Source: Parvularcula sp. (GTDB lineage: Bacteria > Pseudomonadota > Alphaproteobacteria > Caulobacterales > Parvularculaceae). From it: 63,171 nt of DNA. This document shows, in pieces, positions 1 through 63,171 of the stretch (positions within the stretch are counted from its first letter, which is position 1; every line of letters starts with the position of its first letter). Where the stretch lies: positions 71,689 to 134,859 of the forward strand of contig PAIP01000084.1 of the NCBI GenBank assembly GCA_002704915.1. The letters run 5' to 3'. The translations under genes were made by a program, and so were the position numbers. The notes beneath the pieces were generated by a model, which was not told where the DNA came from, searched no databases, and was given only the letters and a program-made list of their open reading frames with translations.

Positions 1-366
1 CCCGCGCGCAGTTTTTACAGCGCCGCCAATTGATCGCATCCGGCGACGGAACTTTAACTCCAATGGGACTGAAGCGCCGCCTTTTCCCCGAAGGCTCGAC
101 TGCAACGGCCGGCCGGGTGCTAAACGCTCCGTCCGTCCGCGATCCGCGCGAAAACACGCGTTTGGGGTAATCGCGGCGGAGCGCCGCCCGCACACTGCGA
201 TCCGGACCAGTGGGAACGGCAGGCCACACCGCCTCTCAATGTCCGAACTGCGGAGCAGTATACGGCTGGAAAAAAGGTGGTGAAAAGTTATCCACCCCCT
301 CCGGTTTGGCCTTATACTGTCGCGCGCCCCGTGCGCTCCCCTGATGTTATCGAACATCGGAGATGA
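1..366. other. Left-edge stretch without a recognisable gene
   Basis: I see no convincing reading frame on either strand here. A single DnaA-box-like TTATCCACC lies at 288-296. It is also the right arm of a small hairpin (GGTGG 276-280 with CCACC 292-296). One such site is not evidence for an origin. The 100 bases before the gene at 367 probably carry its promoter, but no clear -35/-10 pair stands out. Confidence 0.4.
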
Positions 367-759
367 GTGGAGAAAGCCATGTTTCCAAATCCCGGACCGC
401 TCAATAAAGCCATGGGCAAACCGGAAAGCTTGCCCGGTTTTTTGTTTTCAAATCCGGTCGTTGCGGGTTTTTTTGCCATGATCATTTTGCCCGTGTTCGG
501 TGTGGCCGCAGCCATTTTCTTTGCGCAGCTAAACACAGGAACCGGTAGTTTCGATGCGGCGCGCGCCGGCGCCATTGTGGCTGTCCTGTTAGGCGCCCTG
601 ATCTATGGCGCAATTGCAGTCAGTGCGGTTTTCCTTTCCGAAGAACGCGCCGCACGATTGCTATTCGTTCTCGGCGGGATGATCGGCATTGGCGTGCTTA
701 TCGCATTTGACGTGTATGTGGCGGATTACCTTCGTGACGTTTTTTTCGAAGGGCGATAA
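367..759 (+). CDS. Small hypothetical membrane protein
   Basis: I do not recognise this 130-residue protein. It has three hydrophobic stretches long enough to cross the membrane: about residues 32-54 (VVAGFFAMIILPVFGVAAAI), 68-90 (AGAIVAVLLGALIYGAIAV) and 98-118 (LLFVLGGMIGIGVLIAFDV). The N-terminus is short and polar, and the C-terminus (FFEGR) is charged. The start at 367 is GTG; an ATG at 379 gives a protein four residues shorter and is equally possible. The gene stands alone, with 170 or more bases of non-coding DNA on each side. Base composition matches the surrounding GC-rich genome, so it looks native. Function unknown; a polytopic inner-membrane protein is all the sequence supports. 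Confidence 0.55.
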   Translation: MEKAMFPNPGPLNKAMGKPESLPGFLFSNPVVAGFFAMIILPVFGVAAAIFFAQLNTGTGSFDAARAGAIVAVLLGALIYGAIAVSAVFLSEERAARLLFVLGGMIGIGVLIAFDVYVADYLRDVFFEGR

Positions 760-987
760 TACCGCCGAGAAAGTGGTGAATAATATCACCCTCCTGTTTA
801 GCCTTTTATGTGGCCCGCTGCCGTTTATGCGGGCAGGATAAACAAGCAGCAGTGCTGTTAGCAGACCTCATGTTTGGCTGCCAATTTTAATAAGTACAGG
901 CTGAAATAATATCCAGTAAAATATTGTAATCAGATGATAGTGGCATATCTAAACTTGTGGGCGGGTTGGCAGAAGAGAAGGGCGCTT

Positions 988-1227
988 ATGACTGACAGAA
1001 ATTATGACCGGGCGGATCCGATGCTTAAGCGAGTAGGTGTTATGTTCGTAATAGTAGGATTGGCGCTAGGGATGGCTTGGGCCCAATATCCAGAAACTAT
1101 TTCGTGGAAGGCTGGGCTGTTTTCCTTTGGTGGTGGTCTGACGATTTTGTTTATGGCAGGTATTAGTCGCAGTTTGGGAGACAACGGAAAATCCAACACG
1201 GGGTTCCGCATCAATATCGACGATTAA
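988..1227 (+). CDS. Short hypothetical membrane protein, AT-richer than its surroundings
   Basis: This reads as a 79-residue protein starting at the ATG at 988 (MTDRNYDRADPM), which is preceded by a purine-rich AGAGAAGG ribosome-binding stretch. A longer in-frame start at 934 lacks a good site. Two membrane segments are visible, near residues 16-33 (VGVMFVIVGLALGMAWAQ) and 43-60. The C-terminus is polar (NGKSNTGFRINIDD). The coding region and the 200 bases before it are clearly richer in A and T than the core genes around them, which may mean transfer from elsewhere. No family recognised. It may be a small native protein or a remnant of a mobile insertion. Confidence 0.45.
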   Translation: MTDRNYDRADPMLKRVGVMFVIVGLALGMAWAQYPETISWKAGLFSFGGGLTILFMAGISRSLGDNGKSNTGFRINIDD

Positions 1228-1308
1228 ACCACGCCATGGCCACTAGAATGCGGCCATGGCCTCTATAATTGGCTAGACGGCTTGGCAACTCGTTATGCCG
1301 TGAAACGC

Positions 1309-1704
<396 letters not shown>

Positions 1705-1743
1705 TTACACCAGATCGTTGAATTCGAAAGGCGGCGACCCCTC

Positions 1744-3303
1744 GTGAACCCTTATCTTGTGCTCTCGGCCGATGAAATGCGCGCAGCCGAACGCGCGGCG
1801 ATGGACGCCGGGACGGCGTCGGCGGCGCTGATGGAGACGGCGGGGGGCAAGGCGGCGGAGATTATCCAGCGCGCCTGGTCGGCCCGGCCGGTCACGGTGG
1901 TCTCTGGCCCCGGCAATAATGGCGGCGACGGCTTCGTCGTTGCGCGCGAGCTTGCAAACGCCGGCTGGCCCGTGCGGGTCGGTCTGGTGGGCGAGCGCGA
2001 GGCCCTGAAGGGCGACGCCAAACTCATGGCCGATCTCTTCGAGGGGGAGATCGCTGCGTTTTCGCCGGAGCTGTTGAGTGGCGCCGGGCTGATCGTCGAT
2101 GCGATTTTCGGCAACGGCCTTGCGCGCGATGTGGAAGGCGCGGCGAAAGCGGCGATCGAGGCGATGAACGCCGCGCCCGCGCCGGTCTTCGCCATCGACC
2201 TGCCATCCGGCGTCAACGCTGATACCGGGGCGGTGATGGGAACGGCCGTTCAGGCGGCGCGCAGCGTCACCTTTCACGCGAGAAAGCCAGGGCATCTTCT
2301 GTTTCCGGGCCGAGCCTTGTCGGGCGCCGTCGACATCGCCGATATCGGCATCAGCGATGAGGCGTCTGCGAAAGCAGAACCGAAAACCTACGAAAACCAT
2401 CCCGCGCTCTGGGGCGCGATGTTTCCGAGGCCGCGCTGGGGCGGGCACAAATATACGCGCGGGAGCGTGATGGCGGTCTCGGGCGGACCGCTCAACACCG
2501 GCGCCATCCGGCTCGCGGCGGAGGGCGCGCTCAGGATCGGGGCGGGACTCGTAACCGTATTGTCGCCGCAGGCGGCGGCCCCGGTTCATGCAGCGCATCT
2601 CACCGCCATCATGCTGCGCGTTTGCGACAACGAGGAACATCTCGCGGCACATCTTGAAGACGCGGACCGTATCTCAATGTGCGTTGTTGCAGGGCCAGCC
2701 ATGAGTGTCGGCGCGAAGACCCAGAGAAATGTCCTCGCGATCCTGAACAGCAAGGCCGGCGCGGTGCTTGACGCCGATGCGATCACGAGTTTCGCGGATG
2801 AGCCGCAAGCCTTGTTTTCGGCCTTGCGCCCCGATGACGTGTTGACGCCGCATACGGGCGAGTTCGCGCGGCTGTTTCCCGATGAGGCGAAGTTGTTGCA
2901 GGAAGGCGGGGGCAAGCTCGCTGCAGCGCGCGCCGCGAGCGAGAAGGCCGGATGCGTCGTGGTGCTCAAGGGCGCCGACACGGTGATCGCGGCGCCTGAT
3001 GGGCGCGTCCTCATCAACGCCAATGCGCCGCCCGATCTTGCGACCGCGGGCGCTGGCGACGTCCTCGCCGGGTTCATCGCGGGGCTGAAGGCGCAAGGCA
3101 TGGACGGCTTCGCCGCTGCAGGCGCCGGTGTCTGGGTCCACGGCGCGACGGGGCAGGCGGCCGGGCCGGGGCTCATCGCCGAGGATCTTCCGCGCGCCGT
3201 CCCGACGGTCCTGCGCCAGCTTTTCGCCCCTCCCCAACAACAGCCTCAACAAGCGCCGCAGCAGCCCAATGCGCCTGACCAACAAGGCGCCGCGCAACAA
3301 TGA
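1744..3303 (+). CDS. nnrD: Bifunctional NAD(P)H-hydrate epimerase / ADP-dependent dehydratase
   Basis: This 519-residue fusion repairs damaged NAD(P)H. The N-terminal half (about residues 1-215) is the YjeF_N epimerase, with VVSGPGNNGGDGFVVAREL near residue 53 and AIDLPSGVNADTG near residue 150. The C-terminal half (about 220-490) is the ribokinase-like dehydratase, with LTPHTGEFARLF, VVLKGADTVIAAPDG and the catalytic-loop motif ATAGAGDVLAGFIAGLKAQG. The start is GTG at 1744. An unusual feature is the last 25 residues, which are almost only Q, P, A and N and extend beyond the enzyme fold. The stop overlaps the next start by 4 bases (ATGA), so the downstream acetyltransferase is probably translationally coupled. 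Known as nnrE/nnrD in bacteria; housekeeping. Confidence 0.93.
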   Translation: MNPYLVLSADEMRAAERAAMDAGTASAALMETAGGKAAEIIQRAWSARPVTVVSGPGNNGGDGFVVARELANAGWPVRVGLVGEREALKGDAKLMADLFEGEIAAFSPELLSGAGLIVDAIFGNGLARDVEGAAKAAIEAMNAAPAPVFAIDLPSGVNADTGAVMGTAVQAARSVTFHARKPGHLLFPGRALSGAVDIADIGISDEASAKAEPKTYENHPALWGAMFPRPRWGGHKYTRGSVMAVSGGPLNTGAIRLAAEGALRIGAGLVTVLSPQAAAPVHAAHLTAIMLRVCDNEEHLAAHLEDADRISMCVVAGPAMSVGAKTQRNVLAILNSKAGAVLDADAITSFADEPQALFSALRPDDVLTPHTGEFARLFPDEAKLLQEGGGKLAAARAASEKAGCVVVLKGADTVIAAPDGRVLINANAPPDLATAGAGDVLAGFIAGLKAQGMDGFAAAGAGVWVHGATGQAAGPGLIAEDLPRAVPTVLRQLFAPPQQQPQQAPQQPNAPDQQGAAQQ

Positions 3304-3800
3304 GCGGCGTTTCCGTTCGCCCGGCGGAGCGCCGGGACCTTGAGGCGATCACGGCACTTTATAATCATTTTGTGGAAAACACGGCCGTCACTTTCGATGT
3401 GGGCGCCTTTACGGTGAAGGCGAGGGAGCCCTGGTTCGCCCAGTTCGCGAGCCAAGGTCCGCACCGGCTTTTCGTGGCGGAACGGGAAGGGGCCTTCGCA
3501 GGCTATGCGGGCTCCATGGCGTTCAAGGCCAAGAAAGCCTACGCGACGTCGGTCGAGACGACGATCTATGTCGCCCCCGATCTGGCTGGCTGCGGCGTCG
3601 GCGGGACCCTCTATAAGCACCTTTTCTCAGCCCTCGCCGATGAGGATCTCCACCGGGCCTATGCGGGGATTGCGCTCCCTAATGACGGCTCGATCCGCTT
3701 CCATCGGCGCTTCGGATTCCAGGAGATCGGCACCTATCACGAGGTCGGCCGCAAATTCGGCCGCTATCATGACGTGACGTGGTTCGAAAAACGGCTGTAA
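3300..3800 (+). CDS. GNAT N-acetyltransferase, phosphinothricin acetyltransferase-like
   Basis: A 166-residue GNAT-fold acetyltransferase. The opening VSVRPAERRDLEAITALYNHFVENTAVTFD is characteristic of the PAT/MnaT group, whose members acetylate phosphinothricin or methionine sulfone and sulfoximine. The acetyl-CoA loop is recognisable as VAPDLAGCGVGGTLYKHL near residues 92-109, and the C-terminal part (GFQEIGTYHEVGRKFGRYHDVTWFEK) is the usual PAT ending. The ATG overlaps the nnr stop codon (ATGA at 3300-3303), indicating one transcript. The real substrate is unknown; such proteins are common as chromosomal housekeeping genes and need not mean herbicide resistance. Confidence 0.85.
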   Translation: MSGVSVRPAERRDLEAITALYNHFVENTAVTFDVGAFTVKAREPWFAQFASQGPHRLFVAEREGAFAGYAGSMAFKAKKAYATSVETTIYVAPDLAGCGVGGTLYKHLFSALADEDLHRAYAGIALPNDGSIRFHRRFGFQEIGTYHEVGRKFGRYHDVTWFEKRL

Positions 3801-3947
3801 TCGGAGGGCTGACGCCTCGACAGGCGGATTTTCTCTGTTATAGAAGCGCGCTCGCGAGGGGGCCGCCGCAGCCGCGCCGGCCCGTTTTGCTTTGCGCCCT
3901 TGGGTTGCGCCTTTCGGGGTTGCGCCTTTCGGCCGTTTCTGGGCCAT

Positions 3948-4032
3948 GCGGATGTGGCGGAACTGGTAGACGCACCAGATTTAGGTTCTGGCGCCGCGAG
4001 GCGTGGAGGTTCGAGTCCTCTCATCCGCACCA
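3948..4032 (+). tRNA. tRNA-Leu (anticodon TAG)
   Basis: An 85-base tRNA including an encoded CCA. The acceptor stem GCGGATG (3948-3954) pairs with CATCCGC (4022-4028), followed by ACCA. The anticodon stem CCAGA/TCTGG encloses the loop TTTAGGT, placing the anticodon TAG at 3982-3984. The long variable arm (GGCGCCGCGAGGCGT region) marks it as a class II tRNA, as expected for leucine. The T-loop reads GGTTCGAGTCC. Confidence 0.95.
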
Positions 4033-4111
4033 TTCGCAGCCGGCCGGAGGCCGCCGCGAGCATGACGAACGAGATTACCGGCCAGCCGGCCAAATGAAAG
4101 ACGAGATAAAA

Positions 4112-5473
4112 ATGGAAGTCATCGAGAAAAGCGCCGAAGGGCTCGACCGCAAATTCCAGGTGAAAGTCTCCGCCGAGGAGCTCGACAAGAAACTTGTCGC
4201 CAAGCTTGAGGAAGTCAAAGGCCGCGTTCATCTGAAAGGCTTCCGCAAGGGCAAGGCGCCCGTCGCGCATCTCAAAAAGCTCTACGGCAAGGGCATGATG
4301 GGCGAGATCATTCAGGACATCGTCACCGAGACATCGCAGAAAGCGTTCTCCGAGCGCGATCTTCAACCGGCGACGACGCCGCGCCCGGAGCTGATCTCCA
4401 AGATTGACGACGTCATCGAAGGCAAGGCCGATCTCGAATACGATCTTCAGGCGGAGATCCTGCCGACCTTCGAGCCTATGGACGTCTCCACGCTGAAGCT
4501 GACGCGCCCGGTCGCCGAAGTGCCGGAAAGCGATGTGGACGAGGCGCTCGCGAAAATCGCCGAACAGCAGGTGAGCTACAAGGAGCGCGGCAAGACCGCC
4601 AAAGCGAAAGAAAAGGATCAGGTTCTGATCGACTTTGTGGGCAAGGTCGACGGCGAAGAGTTCGAAGGCGGCAAAGGCGAGGGCTTTGAACTCGTGCTCG
4701 GTTCAGGCCAGTTCATCGCCGGGTTCGAGGACCAGCTTATCGGCGCCAAGACCGGCGACGACGTCGAAGTGAAAGTCACGTTCCCTGAAGAATATCACGC
4801 CAAGAATCTCGCGGGCAAAGATGCGGTCTTTGACGTGCATGTTCAGGAAGTGCGCGCGCCGGAAGAGCCCGCGATCGATGACGAACTCGCGAAGAAGGTC
4901 GGCCTCGAAAGCCTCGACGATCTGAAAAAGCGCATCAAGGAACGCATCGAGGGCGATTACAAAGATCTCTCCCGCAGCCATCTGAAGCGCTCGCTCCTCG
5001 ACAAGCTCGATGAAGCCCATGACTTCGAACTGCCGCAGGGCATGGTCAACGCCGAATTCGAGCAGATTTGGCGTCAGGTCGAATCGACCGAGCGCGACGA
5101 GGAAGACAAGGACAAGTCCGACGAGGAGCTGAAAGAGGAATACCGCAAGATCGCCGAACGCCGCGTGCGTCTCGGTCTCGTTCTGGCGGAAATCGGCAAG
5201 CGCGCCGAGGTCAAGGTTCCCTCGCAGGAACTTCAGCAGGCGGTCCAGCGTCAGGCGATCCAGGAAGCCCAGTATATGCAGATGCAGGGGCAGAATATTT
5301 CGCCGCAGGAAGTCCTGCAGTTCTATCAGAAGAACCCGCAGGCCTTGGAGCAGGTCCGCGCGCCGCTCTTTGAGGAAAAAGTCGTCGACTACATCATCGA
5401 GCGCGCCGAGGTGAAGGACAAAACCGTCAGCAAGGACAAGCTGATGGAAGAGCCGGACGGCGTCGACCTTTAA
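4112..5473 (+). CDS. tig: Trigger factor, ribosome-associated chaperone
   Basis: Trigger factor binds the ribosomal exit tunnel at L23 and shields nascent chains. The protein is 453 residues from the ATG at 4112, the usual family length. The N-terminal ribosome-binding domain includes the signature GFRKGKAP near residue 46. It is followed by a PPIase FKBP-like domain (about 155-245: DQVLIDFVGKVDGEEFEGG, FIAGFEDQLIGAKTGDDVEVKVTFPEEYH) and the helical C-terminal chaperone arms. The frame stays open far upstream through the tRNA, so length does not fix the start. I chose 4112 because MEVIEKSAEGLDRKF aligns with typical alphaproteobacterial N-termini; an ATG at 4094 adds six residues. It lies upstream of clpP and clpX, as in many Proteobacteria. 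Confidence 0.95.
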   Translation: MEVIEKSAEGLDRKFQVKVSAEELDKKLVAKLEEVKGRVHLKGFRKGKAPVAHLKKLYGKGMMGEIIQDIVTETSQKAFSERDLQPATTPRPELISKIDDVIEGKADLEYDLQAEILPTFEPMDVSTLKLTRPVAEVPESDVDEALAKIAEQQVSYKERGKTAKAKEKDQVLIDFVGKVDGEEFEGGKGEGFELVLGSGQFIAGFEDQLIGAKTGDDVEVKVTFPEEYHAKNLAGKDAVFDVHVQEVRAPEEPAIDDELAKKVGLESLDDLKKRIKERIEGDYKDLSRSHLKRSLLDKLDEAHDFELPQGMVNAEFEQIWRQVESTERDEEDKDKSDEELKEEYRKIAERRVRLGLVLAEIGKRAEVKVPSQELQQAVQRQAIQEAQYMQMQGQNISPQEVLQFYQKNPQALEQVRAPLFEEKVVDYIIERAEVKDKTVSKDKLMEEPDGVDL

Positions 5474-5843
5474 GTCCGGGCCCGCCGCCCGCGGTGAATC
5501 GCGCTTCGGTCATGAAATTGTGAAAGGGGAAGGCGGCTTCCGCGCCGCCCTCGTCTTCGTCACGGTTAATGTTGAGTTTAGTCTGAAAGCGCCAAATTCG
5601 GACGGAAGCGCGCCGCCTTGCGGCAATCCGTTCCGGTTTCGGAACAGATGCAATCAATATCTTGCATTTTCAAAAGAATAACCCTCGCTTAAGCGGGACG
5701 CGTTAGGCTGCGCAAAATGAGGGCTGGCGCCCAGCGCCGGAGCCCCCATCTTAAGGAAGAATTTTAACCGGCCGGACCCGCCTCGACGCCGGCCGGACGC
5801 GATGAGAAACAGGCCGCAAGGCAAGAAAGACGCTTAAGGAAGG
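5474..5843. other. Intergenic region between tig and clpP
   Basis: No gene is evident in these 370 bases. A short hairpin with arms GGCGGC and GCCGCC lies near 5530-5550 without a T tract, so it is not a convincing terminator. The AT-richer part around 5640-5690 is the likely place for the clpP promoter. CTTGCA at about 5660 followed by an ACCCTCGCTT stretch loosely resembles a heat-shock (sigma-32) promoter, but I would not rely on it. Confidence 0.35.
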
Positions 5844-6476
5844 ATGTCGATGAAAGACCCCCTGGATATTTACATGAACACGCTCGTCCCCATGGTCGTC
5901 GAGCAGTCGAGCCGGGGCGAACGCGCCTACGACATTTATTCGCGGCTCCTGAAAGAGCGGATCATTTTCCTCTCCGGCCCCGTGCATGACCAGGTTTCGA
6001 CCCTGATCATCGCCCAGCTTCTGTTTCTGGAGGCGGAAAACCCCAAAAAGGAAATCGCCTTTTATATCAACAGCCCGGGCGGCTCGGTCTCGGCCGGCCT
6101 CGCGATGTACGACACCATGCGGTATATCCGCCCGGCGGTCTCCACCATGTGCGTCGGGATGGCGGCCTCCATGGGCTCGCTGCTCCTCACGGCTGGGGAG
6201 AAAGAGATGCGCTTTTCGCTCCCGAACTCCCGGATCATGGTCCACCAGCCCTCCGGCGGCTTCCAGGGCCAGGCCTCCGATATTGAGCGCCACGCTCAGG
6301 ACATCATCAAGATCAAGCGCCGGCTGAACGAGATTTATGTCCACCACACTGGCCAATCCTATGAAACTATTGAGAAAACCCTAGACCGCGACCATTTCAT
6401 GGACCCGGAAGAGGCGGTTTCCTTCGGATTGATCGACAAAGTATTGAGTGAGCGCACCGCGCCGTCGGAGTCGTAA
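5844..6476 (+). CDS. clpP: ATP-dependent Clp protease proteolytic subunit
   Basis: ClpP forms the two-ring, 14-subunit serine protease chamber that degrades substrates unfolded by ClpX or ClpA. The 210-residue protein holds the catalytic triad: Ser109 in GMAASMG, His134 in IMVHQPSGG and Asp183 in [27 protein letters not shown] is the family signature. The strong site AAGGAAGG (5836-5843) directly abuts the ATG at 5844, whereas the ATG at 5850 (MKDPLD) is six bases from it and may be the true start. clpX follows 240 bases later on the same strand, the standard arrangement. Confidence 0.97.
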
Positions 6477-6714
6477 GGAGGGGAAAATTCACCATATCCG
6501 TTAAGCTAGGGACGAAATGGTTCCTTGATTGGTTCGGTCGGAATATGGTCCTATGGCGAGTGGCCCGAAACGGCCTTGGCGCCAATCGTGCAGCTTGGCG
6601 GGACAGCGGCGGCCGAAAAGGCCGGGTTCCGGCGCAGGTTGCGCCAGTAAATCATGAATGGCGTTGGCCTTTTTCCGTTTTCGGGTGCGGCGCTGACGAA
6701 GGAGTGCAGGTATA

Positions 6715-8001
6715 GTGAGCAAGATCGGCGGCAAGAGCAGCGGCGGTGACGGGAAAAACACCCTTTACTGCTCATTCTGCGGCAAGAGCCAGCACGAGGT
6801 CAGAAAGCTGATCGCGGGTCCGACCGTATTCATCTGCGATGAATGCGTCGAACTGTGCATGGACATCATCCGCGAGGAATCGAAATCGTCGCTGGTCAAG
6901 GCCACCGACGGCGTTCCGAGCCCGCAGCAAATCCACAAGGTTCTCGATGACTATGTCATCGGCCAGTCGCAGGCCAAACGGGTTCTCTCGGTCGCGGTGC
7001 ATAACCACTTCAAGCGGCTCAACCACGCGGCGAAGAACAACGATGTCGAACTCGCAAAATCGAACATCCTCCTGATCGGTCCCACGGGGTCGGGCAAGAC
7101 GCTGCTGGCGCAGACGCTGGCGCGGATCCTCGACGTGCCGTTCACCATGGCCGACGCGACGACGCTGACCGAAGCCGGTTATGTAGGCGAGGATGTGGAA
7201 AACATCATTCTCAAGCTGCTTCAGGCTGCCGATTATAATGTGGAGCGCGCCCAGCGCGGCATCGTCTATATCGACGAGGTCGACAAGATTTCCCGCAAGT
7301 CGGACAATCCCTCCATCACCCGCGACGTGTCGGGCGAGGGCGTGCAGCAGGCGCTGTTGAAGATCATGGAAGGCACGGTCGCTTCCGTGCCGCCGCAGGG
7401 CGGGCGTAAGCATCCCCAGCAGGAATTCCTTCAGGTCGACACGACGAACATCCTGTTCATCGTCGGCGGCGCTTTTGCGGGGCTTGAAAAAGTCATCGCG
7501 GGGCGCGGCGAAGGCTCCTCCATCGGTTTCGGCGCTGAAGTGAAAAGCGAGGACGATCGCCGCATTGGCGCCATCCTTCAGGAAGTTGAGCCGGAAGATC
7601 TTTTGAAATTCGGTCTGATTCCTGAATTTGTCGGCCGTCTGCCGGTTATCGCCACCCTTGAAGATCTCGATGAAGATGCGCTGATCCAGATCCTCACCTC
7701 GCCGAAGAACGCGCTGATCAAGCAATATCAGCGTCTCTTCGAAATGGAGGATGTGAAGCTGACCTTCACCGATGACGCCAAGTCGGCGATCGCCCGTAAG
7801 GCGATTGCGCGCAAAACCGGCGCACGCGGCCTTCGCTCGATCATGGAGGGCATTCTCCTCGATTCCATGTTCGAACTGCCGACGCTCGAAGGCGTTGTGG
7901 AAGTGGTCGTCAATGGCGAGGTCGTCGAAGGCAACGCGACGCCGCTCTACATCTACGCCGATCGCGACAAGCAGGCGGTCGAGGCCGACGCCAGCGCGTA
8001 A
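6715..8001 (+). CDS. clpX: ATP-dependent Clp protease ATP-binding subunit
   Basis: ClpX is the hexameric AAA+ unfoldase that recognises tagged substrates and threads them into ClpP. The 428-residue protein starts with GTG at 6715, behind an AAGGAG-type site near 6699. The N-terminal zinc-binding domain shows the four cysteines in [10 protein letters not shown] and [10 protein letters not shown]. The Walker A motif GPTGSGKT begins at about residue 122 and Walker B is [10 protein letters not shown]. The pore-loop and sensor regions are normal ([32 protein letters not shown]). The length is typical. A clear rho-independent terminator follows at 8032, so lon has its own promoter. Confidence 0.97.
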
Positions 8002-8031
8002 TCGCGCGACGCCGTTTGGTGAAAATTCAGG

Positions 8032-8061
8032 CGCCGCCCCTGTTAGAGGGGGCGGCGTTTT
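8032..8061 (+). terminator. Rho-independent terminator after clpX
   Basis: A perfect nine-base stem CGCCGCCCC (8032-8040) and GGGGCGGCG (8049-8057) with a short loop is followed directly by TTTT. It ends the clpX transcript. The rest of the region up to lon (8062-8334) has no gene. TTGCGC followed by TCTATA near 8240-8270 could be part of the lon promoter, but this is weak. Confidence 0.85.
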
Positions 8062-8334
8062 CTTATTATTTGAGGAAAATCAGCGCCTTCCCGCCGCCTT
8101 GAAATGGCGGGAAAGACCGCCACATTAACTGCGTATTCGCGGCCGTTGTCTAAAGTGACGGTCAGCCTTTTCATCTGCCTCTAGAGCCTTTCAAATAACA
8201 GGCGATTTCGGTGAGAGGCGCGGCGGCTTTCATGAAGCGTTGCGCAAAAAGGCGAACCGCCGCTCTATATGGAGACGGGCGCGAGAAAATCCGGCGCGTG
8301 CTGTGAAGACAGGCGCGACCTCAAGGAGTGATTG

Positions 8335-10728
8335 ATGAGCGAGACCGTTACCTATCCTGTATTGCCGCTGCGCGACATTGTCGTGTTTCCTGGCATGATT
8401 GTTCCGTTGTTCGTGGGCCGCGAAAAATCCGTGACCGCCCTCGAGAACGTCATGCAAAACGACAAGAAGATTTTGCTCGTAGCGCAAAAGGATGCGAGCG
8501 ACGACGATCCTGAAGTCGATGACATCTATGAAGTCGGCGTCATCGCGTCGGTCATGCAGCTTTTGAAGCTGCCCGACGGCACCGTAAAAGTGCTCGTCGA
8601 AGGGGAGTCGCGCGCCAAAATTCAAAACTATGTGCGCACCGAGGAATATTTCGAGGCGGAAGCCGCCTATGTGGAAGAGAGTGAAAGCGACGACGCTGAA
8701 CTCGAAGCGCTGTCGCGCTCCGTCGTCGCCCAGTTCGAATCCTATGTGAAACTCAACAAGCGCGTGCCGCCCGAAGTGATCGTCTCGATCGGCCAGATCG
8801 ACGATTATGCGAAACTTGCGGACACCGTCGCCTCGCATCTCAATATCAAGATCAATGAAAAGCAGGAGCTTCTCGAAATCGTCGGCGTCGCCGAGCGGCT
8901 TGAGCGTGTCTACGCCCTCATGGAAGGGGAGATGAGCGTCCTGCAGGTTGAGAAGAAAATCCGCAATCGCGTCAAACGCCAGATGGAGAAGACGCAGCGC
9001 GAATATTATCTCAACGAACAGATGAAAGCGATCCAGAAAGAACTCGGCGAGGGCGATGACGGCCGCGACGAGCTTTCCGAGATCGAGGACAAGATCAAGA
9101 AAACCAAACTGTCGAAAGAAGCCCGGACCAAGGCGGAAGCGGAGCTGAAAAAGCTGCGCCAGATGAGCCCTATGTCGGCGGAATCGACCGTTGTCCGCAA
9201 TTATCTCGACTGGCTCACCTCGATCCCGTGGAACAACCGGTCGAAGGTCAAATCCGATCTGAAAAAGGCCGAGGAAGTGCTCGATCACGATCACTACGGC
9301 CTTGAGAAAGTGAAAGAGCGGATCGTCGAATATCTCGCCGTGCAAAAGCGGATGAACAAGCTCAAAGGCCCGATCCTGTGCCTCGTGGGCCCGCCGGGCG
9401 TCGGCAAGACCTCTCTCGGCAAGTCCATCGCCGAAGCGACCGGCCGCGAATTTGTGCGCGTGTCGCTTGGCGGCGTGCGTGACGAAGCGGAAATCCGCGG
9501 TCACCGCCGGACCTATATCGGCTCCATGCCGGGCAAGATCATTCAGTCCATGAAGAAGGCGAAGAAGTCGAACCCGCTCTTCCTGCTCGATGAGATCGAC
9601 AAGATGGGCCAGGACTTCCGCGGCGATCCGGCCTCGGCGCTGCTCGAAGTGCTCGACCCCGAACAGAACGCGACCTTCGCCGACCATTATCTGGAAGTCG
9701 ATTACGACCTTTCGGATGTGATGTTCATCACCACGGCGAACTCGCTCAACATGCCGCAGCCGCTGCTCGACCGGATGGAGATCATCCGCATTCCGGGCTA
9801 CACGGAAGATGAGAAGCTGCAGATTGCGCGCCGTCACCTCATTCCGAAGCTGCTCGAAAATCACGGGCTGAAGGAAGAGGAGTGGTCCATCGACGATGAC
9901 GGGCTGATGACGCTCATCCGCCGCTACACCCGTGAGGCCGGCGTCAGGAACCTTGAACGCGAGCTCTCGAAACTCGCGCGCAAGGCCGTGCGCGATCTCG
10001 AAACCGGCGCGGCGGAGAAAGTGGAAATCACGGCTGACAATCTCGGCGATTACGCCGGCGTGCCCAAGCACCGTTACGGCGAGATCGATCGGGAAGATCA
10101 GGTGGGCATTGTCACGGGCCTCGCCTGGACGTCGGTTGGCGGCGACATCCTCACCATTGAGGCGGTCAAAATGCCCGGCAAGGGCAAGATGACTCCGACG
10201 GGCAACCTGAAAGACGTGATGAAGGAGTCCGTTTCCGCGGCGTCGTCCTATGTGCGTAGCCGCGCCACAGCCTTCGGCATCGAGCCGCCGGTCTTCGACA
10301 AGACCGACATCCACATCCACGTGCCCGAAGGCGCCACGCCCAAAGACGGCCCTTCCGCAGGCGTCGCCATGGCGACCGCCATTGTCTCGGTGCTGACCGG
10401 CGTGCCGATCCACAAGGACATCGCCATGACCGGCGAGATTTCCCTGCGGGGCCGGGTGCTCGCCATTGGCGGCCTCAAGGAGAAGCTGCTCGCAGCGCTC
10501 CGCGCGGGCGTCAAAACCGTGCTCATTCCGGAAGAGAACGAGAAAGATCTCGCCGACATTCCGGACAATGTGAAAGAGGGCCTGAAGATCATTCCGGTCT
10601 CCACCGTGGACGAGGTTCTCGGTCATGCGCTGAGGAAGAAGCTGACGCCCATCGAATGGACCGAACCGGTGGAGCCCGCTCCGTCGCCGGACGAGGCCGG
10701 AGACGGGGCCTCGGTGGTCACCCACTAA
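8335..10728 (+). CDS. lon: ATP-dependent Lon protease
   Basis: Lon is a homohexameric cytoplasmic AAA+ serine protease that removes misfolded and regulatory proteins. The protein has 797 residues from the ATG at 8335, preceded by AAGGAG at 8323-8328; a TTG just upstream is less likely. The N-terminal substrate-binding LAN domain opens with [24 protein letters not shown] coiled segment follows ([21 protein letters not shown]), then Walker [10 protein letters not shown] and Walker [11 protein letters not shown]. The C-terminal protease domain carries the Ser-Lys dyad: Ser674 in DGPSAGVAM and Lys717 in GGLKEKLL. Length and motifs are all typical. A terminator follows at 10756. Confidence 0.98.
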
Positions 10729-10755
10729 GGCTTGATCAGCCTCTCAAACGAATCG

Positions 10756-10782
10756 GCCGCTCCCGAAAGGGGGCGGCTTTTT
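10756..10782 (+). terminator. Rho-independent terminator after lon
   Basis: The stem GCCGCTCCC (10756-10764) pairs with GGGGGCGGC (10769-10777) with one G-T wobble and a GAAA loop, then TTTTT at 10778-10782. Confidence 0.88.
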
Positions 10783-10992
10783 CGGGAAAAACCTTGAATT
10801 TCCGGGCTTTTTCGCATTTGCGAATGAAAATTCATGGAAAAAATTAGGTAGGAAAAGCATATACATAACCCGTATGGGGAAGGAAAACCCTTATTTTAAG
10901 CCATTTTTCCTTGGCTTTGGCCTCCGGCCCCCGCGTAAAATCGCGCCAGGTCGACAGTTTTCAATTCCCGAAACAACGGAAAGGCCGGAGGA

Positions 10993-11265
10993 ATGAACAA
11001 AAACGAATTTATCGATCGTGTCGCTGACATGGCCGACATGAGCAAAGCAGAAGCAGGCAAGGCGGTGGACGCCGTGTTCGACGCGATCACCAACGCCCTC
11101 AAGGCTGGCGACGATGTGCGCCTCGTGGGCTTCGGCACCTTCTCAGCCGCCAAGCGCAAGGCCCGCGAAGGCCGCAATCCGCGCACGGGCGAGACCATCC
11201 AGATCCCCGCATCGGTGCAGCCGAAATTCTCGGCCGGCAAGGGCCTGAAAGACGCGCTCAACTAG
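10993..11265 (+). CDS. hup: DNA-binding protein HU
   Basis: A 90-residue histone-like protein HU, a dimeric nucleoid protein that bends DNA without strong sequence preference. It begins MNKNEFIDRVADMADMSKAEAGKAV. The conserved loop LVGFGTFSAAKRKAREGRNPRTGETIQIPASVQPKF includes the DNA-intercalating arm. A GGAGG-type ribosome-binding site lies just before the ATG at 10993. The position directly after lon is the usual one in Proteobacteria. It is monocistronic, with terminators on both sides (10756 and 11291). Confidence 0.96.
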   Translation: MNKNEFIDRVADMADMSKAEAGKAVDAVFDAITNALKAGDDVRLVGFGTFSAAKRKAREGRNPRTGETIQIPASVQPKFSAGKGLKDALN

Positions 11266-11290
11266 GACGCGTCTTGCGACTGGCATTTGA

Positions 11291-11320
11291 AAAACCGGCG
11301 GGCGTTGTCCGCCGGTTTTT
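11291..11320 (+). terminator. Rho-independent terminator after hup
   Basis: A perfect 11-base stem AAAACCGGCGG (11291-11301) with CCGCCGGTTTT (11309-11319) and a seven-base loop, continuing into a T tract. It ends the hup transcript and could also work in the reverse direction. Confidence 0.92.
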
Positions 11321-11401
11321 CTTTTGGGCGAAGATTGATCCGCGAGGCGTCGCAGGCTAGGAGAAGCGCCCCCAGGCGCGAAAATGAGCGCCTTCGGGCA
11401 A

Positions 11402-11477
11402 GGGCGGTTAGCTCAGCTGGAAGAGCGGCTGGTTTACACCCAGTAGGTCGGCGGTTCGAACCCGTCACCGCCCACCA
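11402..11477 (+). tRNA. tRNA-Val (anticodon TAC)
   Basis: A 76-base tRNA with encoded CCA. The acceptor stem GGGCGGT (11402-11408) pairs with ACCGCCC (11467-11473), then ACCA. The anticodon stem GCTGG/CCAGT (one G-T wobble) encloses the loop TTTACAC, with the anticodon TAC at 11435-11437. The D-arm is GCTCAGCTGGAAGAGC and the T-arm is GGCGGTTCGAACCCGTC. This tRNA marks the end of the conserved housekeeping block. Confidence 0.95.
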
Positions 11478-11596
11478 TTTCCCTTTTGTTTCCTTGGAAA
11501 ATTTTATCAGTCTTCGGATTAATGTGGTGTTGCCCATGTCATGGCTCTTTGCCGTTGATGGGAGACAGATGGAGGAACTATCACTCAACCCCCCAG

Positions 11597-11842
11597 ATAA
11601 AGCTTGAGAACGCAAGGGAAGGCCGCCTCGACCGGTTTAAAGCTGCAGTCAGAAAGGTTCCGCAAGCCCTGTCCTGTCATATGCTTCGGGAGGGTGCGAT
11701 TATCTCTGGGAAAGGGCGGGCGAAAGATAAGGCGGCGTATCGGGCTTTGGGCCACGTCCTTGCGGCCTTGCCTGGCGTTGCGTAAAGCTCGACAATTCCG
11801 GTTATGAAGGAGGTCCAGGACACTTCGGCGCTGGCGATCACT
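11597..11842 (+). pseudogene. Decayed Lrp/AsnC-family regulator (C-terminal ligand-binding part)
   Basis: Reading across frames reconstructs the effector-binding domain of an Lrp/AsnC regulator. One frame gives IKLENAREGRLDRFKAAVRK followed by VPQALSCHMLREG (11597 to about 11696). A second gives CDYLWE (about 11697-11714), where the family has G-x-x-DYLL. The first frame resumes with GRAKDKAAYRAL and HVLAALPGVA, ending at a stop near 11783. A further frame gives SSTIPVMKEVQDTSALAI (11786-11839), matching the usual C-terminus. At least three frame changes are needed, and I find no N-terminal helix-turn-helix upstream. The gene is therefore dead and partial. It fills most of the gap between tRNA-Val and the LuxR-type regulator; the rest of that gap shows nothing. 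Confidence 0.6.
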
Positions 11843-11880
11843 GAGGCGCGGCGCTTTTTTCCTTGGGTTTATGGCTAGCG

Positions 11881-14559
11881 ATGACGGTTGATCACAATAT
11901 TCCGGACGTGCCCTGGCTGCTCGAATCCAAATTCGAGCCGAACAGGCCCAGGGTCGACCTTGTGCCCCGTAGCCGGCTTGTCACCCAGCTCAATGAAGCG
12001 GTCAACAAGCGCCTGGCGCTGATCGTGGCGCCCGCCGGATATGGAAAATCGTCCCTCTTGGGTCAGTGGGCCGCCGGCGTCGCCGAAAAGGGCATCCGTT
12101 ACGGCTGGCTCACGCTTGAGCAGGGCGAGGCGGATGAAAAGCAATTCCTCGCCTATATCGTCCTCGTTCTTGCGCGCGCGGGTGTGAAGCTCGATGAGCT
12201 TGTAACAGGCGCGCGCGACGGGTTTGCCGACGCCGCCACAAATGCGGTGCTGGCAAAGCTGGTGCGCTCGCTGAATGATGAAGAAGGGCAGATTGTCCTC
12301 ATTCTGGAGGATTATCACAGCGCCGAATGCGACGCCGTGAATGCGATCGTCAAACGCCTTATTCGTGACACGCTCTCACAATTTACGATCTTTATAGACA
12401 GCCGCCGCCAACCGAATATTGACGCCTTTTCCTTGATCGCTTCCGGGGATGCGATCGAAATCGACGCGCAACAATTGCGGCTTACTAAGGCCGAAACTCT
12501 TCTCGCTTTGCGCGATGTGACAGACGACAATAGCGGGCTTGAAATCTACGATCAGACCGAAGGCTGGCCCGTGGCCGTTCAGTTGGCGCGTGTTCAAAGA
12601 CGCAATGCGCCTGACGAGCCTATTCTGGCGGGCGTCGATGGCGGGCTGATCGCCTCCTATCTGACGGAGCAGGTTCTCTCGACCCTCGATGACGATACGC
12701 AAGAGCTTCTGTTAACGCTTGCCTTTCTGGAGCGGTTCAATCCTGAGCTGGTAAACTTCGTGCTGGATTCGCCAAAGGCCTGGGGGCGTATCGATTCCCT
12801 GTCTTCTTTCGCCGCGCTCATTGTTCCCCTGGATGCAAAAGGCGGATGGTATCGATTGCACCATCTGTTTGCTGAATATCTCAGGGAGATGCTGACCCGG
12901 CAAAGTCACGAAAAGGCGAAGTCGATATTGTTGCGGGCAAGCCGCTGGCATGCGGAAAAAAAACAATTGGTGGAAGCCGTGCGTTATGCCGCCAATGCCG
13001 GAGACTTTGGGGAATGCGAGGCGCTGATTCTTGCGGCCGGGGGCTGGAAAATCATTCTTCACGACGGCATTGGCGTTTTGCGCAGCGCTCTGCGTCTGCT
13101 GCCGGACGATGTCATCGCGTCCAGCGCGCGGCTGATGATTGCCCGCGCCTATTTGCACTGTAAGTATGGAGAGATCCCCGAGGCGCGCGCGATGCTGGAT
13201 GCGTCGGAGCTGATTGTCGATGAAAGGCGCCCGGAACTTTGCGACACGGACAAGCTGGTCGTTGAGTCGATGATTAATCTCTATGAGGATCGAACCTCTT
13301 GGACCGAAAGTCATTCGCGCATACGCAACCGGTACTCGGACCCCGACTGTCTTGATGCGCTGGGTTGGGGCACGATTCGATGCGAGGAAGTGCTGATCCA
13401 CTTGTCCCGCGCGGAATTTGACCTGGCGAGCGCCCGTTTGCGCGAGGCGTTCTCCTTCATGCGGCAAAGCGCTTCCGTTCTGGGGTTGAATTATTGTTAT
13501 ATCCACGCCGCGCATACGGCTTTCTACAAGGGCGATTTGGCCACGGCCGCGGCGAATGTTGAGCGCGCCGGGAAAATGGCGGATGAAAATTTCGGCTCGG
13601 ACAGTGGGTTGAAGGCGCTTGCATCGGTTTTGGGATACACGCTTCGCATCTGGAAAGGCGAATGCGACCGCAGCGAATGGCCGGCCTTCGAAGAAACCCT
13701 TTTCCATACGGTCGAGAATGATGGATGGGTTGATATCTATATGACAGGATTGCAAGCGGCGATCCTGTTCGCCCGTCAGTGCGGCGACGTGCAGGCGCCT
13801 TACCGTATTCTTTCAAAGATGCGCACATTCGCGCAACAGAGAAATCTCGACCGATTGTTGAAGTTTTGCGCCATGCATGAGCACGCCCTCACGGCGCATC
13901 ATGGCGGCGGCTATATCGCCGCGGCCGTTGCGCCAGACGCCGCGGGGCGTTTCTTGCAAGACTATCGTTACGAGGAAAATAAAAGAGATTGGCAGTCCTA
14001 TCTTTTGGGCGCGAGCGTGACCGCCGAGATGGGCAAGGAGGATAAACCGGACCGTTTTGGCCAGGCGTTGTCGCTGGCCGAAAATGTCGGCGCCGGCACG
14101 TGGACGCTCTACCTGCGATTGGCGCAATGTGTCGGTCATATCAGGCAAGGCGCCACGGATAAGGCGAAACAGGAACTCATTTCTTTGTTGAAAAGCGCGC
14201 TTCATGGCCGCGTGATGGGACCGTTTATCGGCAATGCAGAGATCTTGCGATTGTTGCCGGCGCTTCGTTCGGATCTCCATCAGCGGGAAGAAGAGCTGAT
14301 CACCCTGCAATTTATCCATGAAATTCTTGATCGCGCGAAGATGCTTAATCCTGTGCGCGACACCGGTTTGTTAAGCGAGCGTGAATATGAAGTGCTTCAA
14401 AAACTGGCTATCGGCATGTCGAACAAGGAAATTGCGCGGGCGCTCGAACTCACCGAGAATACTGTAAAATTTCATTTGAAAAGCCTTTTTTCAAAGCTGT
14501 CCGTGAACAAGCGCACACAGGCGGTTGTTGAGGCACAACGTCTGGGGCTGGTTGACTAA
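11881..14559 (+). CDS. LuxR-family ATP-dependent transcriptional regulator (MalT/LAL type)
   Basis: A large 892-residue regulator of the MalT-like type. The N-terminal STAND-type nucleotide-binding domain has Walker A as IVAPAGYGKSSLLGQW near residue 51 and VLILEDYHSAECDAV as the probable Walker B region. The middle (about 350-800) is helical and repeat-like, as in TPR-containing MalT proteins. The last 65 residues are a LuxR helix-turn-helix (LSEREYEVLQKLAIGMSNKEIARAL, ENTVKFHLKSLFSKLSVNKRTQAVVEA). I chose ATG 11881; TTG 11863 is in frame but less likely. Such proteins activate uptake and catabolic operons when a sugar or other ligand binds. The TonB receptor and hydantoinase operon downstream are the obvious targets (inference). 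Confidence 0.88.
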   Translation: MTVDHNIPDVPWLLESKFEPNRPRVDLVPRSRLVTQLNEAVNKRLALIVAPAGYGKSSLLGQWAAGVAEKGIRYGWLTLEQGEADEKQFLAYIVLVLARAGVKLDELVTGARDGFADAATNAVLAKLVRSLNDEEGQIVLILEDYHSAECDAVNAIVKRLIRDTLSQFTIFIDSRRQPNIDAFSLIASGDAIEIDAQQLRLTKAETLLALRDVTDDNSGLEIYDQTEGWPVAVQLARVQRRNAPDEPILAGVDGGLIASYLTEQVLSTLDDDTQELLLTLAFLERFNPELVNFVLDSPKAWGRIDSLSSFAALIVPLDAKGGWYRLHHLFAEYLREMLTRQSHEKAKSILLRASRWHAEKKQLVEAVRYAANAGDFGECEALILAAGGWKIILHDGIGVLRSALRLLPDDVIASSARLMIARAYLHCKYGEIPEARAMLDASELIVDERRPELCDTDKLVVESMINLYEDRTSWTESHSRIRNRYSDPDCLDALGWGTIRCEEVLIHLSRAEFDLASARLREAFSFMRQSASVLGLNYCYIHAAHTAFYKGDLATAAANVERAGKMADENFGSDSGLKALASVLGYTLRIWKGECDRSEWPAFEETLFHTVENDGWVDIYMTGLQAAILFARQCGDVQAPYRILSKMRTFAQQRNLDRLLKFCAMHEHALTAHHGGGYIAAAVAPDAAGRFLQDYRYEENKRDWQSYLLGASVTAEMGKEDKPDRFGQALSLAENVGAGTWTLYLRLAQCVGHIRQGATDKAKQELISLLKSALHGRVMGPFIGNAEILRLLPALRSDLHQREEELITLQFIHEILDRAKMLNPVRDTGLLSEREYEVLQKLAIGMSNKEIARALELTENTVKFHLKSLFSKLSVNKRTQAVVEAQRLGLVD

Positions 14560-14609
14560 CGCAAACTTTCTCGCCAAGGCTTGCCCGCGAAAAGATTGGG
14601 GAAGCGTCG

Positions 14610-15119
14610 ATGAAGGCCCGGTTTCAAACTGAATGCGGCGAATTCGAAATTCGCCTTTTCCTGAAAGAAGCGCCGAGAACGGCAGGCTATTTTCGCGATC
14701 TCATCTCAAAAGGCGCGCTTGACGGTTCGTTCTTTTTTCGGATTGTCGGCTCCGAAAACGCCTCCATGAGAAAAGAGAATCCGATTGAAGTCATCCAGGG
14801 AGGCTTGCGCGAAGAGGATGCGCAACCGGTTGCTCCCATCGCCCACGAGCCAACGTCGCAAACAGGTCTGAGCCATAAAAAATGGACATTGTCGACGGCG
14901 CGGCATGGCGCTGGCGAAACCTTTGGAAGTTTCTTCATTTGCATGCGCGATGAGCCGGAACTTGATTATGGCGGAAAGCGTCATCCCGATGGGTTGGGCT
15001 TTGCAGCCTTTGGCGAGGTGGTGAGCGGTTTCGAGACGGTAAACCGTATTTACGAGCGGCGAGAGGCTGAAGAATTCTTGAAAAACCAGATAGTTATCAC
15101 TCGCTGCGCATTGGTCTGA
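14610..15119 (+). CDS. Cyclophilin-type peptidyl-prolyl cis-trans isomerase
   Basis: A 169-residue protein with the cyclophilin fold: FQTECGEFEIRLFLKEAPRTAGYFRDLI at the N-terminus, SFFFRIVGSEN (the FHRVI region, with the catalytic arginine present), VIQGGLREED, GETFGSFFICMRDEPELDYGG and GFAAFGEVVSGFETVNRIYER. Isomerase activity is likely from the retained arginine and the SFFI segment. Compared with a standard bacterial enzyme there is extra sequence between the FRI and QGG motifs. There is no signal peptide, so it should be cytoplasmic. It starts about 50 bases after the LuxR-type gene and may share its transcript. A cyclophilin is an unexpected partner for a regulator and an uptake operon. 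Confidence 0.83.
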   Translation: MKARFQTECGEFEIRLFLKEAPRTAGYFRDLISKGALDGSFFFRIVGSENASMRKENPIEVIQGGLREEDAQPVAPIAHEPTSQTGLSHKKWTLSTARHGAGETFGSFFICMRDEPELDYGGKRHPDGLGFAAFGEVVSGFETVNRIYERREAEEFLKNQIVITRCALV

Positions 15120-15143
15120 GGATCGCCGCGGGGCGCGCGCCCG

Positions 15144-15161
15144 ACTACCTGAACGGGTAGT
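15144..15161. promoter_or_regulatory. 18-bp dyad upstream of TonB receptor, candidate LuxR-type operator
   Basis: ACTACC-TGAACG-GGTAGT is a perfect six-base inverted repeat with a six-base spacer, about 115 bases before the TonB-receptor start. Its size and TACC/GGTA half-sites resemble binding sites of GerE/NarL-type helix-turn-helix proteins. The LuxR-type regulator at 11881 is the likely protein. This is inferred from position and symmetry. Confidence 0.45.
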
Positions 15162-15277
15162 GTGGCTTGTGCGGCTCACCCGATTTACCGAGCCTGGCAA
15201 CTCTTTTTAACAATTGTGTGACCCCACAGAATGCTGACACTTTTCGATCAGTATTTCACCAACGGGAGGGGTTCCCA

Positions 15278-17527
15278 ATGACCAGAGCCAATCGAATTTT
15301 TCTTGCCGCCTTATTGGGGGGCACATCCTTGTCGGCGGTGACGAGCGCGCCTGCGTTGGCCCAAAGTGAAACCAGCGCGACCGACGATGTGATCGTGGTG
15401 ATTGGCCGTGGCCGGGAAGAAAACATCCAAGACGTTCCTATTTCGGAAACGGTCTTCACGGCGGAGCTTATTAAGGACGCGCGCATCGATCAGGTCGATG
15501 ATTTCTTCGCGCTGACGCCTGGAGTGACCTTTGCGAATGCTCAGGACTCAGGAACCAGCTTCATTACAATCCGCGGTGTTTCACAGGTTCGCAATGGCGA
15601 AGCGCCGGTCGCCGTGGTCATTGACGATGTGCTGCAGGTCAATTCCAGGTCATTTGACCAGCCTCTCTTCGATATTGATAGCATCGAAGTCTTGCGCGGG
15701 CCGCAGGGCGCGCTTTATGGCCGGAATGCTACAGGCGGCGCCATCATCATCAATACCGCCATGCCAACCGACGAATTCGAAGGTTACGGTCAGGTGAGTT
15801 ACGGGCGCGGCCAGGACATTCAGCTTGAAGGATCGGTTTCGGGCCCGATCGTGCCGGGGCGCATTCTCGGTCGCATTTCTGCGCGCTATTCAGATCGTGA
15901 CGGAGTCCTTGAAAACGTTATCCTCGATGAAAAAGTCGATTATAGCGAAGATCTTTCCCTTCGCGGCCATTTGCGTTTTATCGTGAGCGACGCCGTCACG
16001 GCCGACTTGCGGGGGTCGTTGGTGAGAACAGAAGGCGGCGCGCTGAACTACACCTATCAGCCGGCGATCGTCGATAAAACGACCGGACTTCCCACCGCAT
16101 TCGATTTCACGATTGCGGACGCCGATTTGGTCGAGCGCGAGTTTACGGCGAACAATCTCGGCGTTGACGAGCGCGATGCGGAACAGGTTTCGTTGCGCAT
16201 CAACGCGGATTTAGGCTTTGCAACGCTGCGTTCAGTTACGGCCTATGATCATATCGAAGAAACGACATTCAGCGACCAGTTTCCCTATACGGCCGCGAGC
16301 ACGGTGACGCCGGCGCCGCCATTTCCGCTTGGGGACGGCATTCAATCGCAGCATATTGAAGTCGAGGCGTTCAGTCAGGAATTGCGCCTGACCTCTCCGG
16401 ACGACCAGGCGTTCCGCTGGATGGTGGGCGCATATTATGTGGCGACCGACCGTTTCATCAATTCGTCTATTTACAACGATCTTGAAAATGGTTTGCCAAC
16501 CATATCCAAGCGGCTGCCGGTTTTTGATCCTTTGGCGCCTCAGACAAGTTTCATTGCAGACGATAATAACAACGAGGCATGGGCTTTGTTTTTCAACGCA
16601 GCTTATGATCTGACGGATCGTCTCGAACTCGCATTTGCCGGCCGTTACGACAAAGACAGCCGCGAACAGCAGGTTTCTCCTCTCCAGGGGAACTATGTTA
16701 ATGGCGTTCTCGTCTCACCGACCGGCGTGCCGGGCTCGCTGAATACAGCCGAGTTCGATTTGTTCCAGCCGAAGATAACGGCGCGTTACGCTGCGCTGGA
16801 TAATCTCAACCTTTACGCATCATGGGGCAAAGGCTTCCGCTCGGGCCAGTTTAACCAGAATGGCGTCGGCGCCGTCGCCGCCGGCGCTGGCGTTATGGGC
16901 GTTTCCGATCTTCTGCCCCAGGAAGAAACATCCACCTATGAACTCGGCTTTAAGTCCACGCTTATGGATGGCGTGACGCTTAATGCCTCCGGCTACCGGA
17001 CAAAGGTCGACAACGCGCCTTATTTTGTGTTTATCGGCGCCGTCAGCGCGCAGGTTCTGGTTCCGGTCGATGAGATCGAGATCTGGGGCGGCGAGGTGGA
17101 GCTCACCGCCAATCTTTATGACGGCCTCGATTTCTACGCCGCCTTCGGCCTCGCCGACAGCGAGATTCAGGAGTATACGGTCAATCCTGCGGCCGTCGGT
17201 AATTATGCGCCGTATGTTGCGAAAACGACATTCAACACCGGTCTTCAGTATCGCACGCCGATTACGAGTTCGATCGGCATTTTCGGCCGCGTCGATTATG
17301 AGCGCCGGGGCGAGCAATTCTGGGACCCCGAAAACACGACGGCGCGCTCGGCGCTGAACCTCGTCAACGCGCGGGCCGGCTTTGAGGCGAATGACGGTTC
17401 GTGGGCGCTGACAGCGTCCGTCGATAACCTCACCGATGAAGTCTACAACTCTGAATGGGTCCTTGGCGGCTTCGCAAATGCCGGCGTGCCTCGCTTGTGG
17501 CGGGTCGATTTGCGCGTGAATTTCTAA
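15278..17527 (+). CDS. TonB-dependent outer-membrane receptor
   Basis: A 749-residue outer-membrane receptor from the ATG at 15278, which has a GGGAGGGG ribosome-binding site. The signal peptide ends ...SAPALAQSE. The plug domain begins at VIVVIGRGREENIQDVPISETVF, includes ITIRGVSQVRNGEAPVAVVIDDV and has the signature IEVLRGPQGALYGRNATGGAII. The barrel runs to the terminal aromatic residue in WRVDLRVNF, as needed for Omp insertion. The general type is that of sphingomonad and caulobacter receptors with unassigned ligands. It directly precedes the two hyuAB pairs on the same strand, so the hydantoinase substrate, or a complex containing it, is its probable ligand. A strong hairpin sits between this gene and hyuA. 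Confidence 0.93.
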   Translation: MTRANRIFLAALLGGTSLSAVTSAPALAQSETSATDDVIVVIGRGREENIQDVPISETVFTAELIKDARIDQVDDFFALTPGVTFANAQDSGTSFITIRGVSQVRNGEAPVAVVIDDVLQVNSRSFDQPLFDIDSIEVLRGPQGALYGRNATGGAIIINTAMPTDEFEGYGQVSYGRGQDIQLEGSVSGPIVPGRILGRISARYSDRDGVLENVILDEKVDYSEDLSLRGHLRFIVSDAVTADLRGSLVRTEGGALNYTYQPAIVDKTTGLPTAFDFTIADADLVEREFTANNLGVDERDAEQVSLRINADLGFATLRSVTAYDHIEETTFSDQFPYTAASTVTPAPPFPLGDGIQSQHIEVEAFSQELRLTSPDDQAFRWMVGAYYVATDRFINSSIYNDLENGLPTISKRLPVFDPLAPQTSFIADDNNNEAWALFFNAAYDLTDRLELAFAGRYDKDSREQQVSPLQGNYVNGVLVSPTGVPGSLNTAEFDLFQPKITARYAALDNLNLYASWGKGFRSGQFNQNGVGAVAAGAGVMGVSDLLPQEETSTYELGFKSTLMDGVTLNASGYRTKVDNAPYFVFIGAVSAQVLVPVDEIEIWGGEVELTANLYDGLDFYAAFGLADSEIQEYTVNPAAVGNYAPYVAKTTFNTGLQYRTPITSSIGIFGRVDYERRGEQFWDPENTTARSALNLVNARAGFEANDGSWALTASVDNLTDEVYNSEWVLGGFANAGVPRLWRVDLRVNF

Positions 17528-17540
17528 CGCTCCCTCAGGC

Positions 17541-17570
17541 GCGCCGCGCTCATCTTATGGAGCGCGGCGC
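17541..17570 (+). other. GC-rich intercistronic hairpin between TonB receptor and hyuA
   Basis: A perfect 11-base stem GCGCCGCGCTC (17541-17551) with GAGCGCGGCGC (17560-17570) and an eight-base loop, not followed by a T tract. It is more likely an mRNA 3'-protecting or processing stem, giving more receptor than enzyme, than a full terminator. Confidence 0.6.
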
Positions 17571-17630
17571 GGCGCATATTCAGGGAGGAGACCAGACTTA
17601 ACGAACAATAATCGAAAGGCCTTGATAACG

Positions 17631-19676
17631 ATGCGTGTTGCAACGGATGTAGGAGGCACCTTTACCGATCTTGTGTGCATCGATGACGATGGAATCCGGA
17701 TCACAAAATCGGATACGACGCCGCCGAATTTTGAAAAAGGCGTCATCAGAGTGCTGGAAAAAGCCGACATCGATCCGGCGCGGATAGATGACTTCGTTCA
17801 CGGCACAACCGTCGTCATCAATGCGCTGTTGTCGCGGCGCGGCGCGAAAACCGGGCTTATCACGACGCGCGGATTTCGCGATGTTCTGGAAATCGCGCGC
17901 GGCAACCGTCCCGATCTTTTCAATTTCGCCTTCAAGAAACCGGCGCCTTTCGTGCCGCGCTATCTCCGCCATGAAATTACCGAACGGATGGATTATCTCG
18001 GCCGCGTGGTCGAACCGCTTGCGCTCGATGAAGTGGACTCCATTGTCGCCGCGCTGAAAGCCGAAGAGGTTGAGGCCGTCGCGATTTGCTGTCTCCATGC
18101 TTACGTCAATCCGGAGCATGAACTGGCGATTGAGGCGCGCGTCCGGGAGTTATGGCCGGATGTTTCAATAATCGCATCCCATAAGGTCTGCGGCGAGTGG
18201 CGTGAATATGAACGCACCAGCACGGCTGTCCTGTCGGCTTACGTTCACCCGATAGCAAAGGGATATCTTGCTTCGCTCGATGAAAAACTGACTGCGCGCG
18301 GGCTTTCCGGCAAGCCGCTGATCATGCGGTCGAATGGCGGCGTCGCGACGGTCGAGGGCGCGCGCAACGATCCCATTTCCATGGTCGAATCCGGTCCTGC
18401 GAGCGGGGTCCTCGGCGCCGCCGCCTTAGGCGTTCAGATCGGGGAGCCAAACCTGATCGCGCTCGATATCGGCGGCACGACCGCCAAGACCGCGCTCATT
18501 GAAAATGGCGCGGCCAAGATCACGACGTCTTATAAAATCGAGTGGGACAGGACCAATCCCGGTTATCCGATCCGCACGCCTGTGGTCGATCTGGTCGAGA
18601 TCGGCAATGGCGGCGGCTCCATCGCCTGGGTCGACAAGGGCGGGCGGATGCATGTGGGGCCGCAAAGCGCGGGCTCTCAACCGGGTCCGGCCGCCTATGG
18701 CCGGGGCGGGGAGCACATAACCACGACGGACGCCAATCTTGTCCTGGGACGGATAAATCCGAAACTGTTTCTTGGCGGCGAGCAGGAGCCGGACTGGGAC
18801 AGCATAGACCGCGCTTTCGAGCCGCTCATTGAAGCGCTCGGCGAAACCAAGGAAGACATCGCCCGCGGCGTTATCGGCATCGCCAATGCAAACATGGTCA
18901 ATGCGCTGAAGCTCGTATCGCTCAATCGCGGCTATGACCCCCGGGAATTCGCGCTGATCGCATTTGGCGGCGGCGGCGCCATGCACGCCGTTGCGCTCGC
19001 CGAAGAGCTGATGACGCCGAAAGTCATCATCCCCGTGAATTCCTCGGTGTTTTCAGCCTGGGGAATGCTGATGTGCGATTTGCGCCGGGATTTCCTGAAG
19101 ACAGAGGTGAAAACCCTGAATGCCGGCGCGGCCGATGATATTGAAGCCGCTTATGAGGCGATGGAGGCGCAGGCGCGTGAAACATGTCTGGCGGAGGGCA
19201 TGCCCGCCGACGCCATGCGCATCGAGCGTTTCGCCGACATGCGATATGCCGGTCAGGAACACACCGTCAAAGTGCCGACGCCGCACAAGCGGCTCGACGA
19301 TGCAGCGTTGCAAGAGCTCACCAAGGCGTTTCATGCGCTGCATATGCGCGAATATACGTTTCAGCTCGACAGCGATGTGGAGCTTGTCAATTTTCACATC
19401 GTTGTTTTTGCCGATATCGACAAGAAACAGCTTCCGCCGCTTCCCGTGACTGGGCGCGCTCTCTCGGAAGCCCAAAAGGGCGTCCGAAAAGTCGATTTTG
19501 GCGCCGACGGCGTTCATGACACGAATGAGTATGATTTGTCCCTGATCGAGCCGGGCATGAAGATCGCCGGGCCTGCCGTGCTGGAAGACCCCACCGCCAC
19601 AATCGTCATTTCGCCCGGCAAACGCGCGCATATGGACGACTATGGCAATATCCACATCCAGATGAGGGCGTCATGA
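17631..19676 (+). CDS. Hydantoinase/oxoprolinase family protein, subunit A (first copy)
   Basis: This 681-residue protein belongs to the HyuA/OplA family, ATP-dependent enzymes that open hydantoins, 5-oxoproline, N-methylhydantoin or related cyclic amides together with a HyuB partner. The phosphate-binding motifs of the ASKHA fold are clear: ATDVGGTFTDLVCID at the N-terminus and LIALDIGGTTAKTALI near residue 280. Further motifs are FVHGTTVVINALLSRRGAKTGLITTRGFRD, VESGPASGVLGAA, EIGNGGGSIAWVD and FGGGGAMHAVALAEEL. The ATG at 17631 follows GAAAGG. The stop overlaps the hyuB1 start (ATGA at 19673-19676), so the two are coupled. The cyclic substrate cannot be told from sequence. Confidence 0.93.
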   Translation: MRVATDVGGTFTDLVCIDDDGIRITKSDTTPPNFEKGVIRVLEKADIDPARIDDFVHGTTVVINALLSRRGAKTGLITTRGFRDVLEIARGNRPDLFNFAFKKPAPFVPRYLRHEITERMDYLGRVVEPLALDEVDSIVAALKAEEVEAVAICCLHAYVNPEHELAIEARVRELWPDVSIIASHKVCGEWREYERTSTAVLSAYVHPIAKGYLASLDEKLTARGLSGKPLIMRSNGGVATVEGARNDPISMVESGPASGVLGAAALGVQIGEPNLIALDIGGTTAKTALIENGAAKITTSYKIEWDRTNPGYPIRTPVVDLVEIGNGGGSIAWVDKGGRMHVGPQSAGSQPGPAAYGRGGEHITTTDANLVLGRINPKLFLGGEQEPDWDSIDRAFEPLIEALGETKEDIARGVIGIANANMVNALKLVSLNRGYDPREFALIAFGGGGAMHAVALAEELMTPKVIIPVNSSVFSAWGMLMCDLRRDFLKTEVKTLNAGAADDIEAAYEAMEAQARETCLAEGMPADAMRIERFADMRYAGQEHTVKVPTPHKRLDDAALQELTKAFHALHMREYTFQLDSDVELVNFHIVVFADIDKKQLPPLPVTGRALSEAQKGVRKVDFGADGVHDTNEYDLSLIEPGMKIAGPAVLEDPTATIVISPGKRAHMDDYGNIHIQMRAS

Positions 19677-21367
19677 TCGAGCACAAATCAGACAAGTTCA
19701 GCCAGGAGATCATTAAAAACGCGCTGGTGGCGATCGGCGACGAGATGTTCGAAGCCATGGCGCGCTCCAGCATGAGCCCGATCATCTATGAAGTGCTGGA
19801 TTATTCGGTCGGACTGACCACGAAAGACGGCGATCTCATTGCACAAGGCAATGGCACGACGGTTTTTCTCGGCATGATCGACGCGCTGGTGAAAGAGATT
19901 ATCGAGAAATTCGGCGCCAAGGGCGAGATCAAGCCGGGCGACGTTTTTATCAGCAACGACCCCTATTACGGCACGCATCTTTCCGATGTTGCCCTTGCCA
20001 AGCCCATATTCTTTGAAGGCGCGCTTGTCGGATTTGCCGTCAACAAGGCGCATTGGGTCGATGTCGGCGGCATGACGCCGGGCAGCTTCACGCCCGCTTC
20101 GACGGAAATCTATCAGGAAGGTTTGCAGATTCCGACCATGAAGGTCATGGAGGAGGGCAAAGTTCTCCAGCCCGTTCTCGATCTTATTGCTGCGAATATC
20201 AGGATGCCCAAGGAATCGCTGGGCGATTTCTGGGCTGGCGTCGCGGCCAACAATGTCGGCGCGGAACGTCTTGTCATGCTGTATGAAAAATACGGCGCCG
20301 ACGCGATGGCGGCCGCGATGGAGGGGCTGCTCGATTATGGCGAGGCCATGATTGCAGAGGAGCTGAAGAAACTTCCGAAAGGGGTTTTCGAGGCTGAGGA
20401 CTGGATCGACGATGACGGGCAGGGCGAAGACCCCTTAAGGGTTTGCGTGCGCATCGAGATCAGTGACGACAGTTTCAAAGTTGATTTCACCGGCTCTGCG
20501 CCGCAGGCGCTGGGCCCCATCAATCACGGCCGCACGGCGCTCGTTGCGGCGGTTCGCACGATTTTCAAGGCGCTGACCAATCCGCAGATACCTTCCAATG
20601 GAGGGTGTTTCCGCGCGCTTGAAATCGTCTGTCCGGACAGGACCGTTTTTACCGCTGAGCGGCCGGCCCCTGTCTCCACCTATTGGGAGACAATGCTTTA
20701 TGCGGAGGATCTGATCTGGAAGGCGATGGCGGAGCATTTGCCCGACCGTTTGACCGCCGGGCATGTTCTGTCGGTCTGCGCTTTCATCTTGTCGGCCACG
20801 CATCCGGAAACGGGAGATGACGTTATTCTCGTGCAGCCTTTGGTGGGCGGCTGGGGCGCCATGAGCGACCGCGACGGGCTCAATGGCCAGTTTTCCGTCG
20901 CTGACGGGGAGACTTACAATATTCCCGTTGAAATTCAGGAAGCGCGTTACGGCGTTCGCGTCAAACAATATGCGCTTCATAATGAAGATGGCGGCGAAGG
21001 AAAATTCCGGGGCGGAAAGGGCGTCTATCTCGATTACGAAATCCTTTGCGATCAGGCGCATTTCAGCGGCAGTTTCGGCCGTTTCAAGTTTCCGCCCTGG
21101 GGCGCCGCCGGCGGCGCCAAAGGTTCGTCGAATTATGTCGAGCTTATTCGCCAGGACGGATCGGAAGACGCCAGAGAGATTTATGGCAAGCCTTCCCGCG
21201 TGCAAATGAAAAAGGGCGACATTGTGCGCTGCGTGACGGCGACCGGCGGCGGATGGGGCGACCCGTGCGAGCGTTCCGAGGAGGCGCTGGAAGACGATCT
21301 GAAGAACGGTTTCATTACGGAGGAGCAGGCCGCGCGGTTTTACCGGCGCCGTCCTGCCGCTGAATAA
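19673..21367 (+). CDS. Hydantoinase/oxoprolinase family protein, subunit B (first copy)
   Basis: The 564-residue HyuB partner of the preceding gene, whose stop it overlaps by four bases. Family motifs: EIIKNALVAIGDEMFEAMARSSMSPIIYEVLDYSVGL at the start, ISNDPYYGTHLSDVALAKPIF near residue 93, HWVDVGGMTPGSFTPASTEIYQEGLQIP near 125, a GRTALVAAVR region, and VTATGGGWGDPCER close to the C-terminus. HyuB is usually the subunit that attacks the activated ring. The gene ends 18 bases before hyuA2, so all four hyu genes form one transcription unit. Confidence 0.93.
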   Translation: MIEHKSDKFSQEIIKNALVAIGDEMFEAMARSSMSPIIYEVLDYSVGLTTKDGDLIAQGNGTTVFLGMIDALVKEIIEKFGAKGEIKPGDVFISNDPYYGTHLSDVALAKPIFFEGALVGFAVNKAHWVDVGGMTPGSFTPASTEIYQEGLQIPTMKVMEEGKVLQPVLDLIAANIRMPKESLGDFWAGVAANNVGAERLVMLYEKYGADAMAAAMEGLLDYGEAMIAEELKKLPKGVFEAEDWIDDDGQGEDPLRVCVRIEISDDSFKVDFTGSAPQALGPINHGRTALVAAVRTIFKALTNPQIPSNGGCFRALEIVCPDRTVFTAERPAPVSTYWETMLYAEDLIWKAMAEHLPDRLTAGHVLSVCAFILSATHPETGDDVILVQPLVGGWGAMSDRDGLNGQFSVADGETYNIPVEIQEARYGVRVKQYALHNEDGGEGKFRGGKGVYLDYEILCDQAHFSGSFGRFKFPPWGAAGGAKGSSNYVELIRQDGSEDAREIYGKPSRVQMKKGDIVRCVTATGGGWGDPCERSEEALEDDLKNGFITEEQAARFYRRRPAAE

Positions 21368-21385
21368 CAAAGGTGTATAAGAGGG

Positions 21386-23449
21386 ATGGTTAAGATTCGA
21401 GCGGCGTCCGATGTCGGCGGGACTTTTACCGATCTCGTATATTTCAACATTGACGAGCAGACCGGCGAAGTCCGGTCGGTGGAAGCGGAAAAGGCCCATA
21501 CGACGCCGCCCAATTTTGAAAAAGGCGTTGCGGACGCGTTCAGCAAGGCCGGCGTGTCGCTTGCGGATGTCGAGTTTTTCGCTCATGGCACCACCGTCGT
21601 TATTAATGCGCTGACCGAGCGAAAGGGCGTGAAAACCGGCCTGATCACGACACAGGGGTTTCGCGATATTCTCGAAATCGCCCGCGGCAACAGGCCGGAT
21701 TTCTTCAACCTGAAATATCAGAAGCCGGAGCCGTTCATTCCCCGCTATCTCCGCCGGGAGATCGCCGGGCGCATGAACTACAAGGGCGAAGTTGTAAAGC
21801 CGCTCGACCTTTCCGGGATCGACCCGATCCTTGAAGATTTCAGGAATGAAGGCGTTGAGACGATTGCTGTTTGCCTTTTGCATAGCTACGCCAACCCAAT
21901 TCATGAAATCGAGATCGCCGAGCATATTCGCGAAATCTGGCCGGAAGTCTCCGTGGTCGCGTCGCATGAGATATCGCGGGAATGGCGTGAATATGAACGC
22001 ACCAACACCGCGGCCGTCTGCGCCTATGTTCAGCCGACGACGGAGCAATATCTCGGCAAGCTCGAAACGCGTCTTGAAGAAAACGCGTTCAAAGGCGTTT
22101 TCTATGTGATGCAGTCCAATGGCGGCATCGATACGGTGACGGCGACAAAGAGAACGCCGATTTCCATTGTCGAATCGGGACCCGCCAGCGGCGTTCTGGG
22201 CGCAGCGGCGCTCGGGGAGGCGCTTGGCATGAAAAATCTCATCGCCTTCGATATTGGCGGCACGACAGCGAAATGCTCGCTTATCGATAATGGCGAGGTC
22301 GCGGTCACCAGCCAGTATATGATTGAACGCAGCGAGAAGTCGGCGGGCTATCCGATCATGACGCCGGTCGTGGACATCGTTGAAATCGGCAATGGCGGCG
22401 GTTCCATCGGCTGGGTCGACGAGCATGGGAAAATGCATGTGGGCCCGCAAAGCGCGGGCGCGGCGCCGGGCCCCGTCGCTTACGGCAAGGGCGGCGTTGA
22501 GCCCACGACGACCGACGCCAATCTCATGTTGCGGCGGATCAATCCGCATTATTTCATCGGCGGCGAAATCGAGGCGGACATGGCGGCGGTGGAAGCCGCC
22601 TTTGCGAAACTGGGCGCGAGGCTCGGCCTGTCCGCGCAGGAAGCGGCGCGCGGCGTCATCCGCATCGCCAATAACAATATGACCAACGCGCTGAAACTGG
22701 TTTCTATCAACCGGGGTTACGATCCGCGCGATTTCACCATGGTGGCGTTCGGCGGCGGCGGCGCCATGCATGCAACGGCCCTGGCGGCGGAACTCAATAT
22801 TCCCAAAGTCATCATACCTGCCCATTCGGCCGTGTTTTCCGCCTGGGGCATGCTGATGTCCGACTTGCGGCGGGACTACATACGCACGCAACCATGCCTC
22901 TTTGTTCCGTCCACCGCACAGGCGGTCAGCGACACATTTAAGGAAATGGAGCGCGAAGCGATTGCGGCTTATGAGGCGGAAGGAATTGCGCGAGAACGGG
23001 TCCGTCTCGAACGGGCCTTGTCCATGCGCTATCAGGGCCAGGAACATTCGGTTCGCGTTCCGGTCGCAGAAGGCGGCCTCACGGAAGCCGGCGTCGCTGC
23101 CGTCATCGAAGACTTCAAGGCCGCCTATGAGCGGGAATACACCTACAGGCTCGACAACGCCATTGAAGTCGTCAACTTCTCAATTGTCGCCTATGCTGCG
23201 GTCGACCGGCCGGCGCTCGCCGTCATTGACGAGGGCCCCGATGCGGACGCCGCCTTGAAAGGCAGCCGCCGGGTCGACTTCGACAGGGATGGCGTTCTCG
23301 ATGCGGCGATCTATGACCGCAGCCGGCTCGGCCGCGGCGCCGCCATTTCGGGACCGGCGATTATCGAGGAAGCCGGCTCCACGACCGTCGTCTTTCCGGG
23401 TCAGCGCGTCACCGTCGATGATTACGGCAATCTGCACGTAGAAATTTAA
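21386..23449 (+). CDS. Hydantoinase/oxoprolinase family protein, subunit A (second copy)
   Basis: A second HyuA of 687 residues, clearly similar along its length to the first but well diverged. Matching blocks include AASDVGGTFTDLVYFN, TPPNFEKGVADAFSKAGV, FAHGTTVVINALTERKGVKTGLITTQGFRD, VESGPASGVLGAAALGEALG, DIGGTTAKCSLID and EIGNGGGSIGWVD. The ATP-binding glycine motifs are intact, so it should be active. It begins at ATG 21386, 18 bases after hyuB1, and is followed after 11 bases by its own hyuB2. The tandem order A-B-A-B points to duplication of a whole pair followed by specialisation rather than simple gene dosage. Confidence 0.93.
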   Translation: MVKIRAASDVGGTFTDLVYFNIDEQTGEVRSVEAEKAHTTPPNFEKGVADAFSKAGVSLADVEFFAHGTTVVINALTERKGVKTGLITTQGFRDILEIARGNRPDFFNLKYQKPEPFIPRYLRREIAGRMNYKGEVVKPLDLSGIDPILEDFRNEGVETIAVCLLHSYANPIHEIEIAEHIREIWPEVSVVASHEISREWREYERTNTAAVCAYVQPTTEQYLGKLETRLEENAFKGVFYVMQSNGGIDTVTATKRTPISIVESGPASGVLGAAALGEALGMKNLIAFDIGGTTAKCSLIDNGEVAVTSQYMIERSEKSAGYPIMTPVVDIVEIGNGGGSIGWVDEHGKMHVGPQSAGAAPGPVAYGKGGVEPTTTDANLMLRRINPHYFIGGEIEADMAAVEAAFAKLGARLGLSAQEAARGVIRIANNNMTNALKLVSINRGYDPRDFTMVAFGGGGAMHATALAAELNIPKVIIPAHSAVFSAWGMLMSDLRRDYIRTQPCLFVPSTAQAVSDTFKEMEREAIAAYEAEGIARERVRLERALSMRYQGQEHSVRVPVAEGGLTEAGVAAVIEDFKAAYEREYTYRLDNAIEVVNFSIVAYAAVDRPALAVIDEGPDADAALKGSRRVDFDRDGVLDAAIYDRSRLGRGAAISGPAIIEEAGSTTVVFPGQRVTVDDYGNLHVEI

Positions 23450-23460
23450 GGGGATCGCTT

Positions 23461-25140
23461 ATGTCTTCCACCGCACAGGAATTGTCTCCTGACTTCGATC
23501 CCATCACCATCGAAATCATCCAAAGCTCACTGTCGGCAATCACCGATGAGATGTTCGCCACAATGCGGCGCACGGCGATGAGTTCGATTATCTATGAGGT
23601 GCTCGATTTCGGCGTCGCCCTCTTCAATGATCGCGGCGAACTGGCGAGTTCGGGCTCGGGCATTCCGGGATTTATCGGCATGCTGGAGCCCGGCGTCGCC
23701 GCGATTAAGAAAAAATTCAACGCCGCCGACATTCATGACGGCGACATTTTCATGCTGAACATTCCCCATCATGGCGGCGTCAGCCATATCAACGATGTGG
23801 TGATGATTCTGCCGGTGTTCGCCCACGGATCGCTGATCGGCTGGCTCGCCAACAAAGCGCACTGGGTCGATCTCGGCGGGGCGTTCCCCGGCGGAATCAG
23901 CCCGGACGCCACGGAGGTCTATCAGGAAGGGCTCCAGCTTCCCGGGATCAAGGTCATTGATCGCGGCGAGGTCAATCAGGCGGTGCTGGACATTATCCTG
24001 ATGAACTCGCGCGTGCCGGAAACGACGAAAGGCGACTTCTGGGCGGGCGTTGCTTCCATGCGCGCCGGGCAGAAACGGTTCTTGAGCCTGGTGGAGAAAT
24101 ATGGCGAGGCCGCCGTCAGGCACGCGATGACGGACTACATAGCGCTTGGCGAAAAAATCGCCCGCGCCGCCATGACGGATCTGCCGAAAGGAACTTTCGA
24201 GGCGGAAGAAACCCTGGAGGACGGGCGGGTGATCAAGGCGGCGATCACCATTACGGACGATGCGTTCACCGTCGATCTTCGCGGCAATCCCGACCAGAGC
24301 AAGACATCGCTCAATTCCTCGCGCGATGCGACCTTTGTGGACTGCCAGATGATCTTCAAGGCGATCACAAGTCCGGAAACTTTTGGCAATGCCGGCTCCT
24401 TTCGCCCCATCGAACTCTTGACCGATGAAGGGTCGATCTTCGACGCCAAATATCCGGCGGCGATGAGCATCTATTACGAAACCAGCATGCTGCTTTTCGA
24501 TCTTTTATGGAAAGCGCTCGCGCCGGCCATGCCGAACCGGTTGACGGCCGGGCATTACGCCTCGATCTGCGGCACCTTCATGGGCGGGCCGCATCCGGAA
24601 ACGGGTCATGTTCACGGCATTGTGGAGCCCCAGCTCGGCGGATGGGGCGCCTCGCAGGAACATGACGGAATCAATGCGCTTTATACGGGCTATCACGGCG
24701 ACACCTTCAACGTGCCGGTGGAGGTCACGGAGCAGCGCAATGGCCTGATGGTCGACCGTCTCGCCCTGAATGACGCGCCCGGGGGCGAAGGGGAGCGCAT
24801 TGGCGGAAAAGGCATCCTGCTCGACTATCGCATTCTCGCCGAGGACTGGTGGCTGACCATGGCCTATACCCGCACCGAAACCGGGCCATGGGGGCTCGAA
24901 GGCGGCCTTGAAGGCTCGACCAATTTTGTGGAGGTGGTGAAGGCGAACGGCGAAACCACGCGCCACGCCGCATGCACGGCCATCCCTTTGGGCGTTAATG
25001 ACGTGGTGAAAGTCTATACCGCGACGGGCGGCGGCTATGGCGATCCGAAAAAGCGGGCGCGGGAAAGGGTGCTGGAAGACATCAAAAACGGCTATGTTTC
25101 GAAAGAGCGAGCGAAAGAGATTTACGGCGTTGATGTTTGA
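23461..25140 (+). CDS. Hydantoinase/oxoprolinase family protein, subunit B (second copy)
   Basis: A 559-residue HyuB paired with hyuA2. It shares the family framework (ITIEIIQSSLSAITDEMFATMRRTAMSSIIYEVLDFGVAL, HWVDLGGAFPGGISPDATEVYQEGLQLPG, KVYTATGGGYGDPKKRA). The usual NDPYxGGTH motif is replaced by NIPHHGGVSHINDVVMILPVF near residues 100-120. The first Asp is changed to Ile and the Tyr to His, which may alter metal or substrate handling. The start is ATG 23461, just after a GGGGA site. Its product probably acts on a different ring or ring substituent from HyuAB1 (inference). Confidence 0.92.
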   Translation: MSSTAQELSPDFDPITIEIIQSSLSAITDEMFATMRRTAMSSIIYEVLDFGVALFNDRGELASSGSGIPGFIGMLEPGVAAIKKKFNAADIHDGDIFMLNIPHHGGVSHINDVVMILPVFAHGSLIGWLANKAHWVDLGGAFPGGISPDATEVYQEGLQLPGIKVIDRGEVNQAVLDIILMNSRVPETTKGDFWAGVASMRAGQKRFLSLVEKYGEAAVRHAMTDYIALGEKIARAAMTDLPKGTFEAEETLEDGRVIKAAITITDDAFTVDLRGNPDQSKTSLNSSRDATFVDCQMIFKAITSPETFGNAGSFRPIELLTDEGSIFDAKYPAAMSIYYETSMLLFDLLWKALAPAMPNRLTAGHYASICGTFMGGPHPETGHVHGIVEPQLGGWGASQEHDGINALYTGYHGDTFNVPVEVTEQRNGLMVDRLALNDAPGGEGERIGGKGILLDYRILAEDWWLTMAYTRTETGPWGLEGGLEGSTNFVEVVKANGETTRHAACTAIPLGVNDVVKVYTATGGGYGDPKKRARERVLEDIKNGYVSKERAKEIYGVDV

Positions 25141-25172
25141 GACGCTGTAAAAATGAAACAGGAACAATAGCT

Positions 25173-26411
25173 ATGGCGACGGCGCTGATCAGGAATGCGC
25201 GCATCCTCGACACATCTCAGGAGGAGGCGAGCGATCCCTCGGATATCTACATTGAAGACGGAGAGATACGGGAGATCGCCCGTGAAGGCGGCATCGGCGT
25301 TTCCGGCGAGATGACTATCGATGCGGGTGGGCGCTTCGCTCTGCCCGGCCTGATCGATTGCCATGCGCATCCCTTTCTCGCCGACACCAACCTTGCTCGT
25401 CTGAACGAAGTGCCGTTAACGCTGATGACGGCCCGCGCCGGCAATATCCTGCGCAATATGCTGATGCGCGGCTTCACGACCATACGCGACGCCGCGGGCG
25501 GCGACTGGGGCATCAAGCAGGCAGTGGAGGAAGATGAAGTCATTGGCCCACGGATGTTCATCGCCGGGCGGGCGCTCTCTCAGACGGGCGGTCATGGCGA
25601 CAGCCGGCGCAAGACCGAAACGTCGCATGCATGCCGCTGCGCCGATGCGCTCGCCATCACCGGGGTGATTGCCGACGGCCTCGACGAAGTCCGGAAAGCA
25701 GTGCGTGAGGAGCTGCGCCTGGGCGCCGATCAGATCAAGATTTTCGTGTCGGGCGGCGTGTCCTCGCCGCACGATCCGCTGGAATGCGATCAATATTCGC
25801 CGGAGGAAATTCGCGTCATTGTCGAAGAGGCGACGCGCCGAAACACCTATGTGATGGCGCACGCATATGGCGCCAGCGCGATCAAAATCGCACTGGAGCA
25901 GGGGGTGCGCACCATCGAGCACGGAAATCTTATCGATGAGGAGGCCGCCAGGCTCGCTGCAAAAAAGGGCGCCTATGTCGTGCCGACGCTGGTGACCTAT
26001 ACGGTGCTGGAAGAAGAAGGCCGCAAGCATGGCTGGAGCGCCGCCATGCTAGACAAACTCGCGGTCGTGAAAGAGGCGGGGCTCGCCAGCGTCAGCATCT
26101 GCAAGAAAGCCGGCGTGAAGCTGGGCCTTGGCACGGATCTTCTTGGCGATTCATTCGATCATCAGTCGCGGGAGTTCCTGATCCGCTCCGAAATCGAAAC
26201 GCCGCGTGAGATTCTCCATTCGGCGACGCGGATCAATGCCGAAATCCTTAACCGGACCGGACGGCTTGGTGAAATCTCCGTCGGGGCGCTGGCGGACATT
26301 CTTCTCCTTGAGCGCAATCCTTTCGACGATCTTGGCGTGTTGCAGGATCAGGGCGCGCATATCCCGCTGATCATGAAGAACGGCCGGATTTACAAGAACA
26401 CGCTTCTGTAA
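25173..26411 (+). CDS. Metal-dependent amidohydrolase, imidazolonepropionase/prolidase-like
   Basis: A 412-residue cytoplasmic amidohydrolase from the ATG at 25173. The metal-site motifs are in order: GLIDCHAHPF (HxH), the probable carboxylated lysine in QIKIFVSGGVSSPHDPLE, YVMAHAYGASAI, TIEHGNLIDEEAA and GLGTDLLGD (catalytic Asp). This arrangement is that of the group containing Xaa-Pro and Xaa-Arg dipeptidases and related cyclic-amide hydrolases. In the hyu operon it may hydrolyse the N-carbamoyl or N-acyl amino acid released after ring opening, or act before the hyu step. It lies 32 bases after hyuB2 and 10 bases before the MFS gene, so it is cotranscribed. Confidence 0.87.
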   Translation: MATALIRNARILDTSQEEASDPSDIYIEDGEIREIAREGGIGVSGEMTIDAGGRFALPGLIDCHAHPFLADTNLARLNEVPLTLMTARAGNILRNMLMRGFTTIRDAAGGDWGIKQAVEEDEVIGPRMFIAGRALSQTGGHGDSRRKTETSHACRCADALAITGVIADGLDEVRKAVREELRLGADQIKIFVSGGVSSPHDPLECDQYSPEEIRVIVEEATRRNTYVMAHAYGASAIKIALEQGVRTIEHGNLIDEEAARLAAKKGAYVVPTLVTYTVLEEEGRKHGWSAAMLDKLAVVKEAGLASVSICKKAGVKLGLGTDLLGDSFDHQSREFLIRSEIETPREILHSATRINAEILNRTGRLGEISVGALADILLLERNPFDDLGVLQDQGAHIPLIMKNGRIYKNTLL

Positions 26412-26421
26412 CGGAAAGAGC

Positions 26422-27747
26422 ATGTACGGCGCGGATGCGAAAGAAACAGTGACAGCGCGTCCGGTCGGCGACTGGTTCGAGGGCATGCCGGTAACGCGCG
26501 CCCACTGGGCCGCCGGGCTTGTCCTGTTCTTTGCTTTCGCCATTGAAGCCTGGGAGATGATGATCGTCATCCTCTCCGCCGGAGAGATCGGCGCCGAGTT
26601 TGGCGCCGACGCGAAAGCGGTCGGGAGTTTGATCAGCGCGATTTTCCTCGGCATGATTCCGGGCTCGCTGATCTGGGGCAAGCTGGCGAATACGCTTGGG
26701 CGCAAAAACAGCTTGCTGCTCAGCATCGGCGCCTATGGCGTGTTTCCCGTCCTGAGCGCGCTTGCGCCCTCGATGGAAATATTATGGTGGGTCAGGTTTT
26801 TCGCCGGCGTTGTTCTTTCAGGCGCGCTGGTCGTCACCTTTCCGTTGTTTACGGAGTTGCTTCCGGTCAAATCGCGCGGGCGCGGCACGGTCTTTCTGTC
26901 CGCCGGATGGCCGGTGGGGACGTTGCTGGCGGTTGCGGTGACGGCGTTCTTTGTAAGCGCCGGCTGGCGATGGACGCTGGGCTTTAGCGCAATCGTCTCG
27001 CTATGGGTGATCCCGATCTACTATTTCGTTCCTGAGTCCGCCTATTGGCTGGTCGAGCGTGGCCGCAAGGGCGATGCGGCCCGCACTATGGCGCGGCTTT
27101 CGGGCAAGCCGTTCGCCGCGCACGCTTTGGCGGATTCATCGTCAAGCGGCTTTCAAACGCCTTTTATCGGCATTTTCAACGGCGGCGCCCTGCGAATTAC
27201 AGCTCTTAATACGCTGATTAATTTCTGTTTCTCCTGGGGCTATTGGGGCATGACCTCCTGGCTGCCCTCGCTGCTTGCGAGAAAAGGACTGAGCGCGCCG
27301 GAAGGGCTCGGCTTTATCGCTCTTTCGGCTCTTTTCATGTTCCCCGGTTATTTGTCGGCAAGCTATCTGACCGGCAGATATGGGCGTAAGAAAATCATGG
27401 TCGTCTATGTAGGGTTGGCGACGGTCGCAGGGTTCGGTTTCGCGAACGCCAATTCCCTGTTTCAGCTTTACGCCTGGAATTTCATGCTGTCCTTCTTCAG
27501 CCTTGGCGCCTGGGGGGTCTGGAACACATGGATGGGAGAAATCTACGACACTGCCCATCGCGGCGCAGGCGTTGCGTGGGGCGTGATGTTGCAGCGCGTG
27601 GCGAACACCATTGCGCCTGTCGCCATCGGCGCCCTTCTTGTCTCCGGCACGTTTACGGGCACAGTCGTATTCATATCCGCATTTCTTGCGGCTACTGCAC
27701 TGGCGGCGCTGTTCTTGCCGGAGACCGAAGGCAAGAGCCTCACATAA
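26422..27747 (+). CDS. Major facilitator superfamily transporter
   Basis: A 441-residue inner-membrane transporter with twelve predicted helices. The loop 2-3 motif GKLANTLGRKNSLLLS is the MFS motif A, repeated in the second half as SYLTGRYGRKKIMVVY. EAWEMMIVILSAGEIGAEFGADAKAVGSLISAIFLGMIPGSLIWG resembles the SV2/NiaP-like (sugar porter-related) branch, which often carries aromatic or small organic acids. The gene is the last of the hyu operon, 10 bases after the amidohydrolase, and converges on the LysR gene. It probably moves the hyu substrate across the inner membrane after the TonB receptor has brought it into the periplasm (inference). Confidence 0.88.
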   Translation: MYGADAKETVTARPVGDWFEGMPVTRAHWAAGLVLFFAFAIEAWEMMIVILSAGEIGAEFGADAKAVGSLISAIFLGMIPGSLIWGKLANTLGRKNSLLLSIGAYGVFPVLSALAPSMEILWWVRFFAGVVLSGALVVTFPLFTELLPVKSRGRGTVFLSAGWPVGTLLAVAVTAFFVSAGWRWTLGFSAIVSLWVIPIYYFVPESAYWLVERGRKGDAARTMARLSGKPFAAHALADSSSSGFQTPFIGIFNGGALRITALNTLINFCFSWGYWGMTSWLPSLLARKGLSAPEGLGFIALSALFMFPGYLSASYLTGRYGRKKIMVVYVGLATVAGFGFANANSLFQLYAWNFMLSFFSLGAWGVWNTWMGEIYDTAHRGAGVAWGVMLQRVANTIAPVAIGALLVSGTFTGTVVFISAFLAATALAALFLPETEGKSLT

Positions 27748-27785
27748 CGCCGAAGCGTTAAATCGCGCGTTGAAACAGCCGCCGC

Positions 27786-28685
27786 TCAATCACGGCCATC
27801 TTGCTGCGGCATGGAGCGGACCATCCATTCTTCAAACAGCCTGGCGCGCAAAGATTGTTCCTCCGGTTTGTCGGAAATTAGATAGTAGCGATGAGCCTCC
27901 GGCATGCCTTTCGAGGAGATCTGCGTCAGCGCGCCATCTCGGACATATTCCTCAATCTCCAGCATATTGCAAAGGACGGCGCCAAAGCCGAGGCGGGCGG
28001 CGTTCAGCGCGATGAGCGTGCTTTCAAAATGGATATGGCGCGCATCTTCCGGGTAGGGTTTTTTCGCCAGCTCAAACCATCTCCGCCAGCTATTCTGGCG
28101 GTCATGCAAAAGCGTCATCCCCTGGAAAGAACGGTTATGAATTGCCTGCTGATGCCGGTGGGCGTAGCTGGCGCTGCATAACGGATAAATTTGCGGCGTA
28201 TAGAGTTCATGCAATGCGCGTCCTGTGGCCGCCGGTTTCCCATAACAAAGCGCGATTTCCAGATGATGCGGAATGCTGGTCTGGGCCGGTTCGATATTGC
28301 TGACGTGAATTTCAATCTGCGGATAGGTCTCGGCAAAGGTGCAAATGCGCCGCGCCGCCCATGTGCTGCCGATGGTTGGGGTGCATCCGATGGAGAGTTT
28401 TCCGGCGAGCTTTTCCGGGTTGAGGTGCTGCGCGCCGCGCTCAATGCAATCGAGTCCCTCGCGCACCGCCTCAAAGAGACGCGCCCCGGCCGCTGTCATT
28501 TGCAACTGGCCGTTTTCCCGAGTGAAGAGCTTGGCGTCAAAATGCGCTTCCAGATTGCGGATATGGCGGCCGACCGCCCCATAGGAAACGCCCAGTTCTT
28601 CACTGGCTTTGCCGATATGGCGGCGGCGGCAGACGGCCTCGAAATAGTGCAGGGCCTTGAGGGGGAGGCGGGATATGCGAGACAT
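27786..28685 (-). CDS. LysR-family transcriptional regulator
   Basis: A LysR regulator of 299 residues. The N-terminal winged helix reads LPLKALHYFEAVCRRRHIGKASEELGVSYGAVGRHIRNLEAHF, in the GcvA-like subgroup. The rest is the periplasmic-binding-like effector domain (KLSIGCTPTIGSTWAARRICTFAETYPQIEIHVS...). I placed the start at 28685, with an AGGA just before it, rather than at 28709. The longer version puts its start codon inside the probable LysR box at 28709-28721. It is divergent from gabD-gabT-permease and is the likely activator or repressor of these genes, with a GABA-pathway metabolite as effector (inference). Confidence 0.88.
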   Translation of the reverse strand: MSRISRLPLKALHYFEAVCRRRHIGKASEELGVSYGAVGRHIRNLEAHFDAKLFTRENGQLQMTAAGARLFEAVREGLDCIERGAQHLNPEKLAGKLSIGCTPTIGSTWAARRICTFAETYPQIEIHVSNIEPAQTSIPHHLEIALCYGKPAATGRALHELYTPQIYPLCSASYAHRHQQAIHNRSFQGMTLLHDRQNSWRRWFELAKKPYPEDARHIHFESTLIALNAARLGFGAVLCNMLEIEEYVRDGALTQISSKGMPEAHRYYLISDKPEEQSLRARLFEEWMVRSMPQQDGRD

Positions 28686-28708
28686 GGGTCCTGTCAGTTT
28701 TTTTGACA

Positions 28709-28721
28709 TTTAATGATTAAA
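28709..28721. promoter_or_regulatory. Candidate LysR box between lysR and gabD
   Basis: TTTAATGATTAAA is a perfect 13-base interrupted palindrome of the T-N11-A form bound by LysR proteins. It lies in the divergent promoter region about 75 bases before gabD, overlapping the end of TTGACA at 28703-28708, which may be a gabD -35 box. Confidence 0.5.
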
Positions 28722-28794
28722 AATATGCCTTGTATATCACAAAATTTGCCATCTTATGGGGTTTTTTGACCAGGAACGATCAGAGGCGGCCAAT

Positions 28795-30240
28795 ATGACT
28801 TACGAGCATTTCTTAAGGGGCGGCGCGTTCATTGGCGGCCAGTGGGGCCAAGCCGACGACGGCGGCGAGTTTGCGGTTCAAAACCCGGCCACAGGGGAAG
28901 ACGTCGCCAGCGTCGCCAATTGCGGCCGGGAAGAAACGGCGCGGGCGGTTGAGGCGGCGGTGTGCGCCCAGCGTGAATGGAGCGCATGGCCGGTGAAAAA
29001 GAGGGCGGCTGTCTTGCGCGCCTGGCATGATCTGATCATGGCCAACCAGGAGGCGCTCGCCGGGCTCCTGACGGCTGAACAGGGCAAGCCCCTGCCGGAA
29101 GCGCGCGGTGAGATCGCTTATGGCGCCAGCTATATCGAATGGTTCGCCGAGGAAGCAAAACGCATCAATGGCGATGTCATTCCCGCTCCCACCGGCGACA
29201 AGCGCGTGATTTGCCTGAAACAGCCCGTTGGCGTCGTTGCCTGCATCACGCCGTGGAACTTTCCAAACGCCATGTTGGCGCGCAAGATCGCACCGGCTTT
29301 GGCGGCCGGATGCGCCGTTGTCTGCAAGCCGGCGAACGAAACGCCGCTGTCTGCCCTTGCATTGGCTGCGCTTGCTGAGGATGCCGGCGTTCCGTCAGGC
29401 GTCATCAATGTTCTTTGCGGCAAAACGCAAGAGATCGGCCAGGAACTGACGTCGAGCAAATTGGTGCGCAAACTAACCTTTACCGGCTCGACCGCTGTGG
29501 GCAAAAAGCTGATGGCCGACTGCGCCGGCACCGTAAAGCGGATGTCCATGGAGCTTGGCGGCAATGCGCCCTTTATCGTTTTTGACGATGCGGACATCGA
29601 TCAAGCGGTGAAAGGGTTGATCGCCAGCAAATTCCGCAATGCGGGACAGACTTGCGTTTGCGCCAACCGGATTCTTGTTCAGGAAGGCGTTTATGAAGCG
29701 TTTTCCGAGAAACTTGTCAGCGCTGTTAAAGCCTTAAAAGTCGGCGACGGAATGGCGGAAGGCGTCGAACTGGGCCCGCTGATCAGCGAGAAAGCGGTCC
29801 ACAAAGTTTCAGGATTGATTGAGGACGCCTGTAAAAAAGGCGCCAATGTCTTGTATGAAGGCGCTGCGCCGGGCGAGTGTTTTGTCAGCCCGACGGTTCT
29901 GGGCGGCGTCACGGGAGATATGCGGGTTTTTACCGATGAAATTTTCGGCCCCGTCGCGCCCCTTTTTAAATTTACAAGCGACGAAGAAGCCATCCGGATC
30001 GCGAATGATACCGATTATGGACTCGCGAGTTATGTTTATACGCGAGACATGACGCGCATCTGGCGCATCAGTGAAAAATTGGAGTACGGAATGGTTGGCG
30101 TCAATGAGGGCATTATCTCCAATGAGGCGGCCCCTTTTGGCGGCGTGAAAGAATCCGGCTTCGGGCGTGAGGGGTCCAAATACGGACTCGATGATTACCT
30201 GGAGCTGAAATATATATGCATCGGAGGCATCGGCGAATGA
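28795..30240 (+). CDS. gabD: NAD(P)-dependent succinate-semialdehyde dehydrogenase
   Basis: An aldehyde dehydrogenase of 481 residues, the same length as GabD, which oxidises succinate semialdehyde to succinate. The catalytic cysteine is about residue 287 in NAGQTCVCANRI and the general-base glutamate is in MELGGNAPFIVFDDADID. The cofactor-binding PWNFPNAMLARKIAPALAAG and the TFTGSTAVGKKL segment are typical of the SSADH group. I chose ATG 28795 (after GAGGCGG) over 28756. The gene overlaps gabT by four bases. Cysteines flank the catalytic one (TCVC), as in redox-switched SSADH. Assignment rests on sequence and the gabT neighbour; a related semialdehyde is possible. Confidence 0.9.
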   Translation: MTYEHFLRGGAFIGGQWGQADDGGEFAVQNPATGEDVASVANCGREETARAVEAAVCAQREWSAWPVKKRAAVLRAWHDLIMANQEALAGLLTAEQGKPLPEARGEIAYGASYIEWFAEEAKRINGDVIPAPTGDKRVICLKQPVGVVACITPWNFPNAMLARKIAPALAAGCAVVCKPANETPLSALALAALAEDAGVPSGVINVLCGKTQEIGQELTSSKLVRKLTFTGSTAVGKKLMADCAGTVKRMSMELGGNAPFIVFDDADIDQAVKGLIASKFRNAGQTCVCANRILVQEGVYEAFSEKLVSAVKALKVGDGMAEGVELGPLISEKAVHKVSGLIEDACKKGANVLYEGAAPGECFVSPTVLGGVTGDMRVFTDEIFGPVAPLFKFTSDEEAIRIANDTDYGLASYVYTRDMTRIWRISEKLEYGMVGVNEGIISNEAAPFGGVKESGFGREGSKYGLDDYLELKYICIGGIGE

Positions 30241-31553
30241 ACGCTATTGAATCGATGAACAAGCAGGCTGTGCTGACCAACACGGAGTTGCAGAAACGCA
30301 AGGACGCGGCCATTGCCCGCGGCGAAGCGAATTTGGCGCCAATCTATGTGGCGCGCGCCAAGAACGCAGAGTTATGGGATGTCGAGGGCAACCGGTATAT
30401 CGATTTCGGTTCCGGTATCGCCGTATGCAATACCGGCCATGCGCATCCGAAAATTGTCGATGCGGTGAAACGCCAGGTTGAACTGTTCAGCCATACTTGC
30501 GTGATGGTGACGCCCTACGAGCCTGCGGTGGCGCTTGCCGAACGCCTCAACAAGCTGGCGCCAGGGGCGAGCGACAAAAAATCAATGTTCGTGACGACGG
30601 GCGCGGAAGCCGTTGAGAACGCCGTCAAGATTGCGCGCGCTCATACAGGTCGCAGAGCGGTAATCGCCTTTGACGGCGGGTATCACGGGCGTACGAATTT
30701 CACTCTCGGGCTGACGGGGAAGAACGCTCCCTACAAGACGCTGTTCGGCCCGTTCCCGGGAGACATTTATCGCGCGCCATTTCCGATCGACTATCATGGC
30801 GTCAGCGTTGAGCAGTCCCTCAAAGCGCTCCGCAATCTTTTTAATTTCGACGTGGCTGTGGACGACGTTGCGGCCATTATTTTCGAGCCGGTGCAAGGGG
30901 AGGGCGGATTTTATCCGGCTCCGGCCGCCTTTGTGCAGGAGCTCAGAAAAATTTGCGATGAGCACAATATCGTTCTGATTGCGGATGAAATTCAGACCGG
31001 TTTTGGCAGAACCGGAAAGATGTTCTGCATGGAGCATTTCGACGTGGAGCCGGATTTGATGACCGTCGCCAAGGGCCTGGCGGGCGGCTTTCCGCTGGCG
31101 GGCGTGGTCGGCAAGGCGGAGATCATGGATGCGCCGCTGCCGGGCGGGCTTGGCGGCACTTATGCGGGATCGCCTGTGGGATGCGCTGCAGCGCTCAGCG
31201 TCCTGGATGTCATCGAACAAGAAGGCCTTGTGGCGCGTGCGGCGGAGGTCGGCGGCGTCATCAAGAAGAAATTCCAGGCCCTCAAGAAACAGCATGAAAC
31301 CCGTATCGGCGATATCCGCGCGGATCATGGCGCCATGGCGGCCATGGAATTCGTTGAAGACGGCGACGCCTCCAAACCCGATCCGGCGCTGCTCGCAAGC
31401 GTTGTCGCGCGCGCGCAAGAGAGCGGTCTTGTAGTCCTGAAATGCGGCGTTCGCGGCAATGTGTTGAGGCTTTTGCCGCCGCTCACGATCGAAGATTCTG
31501 TTTTGGAAGAGGGTTTGGGGATATTGGAACGCAGCATTGAGGCGTCTGTGTGA
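30237..31553 (+). CDS. gabT: 4-aminobutyrate aminotransferase
   Basis: A 438-residue class III PLP aminotransferase that converts GABA and 2-oxoglutarate into succinate semialdehyde and glutamate. Motifs: SGIAVCNTGHAHPKIVDAVKRQVELFSHTC, the PLP phosphate-binding TGAEAVENAVKIAR, FDGGYHGRTNFTLGLTGK, IADEIQTGFGRTGKMF, and the PLP lysine near residue 279 in TVAKGLAGGFPLAGVVGKAEIMDAP. ATG 30237 overlaps the gabD stop and has CGGAGG nine bases upstream, so gabD and gabT are coupled. The pair, the following permease and the divergent LysR form a GABA-use module. Related substrates such as 5-aminovalerate or beta-alanine cannot be excluded. Confidence 0.93.
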   Translation: MNAIESMNKQAVLTNTELQKRKDAAIARGEANLAPIYVARAKNAELWDVEGNRYIDFGSGIAVCNTGHAHPKIVDAVKRQVELFSHTCVMVTPYEPAVALAERLNKLAPGASDKKSMFVTTGAEAVENAVKIARAHTGRRAVIAFDGGYHGRTNFTLGLTGKNAPYKTLFGPFPGDIYRAPFPIDYHGVSVEQSLKALRNLFNFDVAVDDVAAIIFEPVQGEGGFYPAPAAFVQELRKICDEHNIVLIADEIQTGFGRTGKMFCMEHFDVEPDLMTVAKGLAGGFPLAGVVGKAEIMDAPLPGGLGGTYAGSPVGCAAALSVLDVIEQEGLVARAAEVGGVIKKKFQALKKQHETRIGDIRADHGAMAAMEFVEDGDASKPDPALLASVVARAQESGLVVLKCGVRGNVLRLLPPLTIEDSVLEEGLGILERSIEASV

Positions 31554-31677
31554 ATCGACATCGCCTCCTTTCGGCCCTCGCCTGAGAGAGGCATGGGCGA
31601 TTAAAAGTTGATGCGGGAACAGTCAGTGTCGCTACGGTGTCGGCTGGCCGGAAAATGACGATGAGGCGGAGCTGGCA

Positions 31678-33021
31678 ATGAAGGAAAAGCTGCACAGGGT
31701 CCTTGGCGGCGCCGATATATTTTTCCTCGCCTTTGGGGCGATGGTCGGATGGAGCTGGGTTGTTCTGGCGGGGGAATGGCTGACGGGCGCAGGCTTTGTC
31801 GGCGCCGCTCTTGCCTTCGCGATCGGCGGCTCGGTCATCGCCCTTATCGGATTGACCTATGCGGAACTTGCCTCCGCAATGCCCTATGCGGGCGGAGAGC
31901 ATGTTTATGTGGAGCGGGCTTTTGGCCCGACGGTTTCGTTTTTTGCAACATGGGCGATTGTTCTTGGATATGTTTCGGTTGTTTGCTTTGAAGCGATCGC
32001 GTTGCCGGTTGCGCTCGTCTATCTTTTTCCGGATTTGCGACAGATTCCGTTATGGAATGTTGCCGGTTACGACGTCTATCTGACCGAAATTCTTATAGGC
32101 TCTTTTGCGGCGGCGCTGATTTGCGGGCTGAACATAATCGGCGTGCAGGCCGCTTCTTTTGTGCAGAAAGTTGTCATTATTCTTGTCCTGGCTGCGGGAG
32201 TATTCCTGATCACGGGAGGTTTCGTTTCAGGCGAGCGGCCGGCCGGCACATGGGTGAGCGACGTGGGGGGCGTGGCTGGCGTGCTGGTCATGACGCCTTT
32301 TCTTTTCGTTGGTTTCGACGTCATTCCCCAATCGGCGGAAGAAATAAAGCTTCCGAAACGCAAGATCGGCACAATCCTGATCACTTCAATCGTTTTTGCA
32401 ACGATCTTTTATATCGGCGTGATGATTGCGGTTGGTTTCGCGCCGATTAGTCCCGGCATGGATCACAAAGGGTTGGCCGCCGCCGACGCCGCAAACGCTT
32501 TATGGAAGTCTGAAAAAGCAGGCGCCTTTGTTATTCTTGCCGGGGTCGCCGGCATTCTGACGAGCTGGAATGCGTTTTTGATCGGAGGCAGCCGGGCGCT
32601 GTTCGCTATGGCGCGCGCAGGTCAGCTTCCGTCTTTTCTCGGGCGCGTCCATCCCAGATATTCAACGCCCTATGGCGCGATCTTGTTGATCGGTCTTTTG
32701 GCCTTGCTGGCGCCCTTGCTGGGCCGGAATGCCTTGATCTGGCTGGTGAATGCCGGCGGATTTGGCATTATCATCGCTTATTTCTGCGTGGCTGTCTCAT
32801 TCCTTGCGCTGCGCATAAAAGAGCCTGAGATGGAACGTCCTTACAGAGCGCCAGCGGGCTTTCTTGTGGGAACGATCGCAGCCGTTTTATCCTTGGCGCT
32901 CGCCGCGTTATATATGCCCGGCTCGCCCGCAGCTCTTTTATGGCCTCACGAATGGGGCCTTGTTGCAGGCTGGGGTTTTCTGGGGCTGGCGGCGCATTAT
33001 GCAGCAAGCCGGCGACATTAG
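31678..33021 (+). CDS. APC-family amino acid permease
   Basis: A 447-residue inner-membrane permease of the amino acid-polyamine-organocation family, with about twelve helices. The first membrane segment reads GADIFFLAFGAMVGWSWVVLAGEW, where the unwound TM1 glycine motif is seen. YAELASAMPYAGGEHVYVERAFGPTVSFFATW is the conserved TM2-loop-TM3 region. The gene follows gabT by 124 bases on the same strand. GABA or a related amine is the likely substrate by context; the sequence alone does not fix it. Confidence 0.88.
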   Translation: MKEKLHRVLGGADIFFLAFGAMVGWSWVVLAGEWLTGAGFVGAALAFAIGGSVIALIGLTYAELASAMPYAGGEHVYVERAFGPTVSFFATWAIVLGYVSVVCFEAIALPVALVYLFPDLRQIPLWNVAGYDVYLTEILIGSFAAALICGLNIIGVQAASFVQKVVIILVLAAGVFLITGGFVSGERPAGTWVSDVGGVAGVLVMTPFLFVGFDVIPQSAEEIKLPKRKIGTILITSIVFATIFYIGVMIAVGFAPISPGMDHKGLAAADAANALWKSEKAGAFVILAGVAGILTSWNAFLIGGSRALFAMARAGQLPSFLGRVHPRYSTPYGAILLIGLLALLAPLLGRNALIWLVNAGGFGIIIAYFCVAVSFLALRIKEPEMERPYRAPAGFLVGTIAAVLSLALAALYMPGSPAALLWPHEWGLVAGWGFLGLAAHYAASRRH

Positions 33022-33041
33022 CAGTCACCGCCGGGCTGCGC

Positions 33042-33533
33042 CTAGTCCGCAGCGCTCGTCGCTGACGGCTGTCTTTTTATAGGCGTTCTTGAAATGCTAT
33101 TCAGCGAGCCAGTCAGTTTATCCAGCAGTTCGAGGAACTTCCGCGCTTCATCCTGATTGAATGGCGACAGGATCTTTTCGCTGGTGAGGGCGGTCAATTT
33201 GTCGGCCTTATTGAGAAGAGCATGGCCCTTTCTTGTGAGCTTAAGCTGTTTTCTCCGACGGTCTTTCGCCGAAACCTGGCGGGTAATATAGCCGTTGCTC
33301 TCAAGAAGCCGCGCCACGAGGGTTGTCGTCGAACGGTCAATGCCGAGCACATGCCCCAAGGTTATCTGGTCTATGCCCGGCTGGGTCGCCAGGATGTAAA
33401 GCATGGCGAACTGTGTGGGAGACAGTTTCAGGTCGGCCATGACCGATTCAAAAATAGACACGGCGATTTGGTGCGCCCGGCGCAACATGAATCCGGGTCG
33501 GGAATAGAGCTCGTCGAGCGATTTTTCGGTCAC
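33042..33533 (-). CDS. MarR-family transcriptional regulator
   Basis: A 163-residue winged-helix regulator. The core reads LKLSPTQFAMLYILATQPGIDQITLGHVLGIDRSTTTLVARLLESNGYITRQVSAKDRRRKQLKLTRKGHALLNKA, which includes the recognition helix and the D-R wing motif of MarR proteins. These bind palindromic operators as dimers and are usually released by phenolic ligands. It lies downstream of the NTF2-fold gene at 33647 on the same strand, 113 bases apart, so both are probably expressed from the divergent promoter at 34184-34308. The long dyad there is its natural operator, giving autoregulation. Confidence 0.9.
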   Translation of the reverse strand: MTEKSLDELYSRPGFMLRRAHQIAVSIFESVMADLKLSPTQFAMLYILATQPGIDQITLGHVLGIDRSTTTLVARLLESNGYITRQVSAKDRRRKQLKLTRKGHALLNKADKLTALTSEKILSPFNQDEARKFLELLDKLTGSLNSISRTPIKRQPSATSAAD

Positions 33534-33646
33534 GTGTATTGTTTCTTCCTGCTCTGCCGTTTTGAACTCTTGAGAGCAGCAAGCATGTTCAACTTCGCTG
33601 GAGAAGTCCAGATTTGCGATTGATTTGGCGAATCTGGCGCCGGATG

Positions 33647-34171
33647 TCAGCGGTCGCAGATATGGCTGATTTTGTTATTCTTTATAGTATAGGCGACCGT
33701 GCCCTCAAGATTGAGGACGTCGCCGGCCATAAGAGGTCTTGAGGGGAAATCCGGATAGCTCTTGAAAACGTCGATGCGGTTTTGAAGGTCTACAAAGGCC
33801 TTGTCGCCCTCAGAGCGAACATTCAAGACTGTGATATGTTCCGAAAGATGTTCCCACGCTTTTCTGTAAAAGGTAAAAAATTCCTCCTTTGAGGAAAGCG
33901 TCCAGTGTTGCCCTTCATACCGTAGATCGTCGGCATATACTCTATCCAGACATGCGAAGTCCTGATTGTTGAAGCAGTCAATATAGGCGCGGATGAAGGC
34001 TTCATGATCTGATTCCTGGCGAGATTGAGATTCATAACCAGGACAGGAAACCGCCGCCGCCGCCGCGGGGGATGCGATCGCGGCGGCGCAAAGCGCAAGC
34101 GATGCGAAGGGCCGGCATAATTTCCTGAGGGAGGCGCTGCGCCTGCGGATAGATGTTGGCTGCTTTGTCAT
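33647..34171 (-). CDS. Secreted NTF2/SnoaL-like protein (first of three)
   Basis: A 174-residue protein with an N-terminal signal peptide (FASLALCAAAIASPAAAAA) and an NTF2-like domain: EAFIRAYIDCFNNQDFACLDRVYADDLRYEGQHWTLSSKEEFFTFYRKAWEHLSEH. This fold covers ketosteroid-isomerase-like enzymes, hydrolases and ligand-binding proteins, so the activity is unknown. I prefer ATG 34171, with GAAGA seven bases upstream, over ATG 34183, which has no ribosome-binding site. It is divergent from the serine hydrolase at 34309 and upstream of marR. Similar secreted proteins at 36086 and 36672 suggest a shared role in the periplasm. Confidence 0.72.
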   Translation of the reverse strand: MTKQPTSIRRRSASLRKLCRPFASLALCAAAIASPAAAAAVSCPGYESQSRQESDHEAFIRAYIDCFNNQDFACLDRVYADDLRYEGQHWTLSSKEEFFTFYRKAWEHLSEHITVLNVRSEGDKAFVDLQNRIDVFKSYPDFPSRPLMAGDVLNLEGTVAYTIKNNKISHICDR

Positions 34172-34211
34172 GACGTTCTTCATGTAAAATTTATATAAGA
34201 CAATAGCTTGC

Positions 34212-34265
34212 TTCTAATTAATGAGTCAACTGACGAAAAATAATCAGTTGACTCATTAATTAGAA
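34212..34265. promoter_or_regulatory. 54-bp dyad with 22-bp perfect arms over two divergent promoters
   Basis: The left arm (34212-34233) and right arm (34244-34265) are perfect inverse copies containing TAATGAGTCAACTGA, separated by ten bases (CGAAAAATAA). Each arm holds a -35 box: TTGACT at 34248-34253 for the rightward hydrolase gene, with TAGGGT 16 bases on, and the mirror TTGACT (34224-34229, minus strand) for the leftward NTF2-marR unit, with TATTGT 18 bases on. A bound dimer on each arm would block both promoters. The MarR protein is the probable binder. Confidence 0.75.
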
Positions 34266-34308
34266 CGGATAGGGTCCGCCTAAAATGCCAAGGTGAGGAG
34301 CGTGTCAG

Positions 34309-35532
34309 ATGAGCAAGAGTGAACGGAGAACCGCCAGGCTGATGTCAGTTGTCGCGCTGTCAGTGGCGGCTTTGGCGCCTTCAATGGCGGCAGGGGAGCC
34401 CGCGGGGCCGTCGGAAGCCATTAAGGAATTGCGGCGCATCTTTTTCAGCGATCCGAAGATCAACGTCCTCACATTCCATAATATCGATGAAATATTCCAC
34501 ACAATCCCGGTGGAGGCTGCAAAGCGGCCCTGGCGTTTGACCTATGACGAGAAAAAGCCGGATTTCACCTATGCCTATGACGGAGAGGATTACGCCGCCG
34601 AAGATGTGCTGGAGCGGACATATACGAACGCTCTCCTGATCATCAAGGACGACAAGATCGTATACGAACGTTATCGCAATCTCACGGATGAAGACACGCA
34701 TTTTCTCTCAATGTCGATGGCCAAATCCATCACCTCCGTTCTTGTCGGCATCGCCGTCGAACAAGGGTTAATTTCGTCCGTTGATGATCAGATCGTAAAA
34801 TATGTCCCGGAACTGAAAGGCTCCGCTTACGATGGGGTAACGGTCAGACAGGCGCTTCTTATGAAGACCGGCGTCAACCGCGCCGACAATTACGACCCCA
34901 GTCCGGACAGCGCCATGTCGCGTCTTCGCGAGAAAACGATGGTGTTGAATGAGGCCCGCGCGACAGAGGAGGCGCTGCTGGTCGAAAGAATTCACGAACC
35001 TGGGACGCAGTTTTCCTACTCGACTTTGAATACAACCGTATTGGGCTGGGTTCTGGAAAAGGCGGCGGGAGAACCCCTGCCGACATATATGGAGCGCGTG
35101 CTCTGGAAGCCCATGGGGGCGGAGTCCTATGGGTTCTGGATGGCGGACGGTCCTGAGGGTGTCGGGCGCGCCACCAATGGAATGGGATATAACGCCGTTT
35201 TGCGCGACTATGCGCGTTTCGGCTTGATGATGCTTCATGAAGGAAAAGCGAACAAAAGGCAGATTGTCAGCCGCGATTGGGTCGAGGAATCGACAATACC
35301 CGAAGGTCCGGAACCGGCAAGCGAAGACAGCGACCAGGGTTATCAGTATCAGTGGTGGACGCTGACGGACTCAAATGCCTATATGGCTGTCGGCCTGCAG
35401 GGCCAGTTTATCTATATCGATCCGGATACGGATACTGTCGTCGTAAAGCTGAGCTATTTTCCCCTCGGCGCCCGGGAGCCTTATCGGGAGTCCGAAGCGT
35501 TCTTCCGCGCTGCCTCCGCCTGGCGGCCTTAA
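34309..35532 (+). CDS. Secreted serine hydrolase, beta-lactamase/NylB-like
   Basis: A 407-residue protein of the class C beta-lactamase superfamily. It has an N-terminal signal peptide (LMSVVALSVAALAPSMAAGEP). The nucleophile is Ser136 in SMSMAKSITS (SxxK, with Lys139), and Tyr237 in FSYSTLN fills the usual tyrosine position. The general look, with VYERYRNLTDEDTHFLSMSMAKSITSVLVG and VRQALLMKTGVNR, is close to 6-aminohexanoate-dimer hydrolase-type enzymes and esterases of this fold rather than to antibiotic-degrading AmpC. The likely reaction is periplasmic cleavage of an amide or ester. ATG 34309 follows a GAGG site. It is the first gene of a unit with the DUF3237 and NTF2-fold genes and is probably MarR-controlled. 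Confidence 0.85.
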   Translation: MSKSERRTARLMSVVALSVAALAPSMAAGEPAGPSEAIKELRRIFFSDPKINVLTFHNIDEIFHTIPVEAAKRPWRLTYDEKKPDFTYAYDGEDYAAEDVLERTYTNALLIIKDDKIVYERYRNLTDEDTHFLSMSMAKSITSVLVGIAVEQGLISSVDDQIVKYVPELKGSAYDGVTVRQALLMKTGVNRADNYDPSPDSAMSRLREKTMVLNEARATEEALLVERIHEPGTQFSYSTLNTTVLGWVLEKAAGEPLPTYMERVLWKPMGAESYGFWMADGPEGVGRATNGMGYNAVLRDYARFGLMMLHEGKANKRQIVSRDWVEESTIPEGPEPASEDSDQGYQYQWWTLTDSNAYMAVGLQGQFIYIDPDTDTVVVKLSYFPLGAREPYRESEAFFRAASAWRP

Positions 35533-35594
35533 AAGACGCGCTATTCGCGCGAGCTTTCGCATTTAGTCTGAAAACCAGTTGAGATGGGAACGCC

Positions 35595-36089
35595 ATGACC
35601 GGTATGAGTGAGATCGCCAAGAATTTTGAACCGCAATTTGAATATGCGTTCAGCATTGCATTGGAGTTGACGGGGCTGAGGTGGCTCAATACGTCCAGCA
35701 CCGGAATGACGCGCGCGGCCATTTACGTTTCGGAAGGCGTGATCGAAGGGCCGGGGATTTCAGGCAAGGTGGTGCCCATGAGCGGCGGCGACTGGCCGCT
35801 GAAGCGCGCTGACGGCGTGCTTGATTTCGACGCCAGATATCTTCTCGAGATGGATGACGGCACGACCATTTATATGCAGAACAAGGGCTATCGCTGGGCC
35901 CATTCGGAAGAAATCGCGGAGAAAATGGCGAATGGTGAGGATGTGGATCCTTCCGATTATTATATGCGCGTAACGCCGAAGTTCGATGCGCCGGACGGCG
36001 AGTTCGATTGGATGAACCGGCATGTCTTTCTGGGGGTCGCAGAGAAGATCCCCGGTGCGAACCGGATTCACTATTTCAAGGTCTTATGA
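35595..36089 (+). CDS. DUF3237-family protein (first copy)
   Basis: A 164-residue cytoplasmic protein of the DUF3237 family. The diagnostic stretches are FEYAFSIALELTGLRWLNTSSTGMTRAAIYVSEGVIEGPGISGKVVPMSGGDWPLKRADGVLDFDARYLLEMDDGTTIYMQNKGYR and, near the end, FDWMNRHVFLGVAEKIPGANRIHYFKV. The family is predicted to be a beta-barrel protein and its biochemical role is not established. It is often found among aromatic and steroid catabolism genes. The stop overlaps the next start, so it is coupled to the NTF2-fold gene. A second, exported copy is at 48921. Confidence 0.85.
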   Translation: MTGMSEIAKNFEPQFEYAFSIALELTGLRWLNTSSTGMTRAAIYVSEGVIEGPGISGKVVPMSGGDWPLKRADGVLDFDARYLLEMDDGTTIYMQNKGYRWAHSEEIAEKMANGEDVDPSDYYMRVTPKFDAPDGEFDWMNRHVFLGVAEKIPGANRIHYFKVL

Positions 36090-36592
36090 TGGGGGCCTCT
36101 CTCCCGCGCAGACGTTCTCCGTACGCTGCGCCTGTGCGACTGGCGCTTGGGGCTGCGCTCATGATCGCCTCGATCTGCGCCGTTTTTTTCGCGCATGCCT
36201 GGGGCGGAGATCTGGAGGAGCCCGCTGACGGGATGACCGTTTCCAGATACATGGCTTATATCGACGCGTTTAACCGGCATGATTTGAGCTTCGTGAACTA
36301 TTATGCGTCCGATATAGTCTTCAATAAGGAAGAAGATGGATTGCTCAGAGGCCGTGAGGATGTCGCCAAATGGTATTCGGACTACTGGAAAGATAATAAC
36401 GAAACCGTCATTGTGAACGCCATCACAATAGACAACTCAAAAGAGATTGTGATTGCGGATATTACGATCCGGCTAAGTCCGAAGTCGGCGCCCGACAAGG
36501 AACGGATACTCGACGAAATTATTTTCTATGAGCTTTCCGGCGGGCTGATCCGCAGTGTGAAAGGCGTCTATCACAGGGAGCAAGCGCACTAG
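36086..36592 (+). CDS. Membrane-anchored or exported NTF2/SnoaL-like protein (second of three)
   Basis: A 168-residue protein starting at ATG 36086 (or the adjacent ATG 36089), overlapping the DUF3237 stop. An N-terminal hydrophobic segment (LALGAALMIASICAVFFAHAWGG) is a signal anchor or signal peptide. The NTF2-like part reads VSRYMAYIDAFNRHDLSFVNYYASDIVFNKEEDGLLRGREDVAKWYSDYW. It has the same general plan as the protein at 33647, but low direct similarity. No catalytic residue can be assigned. Third gene of the hydrolase-DUF3237-NTF2 unit. Confidence 0.7.
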   Translation: MMGASLPRRRSPYAAPVRLALGAALMIASICAVFFAHAWGGDLEEPADGMTVSRYMAYIDAFNRHDLSFVNYYASDIVFNKEEDGLLRGREDVAKWYSDYWKDNNETVIVNAITIDNSKEIVIADITIRLSPKSAPDKERILDEIIFYELSGGLIRSVKGVYHREQAH

Positions 36593-36671
36593 CAAGCCGG
36601 CGGACAATGCTTCCGACGGCGCTCAGAACGGCGCATTGCAAAGCGGAAGACGCGAAGGCTTTCGGCGACGC

Positions 36672-37157
36672 TCACGAATCGGACCAGCCGTCCGGCGAGT
36701 AGAAATCTATTTTCGCGCGCCAGCCATAATGTGTCTTCACCCAGCCGACAGCGAACCGTCCGGCGGCGTCAACGCCCTGGTTGTCGGTAAAGATCACGCG
36801 TCCGGTTTCAAAGGCAAGGCCTTCCGAGACGAGGAGGTCGTGTTGCAAAACGCGCACGGCGGTCTGTCTTTCGATAAGGGAGGCGAAAAGAGTTGTCAGT
36901 GGCTTCCGCCCGATGATCGGCGGCGCTCCCAGCGGATAAACCGCAGGTTGATCTTCGTCGCGAACGAAATAGGCGTCGACGGCGCCGGGCGCGTCTCCCG
37001 CGTTGAAGGCTTCTTCAAAGGAGGCCGTGCGCTTTGCGATTTCAACTGGGACGTCTTGCCCATCGGCGGGCGCCGCCGTCTTTGCGGGCGTAGCGATAGC
37101 AGCAGCGAAGACCGTCGCCATGGCGCGGCGCGGAATTTGAACTGTTTTGTCTGTCAC
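36672..37157 (-). CDS. Exported NTF2/SnoaL-like protein (third of three)
   Basis: A 161-residue protein with an arginine-containing N-terminus and short hydrophobic segment (IPRRAMATVFAAAIATPAKTAAP) that looks like a signal peptide. It is followed by an NTF2/DUF4440-like domain: ASFEEAFNAGDAPGAVDAYFVRDEDQPAVYPLGAPPIIGRKPLTTLF, ending VKTHYGWRAKIDFYSPDGW. It is transcribed on the minus strand, 50 bases downstream of the tannase-family gene's coordinates. It may be the second gene of that transcript, since both point left and the tannase gene lies upstream. Function unknown. Confidence 0.68.
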   Translation of the reverse strand: MTDKTVQIPRRAMATVFAAAIATPAKTAAPADGQDVPVEIAKRTASFEEAFNAGDAPGAVDAYFVRDEDQPAVYPLGAPPIIGRKPLTTLFASLIERQTAVRVLQHDLLVSEGLAFETGRVIFTDNQGVDAAGRFAVGWVKTHYGWRAKIDFYSPDGWSDS

Positions 37158-37209
37158 CGGCGGCTCCGCTCGATTCTCACATAGATAAAACAGCTTTCGA
37201 CGCGCCGGC

Positions 37210-38838
37210 CTATTCGCATTTAAAACTGTTCATTTTATTGGCGGGACCGCCCTGATAATGGGCGACTTTCGGCCAGGCGCAGACGGGACGTTTGGCGTTT
37301 GGCAAACTGTCGCCTTGTGCGGTGAGAAAATCGGGGGCCTTGTCCTCTTCGACCCAATTGACGATCGCTGTCAGGGGGTCGAATTTATCCGTCGCGAAGC
37401 CGCCGCCGCAATGGCCCATGCCCGGCACGAAAAACATTCGCGCCCATTCCCGTATATCGCCTGGCGTCGCCTCGTCGGCTTTCTCGTACCAATGCGCAAG
37501 TTCGAACACTGAAAGAGCAAAGTCGCTCACGCCGTTATAGATTATCAGCTTACTGTCTTTGGCGAAGGTGCTCATATTTACGGCTTCGGCGTCGTTCAGG
37601 GCTTGGGTTTCTCGGATGTCTTTTAGCGTTTCGCCGATCTCCATCGTCATGGGATCGAAGTCGGGGTCCGGCGGGGTCAAAGAATGATAACGAAGCGTGT
37701 GAAGGCCGGCGGTTTCGACAAAGCTGTTCCCTTCGCCGGTTTCCGACGAACCCAAAAAGGTAAAACGCCAGATGCCGTCAATTCCCGTGTCATAGGGAAG
37801 GGGGCTGTATAGCGGTTCGCCATCGGAATTGAGCGGCCCGATCATGATTTTTTTAAAGGCGTCCGCCTGGCCGGGGCTGATGCATCGATCGTTTTTCGCT
37901 CCCTTGCAAACAAGCGTCGCGGGATCGAATGCGCAACCGGCGATGTCATTGATCAGGCCGTCCTCAAGACCGTCTCTCGCGTCGCATTTGCTTTTGACGG
38001 CGCCGGCGATGGTTTTCAGGTCATTGTCGGAGAATGTTTTGGAGAGGATCGGTCGGCCGCTTGAGTCTTTAGGAGCGATATCGGCGAGAACCTGTATGTT
38101 CCACACAAGCCTCGGCGCAAGGCGCGAGATGTTGAAGGAGGGATCCCCCGAGACGACGCCGTCGAAATAGTCTGGATAGCGCTGACTGACCAGCATGGCT
38201 TGCCGCCCGCCATTCGAGCAACCTGCAAAGTACGAATAATCAGGTGATTGTCCGTAGTAAGAAGATACCATGCTTTTGGCGGATAGCGTCACCTTCTCCA
38301 GAGCATTGAAGCCATAGTCCAGCTTTGCTTGTTGATCGTATGAAAAAGATCCGTCCATGGCGTTTCCGTCAGGGCTGTCATGACCGGAATTGGTGCGCAC
38401 CACAGCAAAGCCGCGATCCAGGGCGTTGGGGGACAGCATTCCAAAAAGCGAGCCATAAGCAGGCCAGTCGACACCATCCATATATCCGCCGCCTTCGAAC
38501 AGGAATCGCCCGTTCCAGTCCGCAGGCATGCGCAGCTCAAAGCGGAGTTCGAACTTTCTGCCGTCATATCCGGTGCGGCTTCCGAAGCTCGCTTGTATAA
38601 GGCAGTGCTCCGGCAGTCGGGTTTCAGCTTCATAATCCTGGAAAGCTTCGGCTTTCGCGCCGTCAGCGATGAATTCTGCAGATAAGGCCGTCGCGCCTGC
38701 GAAGGTGGAGCCCTCAAGGTTTCGGCAGGATGTTTCGGTGCTGTTCGCGTCGAGTTCGGCTGCCGGGGCCTCGCCCAGAAGGAGGGGAACTGACAGACCG
38801 ACCCCGGCTGCGGCGGCCATAAAGGTAGAGAGACGCAT
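37210..38838 (-). CDS. Tannase/feruloyl esterase family hydrolase
   Basis: A 542-residue exported esterase from ATG 38838 (MRLSTFMAAAAGVGLSVPLLLGEAPAAELD, a clear signal peptide). An upstream extension to 38949 is not needed. The nucleophile lies in YFAGCSNGGRQAMLVSQRYPDYFDG (the family's CS motif) and the histidine in FVPGMGHCGGGFATDKFDPL (the HC motif). These give the CS-D-HC disulfide-linked arrangement characteristic of tannases and feruloyl esterases. It hydrolyses esters of hydroxycinnamic or gallic acid in known members; the exact substrate here is unknown. It is divergent from the carboxylesterase gene, sharing a promoter region that holds the GTGATCAC site at 39067. Confidence 0.88.
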   Translation of the reverse strand: MRLSTFMAAAAGVGLSVPLLLGEAPAAELDANSTETSCRNLEGSTFAGATALSAEFIADGAKAEAFQDYEAETRLPEHCLIQASFGSRTGYDGRKFELRFELRMPADWNGRFLFEGGGYMDGVDWPAYGSLFGMLSPNALDRGFAVVRTNSGHDSPDGNAMDGSFSYDQQAKLDYGFNALEKVTLSAKSMVSSYYGQSPDYSYFAGCSNGGRQAMLVSQRYPDYFDGVVSGDPSFNISRLAPRLVWNIQVLADIAPKDSSGRPILSKTFSDNDLKTIAGAVKSKCDARDGLEDGLINDIAGCAFDPATLVCKGAKNDRCISPGQADAFKKIMIGPLNSDGEPLYSPLPYDTGIDGIWRFTFLGSSETGEGNSFVETAGLHTLRYHSLTPPDPDFDPMTMEIGETLKDIRETQALNDAEAVNMSTFAKDSKLIIYNGVSDFALSVFELAHWYEKADEATPGDIREWARMFFVPGMGHCGGGFATDKFDPLTAIVNWVEEDKAPDFLTAQGDSLPNAKRPVCAWPKVAHYQGGPANKMNSFKCE

Positions 38839-39043
38839 AGCTGAAAACCTTCGATCAGGGGCTGACGGGCAAGGGTCTTTTGCCCGATTGATAGGCAGCC
38901 GCTTCGAGTCAGGAGGCGAAGCGGAAGCCGTATATAAATGATCATACATATGACGAAAACTTGTTCAAGGGCTAGGCGCTGGCGCGGGAAAATATGAAAA
39001 TAAACAAAGAATAACAGCAGCTTATGATGGCAAAGATTTCTTA

Positions 39044-39078
39044 TTGACGAAACGGGGCGCGCCATGTTGTGATCACAA
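39044..39078 (+). promoter_or_regulatory. Carboxylesterase promoter with TTGTGATCACAA operator
   Basis: TTGACG at 39044-39049 is followed after 17 bases by TTGTGA at 39067-39072. The 12-base perfect palindrome TTGTGATCACAA at 39067-39078 covers that -10 position. This is one of four promoter-region copies of GTGATCAC in the window and is probably a GntR-type operator. The remainder of the 338-base region to the tannase start (38839-39043) shows no gene. Confidence 0.65.
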
Positions 39079-39084
39079 GTACGA

Positions 39085-39136
39085 TCAGACATCTGAATGA
39101 ATGGGGTCTCCCGGTTTATAATCATCAGACGTCTGA
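39085..39136. repeat. Pair of TCAGA-NN-TCTGA palindromes 40 bp apart
   Basis: TCAGACATCTGA (39085-39096) and TCAGACGTCTGA (39125-39136) are two copies of the same 12-base dyad, centre to centre exactly 40 bases apart, in the 5' leader or promoter of the carboxylesterase operon. They look like a two-site operator for a second regulator. No matching regulator can be assigned. Confidence 0.5.
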
Positions 39137-39176
39137 GAATAGAAGACGACAGCGGCCGCACCGGGAGGGCGGAGAC

Positions 39177-40811
39177 GTGAAATCGGACAGGCGGACATTT
39201 TTGAACTCGTCTCTGGCGCTCGCCATGGGGCTCGCGGCTGGCTGCGGAAACGATGCCGCCGTCTCTTCTTCGCCAATTGCAAATACGCGCCATGGTCCGG
39301 TGGAGGGCCGTCTCGAGGAGGGCGTTTATGCGTTCAAGGGCGTGCGGTATGGCGCCGACACAGGAGGGCGGGGCCGTTTTATGCCGCCACGTCCGTCGCA
39401 ACCATGGACCGACCCGGCGCCCGCGCTCGAATACGGTCCGGCCTGCCCTCAATCGCGTCCGGCGAGCGGGCGTGAAATGCCCGAAGGCGAAAGCGAAGAC
39501 TGTCTGCATTTGAATGTGTGGACCCGCGGGCTGCGCGACGGGAAAAAACGCCCCGTTATGGTCTGGCTGCATGGCGGGGGCCTCTGGCGCCTTTCAGCCG
39601 CCGGCGCCTGGCAGGCAGGCCGCAATCTGAGCGCGCGCGGCGATGTGGTCATGGTCAGCCCGAACCACCGGATCAGCGTGCTCGGTTTTTCCCATTTCGG
39701 CGATATCAATCCGGATTATGAGGGATCGTCGCATGCCGGAATGCTCGACCTCATTCTCGCGCTTAAATGGGTTCAGGAGAATATCGAGGAGTTCGGCGGC
39801 GATCCGGACAATGTCACGATATTCGGCCAGTCCGGAGGCGGTCAAAAAGTCTCGCTGCTGATGGCGATGCCCGCTGCGAAAGGGCTTTTCCATAAGGCCG
39901 TCATTCAAAGCGGTCCGATGCCGCTCACCCTTGAGCGTGCTTACGCAAACGATCTTGCGTCGCGCTTCCTGGCGCGGCTGGACAATCCCGGCGCCGACGC
40001 GGATGCCTTGGCGCAGGCGCCGCTAAGCGACGTCATGAAGGCGTATTACGAAACTTTTGATGAGATCGGCGGATTTGGCGTCATGGGCATCGTGCAGGAT
40101 GTCGCGCCAGTGGTCGATGGCGACATTCTTCCTCAACAGCCCTTTTGGAATAGCGCGCCGGATGTTTCCAAGGACATTCCGCTCATTATCGGCTCCACGC
40201 GCACGGAGATGACGGAATACAATCTCATGGAAGACCCCGACGCCGCAGGCATGGATTTCAGCGGGGCCGCCACGCGTCTGAGGTCTATCTTTGGAGATGA
40301 CGCAGAGAAAATCCTGGCTCGCTACAGGGAAAACCATCCCGATGCGTCGGCCTGGGAAGTTTATGCATTGATCCGCTCGGATTGGCCGACGCGGCTTTTC
40401 TCCCTTCACATCGCCGACCGGAAACTGGAACAGGGCGGCGCGCCGGTATTTGTCTATCGCACCGACTGGGAAACACAGGACCGGGACGGGCTGCTGATGG
40501 CGCCGCACGCAATCGACATACAATTCGTTCTCGACACGGCTGATGCGACGGAGCCGCTAGGTCTGCAGGCCGCCGAACGCAAGATCATGACAGAATATAT
40601 GAGCGGCGCGTGGCTTTCTTTTGCGCGCAACGGCGCGCCGAAAGCGCCGGGCGGACCGGATTGGCCGCAATACTCGCTTCCTTCGCGCCCGACATTCATT
40701 TTCGACCTTGAATGCAGGATCGAAAATGATCCGGATGGAGACGATATCGCAATCCTGCGGGAGAATGCGAGCAGGTATCGGCTGGTCGCCGGAGGGATAA
40801 ACCAAGACTAG
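39177..40811 (+). CDS. Type B carboxylesterase, exported lipoprotein or Tat substrate
   Basis: A 544-residue alpha/beta-hydrolase of the carboxylesterase/cholinesterase family. I place the start at GTG 39177, right after GGAGGGCGGAG. The longer frame would begin inside the operator at 39067. The N-terminus KSDRRTFLNSSLALAMGLAAGC combines a twin-arginine-like motif with a lipobox cysteine. Ser219 in FGQSGGGQK is the nucleophile, EDCLHLNVWT is the family signature and His444 in MAPHAIDIQFV completes the triad. It probably removes an acyl group from the substrate taken up or presented by the next gene, a TonB receptor 60 bases downstream. Confidence 0.88.
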   Translation: MKSDRRTFLNSSLALAMGLAAGCGNDAAVSSSPIANTRHGPVEGRLEEGVYAFKGVRYGADTGGRGRFMPPRPSQPWTDPAPALEYGPACPQSRPASGREMPEGESEDCLHLNVWTRGLRDGKKRPVMVWLHGGGLWRLSAAGAWQAGRNLSARGDVVMVSPNHRISVLGFSHFGDINPDYEGSSHAGMLDLILALKWVQENIEEFGGDPDNVTIFGQSGGGQKVSLLMAMPAAKGLFHKAVIQSGPMPLTLERAYANDLASRFLARLDNPGADADALAQAPLSDVMKAYYETFDEIGGFGVMGIVQDVAPVVDGDILPQQPFWNSAPDVSKDIPLIIGSTRTEMTEYNLMEDPDAAGMDFSGAATRLRSIFGDDAEKILARYRENHPDASAWEVYALIRSDWPTRLFSLHIADRKLEQGGAPVFVYRTDWETQDRDGLLMAPHAIDIQFVLDTADATEPLGLQAAERKIMTEYMSGAWLSFARNGAPKAPGGPDWPQYSLPSRPTFIFDLECRIENDPDGDDIAILRENASRYRLVAGGINQD

Positions 40812-40870
40812 CAGCGGTCGCCAGGGATCTGACGTCGCTGAAGCAAGACCATAAAGTTGGAGGTGGAAAC

Positions 40871-43204
40871 ATGCGGTCTAAATACAAACTAAGCCTGATG
40901 TGCGCTGTGGCGGGGGCATCGTTTCATGGGGGCGCTATTGCGCAAGACGACGCTTTGGCCGGCGGTTATGACGATGAAATTGTCGTTACGGCGACCAAGC
41001 GCGCTGAAGGACTGAGTAAGGTTCCGCTCAGCATCGCCGCCTTTACGACAGAAATCATGGACCGCCGAGGCATCAGAGATGTCGAGGACATTGCGCTCAT
41101 TACGCCGGGTCTCAGCTTCAGCCGGGACAGTTTCGGCAATGGCTCCGCAACGAATATCGCGATCCGGGGCATCTCTTCCACATCGGGCGCTGCGACCACC
41201 GGCGTCTATATCGACGACGTCCCCATTCAAATCCGCTCCAATATTCAGGAAACATTCGGCTCCGGCTTTCCGAAAGTTTTTGATCTTGAGCGCATCGAAG
41301 TCCTGCGCGGGCCGCAGGGCACGCTTTACGGCGCAGGATCGCAAGGCGGCACCGTAAGGTTCATTACGCCTGAGCCCAGCTCAACGGAATTTTCCACTTA
41401 TGGACGCGGCGACGTCTCCCTGACGGCGCATGGCGATCCCAGCTATGAGGCGGGACTCGCCGTCAATTTCCCGCTCATCGAAGACAGGGTCGGTCTTCGG
41501 CTCAGCGGCTGGCGCCGGCATGAAGGCGGTTATGTGGATCGCGTGGTGACAAACACGGCGGTTCCCGACGGCGAAACTTTCGAGGACGCCAACAGCTCCA
41601 ATACAACGACCTTTCGCGCCGCTCTCGGGATTCAGGCCGCCGATAATTTGAAGCTCACGCCATCGGTTTATTATCAGAAATTCAAATCGAACGACACGGG
41701 AAGCTTTTGGGGCCTCTTGTCCGATGCCGACAAGGGCGAGTTCATCAACGGATCGTCTGTCCGCCAGCCGGTGGAGGATAAATTCTTTCTGTACGGTCTG
41801 ACGGGCGAGCTTGATCTCGGTCCGGCCACGGTCACGAGCGTTACATCCTATTTCGACCGCGAAGGTGAAGCGGTCCAGGACTATACGATGCTCAACATCG
41901 CATTCATCGCCGGCGCGCTTCCGCCTTATCCCTTTATTCCCGGCATGGAAGCGCCGGGCGATACCACGGTGAGTCAGGAGAATTTTACGCAAGAACTGAG
42001 GGTCAGCTCAAACGATCCTGGCGCGTTCATCGAGTGGACGCTTGGCGGCTTCTATTCGCATAACCGGCAAAAAAGCTCGGTTCAGGTCGAAGACCTTTTC
42101 GTTGAACAATACCTGCCGGTTCCGCTGGAGTTCATTTTCGGCATCGGGCTCACGGATGGGCGATACCTGTTTCTCTCCGGCAATAATTCGCTTGAAAAGC
42201 AGTGGGCGATTTTCGGCGAAGCCGATGTCAATTTCACAGAGCGTTTATCTCTGACCCTGGGATTGCGCTACAGCAAGGCAGATTTTGACTATACGCGCAC
42301 TGTCGGCGGGCCGATCAACTATCCGGGCTTCGGTCCGGATATCCAGTCCACTTTCGGCGATCAGTCTTCGGACCCGTTGACGCCGAAGATCGGGCTGAAT
42401 TTCCAGATCGACGACAATAATCTGGTTTACGCATCTGCATCGCAAGGCTTCCGAATCGGCGGTGTGAATCCGCCGCTGTTCAGGGACCCTCAGACTGGAG
42501 AGAGCTGCAGCAGCATCCCGGTGCCGGAATCTTACGGCCCGGACAGTCTCTGGAGTTATGAGCTCGGATCCAAGAACCGTTTTCTCGATGGCGCAGTGCG
42601 CACCGAAGCGAGCGTATACTATATCCAATGGGACGACATTCAGCAGTTCGTCAATCCGGGCGGATGCGCGGGGAATGGCTTCCGCGACAATCTCGGCAGC
42701 GCCACCAGCAAGGGATTTGAGTTTCTGACCAGCTTCGAGTTGACGGAAAACCTGCTCTTTACCGGGACCGTCGGTTATGTGAAGGCGACTTTCGATGATA
42801 CGCTAACGTCTCCGGCGGGCATTATTACGACAGAAGGCGACAGTCTCCCCGTAACCCCGTGGCAGATGTCGGCCGTGCTGGACTATTTCCGGCCCATCGG
42901 CGGTGCGGAGGGGTACTTCCACGCTGAACATCAATATGGCAGTCAGAATAACGGACAAAATGGGAGCCTGAACCCGAACAATATCGGGTACGATCCGGGC
43001 GCGTTGTTCGATCCGGCGGTTAACCAGACCAATCTCCGCATCGGCTGGCGTAATGAGGCATTCGATATTTCCCTTTACGCCAACAACGTCTTTGACGAGG
43101 CTCCGTTGCTGTCGCGCTATCATGATGTGAACGCTTCACCGCTTTACTACTTCCGCACGCTTCGTCCGCGTACGGTCGGATTGACCGTCACCTATCGCCG
43201 CTGA
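40871..43204 (+). CDS. TonB-dependent outer-membrane receptor
   Basis: A 777-residue receptor with a GGAGGTGG site before ATG 40871. The signal peptide ends at GGAIAQDD. The TonB-box region EIVVTATKRAEGLSKVPLSIAAF is followed by the plug with IAIRGISSTSGAATTGVYIDDVPI and RIEVLRGPQGTLYGAGSQGGTVRF. The barrel ends LRPRTVGLTVTYRR. It resembles the receptor at 56336 more than the one at 15278 (both have SGAATTGVYIDDVP / AGAATTGFYLDETP and GAGSxGGTVRFI). This suggests a common ligand class. It is cotranscribed with the esterase and the lignostilbene-dioxygenase-like gene (12-base gap). Confidence 0.93.
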   Translation: MRSKYKLSLMCAVAGASFHGGAIAQDDALAGGYDDEIVVTATKRAEGLSKVPLSIAAFTTEIMDRRGIRDVEDIALITPGLSFSRDSFGNGSATNIAIRGISSTSGAATTGVYIDDVPIQIRSNIQETFGSGFPKVFDLERIEVLRGPQGTLYGAGSQGGTVRFITPEPSSTEFSTYGRGDVSLTAHGDPSYEAGLAVNFPLIEDRVGLRLSGWRRHEGGYVDRVVTNTAVPDGETFEDANSSNTTTFRAALGIQAADNLKLTPSVYYQKFKSNDTGSFWGLLSDADKGEFINGSSVRQPVEDKFFLYGLTGELDLGPATVTSVTSYFDREGEAVQDYTMLNIAFIAGALPPYPFIPGMEAPGDTTVSQENFTQELRVSSNDPGAFIEWTLGGFYSHNRQKSSVQVEDLFVEQYLPVPLEFIFGIGLTDGRYLFLSGNNSLEKQWAIFGEADVNFTERLSLTLGLRYSKADFDYTRTVGGPINYPGFGPDIQSTFGDQSSDPLTPKIGLNFQIDDNNLVYASASQGFRIGGVNPPLFRDPQTGESCSSIPVPESYGPDSLWSYELGSKNRFLDGAVRTEASVYYIQWDDIQQFVNPGGCAGNGFRDNLGSATSKGFEFLTSFELTENLLFTGTVGYVKATFDDTLTSPAGIITTEGDSLPVTPWQMSAVLDYFRPIGGAEGYFHAEHQYGSQNNGQNGSLNPNNIGYDPGALFDPAVNQTNLRIGWRNEAFDISLYANNVFDEAPLLSRYHDVNASPLYYFRTLRPRTVGLTVTYRR

Positions 43205-43215
43205 AAGGCGAAGTA

Positions 43216-44658
43216 ATGACGCGCTTTCCTCAAAAGCCGGCGTTCACGGGCTTCAATACGCCCTTGCGCGCCGAAATAGACATCGTCGATGTTGAAACGG
43301 AGGGGGAGATCCCCTCCGCCCTTTCCGGAGCGTATTACAGGGCGCAGCCTGACCCCCAGTTTCCGCCGCGTCTAGGCGACGACATCCTCTTTAATGGGGA
43401 CGGGGCGATCTCGATGTTCCGTTTCGACGGTGGAAAGGTCGATTTCAAACACCGCTGGGCGCGCACGGACAAATTCCTTCTGGAACGGGAAGCTGGCGAA
43501 GCGCTCTTTGGCGCCTATCGCAACCCGTTAACGGACGACCCTTCCGTCAAGGGACGATATAGGGGAACGGCAAACACCAATGCGTTTCCGTTTGCCGGCA
43601 AATTATACGCGCTGAAAGAAGACAGCCCGCCTGTTCTGATGGATTTGGATACGCTCGAAACGCAAGGCTACACCACATTCGACGGCAAGATGACTGGCCA
43701 GACATTCACGGCGCACCCCAAAATCGATCCCGTGACCGGGAACATGGTTGCGTTTGGCTACGCTGCGCGTGGTCTCTGCACGCGCGACATGACCTATTAT
43801 GAGGTGGATCCGCAGGGGAGGCTGGCGTGCGAATCCTGGTTCGAATTGCCTTACTATTGCATGATGCATGATTTCGGCGTCACGCGCGATTATGCAGTTT
43901 TTCATGTGGCGCCGATCGTCGGCAGCATTGAAAGGCTTGAGAAAGGCTTGCCGCATTTTGGTTTCGATAGGTCCAAAGACGTCTATCTGGGCGTGATCCG
44001 CAGGGACGATCCCGATGCGAAACCGCGATGGTTCAAGACGGAAAACTGCTTTGCCAGCCATGTCATGAACGCATTCAATGAGGGCTCGAAAATTTACTTC
44101 GACACGCCCGTTGCAAAGAATAACATGTTCCCGTTCTTTCCGGATGTGGACGGGCATCCGTTCAATCCGGTTGACGCCCAGGCTTATCTCACTCGCTGGT
44201 GCGTTGACCTGAATGGAAATTCGGATGCGTTTTTCTCGAAAGAAGTAATTGGCCGCACGCCAGGAGAGTTTCCGCGCATTGACGACCGCTATGCAATGGC
44301 GGCGTACAGGCATGGCTATATGCTGGTGCAGGACTCCACAAAACCCGTCGATCCTGCGTGCAAAAGCATAACGGGCTTTGCAATGAACACCCTGTGCCAT
44401 GTCGATGTCGCCGCAGGCAAGGAGAGCACCTGGTTCGTAGGACCCTCAAGCGCATTGCAGGAACCCTGCTTTGTGCCGAGATCGGCCGATTCCGATGAGG
44501 GCGATGGCTGGGTTCTGACCTTGGCGCACCGCATCCTTGAAATGAGGACGGACCTCCTGGTGTTCGACGCCCAGCAGATCTCCGAAGGGCCGGTGGCGAC
44601 TATCAAGCTTCCTGTGCGGTTAAAATTCGGGCTGCACGGCAATTGGCATGCACATTGA
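43216..44658 (+). CDS. Carotenoid oxygenase family dioxygenase, lignostilbene dioxygenase-like
   Basis: A 480-residue non-heme iron dioxygenase that cleaves a central C=C bond with O2. The four iron-binding histidines can be placed in TAHPKIDP, CMMHDFGVT, FASHVMNAF and the C-terminal LHGNWHAH. The N-terminal PSALSGAYYRAQPDPQFPPRLGDDILFNGDGAISMFRF is typical of bacterial lignostilbene-alpha,beta-dioxygenases, which split stilbenes, resveratrol-like compounds and isoeugenol-type substrates to aromatic aldehydes. The following aldehyde dehydrogenase fits that product. No signal peptide, so the reaction is cytoplasmic. Whether the substrate is a stilbene or an apocarotenoid cannot be settled by reading, but the context favours aromatics. 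Confidence 0.88.
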   Translation: MTRFPQKPAFTGFNTPLRAEIDIVDVETEGEIPSALSGAYYRAQPDPQFPPRLGDDILFNGDGAISMFRFDGGKVDFKHRWARTDKFLLEREAGEALFGAYRNPLTDDPSVKGRYRGTANTNAFPFAGKLYALKEDSPPVLMDLDTLETQGYTTFDGKMTGQTFTAHPKIDPVTGNMVAFGYAARGLCTRDMTYYEVDPQGRLACESWFELPYYCMMHDFGVTRDYAVFHVAPIVGSIERLEKGLPHFGFDRSKDVYLGVIRRDDPDAKPRWFKTENCFASHVMNAFNEGSKIYFDTPVAKNNMFPFFPDVDGHPFNPVDAQAYLTRWCVDLNGNSDAFFSKEVIGRTPGEFPRIDDRYAMAAYRHGYMLVQDSTKPVDPACKSITGFAMNTLCHVDVAAGKESTWFVGPSSALQEPCFVPRSADSDEGDGWVLTLAHRILEMRTDLLVFDAQQISEGPVATIKLPVRLKFGLHGNWHAH

Positions 44659-44679
44659 GATACGGGCGAGAACGAAAAC

Positions 44680-46122
44680 GTGAGCAAAACTCAATATAAT
44701 GACCTTTATCTTGCGATCGGGGGAGAGCGGCGAAGCGGCGGGGCGCGAAACTCGATAGAGATTGTCAATCCCGGCACAGAAGAAACGCTTGGCGCGGTCC
44801 CGGCCGCAACGAAGGACGATCTTGAGGACGCCCTTGGAATCGCGGCTGAAGCCTGGGCCGGATGGAAAAGCCTTCCTGCGGGCGAACGCGGCGCGATTCT
44901 GGTTCGCACGGCGGCCTTGATACGGGAGCGGGCGGAAGAGATCGCTTTGCTGGCCACGCTGGAGTCGGGAAAGACGCTTGCCGAATCGAAAATCGAAACG
45001 GCGATGGCTGCAAACACCTTTCAGTGGTTTGGCGAAGAGGCGCGGCGGATTTACGGACGAAGCATCCAGGCGCATGGGGCAGGGCATCGCATGTATGTGC
45101 GCAAGGAGCCCGTGGGGCCGGTGGCGGCTTTCAGCCCGTGGAATTTTCCGATTGCAAACCCGGCGAGAAAGCTGGCGCCGGCGCTGGTGGCCGGATGTAC
45201 GATCATTCTGAAGCCGGCGGAGGAAACGCCGGCCAGCGCGCTCGCCGTATATCGATGTCTCGAAGACGCCGGGGCGCCCAAAGGCGTTGCGTCGATTGTA
45301 TTCGGCGATCCGGAATTGATATCGAGCGTTCTCATCAACTCGGATGCGATCAGGAAGATTTCATTCACGGGGTCCATTCCTGTGGGCCGACGCCTTGGCG
45401 CGCTCGCGGCGCAGGGCGGCAAGCTCTCCACAATGGAACTGGGCGGACATGCGCCGGTCATCATCGCCGCGGATGCAGATATGGAGAAGGCTGTATCGCT
45501 GACGGCCGCGTCCAAATACAGGAATGCTGGCCAAGTTTGCGTGTCGCCGACACGCTTTTATGTTGAAAGGCCTGTTTACGAACGCTTTGTCGACGCTTTC
45601 TCGAACTACGCCAAGGGTCTTGAAGTGGGCGAGGGAGCTAACCCGGAAAGCCAGATGGGGCCTTTGATCGCCGAGCGCCGCCGGCGGGCGGTCAGCGAGA
45701 TTGTCGCGGACGCCATCGAAAGCGGCGCGGAAGTGACGGCTGGCGGATCGGCGTTGGATCGGCCTGGTTATTTCTATCGGCCCACGGTCCTGGTCAATGC
45801 GCCGCATAAAGCCAGGGTCATGAGGGAAGAGCCGTTCGGTCCTGTGGCAGCAATCAATCCCGCAGACTCCCTTGAAGAAGCGGTGAGGGAGGCGAACGCC
45901 CTTCCTTATGGCCTTGCGGCTTATGGATTCACACAGTCCGCCCGAAACGCGCTATTCCTTGAGGAAAATCTCGAAGCGGGAATGGTCGGGGTAAACACAA
46001 CACGGATATCCGTTCCGGAATCGCCTTTTGGGGGCGTTAAAGATAGCGGTCACGGCTCAGAAGAAGGTATAGAGGGACTTGAAGCCTACCTGACCACGAA
46101 ATTTATCAGCAGTACAATTTAA
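44680..46122 (+). CDS. NAD(P)-dependent aldehyde dehydrogenase
   Basis: A 480-residue aldehyde dehydrogenase with GTG start at 44680, 22 bases after the dioxygenase. The catalytic cysteine is about residue 287 in NAGQVCVSPTRFYVE and the glutamate is in MELGGHAPVIIAADADMEK. PWNFPIANPARKLAPALVAG is the cofactor-binding region. It belongs to the SSADH/vanillin dehydrogenase-like group. By context it should oxidise the aldehyde made by double-bond cleavage to an acid, which the next gene product may decarboxylate (inference). It is distinct from gabD at 28795. Confidence 0.88.
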   Translation: MSKTQYNDLYLAIGGERRSGGARNSIEIVNPGTEETLGAVPAATKDDLEDALGIAAEAWAGWKSLPAGERGAILVRTAALIRERAEEIALLATLESGKTLAESKIETAMAANTFQWFGEEARRIYGRSIQAHGAGHRMYVRKEPVGPVAAFSPWNFPIANPARKLAPALVAGCTIILKPAEETPASALAVYRCLEDAGAPKGVASIVFGDPELISSVLINSDAIRKISFTGSIPVGRRLGALAAQGGKLSTMELGGHAPVIIAADADMEKAVSLTAASKYRNAGQVCVSPTRFYVERPVYERFVDAFSNYAKGLEVGEGANPESQMGPLIAERRRRAVSEIVADAIESGAEVTAGGSALDRPGYFYRPTVLVNAPHKARVMREEPFGPVAAINPADSLEEAVREANALPYGLAAYGFTQSARNALFLEENLEAGMVGVNTTRISVPESPFGGVKDSGHGSEEGIEGLEAYLTTKFISSTI

Positions 46123-46140
46123 TATGACTGGGATTTAAAC

Positions 46141-47198
46141 ATGACCAATCCGGAATATCCGCTGCAGACTGGCGGAGGCAGAGGGTATCTGCGCATTGCG
46201 ACGGAAGAAGCATTTTGTCCGCCGCCGCTGATGCGCCGTTTTCTTCAGGTTCTCGAAGACAAGTCGATAGACGATCCCGGCTTTTACAGCCTTTGGGGAT
46301 TTTACGGCGGAGAGAGTGAGCGCGCCCGCCTGCTGAGGGAGCGGATTCAGGATCTCGATGAATTGCGCATTCGTGACATGGACGCCACGGGAATAGACAG
46401 GCAGATCATTTCCATCACCTGTCCGGGCGTGCAGATGTTTCCTGCCGAGGAGGCTGTCGGCATGGCGCAAGACGCCAATGACGCCTTGTCCGAGGCGGTG
46501 AAAAAACATCCCGACCGGTTCGCCGGTCTGAGACCATTGCACCGCAGGCGCCGGACAAGGCTGCTAAGGAAATTCAGCGCGGCGCGACGCAGCTTGGATT
46601 CAAGGGCGTCATCGTTAATTCGCACACGCAAAATCGTTATCTCGACGATCCGTATTTCTCGCCAATTCTGGAGGCGGCGGAAGCCTGCGGCGCGCCGCTC
46701 TATATCCATCCCAATACGCCATCGAAACAATTAATTCCGGCCTTTATAGATCGTGGTCTGGACGGCGCCATTTATGGCTTCGGCGTTGAGACAGGTTTGC
46801 ATTTGCTGCGGATGATTGCGGCCGGCATCTTCGACAGATACCCCAACCTGAAAGTGGTTGTGGGGCATTTGGGCGAAGCGCTGCCATTCTGGATGAAACG
46901 CATTGATTTCATGCACGGCGCCTCGGTTGCGTCCGGAAGAACCGGCACGCGGCGTCTCGACCGTAAGCCAAGCGAATACTTCCAAAGCAACATATACATT
47001 ACGACGAGCGGCATGCCCTGGGAGGACGCAATCATGTATTGTTTGAAAGTCCTAGGCGCAGAACGCGTAATGTATGCAATGGACTATCCGTATCAATATA
47101 TGGCGGACGAAGTGCGCGAGCAGGACAATCTTCCCATTTCCTTGCATGACAAGAAGAAGTTTTTTCAAACCAACGCCGAAGAGGTTTTTAATCTCTGA
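46141..47198 (+). pseudogene. Frameshifted amidohydrolase-2 family enzyme (decarboxylase type)
   Basis: The first frame gives a good N-terminal half (YLRIATEEAFCPPPLMRRF, MDATGIDRQIISITCPGVQMF, KKHPDRFAGL) to about 46530, then turns to arginine-rich nonsense. The correct sequence resumes in another frame at about 46533 (TIAPQAPDKAAKEIQRGA, GFKGVIVNSHTQNRYLDDPYF, PLYIHPNTP, VVGHLGEALPFWMKRID, YAMDYPYQY) and runs to a stop at 47198. One missing base in the first ten or so bases after 46520 explains it. The rest of the gene is undamaged, so the change is recent or a sequencing error. The family includes gamma-resorcylate and 5-carboxyvanillate decarboxylases. The N-terminal metal motif is EEA instead of the usual ExH. 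Confidence 0.82.
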
Positions 47199-47257
47199 TC
47201 CCGGTTATCGGCGGCAGGGACGGCTGAAGATTTTCTGAAAACCGAATACGGTGTTTC

Positions 47258-48694
47258 ATGACGGATAAACATGAGATCAGGCCCGTTGATGAACGGCGCA
47301 CGGCGGGCGATTCTGATTCAGTGGTCGCTTCTGACGCCTCGCATGAAGATAAAACCGGGCGAAAACGTTTCGTTTTCATCATGTTTCTCGTCTGCCTGTT
47401 CGATTTTGCCGACCGTTCGGTCTTTGCCGTCCTTGCGCAGACCATAAAGGTCGAGCTTCGTCTGAGCGACTTGCAGATAGGTCTCCTTCAGGGACTTGCC
47501 TTCGCGCTTTTATATTCGGCTTTTGGCTTGCCGCTTGCGCGATTGGCCGAGCGTTATTCCAGACGCAAGATTATCGCCGCCTGCACCGCCTTCTGGTCGC
47601 TTTCTACGATTTGGTGCGGCGCCGCCCATAACTTCATTCATCTGGCCATTGGGCGCGCCGGGGTTGGGGTCGGGGAAGCGGGGTTTCTTCCCGCGGCCAA
47701 TTCCATGGTTGGCGATATGTTTCCGCGCAACCGCCGCGCGTCGGTCATGTCTTTGATCATGCTTGGCACGCCGCTGGGAATCCTGAGCGGCGCGTTGATT
47801 GGCGGACATGTGGCGTCAATAGCAGGGTGGCGGGAAGCGTTTTTCGCTCTCGGCGTTCCCGGGATCATAACTGCCGGGCTGGTTTGGTTTTTCGTAAACG
47901 AGCCGCAACGGGGAAAGGCGGACGGCATAGCCAGTCAGTCGAAGCAGGCGGTTCCGGATTTCAAGGCTTTTCTGGGGGTGTTGCGGCGAAACAAGGCGTT
48001 GTTGTTTATTATTTTCGGCGGCGCCTGCGCCGGTTTCGGCATGACGTCGATCTCACAGTTTCTTGCGGTGTTTCTTGCGCGCGTGCATGAATTGGATGTG
48101 CGCGACGCCGCAAGATATTATGGCATGATATCCGCGACCTTCCTGGCGTTGGGATTGCTGATCGGCTCGCATGTCACCGACTGGCTAAGTAAATTCGATT
48201 TGCGATGGCCGGCCTGGGGCGCAAGCCTTGGCCTTGCGATTGCCCCATTCATATTCTGGGCCGCGCTGGAGACGACCGACCTGCGAGCCGCGACTGCGTT
48301 GCTGATTATCGGCGGCACATCCATGCTGCTCTTTTACGCGCCAACCTCGGGAATGATCCAGAACCTTCTTGAACCCCGCATGAGGGCTACGGGAATCGCC
48401 TGTTTCACATTGTGCTATACGCTGATCGGCTCCGGGTTGGGGCCGGCTTTTGTGGGCTTTGTGAGCGACCAGGCGGCGGCCCGGCATTTCTACGGCGATT
48501 TTTTCGGCATATGTCCCGGCGGCGTAGCGCCCACCGGCGCCGCAGCCGCTGTTATCTCGGCTTGTGCTGAGGCGTCTGCGCTTGGCGTCAAACGCGCATT
48601 GCAGACAGTTCTGTTAGCCTTTTTCGTGGCTTCGTTTTCCTACTTCATGGCGTCGCGGGAAATGCAGAGTCAGTTGCAGGCGGAACGCAACTAG
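47258..48694 (+). CDS. Major facilitator superfamily transporter
   Basis: A 478-residue MFS transporter with twelve predicted helices. The N-terminal 35 residues are polar and extend beyond the fold. MFS motif A is LARLAERYSRRKIIAACTAFWS, and the helix 5 region has IGRAGVGVGEAGFLPAANSMVGDMFPRNRRASVMSLIMLGTPLG, typical of the Spinster-like/anion-type MFS found in sphingomonad aromatic pathways. It follows the amidohydrolase by about 60 bases and is probably in the same operon. Substrate unknown; an aromatic acid is a reasonable guess. Confidence 0.87.
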   Translation: MTDKHEIRPVDERRTAGDSDSVVASDASHEDKTGRKRFVFIMFLVCLFDFADRSVFAVLAQTIKVELRLSDLQIGLLQGLAFALLYSAFGLPLARLAERYSRRKIIAACTAFWSLSTIWCGAAHNFIHLAIGRAGVGVGEAGFLPAANSMVGDMFPRNRRASVMSLIMLGTPLGILSGALIGGHVASIAGWREAFFALGVPGIITAGLVWFFVNEPQRGKADGIASQSKQAVPDFKAFLGVLRRNKALLFIIFGGACAGFGMTSISQFLAVFLARVHELDVRDAARYYGMISATFLALGLLIGSHVTDWLSKFDLRWPAWGASLGLAIAPFIFWAALETTDLRAATALLIIGGTSMLLFYAPTSGMIQNLLEPRMRATGIACFTLCYTLIGSGLGPAFVGFVSDQAAARHFYGDFFGICPGGVAPTGAAAAVISACAEASALGVKRALQTVLLAFFVASFSYFMASREMQSQLQAERN

Positions 48695-48831
48695 GCGCAG
48701 GTTTCGCTTGGGGTGGGGGGCAATCGCTGAAGAAGCCTGGCGCGCTCCACTCGCCGGGATTGCCGTCTATATGTGAACAGACCGGCTTTTGCTGCGGTCG
48801 GGCATGTGGACCCGGTCATTTGCCCAAAAAA

Positions 48832-48839
48832 GTGATCAC
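48832..48839. promoter_or_regulatory. GTGATCAC half-palindrome site upstream of exported DUF3237 gene
   Basis: AAAAGTGATCACAAAG at 48828-48843 contains the eight-base core GTGATCAC, with the right flank AA of the other sites but not the left TT. It lies about 85 bases before the start at 48921. No strong -35/-10 pair is visible. The 226-base region from 48695 has no gene and no clear terminator. Confidence 0.5.
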
Positions 48840-48920
48840 AAAGCTGGATATTCATTATTGATTGGGGCGTGCAAACTCAGCATGTTTTGGCCTTTGCCAT
48901 GAGGGAACCGGAGGGGAGCA

Positions 48921-49505
48921 ATGAAAAAAATCGGTCGGCGGGCGTTCCTGGGAGCTGCGGTTGCTTTATCGGGCGGCGGCGCTGTTGCGCAAAATACCGG
49001 TGCGAACGGTCTTGCGGAGGGCGGCCCCGCCGGTTCGGAGGGCGGGCGCTTTCTTCCTCCCGAGAACAGACCGGCGGCGCCGAAAGCCGTTTTAGCCTAC
49101 GACGCTATCGCATTCCTTGAAAAAGAGATTCCGCATGGCAAGACGCCCTATGGTGAGCGGTATCGCGTGCCTATCGTTGGCGGTCGCGCAGAAGGTCCCG
49201 ACATAAAGGCGCGTATTTTGCCGGGCGGCGTCGACTGGCAGTTGATGAGAGCGGATGGATATTTGGTTATCGAAGCCGATTACTTCATGGAAACCGACGA
49301 TGGGGCGCCCATTCATGTGGTCAATCGCGGCTTATGGCATAGCGCGACTAACGATTGGCCGGCGGACTATGCGGTCACGACGCCTGTCTTTGAGGCGCCT
49401 GTCGGCAAATATGACTGGCTTAACAGATATATCTTCACGGGCACGGTCGCGCCCGGACCGGATCAGCCGCTGTCAGTGCGACTGGCCGTCTACAAACTGG
49501 TTTGA
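48921..49505 (+). CDS. Exported DUF3237-family protein (second copy)
   Basis: A 194-residue protein whose N-terminus MKKIGRRAFLGAAVALSGGGAVAQNTG is a twin-arginine signal peptide. The mature part carries the DUF3237 pattern: RYRVPIVGGRAEGPDIKARILPGGVDWQLMRADGYLVIEADYFMETDDGAPIHVVNRGLWH and YDWLNRYIFTGTVAP. Compared with the copy at 35595 it keeps the same G-G-D-W and R-A-D-G blocks. One is cytoplasmic and one exported folded, which suggests a bound cofactor or rigid barrel. The 3' end overlaps the convergent GntR gene by 33 bases. Function unknown. Confidence 0.83.
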   Translation: MKKIGRRAFLGAAVALSGGGAVAQNTGANGLAEGGPAGSEGGRFLPPENRPAAPKAVLAYDAIAFLEKEIPHGKTPYGERYRVPIVGGRAEGPDIKARILPGGVDWQLMRADGYLVIEADYFMETDDGAPIHVVNRGLWHSATNDWPADYAVTTPVFEAPVGKYDWLNRYIFTGTVAPGPDQPLSVRLAVYKLV

Positions 49506-50207
49506 TTTCTTTTTTCGCTTGCTCTTGCGCCCGTTATCCTGCGCATTGTTGCGAATAAACTGATTGCCTATATGGCTTATTCCGTCGCGGATATCGGCCT
49601 CGATGGCGATGCGCAAGCCGAGCCTGTGTCTTTCCTTCATGGCGCGCAGAGCTTCGGCGTGGCGGTCAACGGAATAGTGATCCTCGATGCTTTTCAGCGC
49701 CTGGCGCAGAAAAGGGCCGATCTGCAACCATATGGATCGAATGAGCGGGACGAGCGTTGAATCGGGGCGGGCCCCATATAGCGTTTCATGGAATTTGAAA
49801 TTGGCTTTTATCCAGCGGTCATAGTCTCCGGTCTCGCTCCAGTGGGCGACGTCAGCGTCCAGAACTTCAAGTTCGGCGATCTTCGTTTCATCGAGATAGG
49901 GGAGCGAGCGTTCTGCGGCTTCGGTCTCAAGCAGGATTCGCGTTGAAAGCAGATCGTCGAACCGCTCTATGGTCATTTCGGGAATCCGCACCCTGCGATT
50001 GTCCATCATCTCCAGGGCCCTTTCCGCCACCAATCGGCGCAGGGCTTCGCGAACGGGCGTGGAGCTGACGCTCAGTTTCTCTGCGATGCCGCGGATTGTC
50101 AGGGACTGGCCCGGTTCGATGCGGCCTGCGAGGATGTCTTCGCTGAGTGAAAAATAGACGCGTTGTTGAACTGTTTCCGTTCCTGCCTGATTGATTTCTG
50201 ACGGCAT
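49473..50207 (-). CDS. GntR-family transcriptional regulator, FadR/FCD type
   Basis: A 244-residue regulator. The N-terminal winged helix reads SEDILAGRIEPGQSLTIRGIAEKLSVSSTPVREALRRLVAERALEM. The C-terminal FCD ligand-binding domain (about 85-225: LLSTRILLETEAAERSL, NFKFHETLYGARPD, IEDHYSVDRHAEALRAMKERH) includes the histidines and aspartate that bind metal in such proteins. It is divergent from the glutamine-synthetase-like gene, with the 42-bp palindrome between them, and is the best candidate to bind the GTGATCAC sites. The C-terminal tail is lysine-rich (GRKSKRKKKSN), longer than usual. The last 33 bases overlap the DUF3237 gene. Confidence 0.9.
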   Translation of the reverse strand: MPSEINQAGTETVQQRVYFSLSEDILAGRIEPGQSLTIRGIAEKLSVSSTPVREALRRLVAERALEMMDNRRVRIPEMTIERFDDLLSTRILLETEAAERSLPYLDETKIAELEVLDADVAHWSETGDYDRWIKANFKFHETLYGARPDSTLVPLIRSIWLQIGPFLRQALKSIEDHYSVDRHAEALRAMKERHRLGLRIAIEADIRDGISHIGNQFIRNNAQDNGRKSKRKKKSNQFVDGQSH

Positions 50208-50270
50208 AAGAGAAGGGCTCGCAGCGTGCGCTAATATTTCAAGTCCATGTCATAGGAAGTTCGAAGATCG

Positions 50271-50299
50271 TTGACCAGCGCCCAACCATCGCATAATGT
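50271..50299 (+). promoter_or_regulatory. Promoter of the glutamine-synthetase-like gene
   Basis: TTGACC at 50271-50276, a 17-base spacer and TAATGT at 50294-50299 make a near-consensus sigma-70 promoter. Transcription would begin around 50306, giving a leader of about 25 bases before GTG 50331. The -10 box lies inside the palindrome described next. Confidence 0.7.
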
Positions 50300-50322
50300 G
50301 ATCACATTATGCGATGGTTGGG
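50281..50322. promoter_or_regulatory. Perfect 42-bp palindrome with GTGATCAC core, candidate operator
   Basis: Bases 50281-50322 are a perfect palindrome of two 21-base arms with no spacer, centred between 50301 and 50302. The inner 20 bases are CATAATGTGATCACATTATG; the outer arms end CCCAACC and GGTTGGG. The core matches the sites at 39067, 48832 and 58867. It overlaps the -10 box and probable start of the rightward promoter and faces the gntR gene on the left. Confidence 0.8.
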
Positions 50323-50330
50323 GCTGTTTC

Positions 50331-51674
50331 GTGAAATCCCGGATTGACGAGTTGGGCGTTTTTGAGCTGCTCGAAGCCTTCATTGTCGATTTGAACGGCG
50401 TGCCGCGCGGAAAATGGATTCCGGTCGGCAAGGCGGAGCGTCTTGCCCGCGACGGGCTTCCAATGCCGCGCTCGCTCTTTGCGCAGGACATATGGGGTTC
50501 GGACGTGGAGGCGGCCGGGCTGGCTTTCGGGACCGGCGATCCGGACGGAGCCTGTTTTCCGGTTCTCAGCACCGTCGCCCCGGCGCCCTGGGCGCAGGCG
50601 CCGACTGCGCAAGTGCTCCTGACAATGCGCGAAAGCGATGGGTCGGGTTACTTTATCGACCCGCGGGTAATCCTGCAAAAACAGATCGATCGCTTCTCGC
50701 AGCGCGGCCTCATTCCCGCCGCGGCCATCGAGCTGGAATTCTATCTGATCGCGGATCAAGAAGGCCCTCCGTCGCCGGTGCGCGCCGCCGCCCCGGGGGA
50801 CGGCGCCAGCCCGAGACATGCGGGGAACGTGCTTTCCGTCGACGTCCTTGCCGATCATGAGCCGTTCATCAACGAGGTTCTTTCCTGTTGCCGCCGGCAA
50901 TCGCTGGATGTTGAGTCCATATTGCATGAAAACAGCCCCGGTCAGTTCGAGATTACGCTCTCTTACGACACTGACGCTTGTATCGCGGCCGACAACGCCG
51001 TGATTTTCAAAAGACTCGTGAAAAAAATAGCGCGCCGTCACGGCCTGCGGGCCTGTTTCATGGCCAAGCCATTCGGCGATCTTGCCGGCAGCGGCATGCA
51101 CGCGCATCTGAGCCTTTTCGACGAAAGGGGACGGCCCGTATTCGCGGATGATGACGGCGTCCCTACGGCGCTATTTCATCATGCGCTCGGCGGTCTTCTC
51201 AATCACATGCCTGAGGCAATGTTGTTGTTCGCGCCGAACGCCAACAGCTATCGGCGCTTTCGCCCGGACAGTCATGCGCCAATGCGGGCGGGCTGGGGTT
51301 GGGGAGACCGTAGCGCCGCCCTGCGCGCTATTGAAGGAACCCCAACTCAGGTCAGGATCGAACATCGGGTCGCAGGCGCTGATGCAAATCCTTATCTTGT
51401 TCTTGCAGCGGTGCTCGCCGCTGCATTCGAGGGAATAGAACGCCAGATCGATCCAGGCGAGCCGCAGGACACAGGCGCTTCTTTATCTCAGGGCTCGCCC
51501 CTGCCGCTGGACTGGCGCTCGGCGATAGAGCTTTTCGAGCGCTCGGAATTTGTTGAGCAAGCATTTGGCGCGGACGTGCGCGACGTGATCTCCGCCTGCA
51601 AATGGCAGGATTACCACGGAATGCTCGCGCTTGTTCCGAATACGGAATACGAAGCATATCTGGAGACTGCATGA
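50331..51674 (+). CDS. Glutamine synthetase family ligase, gamma-glutamylpolyamine synthetase-like
   Basis: A 447-residue glutamine-synthetase-fold ATP-dependent ligase of the PuuA-like group. These enzymes join glutamate to an amine such as putrescine or an alkylamine. Motifs: ENSPGQFEITLSYD (catalytic glutamate), KPFGDLAGSGMHAHLSLFD (ATP/metal histidine), FAPNANSYRRFRPDSHAPMRAGWGWGDRSAALR and EHRVAGADANPYLVLAAVL. The start is uncertain. GTG 50331 suits the promoter, while the longer frame to 50271 begins in the -35 box and reads through the palindrome. There is no good ribosome-binding site. The stop overlaps the FAD oxidase start, as puuA-puuB would. Not a nitrogen-assimilation GlnA, given its context. 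Confidence 0.88.
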   Translation: MKSRIDELGVFELLEAFIVDLNGVPRGKWIPVGKAERLARDGLPMPRSLFAQDIWGSDVEAAGLAFGTGDPDGACFPVLSTVAPAPWAQAPTAQVLLTMRESDGSGYFIDPRVILQKQIDRFSQRGLIPAAAIELEFYLIADQEGPPSPVRAAAPGDGASPRHAGNVLSVDVLADHEPFINEVLSCCRRQSLDVESILHENSPGQFEITLSYDTDACIAADNAVIFKRLVKKIARRHGLRACFMAKPFGDLAGSGMHAHLSLFDERGRPVFADDDGVPTALFHHALGGLLNHMPEAMLLFAPNANSYRRFRPDSHAPMRAGWGWGDRSAALRAIEGTPTQVRIEHRVAGADANPYLVLAAVLAAAFEGIERQIDPGEPQDTGASLSQGSPLPLDWRSAIELFERSEFVEQAFGADVRDVISACKWQDYHGMLALVPNTEYEAYLETA

Positions 51675-52975
51675 ATGCGCCCGTTAAATTGAGGCAGGCC
51701 TATGCGGACATGCCGACTTACTACGCTGCCACCGCAAATCCCGCGCGGGAGCGCCCGGTCTTGCGCGGTGATCATCGGTGCGACGTTTGTGTGATTGGAG
51801 CCGGTTTCTCCGGCATGTCGGCGGCGCTTGAGCTTGCTGAGCGCGGTTATGACGTCATCGTCGTTGAGGCGCGCCGCGTCGGCTGGGGGGCTTCGGGCCG
51901 GAATGGCGGGCAACTCGTCAATGGCTACAGCCGAAGTCTTTCTGAAGTCAGAAAGCATTATGGCGAACAAGCTGAACGCGACTTTGGCGCTATGGCGTTG
52001 GAGGGCGCCGGCATCATTCGCGAGCGCGTAAAAAAATACAATATTGAGTGCGATCTAAGAGACGGAAACGCGATTGTCGCCATGCACCAGGCGCATATGC
52101 GTTTTTTGCGGGAGAGGGTCGCCGAATGGCGGCGACACGGTCATGACAGCGTTCGACTTCTCGAAAAGGAAGAAGTCAAGTCTGCGGTCAACAGCGAGCG
52201 TTACGTCGGCGGCTATCTCGATCCGCTGGGCGGGCACATGCATTCGCTGAACTATGTGCTGGGCGAAGCGGCGGCGTTTGAAAATCTGGGCGGCAAAATT
52301 TTTGAAAATTCCCGCGTTGAGCATGTAGACCGGTCTGACAAACCATTCGTTCAATCGGATGGCGGCAGGGTGTTTGCTGAAAAACTGCTGATTTGCGGCA
52401 ATGCTTATCTTGGCGACGAGGTCGGGGATCTTTCGTCTCGGGTCTTGTCGGTATCAAGCCAGATCATCGGCACTGAGGTTCTGGGCGAAGATGTGGTTAA
52501 TGACCTTATTCCCGCCAACTGCGCCGTCGAGGATGCGCGCTACATACCGGATTATTACCGGCGGACCGCGGACCATCGCATCATTTATGGCGGCGGTTCG
52601 GTGTATGGCGGCGGTGATCCGGCAAGTATTGTGGACAAGATTCGCCCGCAGATGCTGCTGACTTTTCCGGAACTGAAAAACGCAAGGATAGATTTTGCCT
52701 GGAGCGGCAACTTTGCGCTGACTATGACGCGCTATCCGCAGATGGGGAGGCTGTCGCCAAGCGTTTATTATTCGCAGGGCGATAGCGGCCACGGCGTTAC
52801 GACGACCCAAATGCTGGGAAAGCGATTGGTGGAAGCGATCGACGGTCAGTTAACGAAGTTCGACGTGTTCGCTTCGCTCAGGGATATTCCTTTCGTGGGC
52901 GGCAAGGTTTTTCGCGTGCCTTATTGTGTGCTCGGTTCCTGGTATTACGGTTTAAGAGACAGGCTGGGCCTTTAG
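51671..52975 (+). CDS. FAD-dependent amine/amino acid oxidoreductase, PuuB-like
   Basis: A 434-residue DAO-fold flavoprotein. The FAD-binding motif is CDVCVIGAGFSGMSAALELAERGYDVIVVEARRVGWGASGRNGGQLVNGYS at residues 38-90. The C-terminus includes YSQGDSGHGVTTTQMLGKRLVEAIDGQ. The GASGRNGGQ motif is typical of gamma-glutamylputrescine oxidase and related amine oxidases, which release an aldehyde, ammonia and hydrogen peroxide. It overlaps the ligase stop by four bases, so the two are coupled, supporting a gamma-glutamylated amine as substrate. The aldehyde could then be handled by the dehydrogenase at 44680 or by gabD (inference). Confidence 0.88.
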   Translation: MNAPVKLRQAYADMPTYYAATANPARERPVLRGDHRCDVCVIGAGFSGMSAALELAERGYDVIVVEARRVGWGASGRNGGQLVNGYSRSLSEVRKHYGEQAERDFGAMALEGAGIIRERVKKYNIECDLRDGNAIVAMHQAHMRFLRERVAEWRRHGHDSVRLLEKEEVKSAVNSERYVGGYLDPLGGHMHSLNYVLGEAAAFENLGGKIFENSRVEHVDRSDKPFVQSDGGRVFAEKLLICGNAYLGDEVGDLSSRVLSVSSQIIGTEVLGEDVVNDLIPANCAVEDARYIPDYYRRTADHRIIYGGGSVYGGGDPASIVDKIRPQMLLTFPELKNARIDFAWSGNFALTMTRYPQMGRLSPSVYYSQGDSGHGVTTTQMLGKRLVEAIDGQLTKFDVFASLRDIPFVGGKVFRVPYCVLGSWYYGLRDRLGL

Positions 52976-53044
52976 GGATTGTTACCGAGTGGCGCATTCG
53001 GAGGTTGCGACTGGCTGCTTTGTATTGTCTGAACGGAGAAAATC

Positions 53045-53191
53045 ATGCGCAATAGCTGCTCCATTCCACGCGAAATGCGGCAGGCGATCTGTCAGTCTGT
53101 CGAGCTGCAAGCGCTAATCACTGATGAAAGCTCTCTTGCAGGAGATGCGTTGGTCCCGGAGGCTCCGGTCGCCGGTCTGACTGCGTTATAG
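53045..53191 (+). CDS. Possible 48-residue small protein before the CoA-transferase
   Basis: An ATG at 53045, seven bases after a GGAGA ribosome-binding site, opens a 48-codon frame (MRNSCSIPREMRQAICQSVE...) ending TAG at 53189-53191, two bases before the CoA-transferase ATG at 53194. No family is recognised and no membrane segment is present. The arrangement would couple translation of the two genes, so it may be a short leader or a real small protein. It lies in a 218-base gap that is otherwise empty. Confidence 0.4.
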   Translation: MRNSCSIPREMRQAICQSVELQALITDESSLAGDALVPEAPVAGLTAL

Positions 53192-53193
53192 AT

Positions 53194-54354
53194 ATGGCAG
53201 GAGCACAGCCGCTAAAAGGTCTGAAAGTCGTCGAACTGGCGAGAATTCTGGCAGGGCCCTGGGCCGGACAGATATTCGCCGATCTCGGATGCGAGGTCAT
53301 TAAAGTCGAAAGTCTGGCAGGGGATGACACGCGCCAGTGGGGGCCGCCTTTCATCGATAATCGCGACGGAACGAAAGACGCTGCTTACTTCCACGCTTGC
53401 AACCGGGGTAAAAGCAGCATTACGGCCGATTTCAGGAACGCGCAGGACCTCGCAAGCGTAAAGAAGCTGATCGCGGAAGCAGACATCGTTATTGAAAATT
53501 TCAAGGTCGGGGGGCTGGAACAGTTCGGGCTCGATTACGATACGCTGAGTAAAGATCACCCCAGATTGATTTACTGTTCGATCACCGGTTTCGGCCAGGA
53601 TGGTCCGTATAAAGAGAGAGCTGGATACGATTTTATCATCCAAGGCATGAGCGGGATGATGGATCTCACCGGCGACCCTGAAGGGGAGCCGCAGAAAATC
53701 GGCGTTGCGCTTGCCGACATCATCGCCGGCCTTTACGCAACAATCGGCATTCAGTCAGCGATCATCGAGAGAGAGCGAACCGGGCTTGGCGTTTATATCG
53801 ATGTCGCGCTTCTGGATTCCATGGTTGGCGTCCTTGCAAATCAGGCGATGAACTATCTTCTCACCGGTCATCCGCCGCAGCGCATGGGCAACGCACATCC
53901 GAATATTTGTCCTTATGAGGTTTTCCCTGCCGCAGACGGCCACTTTGTTCTTGCGGTAGGCAATGACAGGCAGTTCCGGCGGCTGTGCGAGATCATTGAG
54001 CAACCGCAATTGAGCGATGATCCCCGTTTTTCGACGAACGCCGCCCGGGTTGAGCACAGGGAAGCCTTGCGAGCCTTGCTGGAGGCGCGTTTCGTCCATC
54101 TTGGCTGCGCCGAAATACTTCGCCTTTGCGAAGAGCAAGGCGTGCCGGCCGGCCGCATCAACAATCTCGAAGAGGTTTTTGAAGATCCGCAAGTCAAGGC
54201 GCGCCAACTGATATTGGATTTGCCCGGCGGTGTCCGCGGCGTGCGCACGCCCATCAATTACAATGGAAAGCGGCTTTTCGCCGACGGGGCGTCCCCGAAA
54301 CTGGGAAGCGCCAATGCGCCGCCTGGAAGATCGATCGACGAACCGGAGACTTAA
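53194..54354 (+). CDS. Class III CoA-transferase (CaiB/Frc family)
   Basis: A 386-residue family III CoA-transferase, which moves CoA between acids without a free energy cost. Motifs: LKGLKVVELARILAGPWAGQIFADLGCEVIKVESLAGDDTRQWGPPF at the N-terminus, NRGKSSITADFRN, IENFKVGGLEQFGLDYD, CSITGFGQDGPYKERAGYDFIIQGMSGMMDLTG, and the catalytic aspartate at about residue 175 in VALADIIAGLYA. Context suggests activation of an organic acid produced by the oxidase or dehydrogenases to its CoA ester before ring or chain degradation. The CoA donor and acceptor are unknown. Confidence 0.9.
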   Translation: MAGAQPLKGLKVVELARILAGPWAGQIFADLGCEVIKVESLAGDDTRQWGPPFIDNRDGTKDAAYFHACNRGKSSITADFRNAQDLASVKKLIAEADIVIENFKVGGLEQFGLDYDTLSKDHPRLIYCSITGFGQDGPYKERAGYDFIIQGMSGMMDLTGDPEGEPQKIGVALADIIAGLYATIGIQSAIIERERTGLGVYIDVALLDSMVGVLANQAMNYLLTGHPPQRMGNAHPNICPYEVFPAADGHFVLAVGNDRQFRRLCEIIEQPQLSDDPRFSTNAARVEHREALRALLEARFVHLGCAEILRLCEEQGVPAGRINNLEEVFEDPQVKARQLILDLPGGVRGVRTPINYNGKRLFADGASPKLGSANAPPGRSIDEPET

Positions 54355-54374
54355 TAGGAAGGAAAGGGACTATC

Positions 54375-56222
54375 ATGGCGAATGCGATCAGGCGGAGTTT
54401 GCTGACCCATATGGCGGGCGCAACCATTTTCGTCGCGGCGCTGACCGGGTGCGGCGGCGACAATAATGGCGCAGAACCGGCAAGCGACATGGAAACCGCT
54501 GCCGATACGGTGTTTACCAACGGCAAGATTTACACGGTCGATGGCGCCAATCGCGTTGTCGAAGCGATCGCCATCAAGGAAGGGAAGATTGCAGCGCTTG
54601 GCGGCGATGAAGAAATCGGCGATTTCGTAGCTGCTTCGACGCAGGTGATCGATCTTGATGGCCGGATGCTCATGCCGGGTCTTATCGACGCGCATATGCA
54701 TCCGTTGGGCGCGGGAAATATGCTCACCACCTGTTCCCTTAGATATGAATCGCTCACCGTCGACGAGATCCTCTCAAGGATAACGAGCTGCCTTGAAGCC
54801 GAGCCCGATGCGGCGCCTGACAAATGGCTGCATGTGCAGGCCTGGTTCAGGCAGGCGACGAAACCCGAAGGCGCGGATCTTTCGGCCGAAATTCTCGACC
54901 GCTTGCTGACCGACCGGCCGGTGATTGTCATGGCCAATGATTATCACACGCTTGCCGCCAACAGCGCCGCAATGCGCGCGGCGGGCATCGACGAGGAAAC
55001 CGCAGATCCCGCCGGCGGAAAAATCGTTCGGGATGAAGGCGGAGTGGCGACGGGAATATTCCTCGACGCCGCCATGGGCGTTGTGGCGCAGGCTGAACCC
55101 CCATTGCCTGAGAAAGAACAAGAAGCGAAAAACCTGAAAGACCTCAGCGCCGCGCTTGTGGCGCTCAACGAGCAAGGCGTGACCACCATGTTCGATGCGG
55201 CCGGGTCGGAAAGCAGCATGAAAGCCGCGGCGCGCCTGCGCGACGAAGGCGAACTCAGCGTTCGCTCCGTGATTTCCATCGTGGCTTCGCCTGACGCGGC
55301 GAAGGCGCCGAAGGAGGTCGTGGCGACACTTAAAGAGCTCAGCGGGCGCTATAATACTCCAGTCGAAGCGCAAGCGCCGGGCATTACAGTTGACCGTGCG
55401 AAAATGTTCGTAGACGGCGTCATTCAGGCGCCGGCGCAAACAGGCGCCTTGCATGAGCCTTATCTCCACAATACGGGAACCGCCGAAAATCCAGTTTGGG
55501 AGTCCGGCGACAATTCCGGATCGCTCTATTACGATGAGGCGTTGTTAACGGGCATGCTCGATGAATTGGTGTCGAACGGGCTTAGCGCGCATATGCATAC
55601 GGATGGTGACAAGGCGGTCACCGTGGCGCTGGACGCTATCGAGACAGTGCGTGCGAAACATAATTCGCCTGCCTATTTTCGTCCGGGACTTGCCCATGAT
55701 GAGCTGCTCATACCTGCCGACTATCCGCGATTTTCGGAGTTGAACGCCATTCCCGTATTATCTTTACAATGGGGCAAGCCGGCGCCGGATACGATCGACT
55801 CTGTGAAGAATCAGATTGGTCCTGAACGATTTCCCTATCTTGAGACGGCAGGCAAATTTCAGGAAGCCGGGGCCCGCGTCGCCTTCGGCAGCGATTGGCC
55901 GGTGGAGGCGCTCGACGAGTGGCGCGCTATGCAGATTGGCGTGACACGCAGCAACCCGGATGCCGTCGATCCGAAATATCAGGGCCGCCTCGGTGACGAT
56001 CCGGGCCTCGATGTCGAAACCGCAATACGCGCTTTCACGATCAATGCAGCCTATTCGTTGAACATGGAAGACTATGTAGGCTCGTTGGAGGAGGGAAAAT
56101 TTGCAGACCTCATAGTTATCGATCGGGACATCACGGCCGTTCCTGCGGAAACGATCGCTGAAACGAAAGTTCTCATGACCATGATCGGGGGCAAAGAAGT
56201 CTACCGCGCCGATTCGTTCTGA
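54375..56222 (+). CDS. Lipoprotein amidohydrolase, YtcJ-like (amidohydrolase 3)
   Basis: A 615-residue metal-dependent hydrolase anchored as a lipoprotein: the N-terminus ATIFVAALTGCGGDNNG has a lipobox with the cysteine near residue 26. The catalytic fold shows GLIDAHMHPLGAGN (HxH), KMFVDGVIQAPAQTG (probable lysine), LSAHMHTDGDKAVTVALDAIE and FGSDWPVEALDEWRAMQ (Asp). This is the YtcJ/NfdA-type group, which includes N-substituted formamide deformylase; most members lack a known substrate. A periplasmic or outer-membrane-facing amide hydrolase would suit processing of an incoming amide. It begins 21 bases after the CoA-transferase and ends before a strong terminator. Confidence 0.87.
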   Translation: MANAIRRSLLTHMAGATIFVAALTGCGGDNNGAEPASDMETAADTVFTNGKIYTVDGANRVVEAIAIKEGKIAALGGDEEIGDFVAASTQVIDLDGRMLMPGLIDAHMHPLGAGNMLTTCSLRYESLTVDEILSRITSCLEAEPDAAPDKWLHVQAWFRQATKPEGADLSAEILDRLLTDRPVIVMANDYHTLAANSAAMRAAGIDEETADPAGGKIVRDEGGVATGIFLDAAMGVVAQAEPPLPEKEQEAKNLKDLSAALVALNEQGVTTMFDAAGSESSMKAAARLRDEGELSVRSVISIVASPDAAKAPKEVVATLKELSGRYNTPVEAQAPGITVDRAKMFVDGVIQAPAQTGALHEPYLHNTGTAENPVWESGDNSGSLYYDEALLTGMLDELVSNGLSAHMHTDGDKAVTVALDAIETVRAKHNSPAYFRPGLAHDELLIPADYPRFSELNAIPVLSLQWGKPAPDTIDSVKNQIGPERFPYLETAGKFQEAGARVAFGSDWPVEALDEWRAMQIGVTRSNPDAVDPKYQGRLGDDPGLDVETAIRAFTINAAYSLNMEDYVGSLEEGKFADLIVIDRDITAVPAETIAETKVLMTMIGGKEVYRADSF

Positions 56223-56260
56223 TGCGGCTGGCCTTAAGCGTTCACGTGGAGAGCGCAACA

Positions 56261-56295
56261 AAATAACCCGGCGGCCAGAAGCCGCCGGGTTATTT
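56261..56295. terminator. Bidirectional rho-independent terminator
   Basis: A perfect 15-base stem AAATAACCCGGCGGC (56261-56275) with GCCGCCGGGTTATTT (56281-56295), a five-base loop CAGAA, and T/A tracts on both sides. It lies between convergent genes (amidohydrolase from the left, TonB receptor from the right) and ends both transcripts. Confidence 0.95.
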
Positions 56296-56335
56296 TTACG
56301 ATCATGAAAACGCCGATTTGCCGATTGCGACGCGC

Positions 56336-58696
56336 TTAATTGAAATCGTATTTAAGCGCTGCGCCGATGGTGCGCGGACGCAAGGTGCGGATAAGCAGGA
56401 TCGGACTGCCGCCGAATACGCGCGTCTTGCCAAGCTCAGGCGTTTCGTTTGTCAGGTTTTCTGCAAAGAGCGAGAGGGAAACGGCGCCTAATCTCACGCC
56501 GAGCCGGCCGGAGAGCTGGGTGACGGCTTCCGCGTCCCGGATTTCCGCGTCAGCGCCGACAACGCCGTCCGGCCCGGTGCGTTCATACTTCCCGGCATGG
56601 CTTACGGAGATATTGCCGAATGTGTCGACGCCGGCAATCTGGCCGTCATAAAACAGGGTGGCGCTTCCGTTGAGCTTCGGAACGCCGAGCTCCTGATCTT
56701 TTTGGACCAGTGTTTGACCGTAATCGTCCATGACCGTTTCGCTGTAACGGCCGTCGGCATATCCTGCCGTAATCGATGCGGTGAAACTGTCCGTTAGTTG
56801 AACGCCGAGTTCGACATCGAAACCGTCGACTTTGGCGTCGCCAAGATTGTCTGTGTAAACATTCAGACAAGTCGGCAAGGTAATGGCGCCCTGTATGTCT
56901 TTCCAGTCGATATGAAACCCGCTCACATTCAGGTTGACGCGGCCCTCGGCAAGACGGTTTTTGCTGCCGACCTCGTAGCTCCAAAGCTGATCCGAATTGA
57001 ATTCGGTCGGATTGGAGCCGCCGGGCAGATCCGGCGCGCAGGTCGTGCTGACGCTGTAATCCGGATTGGTGCCGCCGATTCTAAAGCCTTTGGCCGCGGA
57101 CGCATAAAGCGTATGATTTTCGCTGGGCTCATAATTGATATTGAACTTCGGAGAGATGGGCGTCTCGCTTTGCGTGCCGATGGCTGACGTTTCGCCGCCA
57201 ACCCAAAACCCGTTCTGCACCTGGCTTGCCTGGAATTTCGTGCGCGAAATGCGAACGCCCGCCGAAGCGCTGAGTTGCTCGGTGAAATTGTAGGTCAGGT
57301 TGGCGAAGCCTGCGACTTCGCTTTCGACGTTATCGACTGTGTCAAAATAAGAGACAGGCAAGCCGAGCTCATCGGACAGGGGCCCTTGAAAAACGATATC
57401 GTCAATCGGGAACCCTAGCGTATTTATCGATTCCGCGTTTATGTCCTGATACTCATGACGAATGCGTTCATACTCGCTGCGTTGGTAGTAGAAGCCCGCG
57501 ATCCAGGAGAGTTTCGAATCGCCAGTGTCATTCGAGAAAAAGCGTATTTCCTGGGAATACGCTTTTTGATCGGTGGACCAATACATATGACCCACAAAAT
57601 CGTCAGTAAGAACCGCGGGTTCAAAGGGGACCATGAAGACTTCTGAGCGAATTCCCCCAAGGATGAAGGGCAGGGATGCTCCATCGGAATCGGTCCAGTC
57701 ATTGATCTGGGAAAAATCGCGATTGATAAAAGACGATACGCTCTTCACGGAGAAGGCGCCGAAATCATAATCTGCGGTCAGATTTGCAACCAGATACTCG
57801 TCATCTTCCGGTTGCGCACGGTCCGTGAAGGTGTTGTTGAGGCCGGCGTCGGCCCAGTAAAGGTCCATATCGTCTGCTTCGGTCTTCTGGTAGAAGACCG
57901 AAGGGCTAATGGAGAATTCGTCCGAGACCTGAAATAGGAGTGCAAGACGCGCAGCAATGGTTTGCGTGTCGTTGACATCGTCCTCAACGACTGCGCCGGT
58001 ATCTCTGTCGTGCCTGTCAATCCAGCCGGCCTCGTCGCGGTAATAGAAGCCCGCACGAAACGCAACGCGGTCATTGACGAGCGGGGCCCCGCCATAAATT
58101 GAGAATTGCGGCGTGACGCCGCCATCATCGGTCTTGGCGACCTCGGCGTTCAAGGTTGCGGACGCTTCGGTCAGATCCGGTTGCGTTTGTATAAAGCGCA
58201 CCGTGCCTCCCATGGAGCCGGCGCCATAGAGCGTTCCCTGCGGCCCGCGCAGAATTTCGACACGGTCGAGGTCGAAAACCACAGGCACAACCGCCGGGCT
58301 GAAGATTGTCGTGGGCTGTTGCAGCGGCGTTTCGTCCAGGTAAAAGCCGGTTGTCGCGGCGCCTGCCGTGGGGGCGATGCCGCGTATGGAAACAGTTTGC
58401 CCGCCGAACCCCCCGGACTGATCGAGCGTCAGGCCCGGCGTGACAAGGCTGATGTCCTCAAGGTTGCGGAGCGTTCGCTCTTCGAGCGTTTCGCCGCTGT
58501 AAGCCGCGATGCTGATGGGAACATCGAGGGCGCTTTCGGAGCGTTTCTGGGCGGTGACGACGATTTCGTCCAAGCCGCGCGTCGTGCGTCCGGCGGCTGT
58601 GTCTTGTTGTGCGTAAGCCGCCGTTATGGGCGCGCTCATGCAGCTTCCCATCAGAAGCGCCAAAGTTATGGTTTTGCGTTGAGAGATGACAGGCAT
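56336..58696 (-). CDS. TonB-dependent outer-membrane receptor
   Basis: A 786-residue receptor from ATG 58696, which has AAGGGGA eight bases upstream; a longer start at 58732 is less likely. The signal peptide ends ...ITAAYAQQD. The plug includes EIVVTAQKRSESALDVPISIAAYSGETLEERTLRNLEDISLVTPGLTLDQSG, VSIRGIAPTAGAATTGFYLDETPLQ and RVEILRGPQGTLYGAGSMGGTVRFIQTQP. The barrel ends LRPRTIGAALKYDFN. The structure is close to the receptor at 40871. It faces the terminator at 56261 and has a promoter that contains TTGTGATCACAA. It therefore probably belongs to the same regulon as the carboxylesterase and ligase. Confidence 0.93.
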   Translation of the reverse strand: MPVISQRKTITLALLMGSCMSAPITAAYAQQDTAAGRTTRGLDEIVVTAQKRSESALDVPISIAAYSGETLEERTLRNLEDISLVTPGLTLDQSGGFGGQTVSIRGIAPTAGAATTGFYLDETPLQQPTTIFSPAVVPVVFDLDRVEILRGPQGTLYGAGSMGGTVRFIQTQPDLTEASATLNAEVAKTDDGGVTPQFSIYGGAPLVNDRVAFRAGFYYRDEAGWIDRHDRDTGAVVEDDVNDTQTIAARLALLFQVSDEFSISPSVFYQKTEADDMDLYWADAGLNNTFTDRAQPEDDEYLVANLTADYDFGAFSVKSVSSFINRDFSQINDWTDSDGASLPFILGGIRSEVFMVPFEPAVLTDDFVGHMYWSTDQKAYSQEIRFFSNDTGDSKLSWIAGFYYQRSEYERIRHEYQDINAESINTLGFPIDDIVFQGPLSDELGLPVSYFDTVDNVESEVAGFANLTYNFTEQLSASAGVRISRTKFQASQVQNGFWVGGETSAIGTQSETPISPKFNINYEPSENHTLYASAAKGFRIGGTNPDYSVSTTCAPDLPGGSNPTEFNSDQLWSYEVGSKNRLAEGRVNLNVSGFHIDWKDIQGAITLPTCLNVYTDNLGDAKVDGFDVELGVQLTDSFTASITAGYADGRYSETVMDDYGQTLVQKDQELGVPKLNGSATLFYDGQIAGVDTFGNISVSHAGKYERTGPDGVVGADAEIRDAEAVTQLSGRLGVRLGAVSLSLFAENLTNETPELGKTRVFGGSPILLIRTLRPRTIGAALKYDFN

Positions 58697-59143
58697 ACTT
58701 AAAATCCCCTTTTGAGTTCCGTCGCGCCGCAAATGCTTTGGGCGGCCTTGATTGACGCACAGTGATTTCCCGCCAGCCCGCAGGGCGAGGCATGGCTAAA
58801 AAGTCACCGATTGACGCTTTTTCGGCGGCAGGCCGACCCTCCGATTGCCTCCAAGACAATGGTATATTGTGATCACAAAATTGACAATGTTTTGGAATTG
58901 TGACGGGATGATGGTTCCGTTCTCCGTCCAAAAACGCGCTGTATGCAGAAAAAACAAAGTAAATCAATGCTTTATGAAATGATGGCGCGCCAGTCAAAGC
59001 TTGGCTGCGTCAAAAATGTGATCTCTCTATGCGTTGTTTTTGAGGCACACTATGGGGATCACTTGCGGCGACAGCCACGTCAATCAAACTGAAGTCGCCG
59101 ACTGTGCTCATCTCATCCACATAAAGAGGAAAGCGAAGCCATC
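58697..59143. other. Divergent intergenic region between TonB receptor and APC permease
   Basis: No gene is visible in these 447 bases. They contain the minus-strand promoter and GTGATCAC operator described at 58859-58887. Nearer to the permease are two partial copies of the site: TGTGATCTC near 59018 and GGGATCACTT near 59054. These may make the permease a weaker member of the same regulon. Confidence 0.45.
58859..58887 (-). promoter_or_regulatory. Promoter of TonB receptor with TTGTGATCACAA operator
   Basis: On the minus strand TTGTCA (58887-58882) is followed, after exactly 17 bases, by TACCAT (58864-58859). The perfect 12-base palindrome TTGTGATCACAA at 58867-58878 lies between the two boxes, where a bound repressor would block RNA polymerase. 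It is identical to the site at 39067. Confidence 0.7.
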
Positions 59144-60544
59144 ATGGATCGCGATTTGCCGAAAGTTTTAAATTTAACCGATCTGGTGCTGTTCACCGTA
59201 TCGGCGATCGTGTTGCTGGATACGCTGGCGGCCTCGGCTTCGATCGGACCTTCGAGCTTATTCTGGTGGCTTTTTCTGGGGGGGATATTCCTGCTTCCCA
59301 TGGGGCTGATGACGGCCGAACTCGGAACGATGTATCCGGCAGAAGGCGGCATCTATGTATGGATCCGCAAGGCTTTCGGAAAACGATGGGCCGCGCGGGC
59401 GGTCTGGGCTTACTGGGTGAATACGGCGATATGGCTGCCGGCGATTTACGTCTTGTTCGCTGGAATCCTGTCGCGCCTTTTTCTTTTGGAACTGACGCTG
59501 GCGCATCAAATCGGGATCGGCGTTGTTCTGGCGTGGTGTACCGTTTTGCTGGATGTTCTTGGTCTGCGCGTTGGAAAATGGATACCCAATATCGGCGCCA
59601 CCTTTAAGCTGATCATTTTTTTCGCCTTGATCCTTGCGGGATATCGTTATGGCGCCATGCACGGTTTTGCCAACGAGATTTCATTCGATACTTTAGCCCC
59701 GCGTTGGGAAGAGGGACTGCGCTATCTGCCAGTAATCATTTACGGCATGCTCGGCCTTGAGCTCGTTTCTTCTGCGGGCGGCGAGATAAAGCATCCTGGC
59801 CGCGACGTGCCGATGGGCATTTTGATCTCGGGTCTGCTTGTTGTTGCCCTTTATTTCTTTGCCACAGCGGGGATTCTCGCCGCTCTGCCTGCGCAGGACA
59901 TCGATATTGTCGACGGGCTTGTGGATACGCTGGCCCTGTTTTTTGCGGATGTTCCGGGCGGCGAACTGATTGTCACGATTCTGGGCGTCGGCGCGCTTTA
60001 TACGATCTTTTCCAATGGCGCGACATGGTCGATGGGATGCAATCGCACGACCGCTGAGGCGGCGGTCGAAGGCCAGTTCCCGGGCATCTTCGCCATCCGT
60101 CATCCCCGCCATGGCGGGCCGGTCGGTGCGGCGCTGATGATGCTTCTGGTTTGTACGAGCGCGTTGCTGCTCTATGGGCGCATGTCTACAAGCAATGAAG
60201 ATCTGTTCTGGTCTCTCTTTTCCTTTAGCGCCGTCATTTTTATGCTGCCATATATCGGTCTGGCGCTTTCTTTTGTGGCTCTGCGTCGGCAGGAGCCGGA
60301 CACACCCCGGCCATTCCGCGCGCCCGGCGGTGTAAAAACGGCCATGATGCTTGCGGGGGCTTGTCTTGTCGTTCTTGCTGCGACGATTGTTCTGTTCTTC
60401 TATACGCCCGGCGAGGGCGTGCATTATCCGACTTTATGGGGCGTGATTGCCGTCTTGATGCTCGGAGAGGGCGTCATGTGGCTCGGTCAGTTGGAGCAGT
60501 GGATAAAAAAGCGCGTGCTTCGCAAACCCCAGATTGGGGAATAA
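59144..60544 (+). CDS. APC-family amino acid permease
   Basis: A 466-residue permease with about twelve helices. The N-terminal membrane region includes LTDLVLFTVSAIVLLDTLAASASIGPSSLFWWLFLGGIFLLPMGLMTAELGTMYPAEGGIYVWIRKAFGKRWAARAVWAYW, characteristic of the glutamate/GABA antiporter-like branch of the APC family. It is the second such transporter in the window and is not closely similar to the one at 31678. It converges on the AraC gene. An amine or amino acid released from the substrate of the preceding pathway is a reasonable cargo (inference). Confidence 0.88.
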   Translation: MDRDLPKVLNLTDLVLFTVSAIVLLDTLAASASIGPSSLFWWLFLGGIFLLPMGLMTAELGTMYPAEGGIYVWIRKAFGKRWAARAVWAYWVNTAIWLPAIYVLFAGILSRLFLLELTLAHQIGIGVVLAWCTVLLDVLGLRVGKWIPNIGATFKLIIFFALILAGYRYGAMHGFANEISFDTLAPRWEEGLRYLPVIIYGMLGLELVSSAGGEIKHPGRDVPMGILISGLLVVALYFFATAGILAALPAQDIDIVDGLVDTLALFFADVPGGELIVTILGVGALYTIFSNGATWSMGCNRTTAEAAVEGQFPGIFAIRHPRHGGPVGAALMMLLVCTSALLLYGRMSTSNEDLFWSLFSFSAVIFMLPYIGLALSFVALRRQEPDTPRPFRAPGGVKTAMMLAGACLVVLAATIVLFFYTPGEGVHYPTLWGVIAVLMLGEGVMWLGQLEQWIKKRVLRKPQIGE

Positions 60545-60619
60545 GCCCGATACGTTAAAGCGGTGCGCCTCCCAACGGCGCCGGGGCATCGTTTTCTAAC
60601 AAGAGGCGTGCGGACAGGG

Positions 60620-61549
60620 CTAGCGTTGCGACAGCGTTCTTGCATATTCCGTTGGCGTCACCCCGAATGTTCTTCGGAAGAGCCGGCAAAAATGCGCGGC
60701 GTCGTAAAAGCCAACATCCTGCGCCAGGCAGGTGACTGAGCCGTCAAATGCAGAAGAGCGCAGCAAAAACGCAGCCAGATTGATGCGCCGCTGGATGATG
60801 AACTGTGTCGGCGTCATGCCCAGTTTTGCGAATACGCGCTGAACTTGCTTCGGCGATACGCCAAGCCGCGCTGCGATTATATTCGTACGAAGCGTGTTGT
60901 CATGCAGCGAGCTGTCTATGAAATCGAAGATCCGGTGACAAACCAGCAAATCCTCTTCTTCTTCTTCGGGATGCGCCGCTTCATTACAGGTGCTCAGAAG
61001 CGTTAAAAAAACGTCCTCAATGCATTTTTCTGAGTCTGCATCATCGTGCAGTTTTTCACCGTCTTCATTCAGCAGCGAAAGCGCAAAATCGAGCAGCCGC
61101 GCCACGGATTTCGATTTCTTGATGAGCTTGCCCTCGGCGGGAAGCGAGTCGCCCAAAAACTCAGAAGGGAAATCAATAAGCACAGCCACATTACGGTCAG
61201 AGATGTTAACGGCATAAGGCCTGCCCGGCGGTCCGAGAACAAGGTCGCCAGCATTCAGAAGAGTAGACCGGTCGGTTTCGAATGTTACGGAGGCGCCCTG
61301 GTGCTGGATATGGGCTATGGTTCGGCCACAAACCGGGTCGGGCGGCGCTGAACGCCATCGATGAATATTCGCTCTATCCGAATGAAGGCGTGTGACGCGC
61401 ACCTCGCCAACTTCCACGCTTTCCCGGCATGCATTTATTTCTTTCTCCGCATCAACGGACATGCCCGGGAATGTCTGGCCGAGAATTTCGTTCCAGTAAT
61501 CGAGGCGACTTCCTTTATCGGTGTCGCGGGTTGAGGCGAAATGTTTCAT
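60620..61549 (-). CDS. AraC-family transcriptional regulator
   Basis: A 309-residue regulator from ATG 61549 (AGAAGA upstream); the frame is open to 61639 but that extension has no support. The N-terminal part (ASTRDTDKGSRLDYWNEILGQTFPGMSVD) is an AraC-ligand-binding-like domain. The C-terminal double helix-turn-helix reads LRTNIIAARLGVSPKQVQRVFAKLGMTPTQFIIQRRINLAAFLLRSS then VTCLAQDVGFYDAAHFCRLFRRTFGVTPTEYAR. An acidic EEEEED linker lies between them near residue 213. It is divergent from the partial TonB receptor, about 290 bases apart, and probably controls it. Confidence 0.9.
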   Translation of the reverse strand: MKHFASTRDTDKGSRLDYWNEILGQTFPGMSVDAEKEINACRESVEVGEVRVTRLHSDRANIHRWRSAPPDPVCGRTIAHIQHQGASVTFETDRSTLLNAGDLVLGPPGRPYAVNISDRNVAVLIDFPSEFLGDSLPAEGKLIKKSKSVARLLDFALSLLNEDGEKLHDDADSEKCIEDVFLTLLSTCNEAAHPEEEEEDLLVCHRIFDFIDSSLHDNTLRTNIIAARLGVSPKQVQRVFAKLGMTPTQFIIQRRINLAAFLLRSSAFDGSVTCLAQDVGFYDAAHFCRLFRRTFGVTPTEYARTLSQR

Positions 61550-61837
61550 AGCGGATCTTCTCGGGGACAGTAAAAGCCAAACTGAGCATGGATGAAAGTG
61601 CTTTTTGTGCAACATTTGAATTGGGTAACAAAGCGCCAATAACCTTCAGTCTACAAATTATTTATGATGCGGCGCACAATAGCTCCGCCCCTCATTCAAA
61701 TGATTTGGGGCAATGTCCATTGTCGCGATTATACAATACCGGCCTCTCCCGGAATGGTAAATTCTACAAAAATAAAGAGCCCGCCTGTCGGCGATTGCTG
61801 TGGGCGAGCGGATGCTTTGCGAGTCAGGGAGGGCGAC

Positions 61838-63171
61838 GTGAGGAATTTTCGATTAGTTTTATTGGGATCGGTGTTTGCCGGGTTAAGCACTGCGCATGCC
61901 GGGTCCGCTTATGCGCAAGAGGCGGCCGAAAACTCTCAAAGGTCCTCGGCGGGGCTGGACTCAATTGTCGTCACCGCACAGCGACGCGAAGAGAATCTTC
62001 AAGACGTGCCTATCGCAGCTACGGCCTATAGCGGAGACCAGCTAGATTCAAAGGCTGTAGATGCAATAGCAGACCTGGAGCTTGCAACGCCTTCTCTTTC
62101 CATAACGAATGCGGGCGAAACTCAGTCTGTAAACATTCGGGGGATTGGCATTGCGAGCAACTCGCCGAACATATCGAATGGCGTTGCAACCTATATCGAC
62201 GGCATCTTTCAGCCGCCGATTGTTACAAGCATTCCGTTTTACGATATCGCTACGATTGAAGTCTTGCGGGGACCGCAGGGCACTCTGGTCGGCAACAATT
62301 CCACAGGCGGCGCCATTTTCGTTAATTCGAAAGACCCAACCGTGGAGGGTGTGGAAGGCTATGCCATCGCGGGATATGCGAACTACGATCAATATGAGGT
62401 AGAAGGCGCGCTTAATCTTCCGCTGAGCGATTCGCTCGCATTGCGGGTATCCGGTCTCTATCGTGACCGCGACAGTTTTTACACGGATGTAGGGCCGTTT
62501 CAGAACGATGCAGGCAAGCTCGTGGACGAAGGCGTGCGAATTGGCGGCCTTTGGCAGAGCGGCGCGTTTCAGGCTGTTCTGAAGGTGCAATGGCATGAGC
62601 AGGATACGGGCGGTTACGCCTACAGGCCTGTTCCCGGCACCGTCTTCGCTCCGTTTCGTGTCGGAGACATTCGCACGCTCAGCTATGACAACGACACTTC
62701 GAAAGTCGAAAGGCAATTTCTTTCAAGTCTTGAATTGCGCTATGAATTCGCCAATGGCGTGACGCTGCGCTCACTGAGCGGCTATCAGCATAAACGCAAT
62801 AATTACCTGTCGGACACCGATGCGTCGACCGCGCCCCCGAGCGCTGGGGGAGGTCAGGCGACAGACTACTTCGCCGGGGAAAAGCAATACAGTCAGGAAA
62901 TCAACCTGATTTCCCCCACAACGGGCGACTTTAACTGGATACTGGGCGGCTATTATCAGCACAATGACATTGTCGTCGATATCAACGACTTCTCGCCCCC
63001 GCCCGGGGTCATTATCGATCCGCGCAACAGCAAGGATGTTTTTGGCGTTTTCGGTCAGGGAAATTATAGATTTACGCCCGCATTGGAGTTCCAGCTAGGT
63101 CTTCGCTATTCGCATTTTGACGCCAGCGGCACAGGCGCTGTGACGCTCGGGCGGGATTTCCCGGGATTTCC
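61838..63171 (+). CDS. TonB-dependent outer-membrane receptor, cut by the window end
   Basis: The coding frame opens at GTG 61838 behind CAGGGAGGG and stays open to the last base of the window (about 444 codons), so the gene is partial only because the window ends. The signal peptide is LLGSVFAGLSTAHAGSAYAQE. The plug has SIVVTAQRREENLQDVPIAATAYSGDQL, VNIRGIGIASNSPNISNGVATYIDGIFQ and TIEVLRGPQGTLVGNNSTGGAIFVNSKDP. The barrel part includes ALRVSGLYRDRDSFY and LRSLSGYQHKRNNY. It starts a new transcription unit divergent from the AraC regulator. Confidence 0.9.
   Translation, partial: MRNFRLVLLGSVFAGLSTAHAGSAYAQEAAENSQRSSAGLDSIVVTAQRREENLQDVPIAATAYSGDQLDSKAVDAIADLELATPSLSITNAGETQSVNIRGIGIASNSPNISNGVATYIDGIFQPPIVTSIPFYDIATIEVLRGPQGTLVGNNSTGGAIFVNSKDPTVEGVEGYAIAGYANYDQYEVEGALNLPLSDSLALRVSGLYRDRDSFYTDVGPFQNDAGKLVDEGVRIGGLWQSGAFQAVLKVQWHEQDTGGYAYRPVPGTVFAPFRVGDIRTLSYDNDTSKVERQFLSSLELRYEFANGVTLRSLSGYQHKRNNYLSDTDASTAPPSAGGGQATDYFAGEKQYSQEINLISPTTGDFNWILGGYYQHNDIVVDINDFSPPPGVIIDPRNSKDVFGVFGQGNYRFTPALEFQLGLRYSHFDASGTGAVTLGRDFPGF

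Follow-up and report, generated by a model that had tools for sequence, protein, structure and literature searches.

A palindromic motif beside a GntR/FCD regulator marks a predicted amine-catabolic regulon in a Parvularcula genome and in other Alphaproteobacteria

The stretch of DNA analysed here (the window) is 63,171 nt long and comes from Parvularcula sp. Its left operon opens with a carboxylesterase gene (39177..40811, plus strand), whose product appears by eye to have a twin-arginine- or lipoprotein-like start. On the same strand follow TonB-dependent receptor 1 (40871..43204), a lignostilbene-alpha,beta-dioxygenase (43216..44658; 816.5 bits against the NCBIfam equivalog NF053778, cut-off 800), an aldehyde dehydrogenase (44680..46122), an amidohydrolase-2 gene in two reading frames (46141..47198, made up of 46141-46734 and 46797-47198), and an MFS transporter (47258..48694), the aldehyde dehydrogenase and transporter being assigned by profile matches. 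A profile match likewise identifies a DUF3237 protein (48921..49505, plus strand) with what looks by eye like a signal sequence. Next to it, on the minus strand, is the gene for a GntR/FCD regulator (49473..50207), with Pfam matches to GntR (PF00392, 57.5 bits, cut-off 27) and FCD (PF07729, 48.5 bits, cut-off 24.3).

Divergent from gntR runs a plus-strand gene for a glutamine-synthetase-like ligase of the gamma-glutamylamine synthetase type (50331..51674; Pfam Gln-synt_C), with a GTG start at 50331 preceded by GGGG. The ligase matches the NCBIfam models for GGputSyn and a type III ligase, both below cut-off, and it was not recognised as a gamma-glutamylputrescine synthetase by NF045547 (196.4 bits, cut-off 650). 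It adjoins a DAO-family FAD oxidase (51602..52975, plus strand; 224.6 bits), predicted to be of the amine or gamma-glutamylamine oxidase type, and this pairing of ligase and FAD amine-oxidase-type gene, with the oxidase's substrate a prediction, is that of Puu-type pathways. The oxidase is 50-52% identical to gntR-adjoining oxidases at two related loci, L173 and L174. A CoA-transferase family III gene (53194..54354, plus strand; profile matches) probably belongs to the same operon and is followed by an amidohydrolase family 3 gene (54375..56222, plus strand), a family also present in 9 of the 10 gntR clusters opened in family f1, the organism's own. Beyond lie TonB-dependent receptor 2 (56336..58696, minus strand) and an APC-family amino acid/amine permease (59144..60544, plus strand) that is 63-67% identical to permeases in the gntR clusters of three relatives.

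The initial annotation had described the core GTGATCAC in four intergenic regions, with no further exact copy. An exact count over the whole window agrees, giving four copies (39069-39076, 48832-48839, 50298-50305 and 58869-58876) and no fifth; shuffles of the window hold 0.59 copies on average, and one shuffle in 100 reaches four. All four lie outside genes, with start codons assigned from the sequence itself (GTG 39177, ATG 48921, GTG 50331 and, on the minus strand, ATG 58696). Candidate operator 1 (39067..39078) and candidate operator 4 (58867..58878) share the exact 12-mer TTGTGATCACAA, as had been claimed, and these are its sole copies in the 4,497,611-base assembly. Operator 1 stands 98 bp before the carboxylesterase start, between that gene and a divergent tannase-family gene. 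Two copies of TCAGACRTCTGA nearby (39085-39096 and 39125-39136, 40 bp apart) may serve a second regulator acting on the left operon. Candidate operator 2 (AAGTGATCACAA, 48830..48841), the weakest, is 79 bp before the DUF3237 gene; its inner-flank A recurs at gntR-adjoining sites in L069, L070 and L172. Candidate operator 3 (ATGTGATCACAT, 50296..50307) lies between gntR and the ligase gene, its core 90 bp before gntR.

Operator 3 is exactly central to a perfect 42-bp palindrome (50281..50322), which an inverted-repeat search revealed and the initial annotation had not mentioned. The palindrome bears mirror-image, -10-like CATAAT boxes at 50292-50297 (plus) and 50306-50311 (minus), each abutting the core. 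On the minus strand the promoter scan pairs this box with an upstream element as the gntR promoter (TTCACG-18-CATAAT); on the plus strand our own reading pairs it with TTGACC at 50271-50276 across a 15-bp spacer. Operator 4 falls between the -35 and -10 boxes of the promoter of TonB receptor 2 on the minus strand (TTGTCA-17-TACCAT, also from the scan). Thus, of the three sites that had been placed on recognisable promoters, those at 58867 and, for the gntR promoter, 50298 hold up, whereas the scan finds no promoter over 39067, and that site is not on a recognisable -10. At 48832, where the initial annotation had claimed none, the scan likewise found no promoter.

How unusual is this arrangement within the genome? 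GTGATCAC occurs 59 times, and four of 59 copies fall within some 19.8-kb span in 11% of 2000 chance simulations, so that the clustering of the 8-mer, taken alone, is weak evidence. Position is more telling: by a simple codon-usage score, used without a gene finder and classing 51 of the 59 copies, all four window copies are intergenic as against 7 of 47 elsewhere (Fisher p = 0.0013, a comparison made after the fact), and two of those seven lie in a second gntR cluster. The flanked pattern WTGTGATCACRW, chosen after many sites had already been seen, occurs at five places in the 4.5-Mb genome, three in the window and two beside a paralogous gntR on contig C29. The possibility that the motif is just as common elsewhere is therefore not borne out for the flanked form, which is confined to the two gntR clusters. 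The genome has seven FCD-regulator genes, and only two, both of the window regulator's group, have GTGATCAC in their 3-kb stretch. Both C29 sites read ATGTGATCACGT, and the three strong window sites have the symmetric TGTGATCACA. Across 56 collected sites, GT-GATC-AC is present in all by construction, the flanks are A/T-rich, and T occupies the next outer position in 86%.

Relatives tie the motif to the regulator. Among 26 loci in three groups, 21 have GTGATCAC no more than 350 bp upstream of gntR: 6 of the 9 closest homologues (42-49% identity), 10 of 11 loci in f1, and 5 of 6 in other named genera. The next commonest palindromic 8-mer upstream of gntR in these 26 loci occurs four times. At two more of the 26 (L074 and L179), GTGATCAC heads the operon that contains gntR; three of the nine closest homologues have none within 350 bp upstream, and in two of these none was seen in the operon. 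The two closest homologues repeat the layout of gntR with a divergent glutamine-synthetase-like ligase, and by eye the gap between the two genes in L172 and L174 has the operator without the long palindrome. Of 18 loci found in a scan of genome contigs, the 13 that are at least 52% identical to the query have GTGATCAC 169-327 bp upstream of the match; we took eight of the 13 as f1 loci already counted and five as new. No close relative of the window regulator itself was found in the scanned contigs. In these counts, L169 and L170, with a stop reported inside the regulator frame, were scored by match position, and L036, a neighbour copy in the locus of L039, was excluded here and from the tree below.

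The association is bounded. In three other groups, none of 42 loci has GTGATCAC within 350 bp upstream of gntR, and six of the 42 carry a copy just downstream, as in f3 genus g18 (6 loci), where the copy is downstream rather than upstream. The 22 f4 loci L135-L156 are 39-46% identical and have no GTGATCAC upstream of gntR (0 of 32 when the other f4 and the f3 loci are added); homology by itself is therefore no predictor of the motif. In ten f1 genomes with the regulator, 23 of 31 WTGTGATCACRW sites are in the gntR stretches that were fetched, and 30 f1 genomes without it have 26 such sites in total. For TGTGATCACA, genome-wide totals in f1 (20 sites across the 6 genomes with the regulator against 29 in the 30 without; Mann-Whitney p 0.004) do no more than suggest a motif-regulator link, and G005, although it has the regulator, shows zero sites. 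CTAG is usually rare in genomes, and a reversed-pattern control is a poor one for these counts because reversal creates it.

The genes near these sites share a theme that the initial annotation had not named. In E. coli Puu and Pseudomonas Pau/Spu gamma-glutamylation, a ligase, an FAD oxidase, an aldehyde dehydrogenase and an aminotransferase act by a common logic, and the E. coli Puu regulator, PuuR, is not a GntR protein. Neighbours of f1 gntR genes include one or two ligases, a DAO oxidase, a class III aminotransferase and an aldehyde dehydrogenase, with an APC permease in three cases. Culturable relatives with a cluster include Marinicaulis flavus (L068) and Kordiimonas aquimaris (L071). 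Four distant genomes have gntR apart from genes of these kinds; of the 13 sites opened there (37 listed), 9 precede amine-type genes, namely ligases, aminotransferases, an aldehyde dehydrogenase, or an arginase-family or nitrilase-family gene. Judged from these predicted gene families, the common theme of targets in relatives is gamma-glutamylation-type amine catabolism. The ligase/oxidase logic is shared with Puu/Pau/Spu; the ligases and one PuuC-like dehydrogenase scanned score below NCBIfam cut-offs, and in the window a TonB receptor and aromatic genes adjoin.

The left operon is a different case. Nine other lignostilbene-dioxygenase loci (from five genomes, the window's included) have just three GTGATCAC copies; by eye, two fall within genes matched in L131 and the third, in L127, is flanked by C/G, and none was taken as an intergenic counterpart of operator 1. 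The operator link to the esterase/lignostilbene-dioxygenase operon (39067) and to the DUF3237 gene (48832) was seen only in the window genome and is drawn less surely. The single regulon first proposed for the locus is supported: the tie between motif and regulator emerges from footprinting in several genera, and the extension to the esterase, dioxygenase and DUF3237 genes comes from this one genome.

The regulator has the GntR helix-turn-helix and FCD domain common to the McbR/YncC branch of the FadR subfamily, and a profile search gives McbR (4p9f, E 2.6e-42) as its best relative of solved structure. It forms a long branch, 31-37% identical to 14 aligned relatives, and its placement in our tree of 60 regulators, which excludes the closest homologues L163-L171, is unsure owing to long branches. 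The C29 paralogue is 34% identical to it and belongs to the clade whose motif is most uniform (14 of 14 rows). Recognition helices RDALSRL (25 of the 60) and RDAVWRL (7) go with absence of the motif near gntR, and the 23 motif carriers differ from both, most of them having P.RE[AS] or RDAVRRL; P.REA also occurs in five non-carriers, which makes the rule one-sided. As excerpted, PMC4494728 gives a palindromic NyGTNxACNy form as the GntR-superfamily, FadR/FCD-subfamily consensus, and the candidate sites have it. In the same excerpt GT and AC are 3 nt apart in operators of the FadR subfamily, or 2 nt apart in some groups, and 4 nt apart in the HutC subfamily; the window motif, GT-GATC-AC, has the HutC-type 4-nt gap, unlike the usual, though not obligatory, FadR-subfamily gap. 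E. coli K-12 McbR sites are described, in the portion of PMC13343897 available, as seeming to include ATATAT.

The palindrome itself is already known. The available part of PMC6365646 places GTGATCAC at -47 to -40 before a gntR-like gene, PS417_07240 of Pseudomonas simiae, with similar places in homologues, and among the binding sites of AkgR, an activator in Rhodobacter sphaeroides. As in the window, GTGATCAC there stands shortly before a regulator gene, a likeness of motif and placement. The targets differ: in that same part the target of PS417_07240 is deoxyribonate oxidation, and AkgR, by the title of the paper cited there, acts on central carbon and energy metabolism, as against amine genes here. 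Atu1419 of Agrobacterium fabrum, a VanR-type FCD repressor of hydroxycinnamate degradation, has short palindromes that overlap the -10 and -35 boxes or lie between them, as here, but its operator is ATGTATACAT (GT-N2-AC) and its targets are different; it is a tetramer that forms DNA loops (PMC7797058, in excerpt). Further literature occurrences of GTGATCAC, in the text retrieved, are in two papers, inside primers; TGTGATCACA turned up in 12 papers, and in the one checked it is also in a primer; a literature search found no paper with TTGTGATCACAA. The regulon's genes had been thought not to have been described together; what is new is the amine targets and the window gene set, the pairing of palindrome and gntR-like regulator, which the initial annotation had not mentioned, having been published.

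Altogether, we consider it likely, with a probability of about 0.8, that an amine-catabolic regulon is controlled locally by the GntR/FCD protein, binding, presumably as a dimer, to the palindrome WTGTGATCACAW. The case is strong given the relatives, even though the 8-mer cluster alone is unremarkable; motif, positions, and conservation beside the regulator group and before amine-type genes are direct computations. The regulator would control gamma-glutamyl-type amine catabolism and a TonB receptor here and, less surely, the lignostilbene-dioxygenase operon. The operator at 50298 sits between the -10 boxes of the divergent gntR and ligase/oxidase promoters, and one bound dimer should therefore affect both; at 58867, bound regulator would lie between -35 and -10 of the receptor promoter. 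These positions suit repression that an amine, or its gamma-glutamyl or acid product, may relieve, with the receptor, permease, gamma-glutamyl ligase and FAD oxidase then made together. In the window genome, the esterase/lignostilbene-dioxygenase operon and DUF3237 would share this control through the copies at 39067 and 48832.

Repression should not be assumed. AkgR is called an activator in the available part of PMC6365646, which lowered our confidence to the value given, and the same regulator and sites might instead serve activation at some or all promoters. The lack of a strong promoter over operator 1 would fit an activator site, but operators 3 and 4, on or between promoter boxes, occupy the usual repressor place, and we regard activation as possible rather than probable. 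It is unlikely that the C29 paralogue binds all six sites while the window GntR binds something else. Two regulators sharing one motif do invite cross-talk, and the C29 clade is the most uniform in motif, but six of the nine closest window-protein homologues, which lie outside the tree, carry the site in front of the gntR gene itself, and two of these (L172 and L174) also share the ligase neighbour; the contrast of ATGTGATCACGT with TGTGATCACA hints at a partition between regulators.

Might the 42-bp palindrome act mainly as an RNA hairpin, a terminator or attenuator? The region 50271-50360 folds very stably (-44.9 kcal/mol, z -6.6) and is also listed as terminator-like. However, the palindrome is upstream of both genes, is centred exactly on the conserved operator and contains two -10-like boxes; a transcript begun just past the plus-strand box would hold one arm only; and the L172 and L174 gaps, by eye, keep the operator without the palindrome. 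We judge this role rather improbable. TGTGA and TCACA are CRP-like half-sites, but the motif lacks the 6-bp spacer between them, is tied to one GntR group and was not found by the other five FCD genes, and in its flanked form has five sites in the genome, making a CRP-like or other factor very improbable. Chance clustering of the 8-mer is compatible with the counts alone (the 11% above), and yet is hardly credible as an account of the whole: window copies are all intergenic, the motif is conserved beside homologous regulators, and the exact 12-mer occurs nowhere else in the genome. We rejected it on conservation. Layout conservation makes a chance origin unlikely for 50298 and 58867; for 48832 it is possible.

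A regulon of this kind would extend the published pairing of GTGATCAC with gntR-like genes to gamma-glutamyl-type amine catabolism in Parvularculaceae, Kordiimonadaceae, Hyphomonas, Erythrobacter and other Alphaproteobacteria, and the contrasts between helix and motif are material on GntR-DNA specificity. More speculatively, and we hold this doubtful, the cluster may degrade amine-aromatic conjugates (phenolamides or lignanamides, e.g., hydroxycinnamoyl-tyramine or -polyamine dimers), with one amine-sensing FCD regulator switching both halves on. Uptake and cleavage of the molecule would fall to the TonB receptors and esterases, the aromatic half to the lignostilbene dioxygenase with its partners, and the amine half to the ligase/oxidase operon, under a regulator from a group that, across many Alphaproteobacteria, appears to employ GTGATCAC at amine genes. 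Should the left operon really share this control, one signal would join lignin-like aromatic and amine catabolism.

As the initial annotation had claimed, the palindrome core GTGATCAC occurs at exactly four places in the 63-kb window, with no further copy along its length. The operators lie 98 bp 5' of the carboxylesterase gene (39067), 79 bp 5' of a DUF3237 protein gene (48832), about 25 bp 5' of the ligase start and 90 bp 5' of gntR (50298), and, on the minus strand, 170 bp 5' of the TonB receptor gene (58867), all start codons being placed by reading the sequence. The 12-base form TTGTGATCACAA, likewise reported from two sites, is exact at 39067 and 58867, with no other copy anywhere in the 4.5-Mb genome assembly. 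The gene families named with these sites also held: the dioxygenase is a lignostilbene-alpha,beta-dioxygenase (NCBIfam cut-off), and the ligase/oxidase pair combines a glutamine-synthetase-like ligase (50331..51674) with a DAO-type FAD oxidase (51602..52975), both divergent from gntR (49473..50207, minus strand).

The genome holds 59 copies of GTGATCAC, and four inside 19.8 kb are seen in 11% of random placements. All four window copies are intergenic, versus 7 of 47 elsewhere (51 of the 59 copies were examined), and two of those seven fall in a second gntR cluster on contig C29, where a paralogous gntR (34% identical to the window's) is accompanied by its own ligases, aminotransferase and oxidase. 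The aminotransferase is of class III by Pfam and has homologues in other clusters; genes for a TPR-sulfotransferase and a TonB receptor are also present in this stretch (24500-44400), which contains ATGTGATCACGT twice. The flanked pattern WTGTGATCACRW, composed after sites from relatives had been gathered, has five genomic hits, of which the window holds three and the C29 cluster two. The 48832 copy does not fit it, and its variant flank AAGTGATCAC recurs beside gntR at three other loci. Among the genome's seven FCD-regulator genes, GTGATCAC lies within the fetched stretch for these two gntR genes alone.

The regulator was searched against 100 relatives (20 genomes matched), 348 genomes of the order (67 matched) and, at class level, 385 genomes (9 matched at E 1e-42 or better), with its own genome included in each tally. 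Across 68 loci we counted GTGATCAC copies no more than 350 bp upstream of gntR. They were present in 6 of 9 loci of the closest homologues (8 genomes, 42-49% identical), 10 of 11 loci of the organism's own family and 5 of 6 in other named genera, and every other palindromic 8-mer was seen at most four times in these three groups. Within the same distance, none was found in six loci of g18, a genus of family f3, in 32 loci of family f4 and the rest of f3, or in four Brucella/Rhizobiales loci. All six g18 loci have a copy 37-220 bp past the gntR 3' end, which at the one locus opened further (L045) precedes an aldehyde dehydrogenase gene. In Kordiimonas sediminis (L074) and at L179, the motif heads an operon containing gntR. 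A scan of named genomes with regulators of the own family gave 18 loci, and the 13 closest (at least 52% identity; 8 already counted, 5 new) have the motif upstream, spanning Parvularculaceae, Marinicaulis flavus, Hyphomonas, Erythrobacter, Kordiimonas aquimaris and others. Mapped onto a tree of 60 regulators, motif presence costs 4 changes, versus 18.5 with shuffled labels. The recognition helix of all 23 motif carriers differs from RDALSRL (25 rows) and RDAVWRL (7 rows), the two commonest types among non-carriers; five further non-carriers have a P.REA helix like that of the carriers. One large group (L135-L156; 39-46% identical to the window regulator) has helix RDALSRL and no motif near gntR.

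Of ten clusters opened in the own family, nine have one or two ligases beside gntR, eight a DAO oxidase, nine an amidohydrolase 3 and eight a second motif copy 5' of a TonB receptor; in three there is an APC permease sharing 63-67% identity with that of the window, and L059 (genome G014) is the exception, with different neighbours. The regulators most like the window's (L172 and L174, 49%) share its layout of gntR, divergent ligase and motif between, the mechanically called ligase start at L174 overlapping the site. We keep enzyme names general because six ligases scanned score under the NCBIfam cut-off for gamma-glutamylputrescine synthetase. Ten genomes of the family with the regulator hold 31 WTGTGATCACRW sites, 23 inside the fetched gntR stretches; the other eight (0.8 per genome) approximate the frequency in 30 family genomes lacking it (26 sites). 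Since the pattern derives from many of these same sites, the counts describe site specificity and are no fresh test.

Four genomes of family f109 have their gntR apart from amine-type genes, yet WTGTGATCACRW has 5-14 sites in each, 37 in total, located independently of gntR position. Eight stretches picked by site coordinates (L190-L197) cover 13 of them. Nine precede ligase pairs, class III aminotransferases, an aldehyde dehydrogenase (top match PuuC, below cut-off), or an arginase-family or nitrilase-family gene; four lie by an outer-membrane efflux gene, by an unknown gene, or between convergent genes (two). These sites could be bound by another GntR protein there, such as an AkgR, and the motif, which is more frequent in these genomes and precedes scattered amine-type genes and sometimes efflux or unknown ones, suggests a wider regulon controlled in trans, perhaps by an AkgR-like protein.

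As had been proposed, operator 58867 falls between -35 and -10, filling the spacer of TTGTCA-17-TACCAT, a promoter on the minus strand. Nearby, a degenerate copy, TGTGATCTCT (59017-59026), 117 bp before the APC permease gene, may be a weak half-site. Operator 50298 is the centre of a perfect, loopless 42-bp palindrome (50281-50322) holding CATAAT on both strands as mirror-image -10-like boxes, each adjoining GTGATCAC. The minus-strand box is part of the scored gntR promoter; by eye, the plus-strand box has TTGACC 15 bp upstream, a short spacer. The right half of the palindrome has the stretch GTGATCACATTATGCGA in common with L172 (site 4378). RNA transcribed from the whole palindrome would fold into a very strong hairpin, but a transcript starting after either -10 box carries a single arm. 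Because both boxes abut the operator, a predicted regulator dimer bound at its centre would cover the start regions of the gntR and ligase promoters. Such operator positions, at 50298 and 58867, are usual for a repressor, and we infer repression; the published AkgR is termed an activator (PMC6365646).

The operator at 39067, in the promoter region of the esterase/dioxygenase operon, has two neighbouring copies of the palindrome TCAGACRTCTGA (39085-39096 and 39125-39136, 40 bp apart), absent elsewhere in the genome, flanking a TATAAT at 39117, so a second regulator may act at this operon. Nine lignostilbene-dioxygenase loci in five genomes, this one included, had no GTGATCAC judged intergenic. 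Given the exact 12-mer and its position, the operon probably belongs to the GntR regulon as a feature particular to this genome. Elsewhere on this side, an amidohydrolase-2 gene (46141-47198) is split over two reading frames, both parts matched by L127-L129 and L131 (a frameshift or assembly error), and a perfect inverted repeat of 22 bp, its arms 10 bp apart (34212-34265), lies between two genes.

The four-site motif is confirmed as an observation. The single regulon drawn from it is supported for the TonB receptor as well as for gntR and the divergent ligase operon; the esterase/dioxygenase operon is a likely member and the DUF3237 gene a possible one. The regulator is an FCD member by Pfam, with McbR its nearest PDB relative. 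In a survey of GntR motifs, GT and AC are separated by 3 or 2 nt in FadR/FCD operators and by 4 nt in HutC operators (PMC4494728); the window site has the HutC-like 4 nt though the protein is FCD. According to PMC6365646, the same GTGATCAC precedes Pseudomonas simiae PS417_07240 and its homologues and is among the AkgR sites of Rhodobacter sphaeroides, whereas the window targets are amine-type. Our incomplete coverage of the literature returned no link of the motif to amine genes. The pairing of motif and regulator was already known; what is new is a member with amine-type targets.
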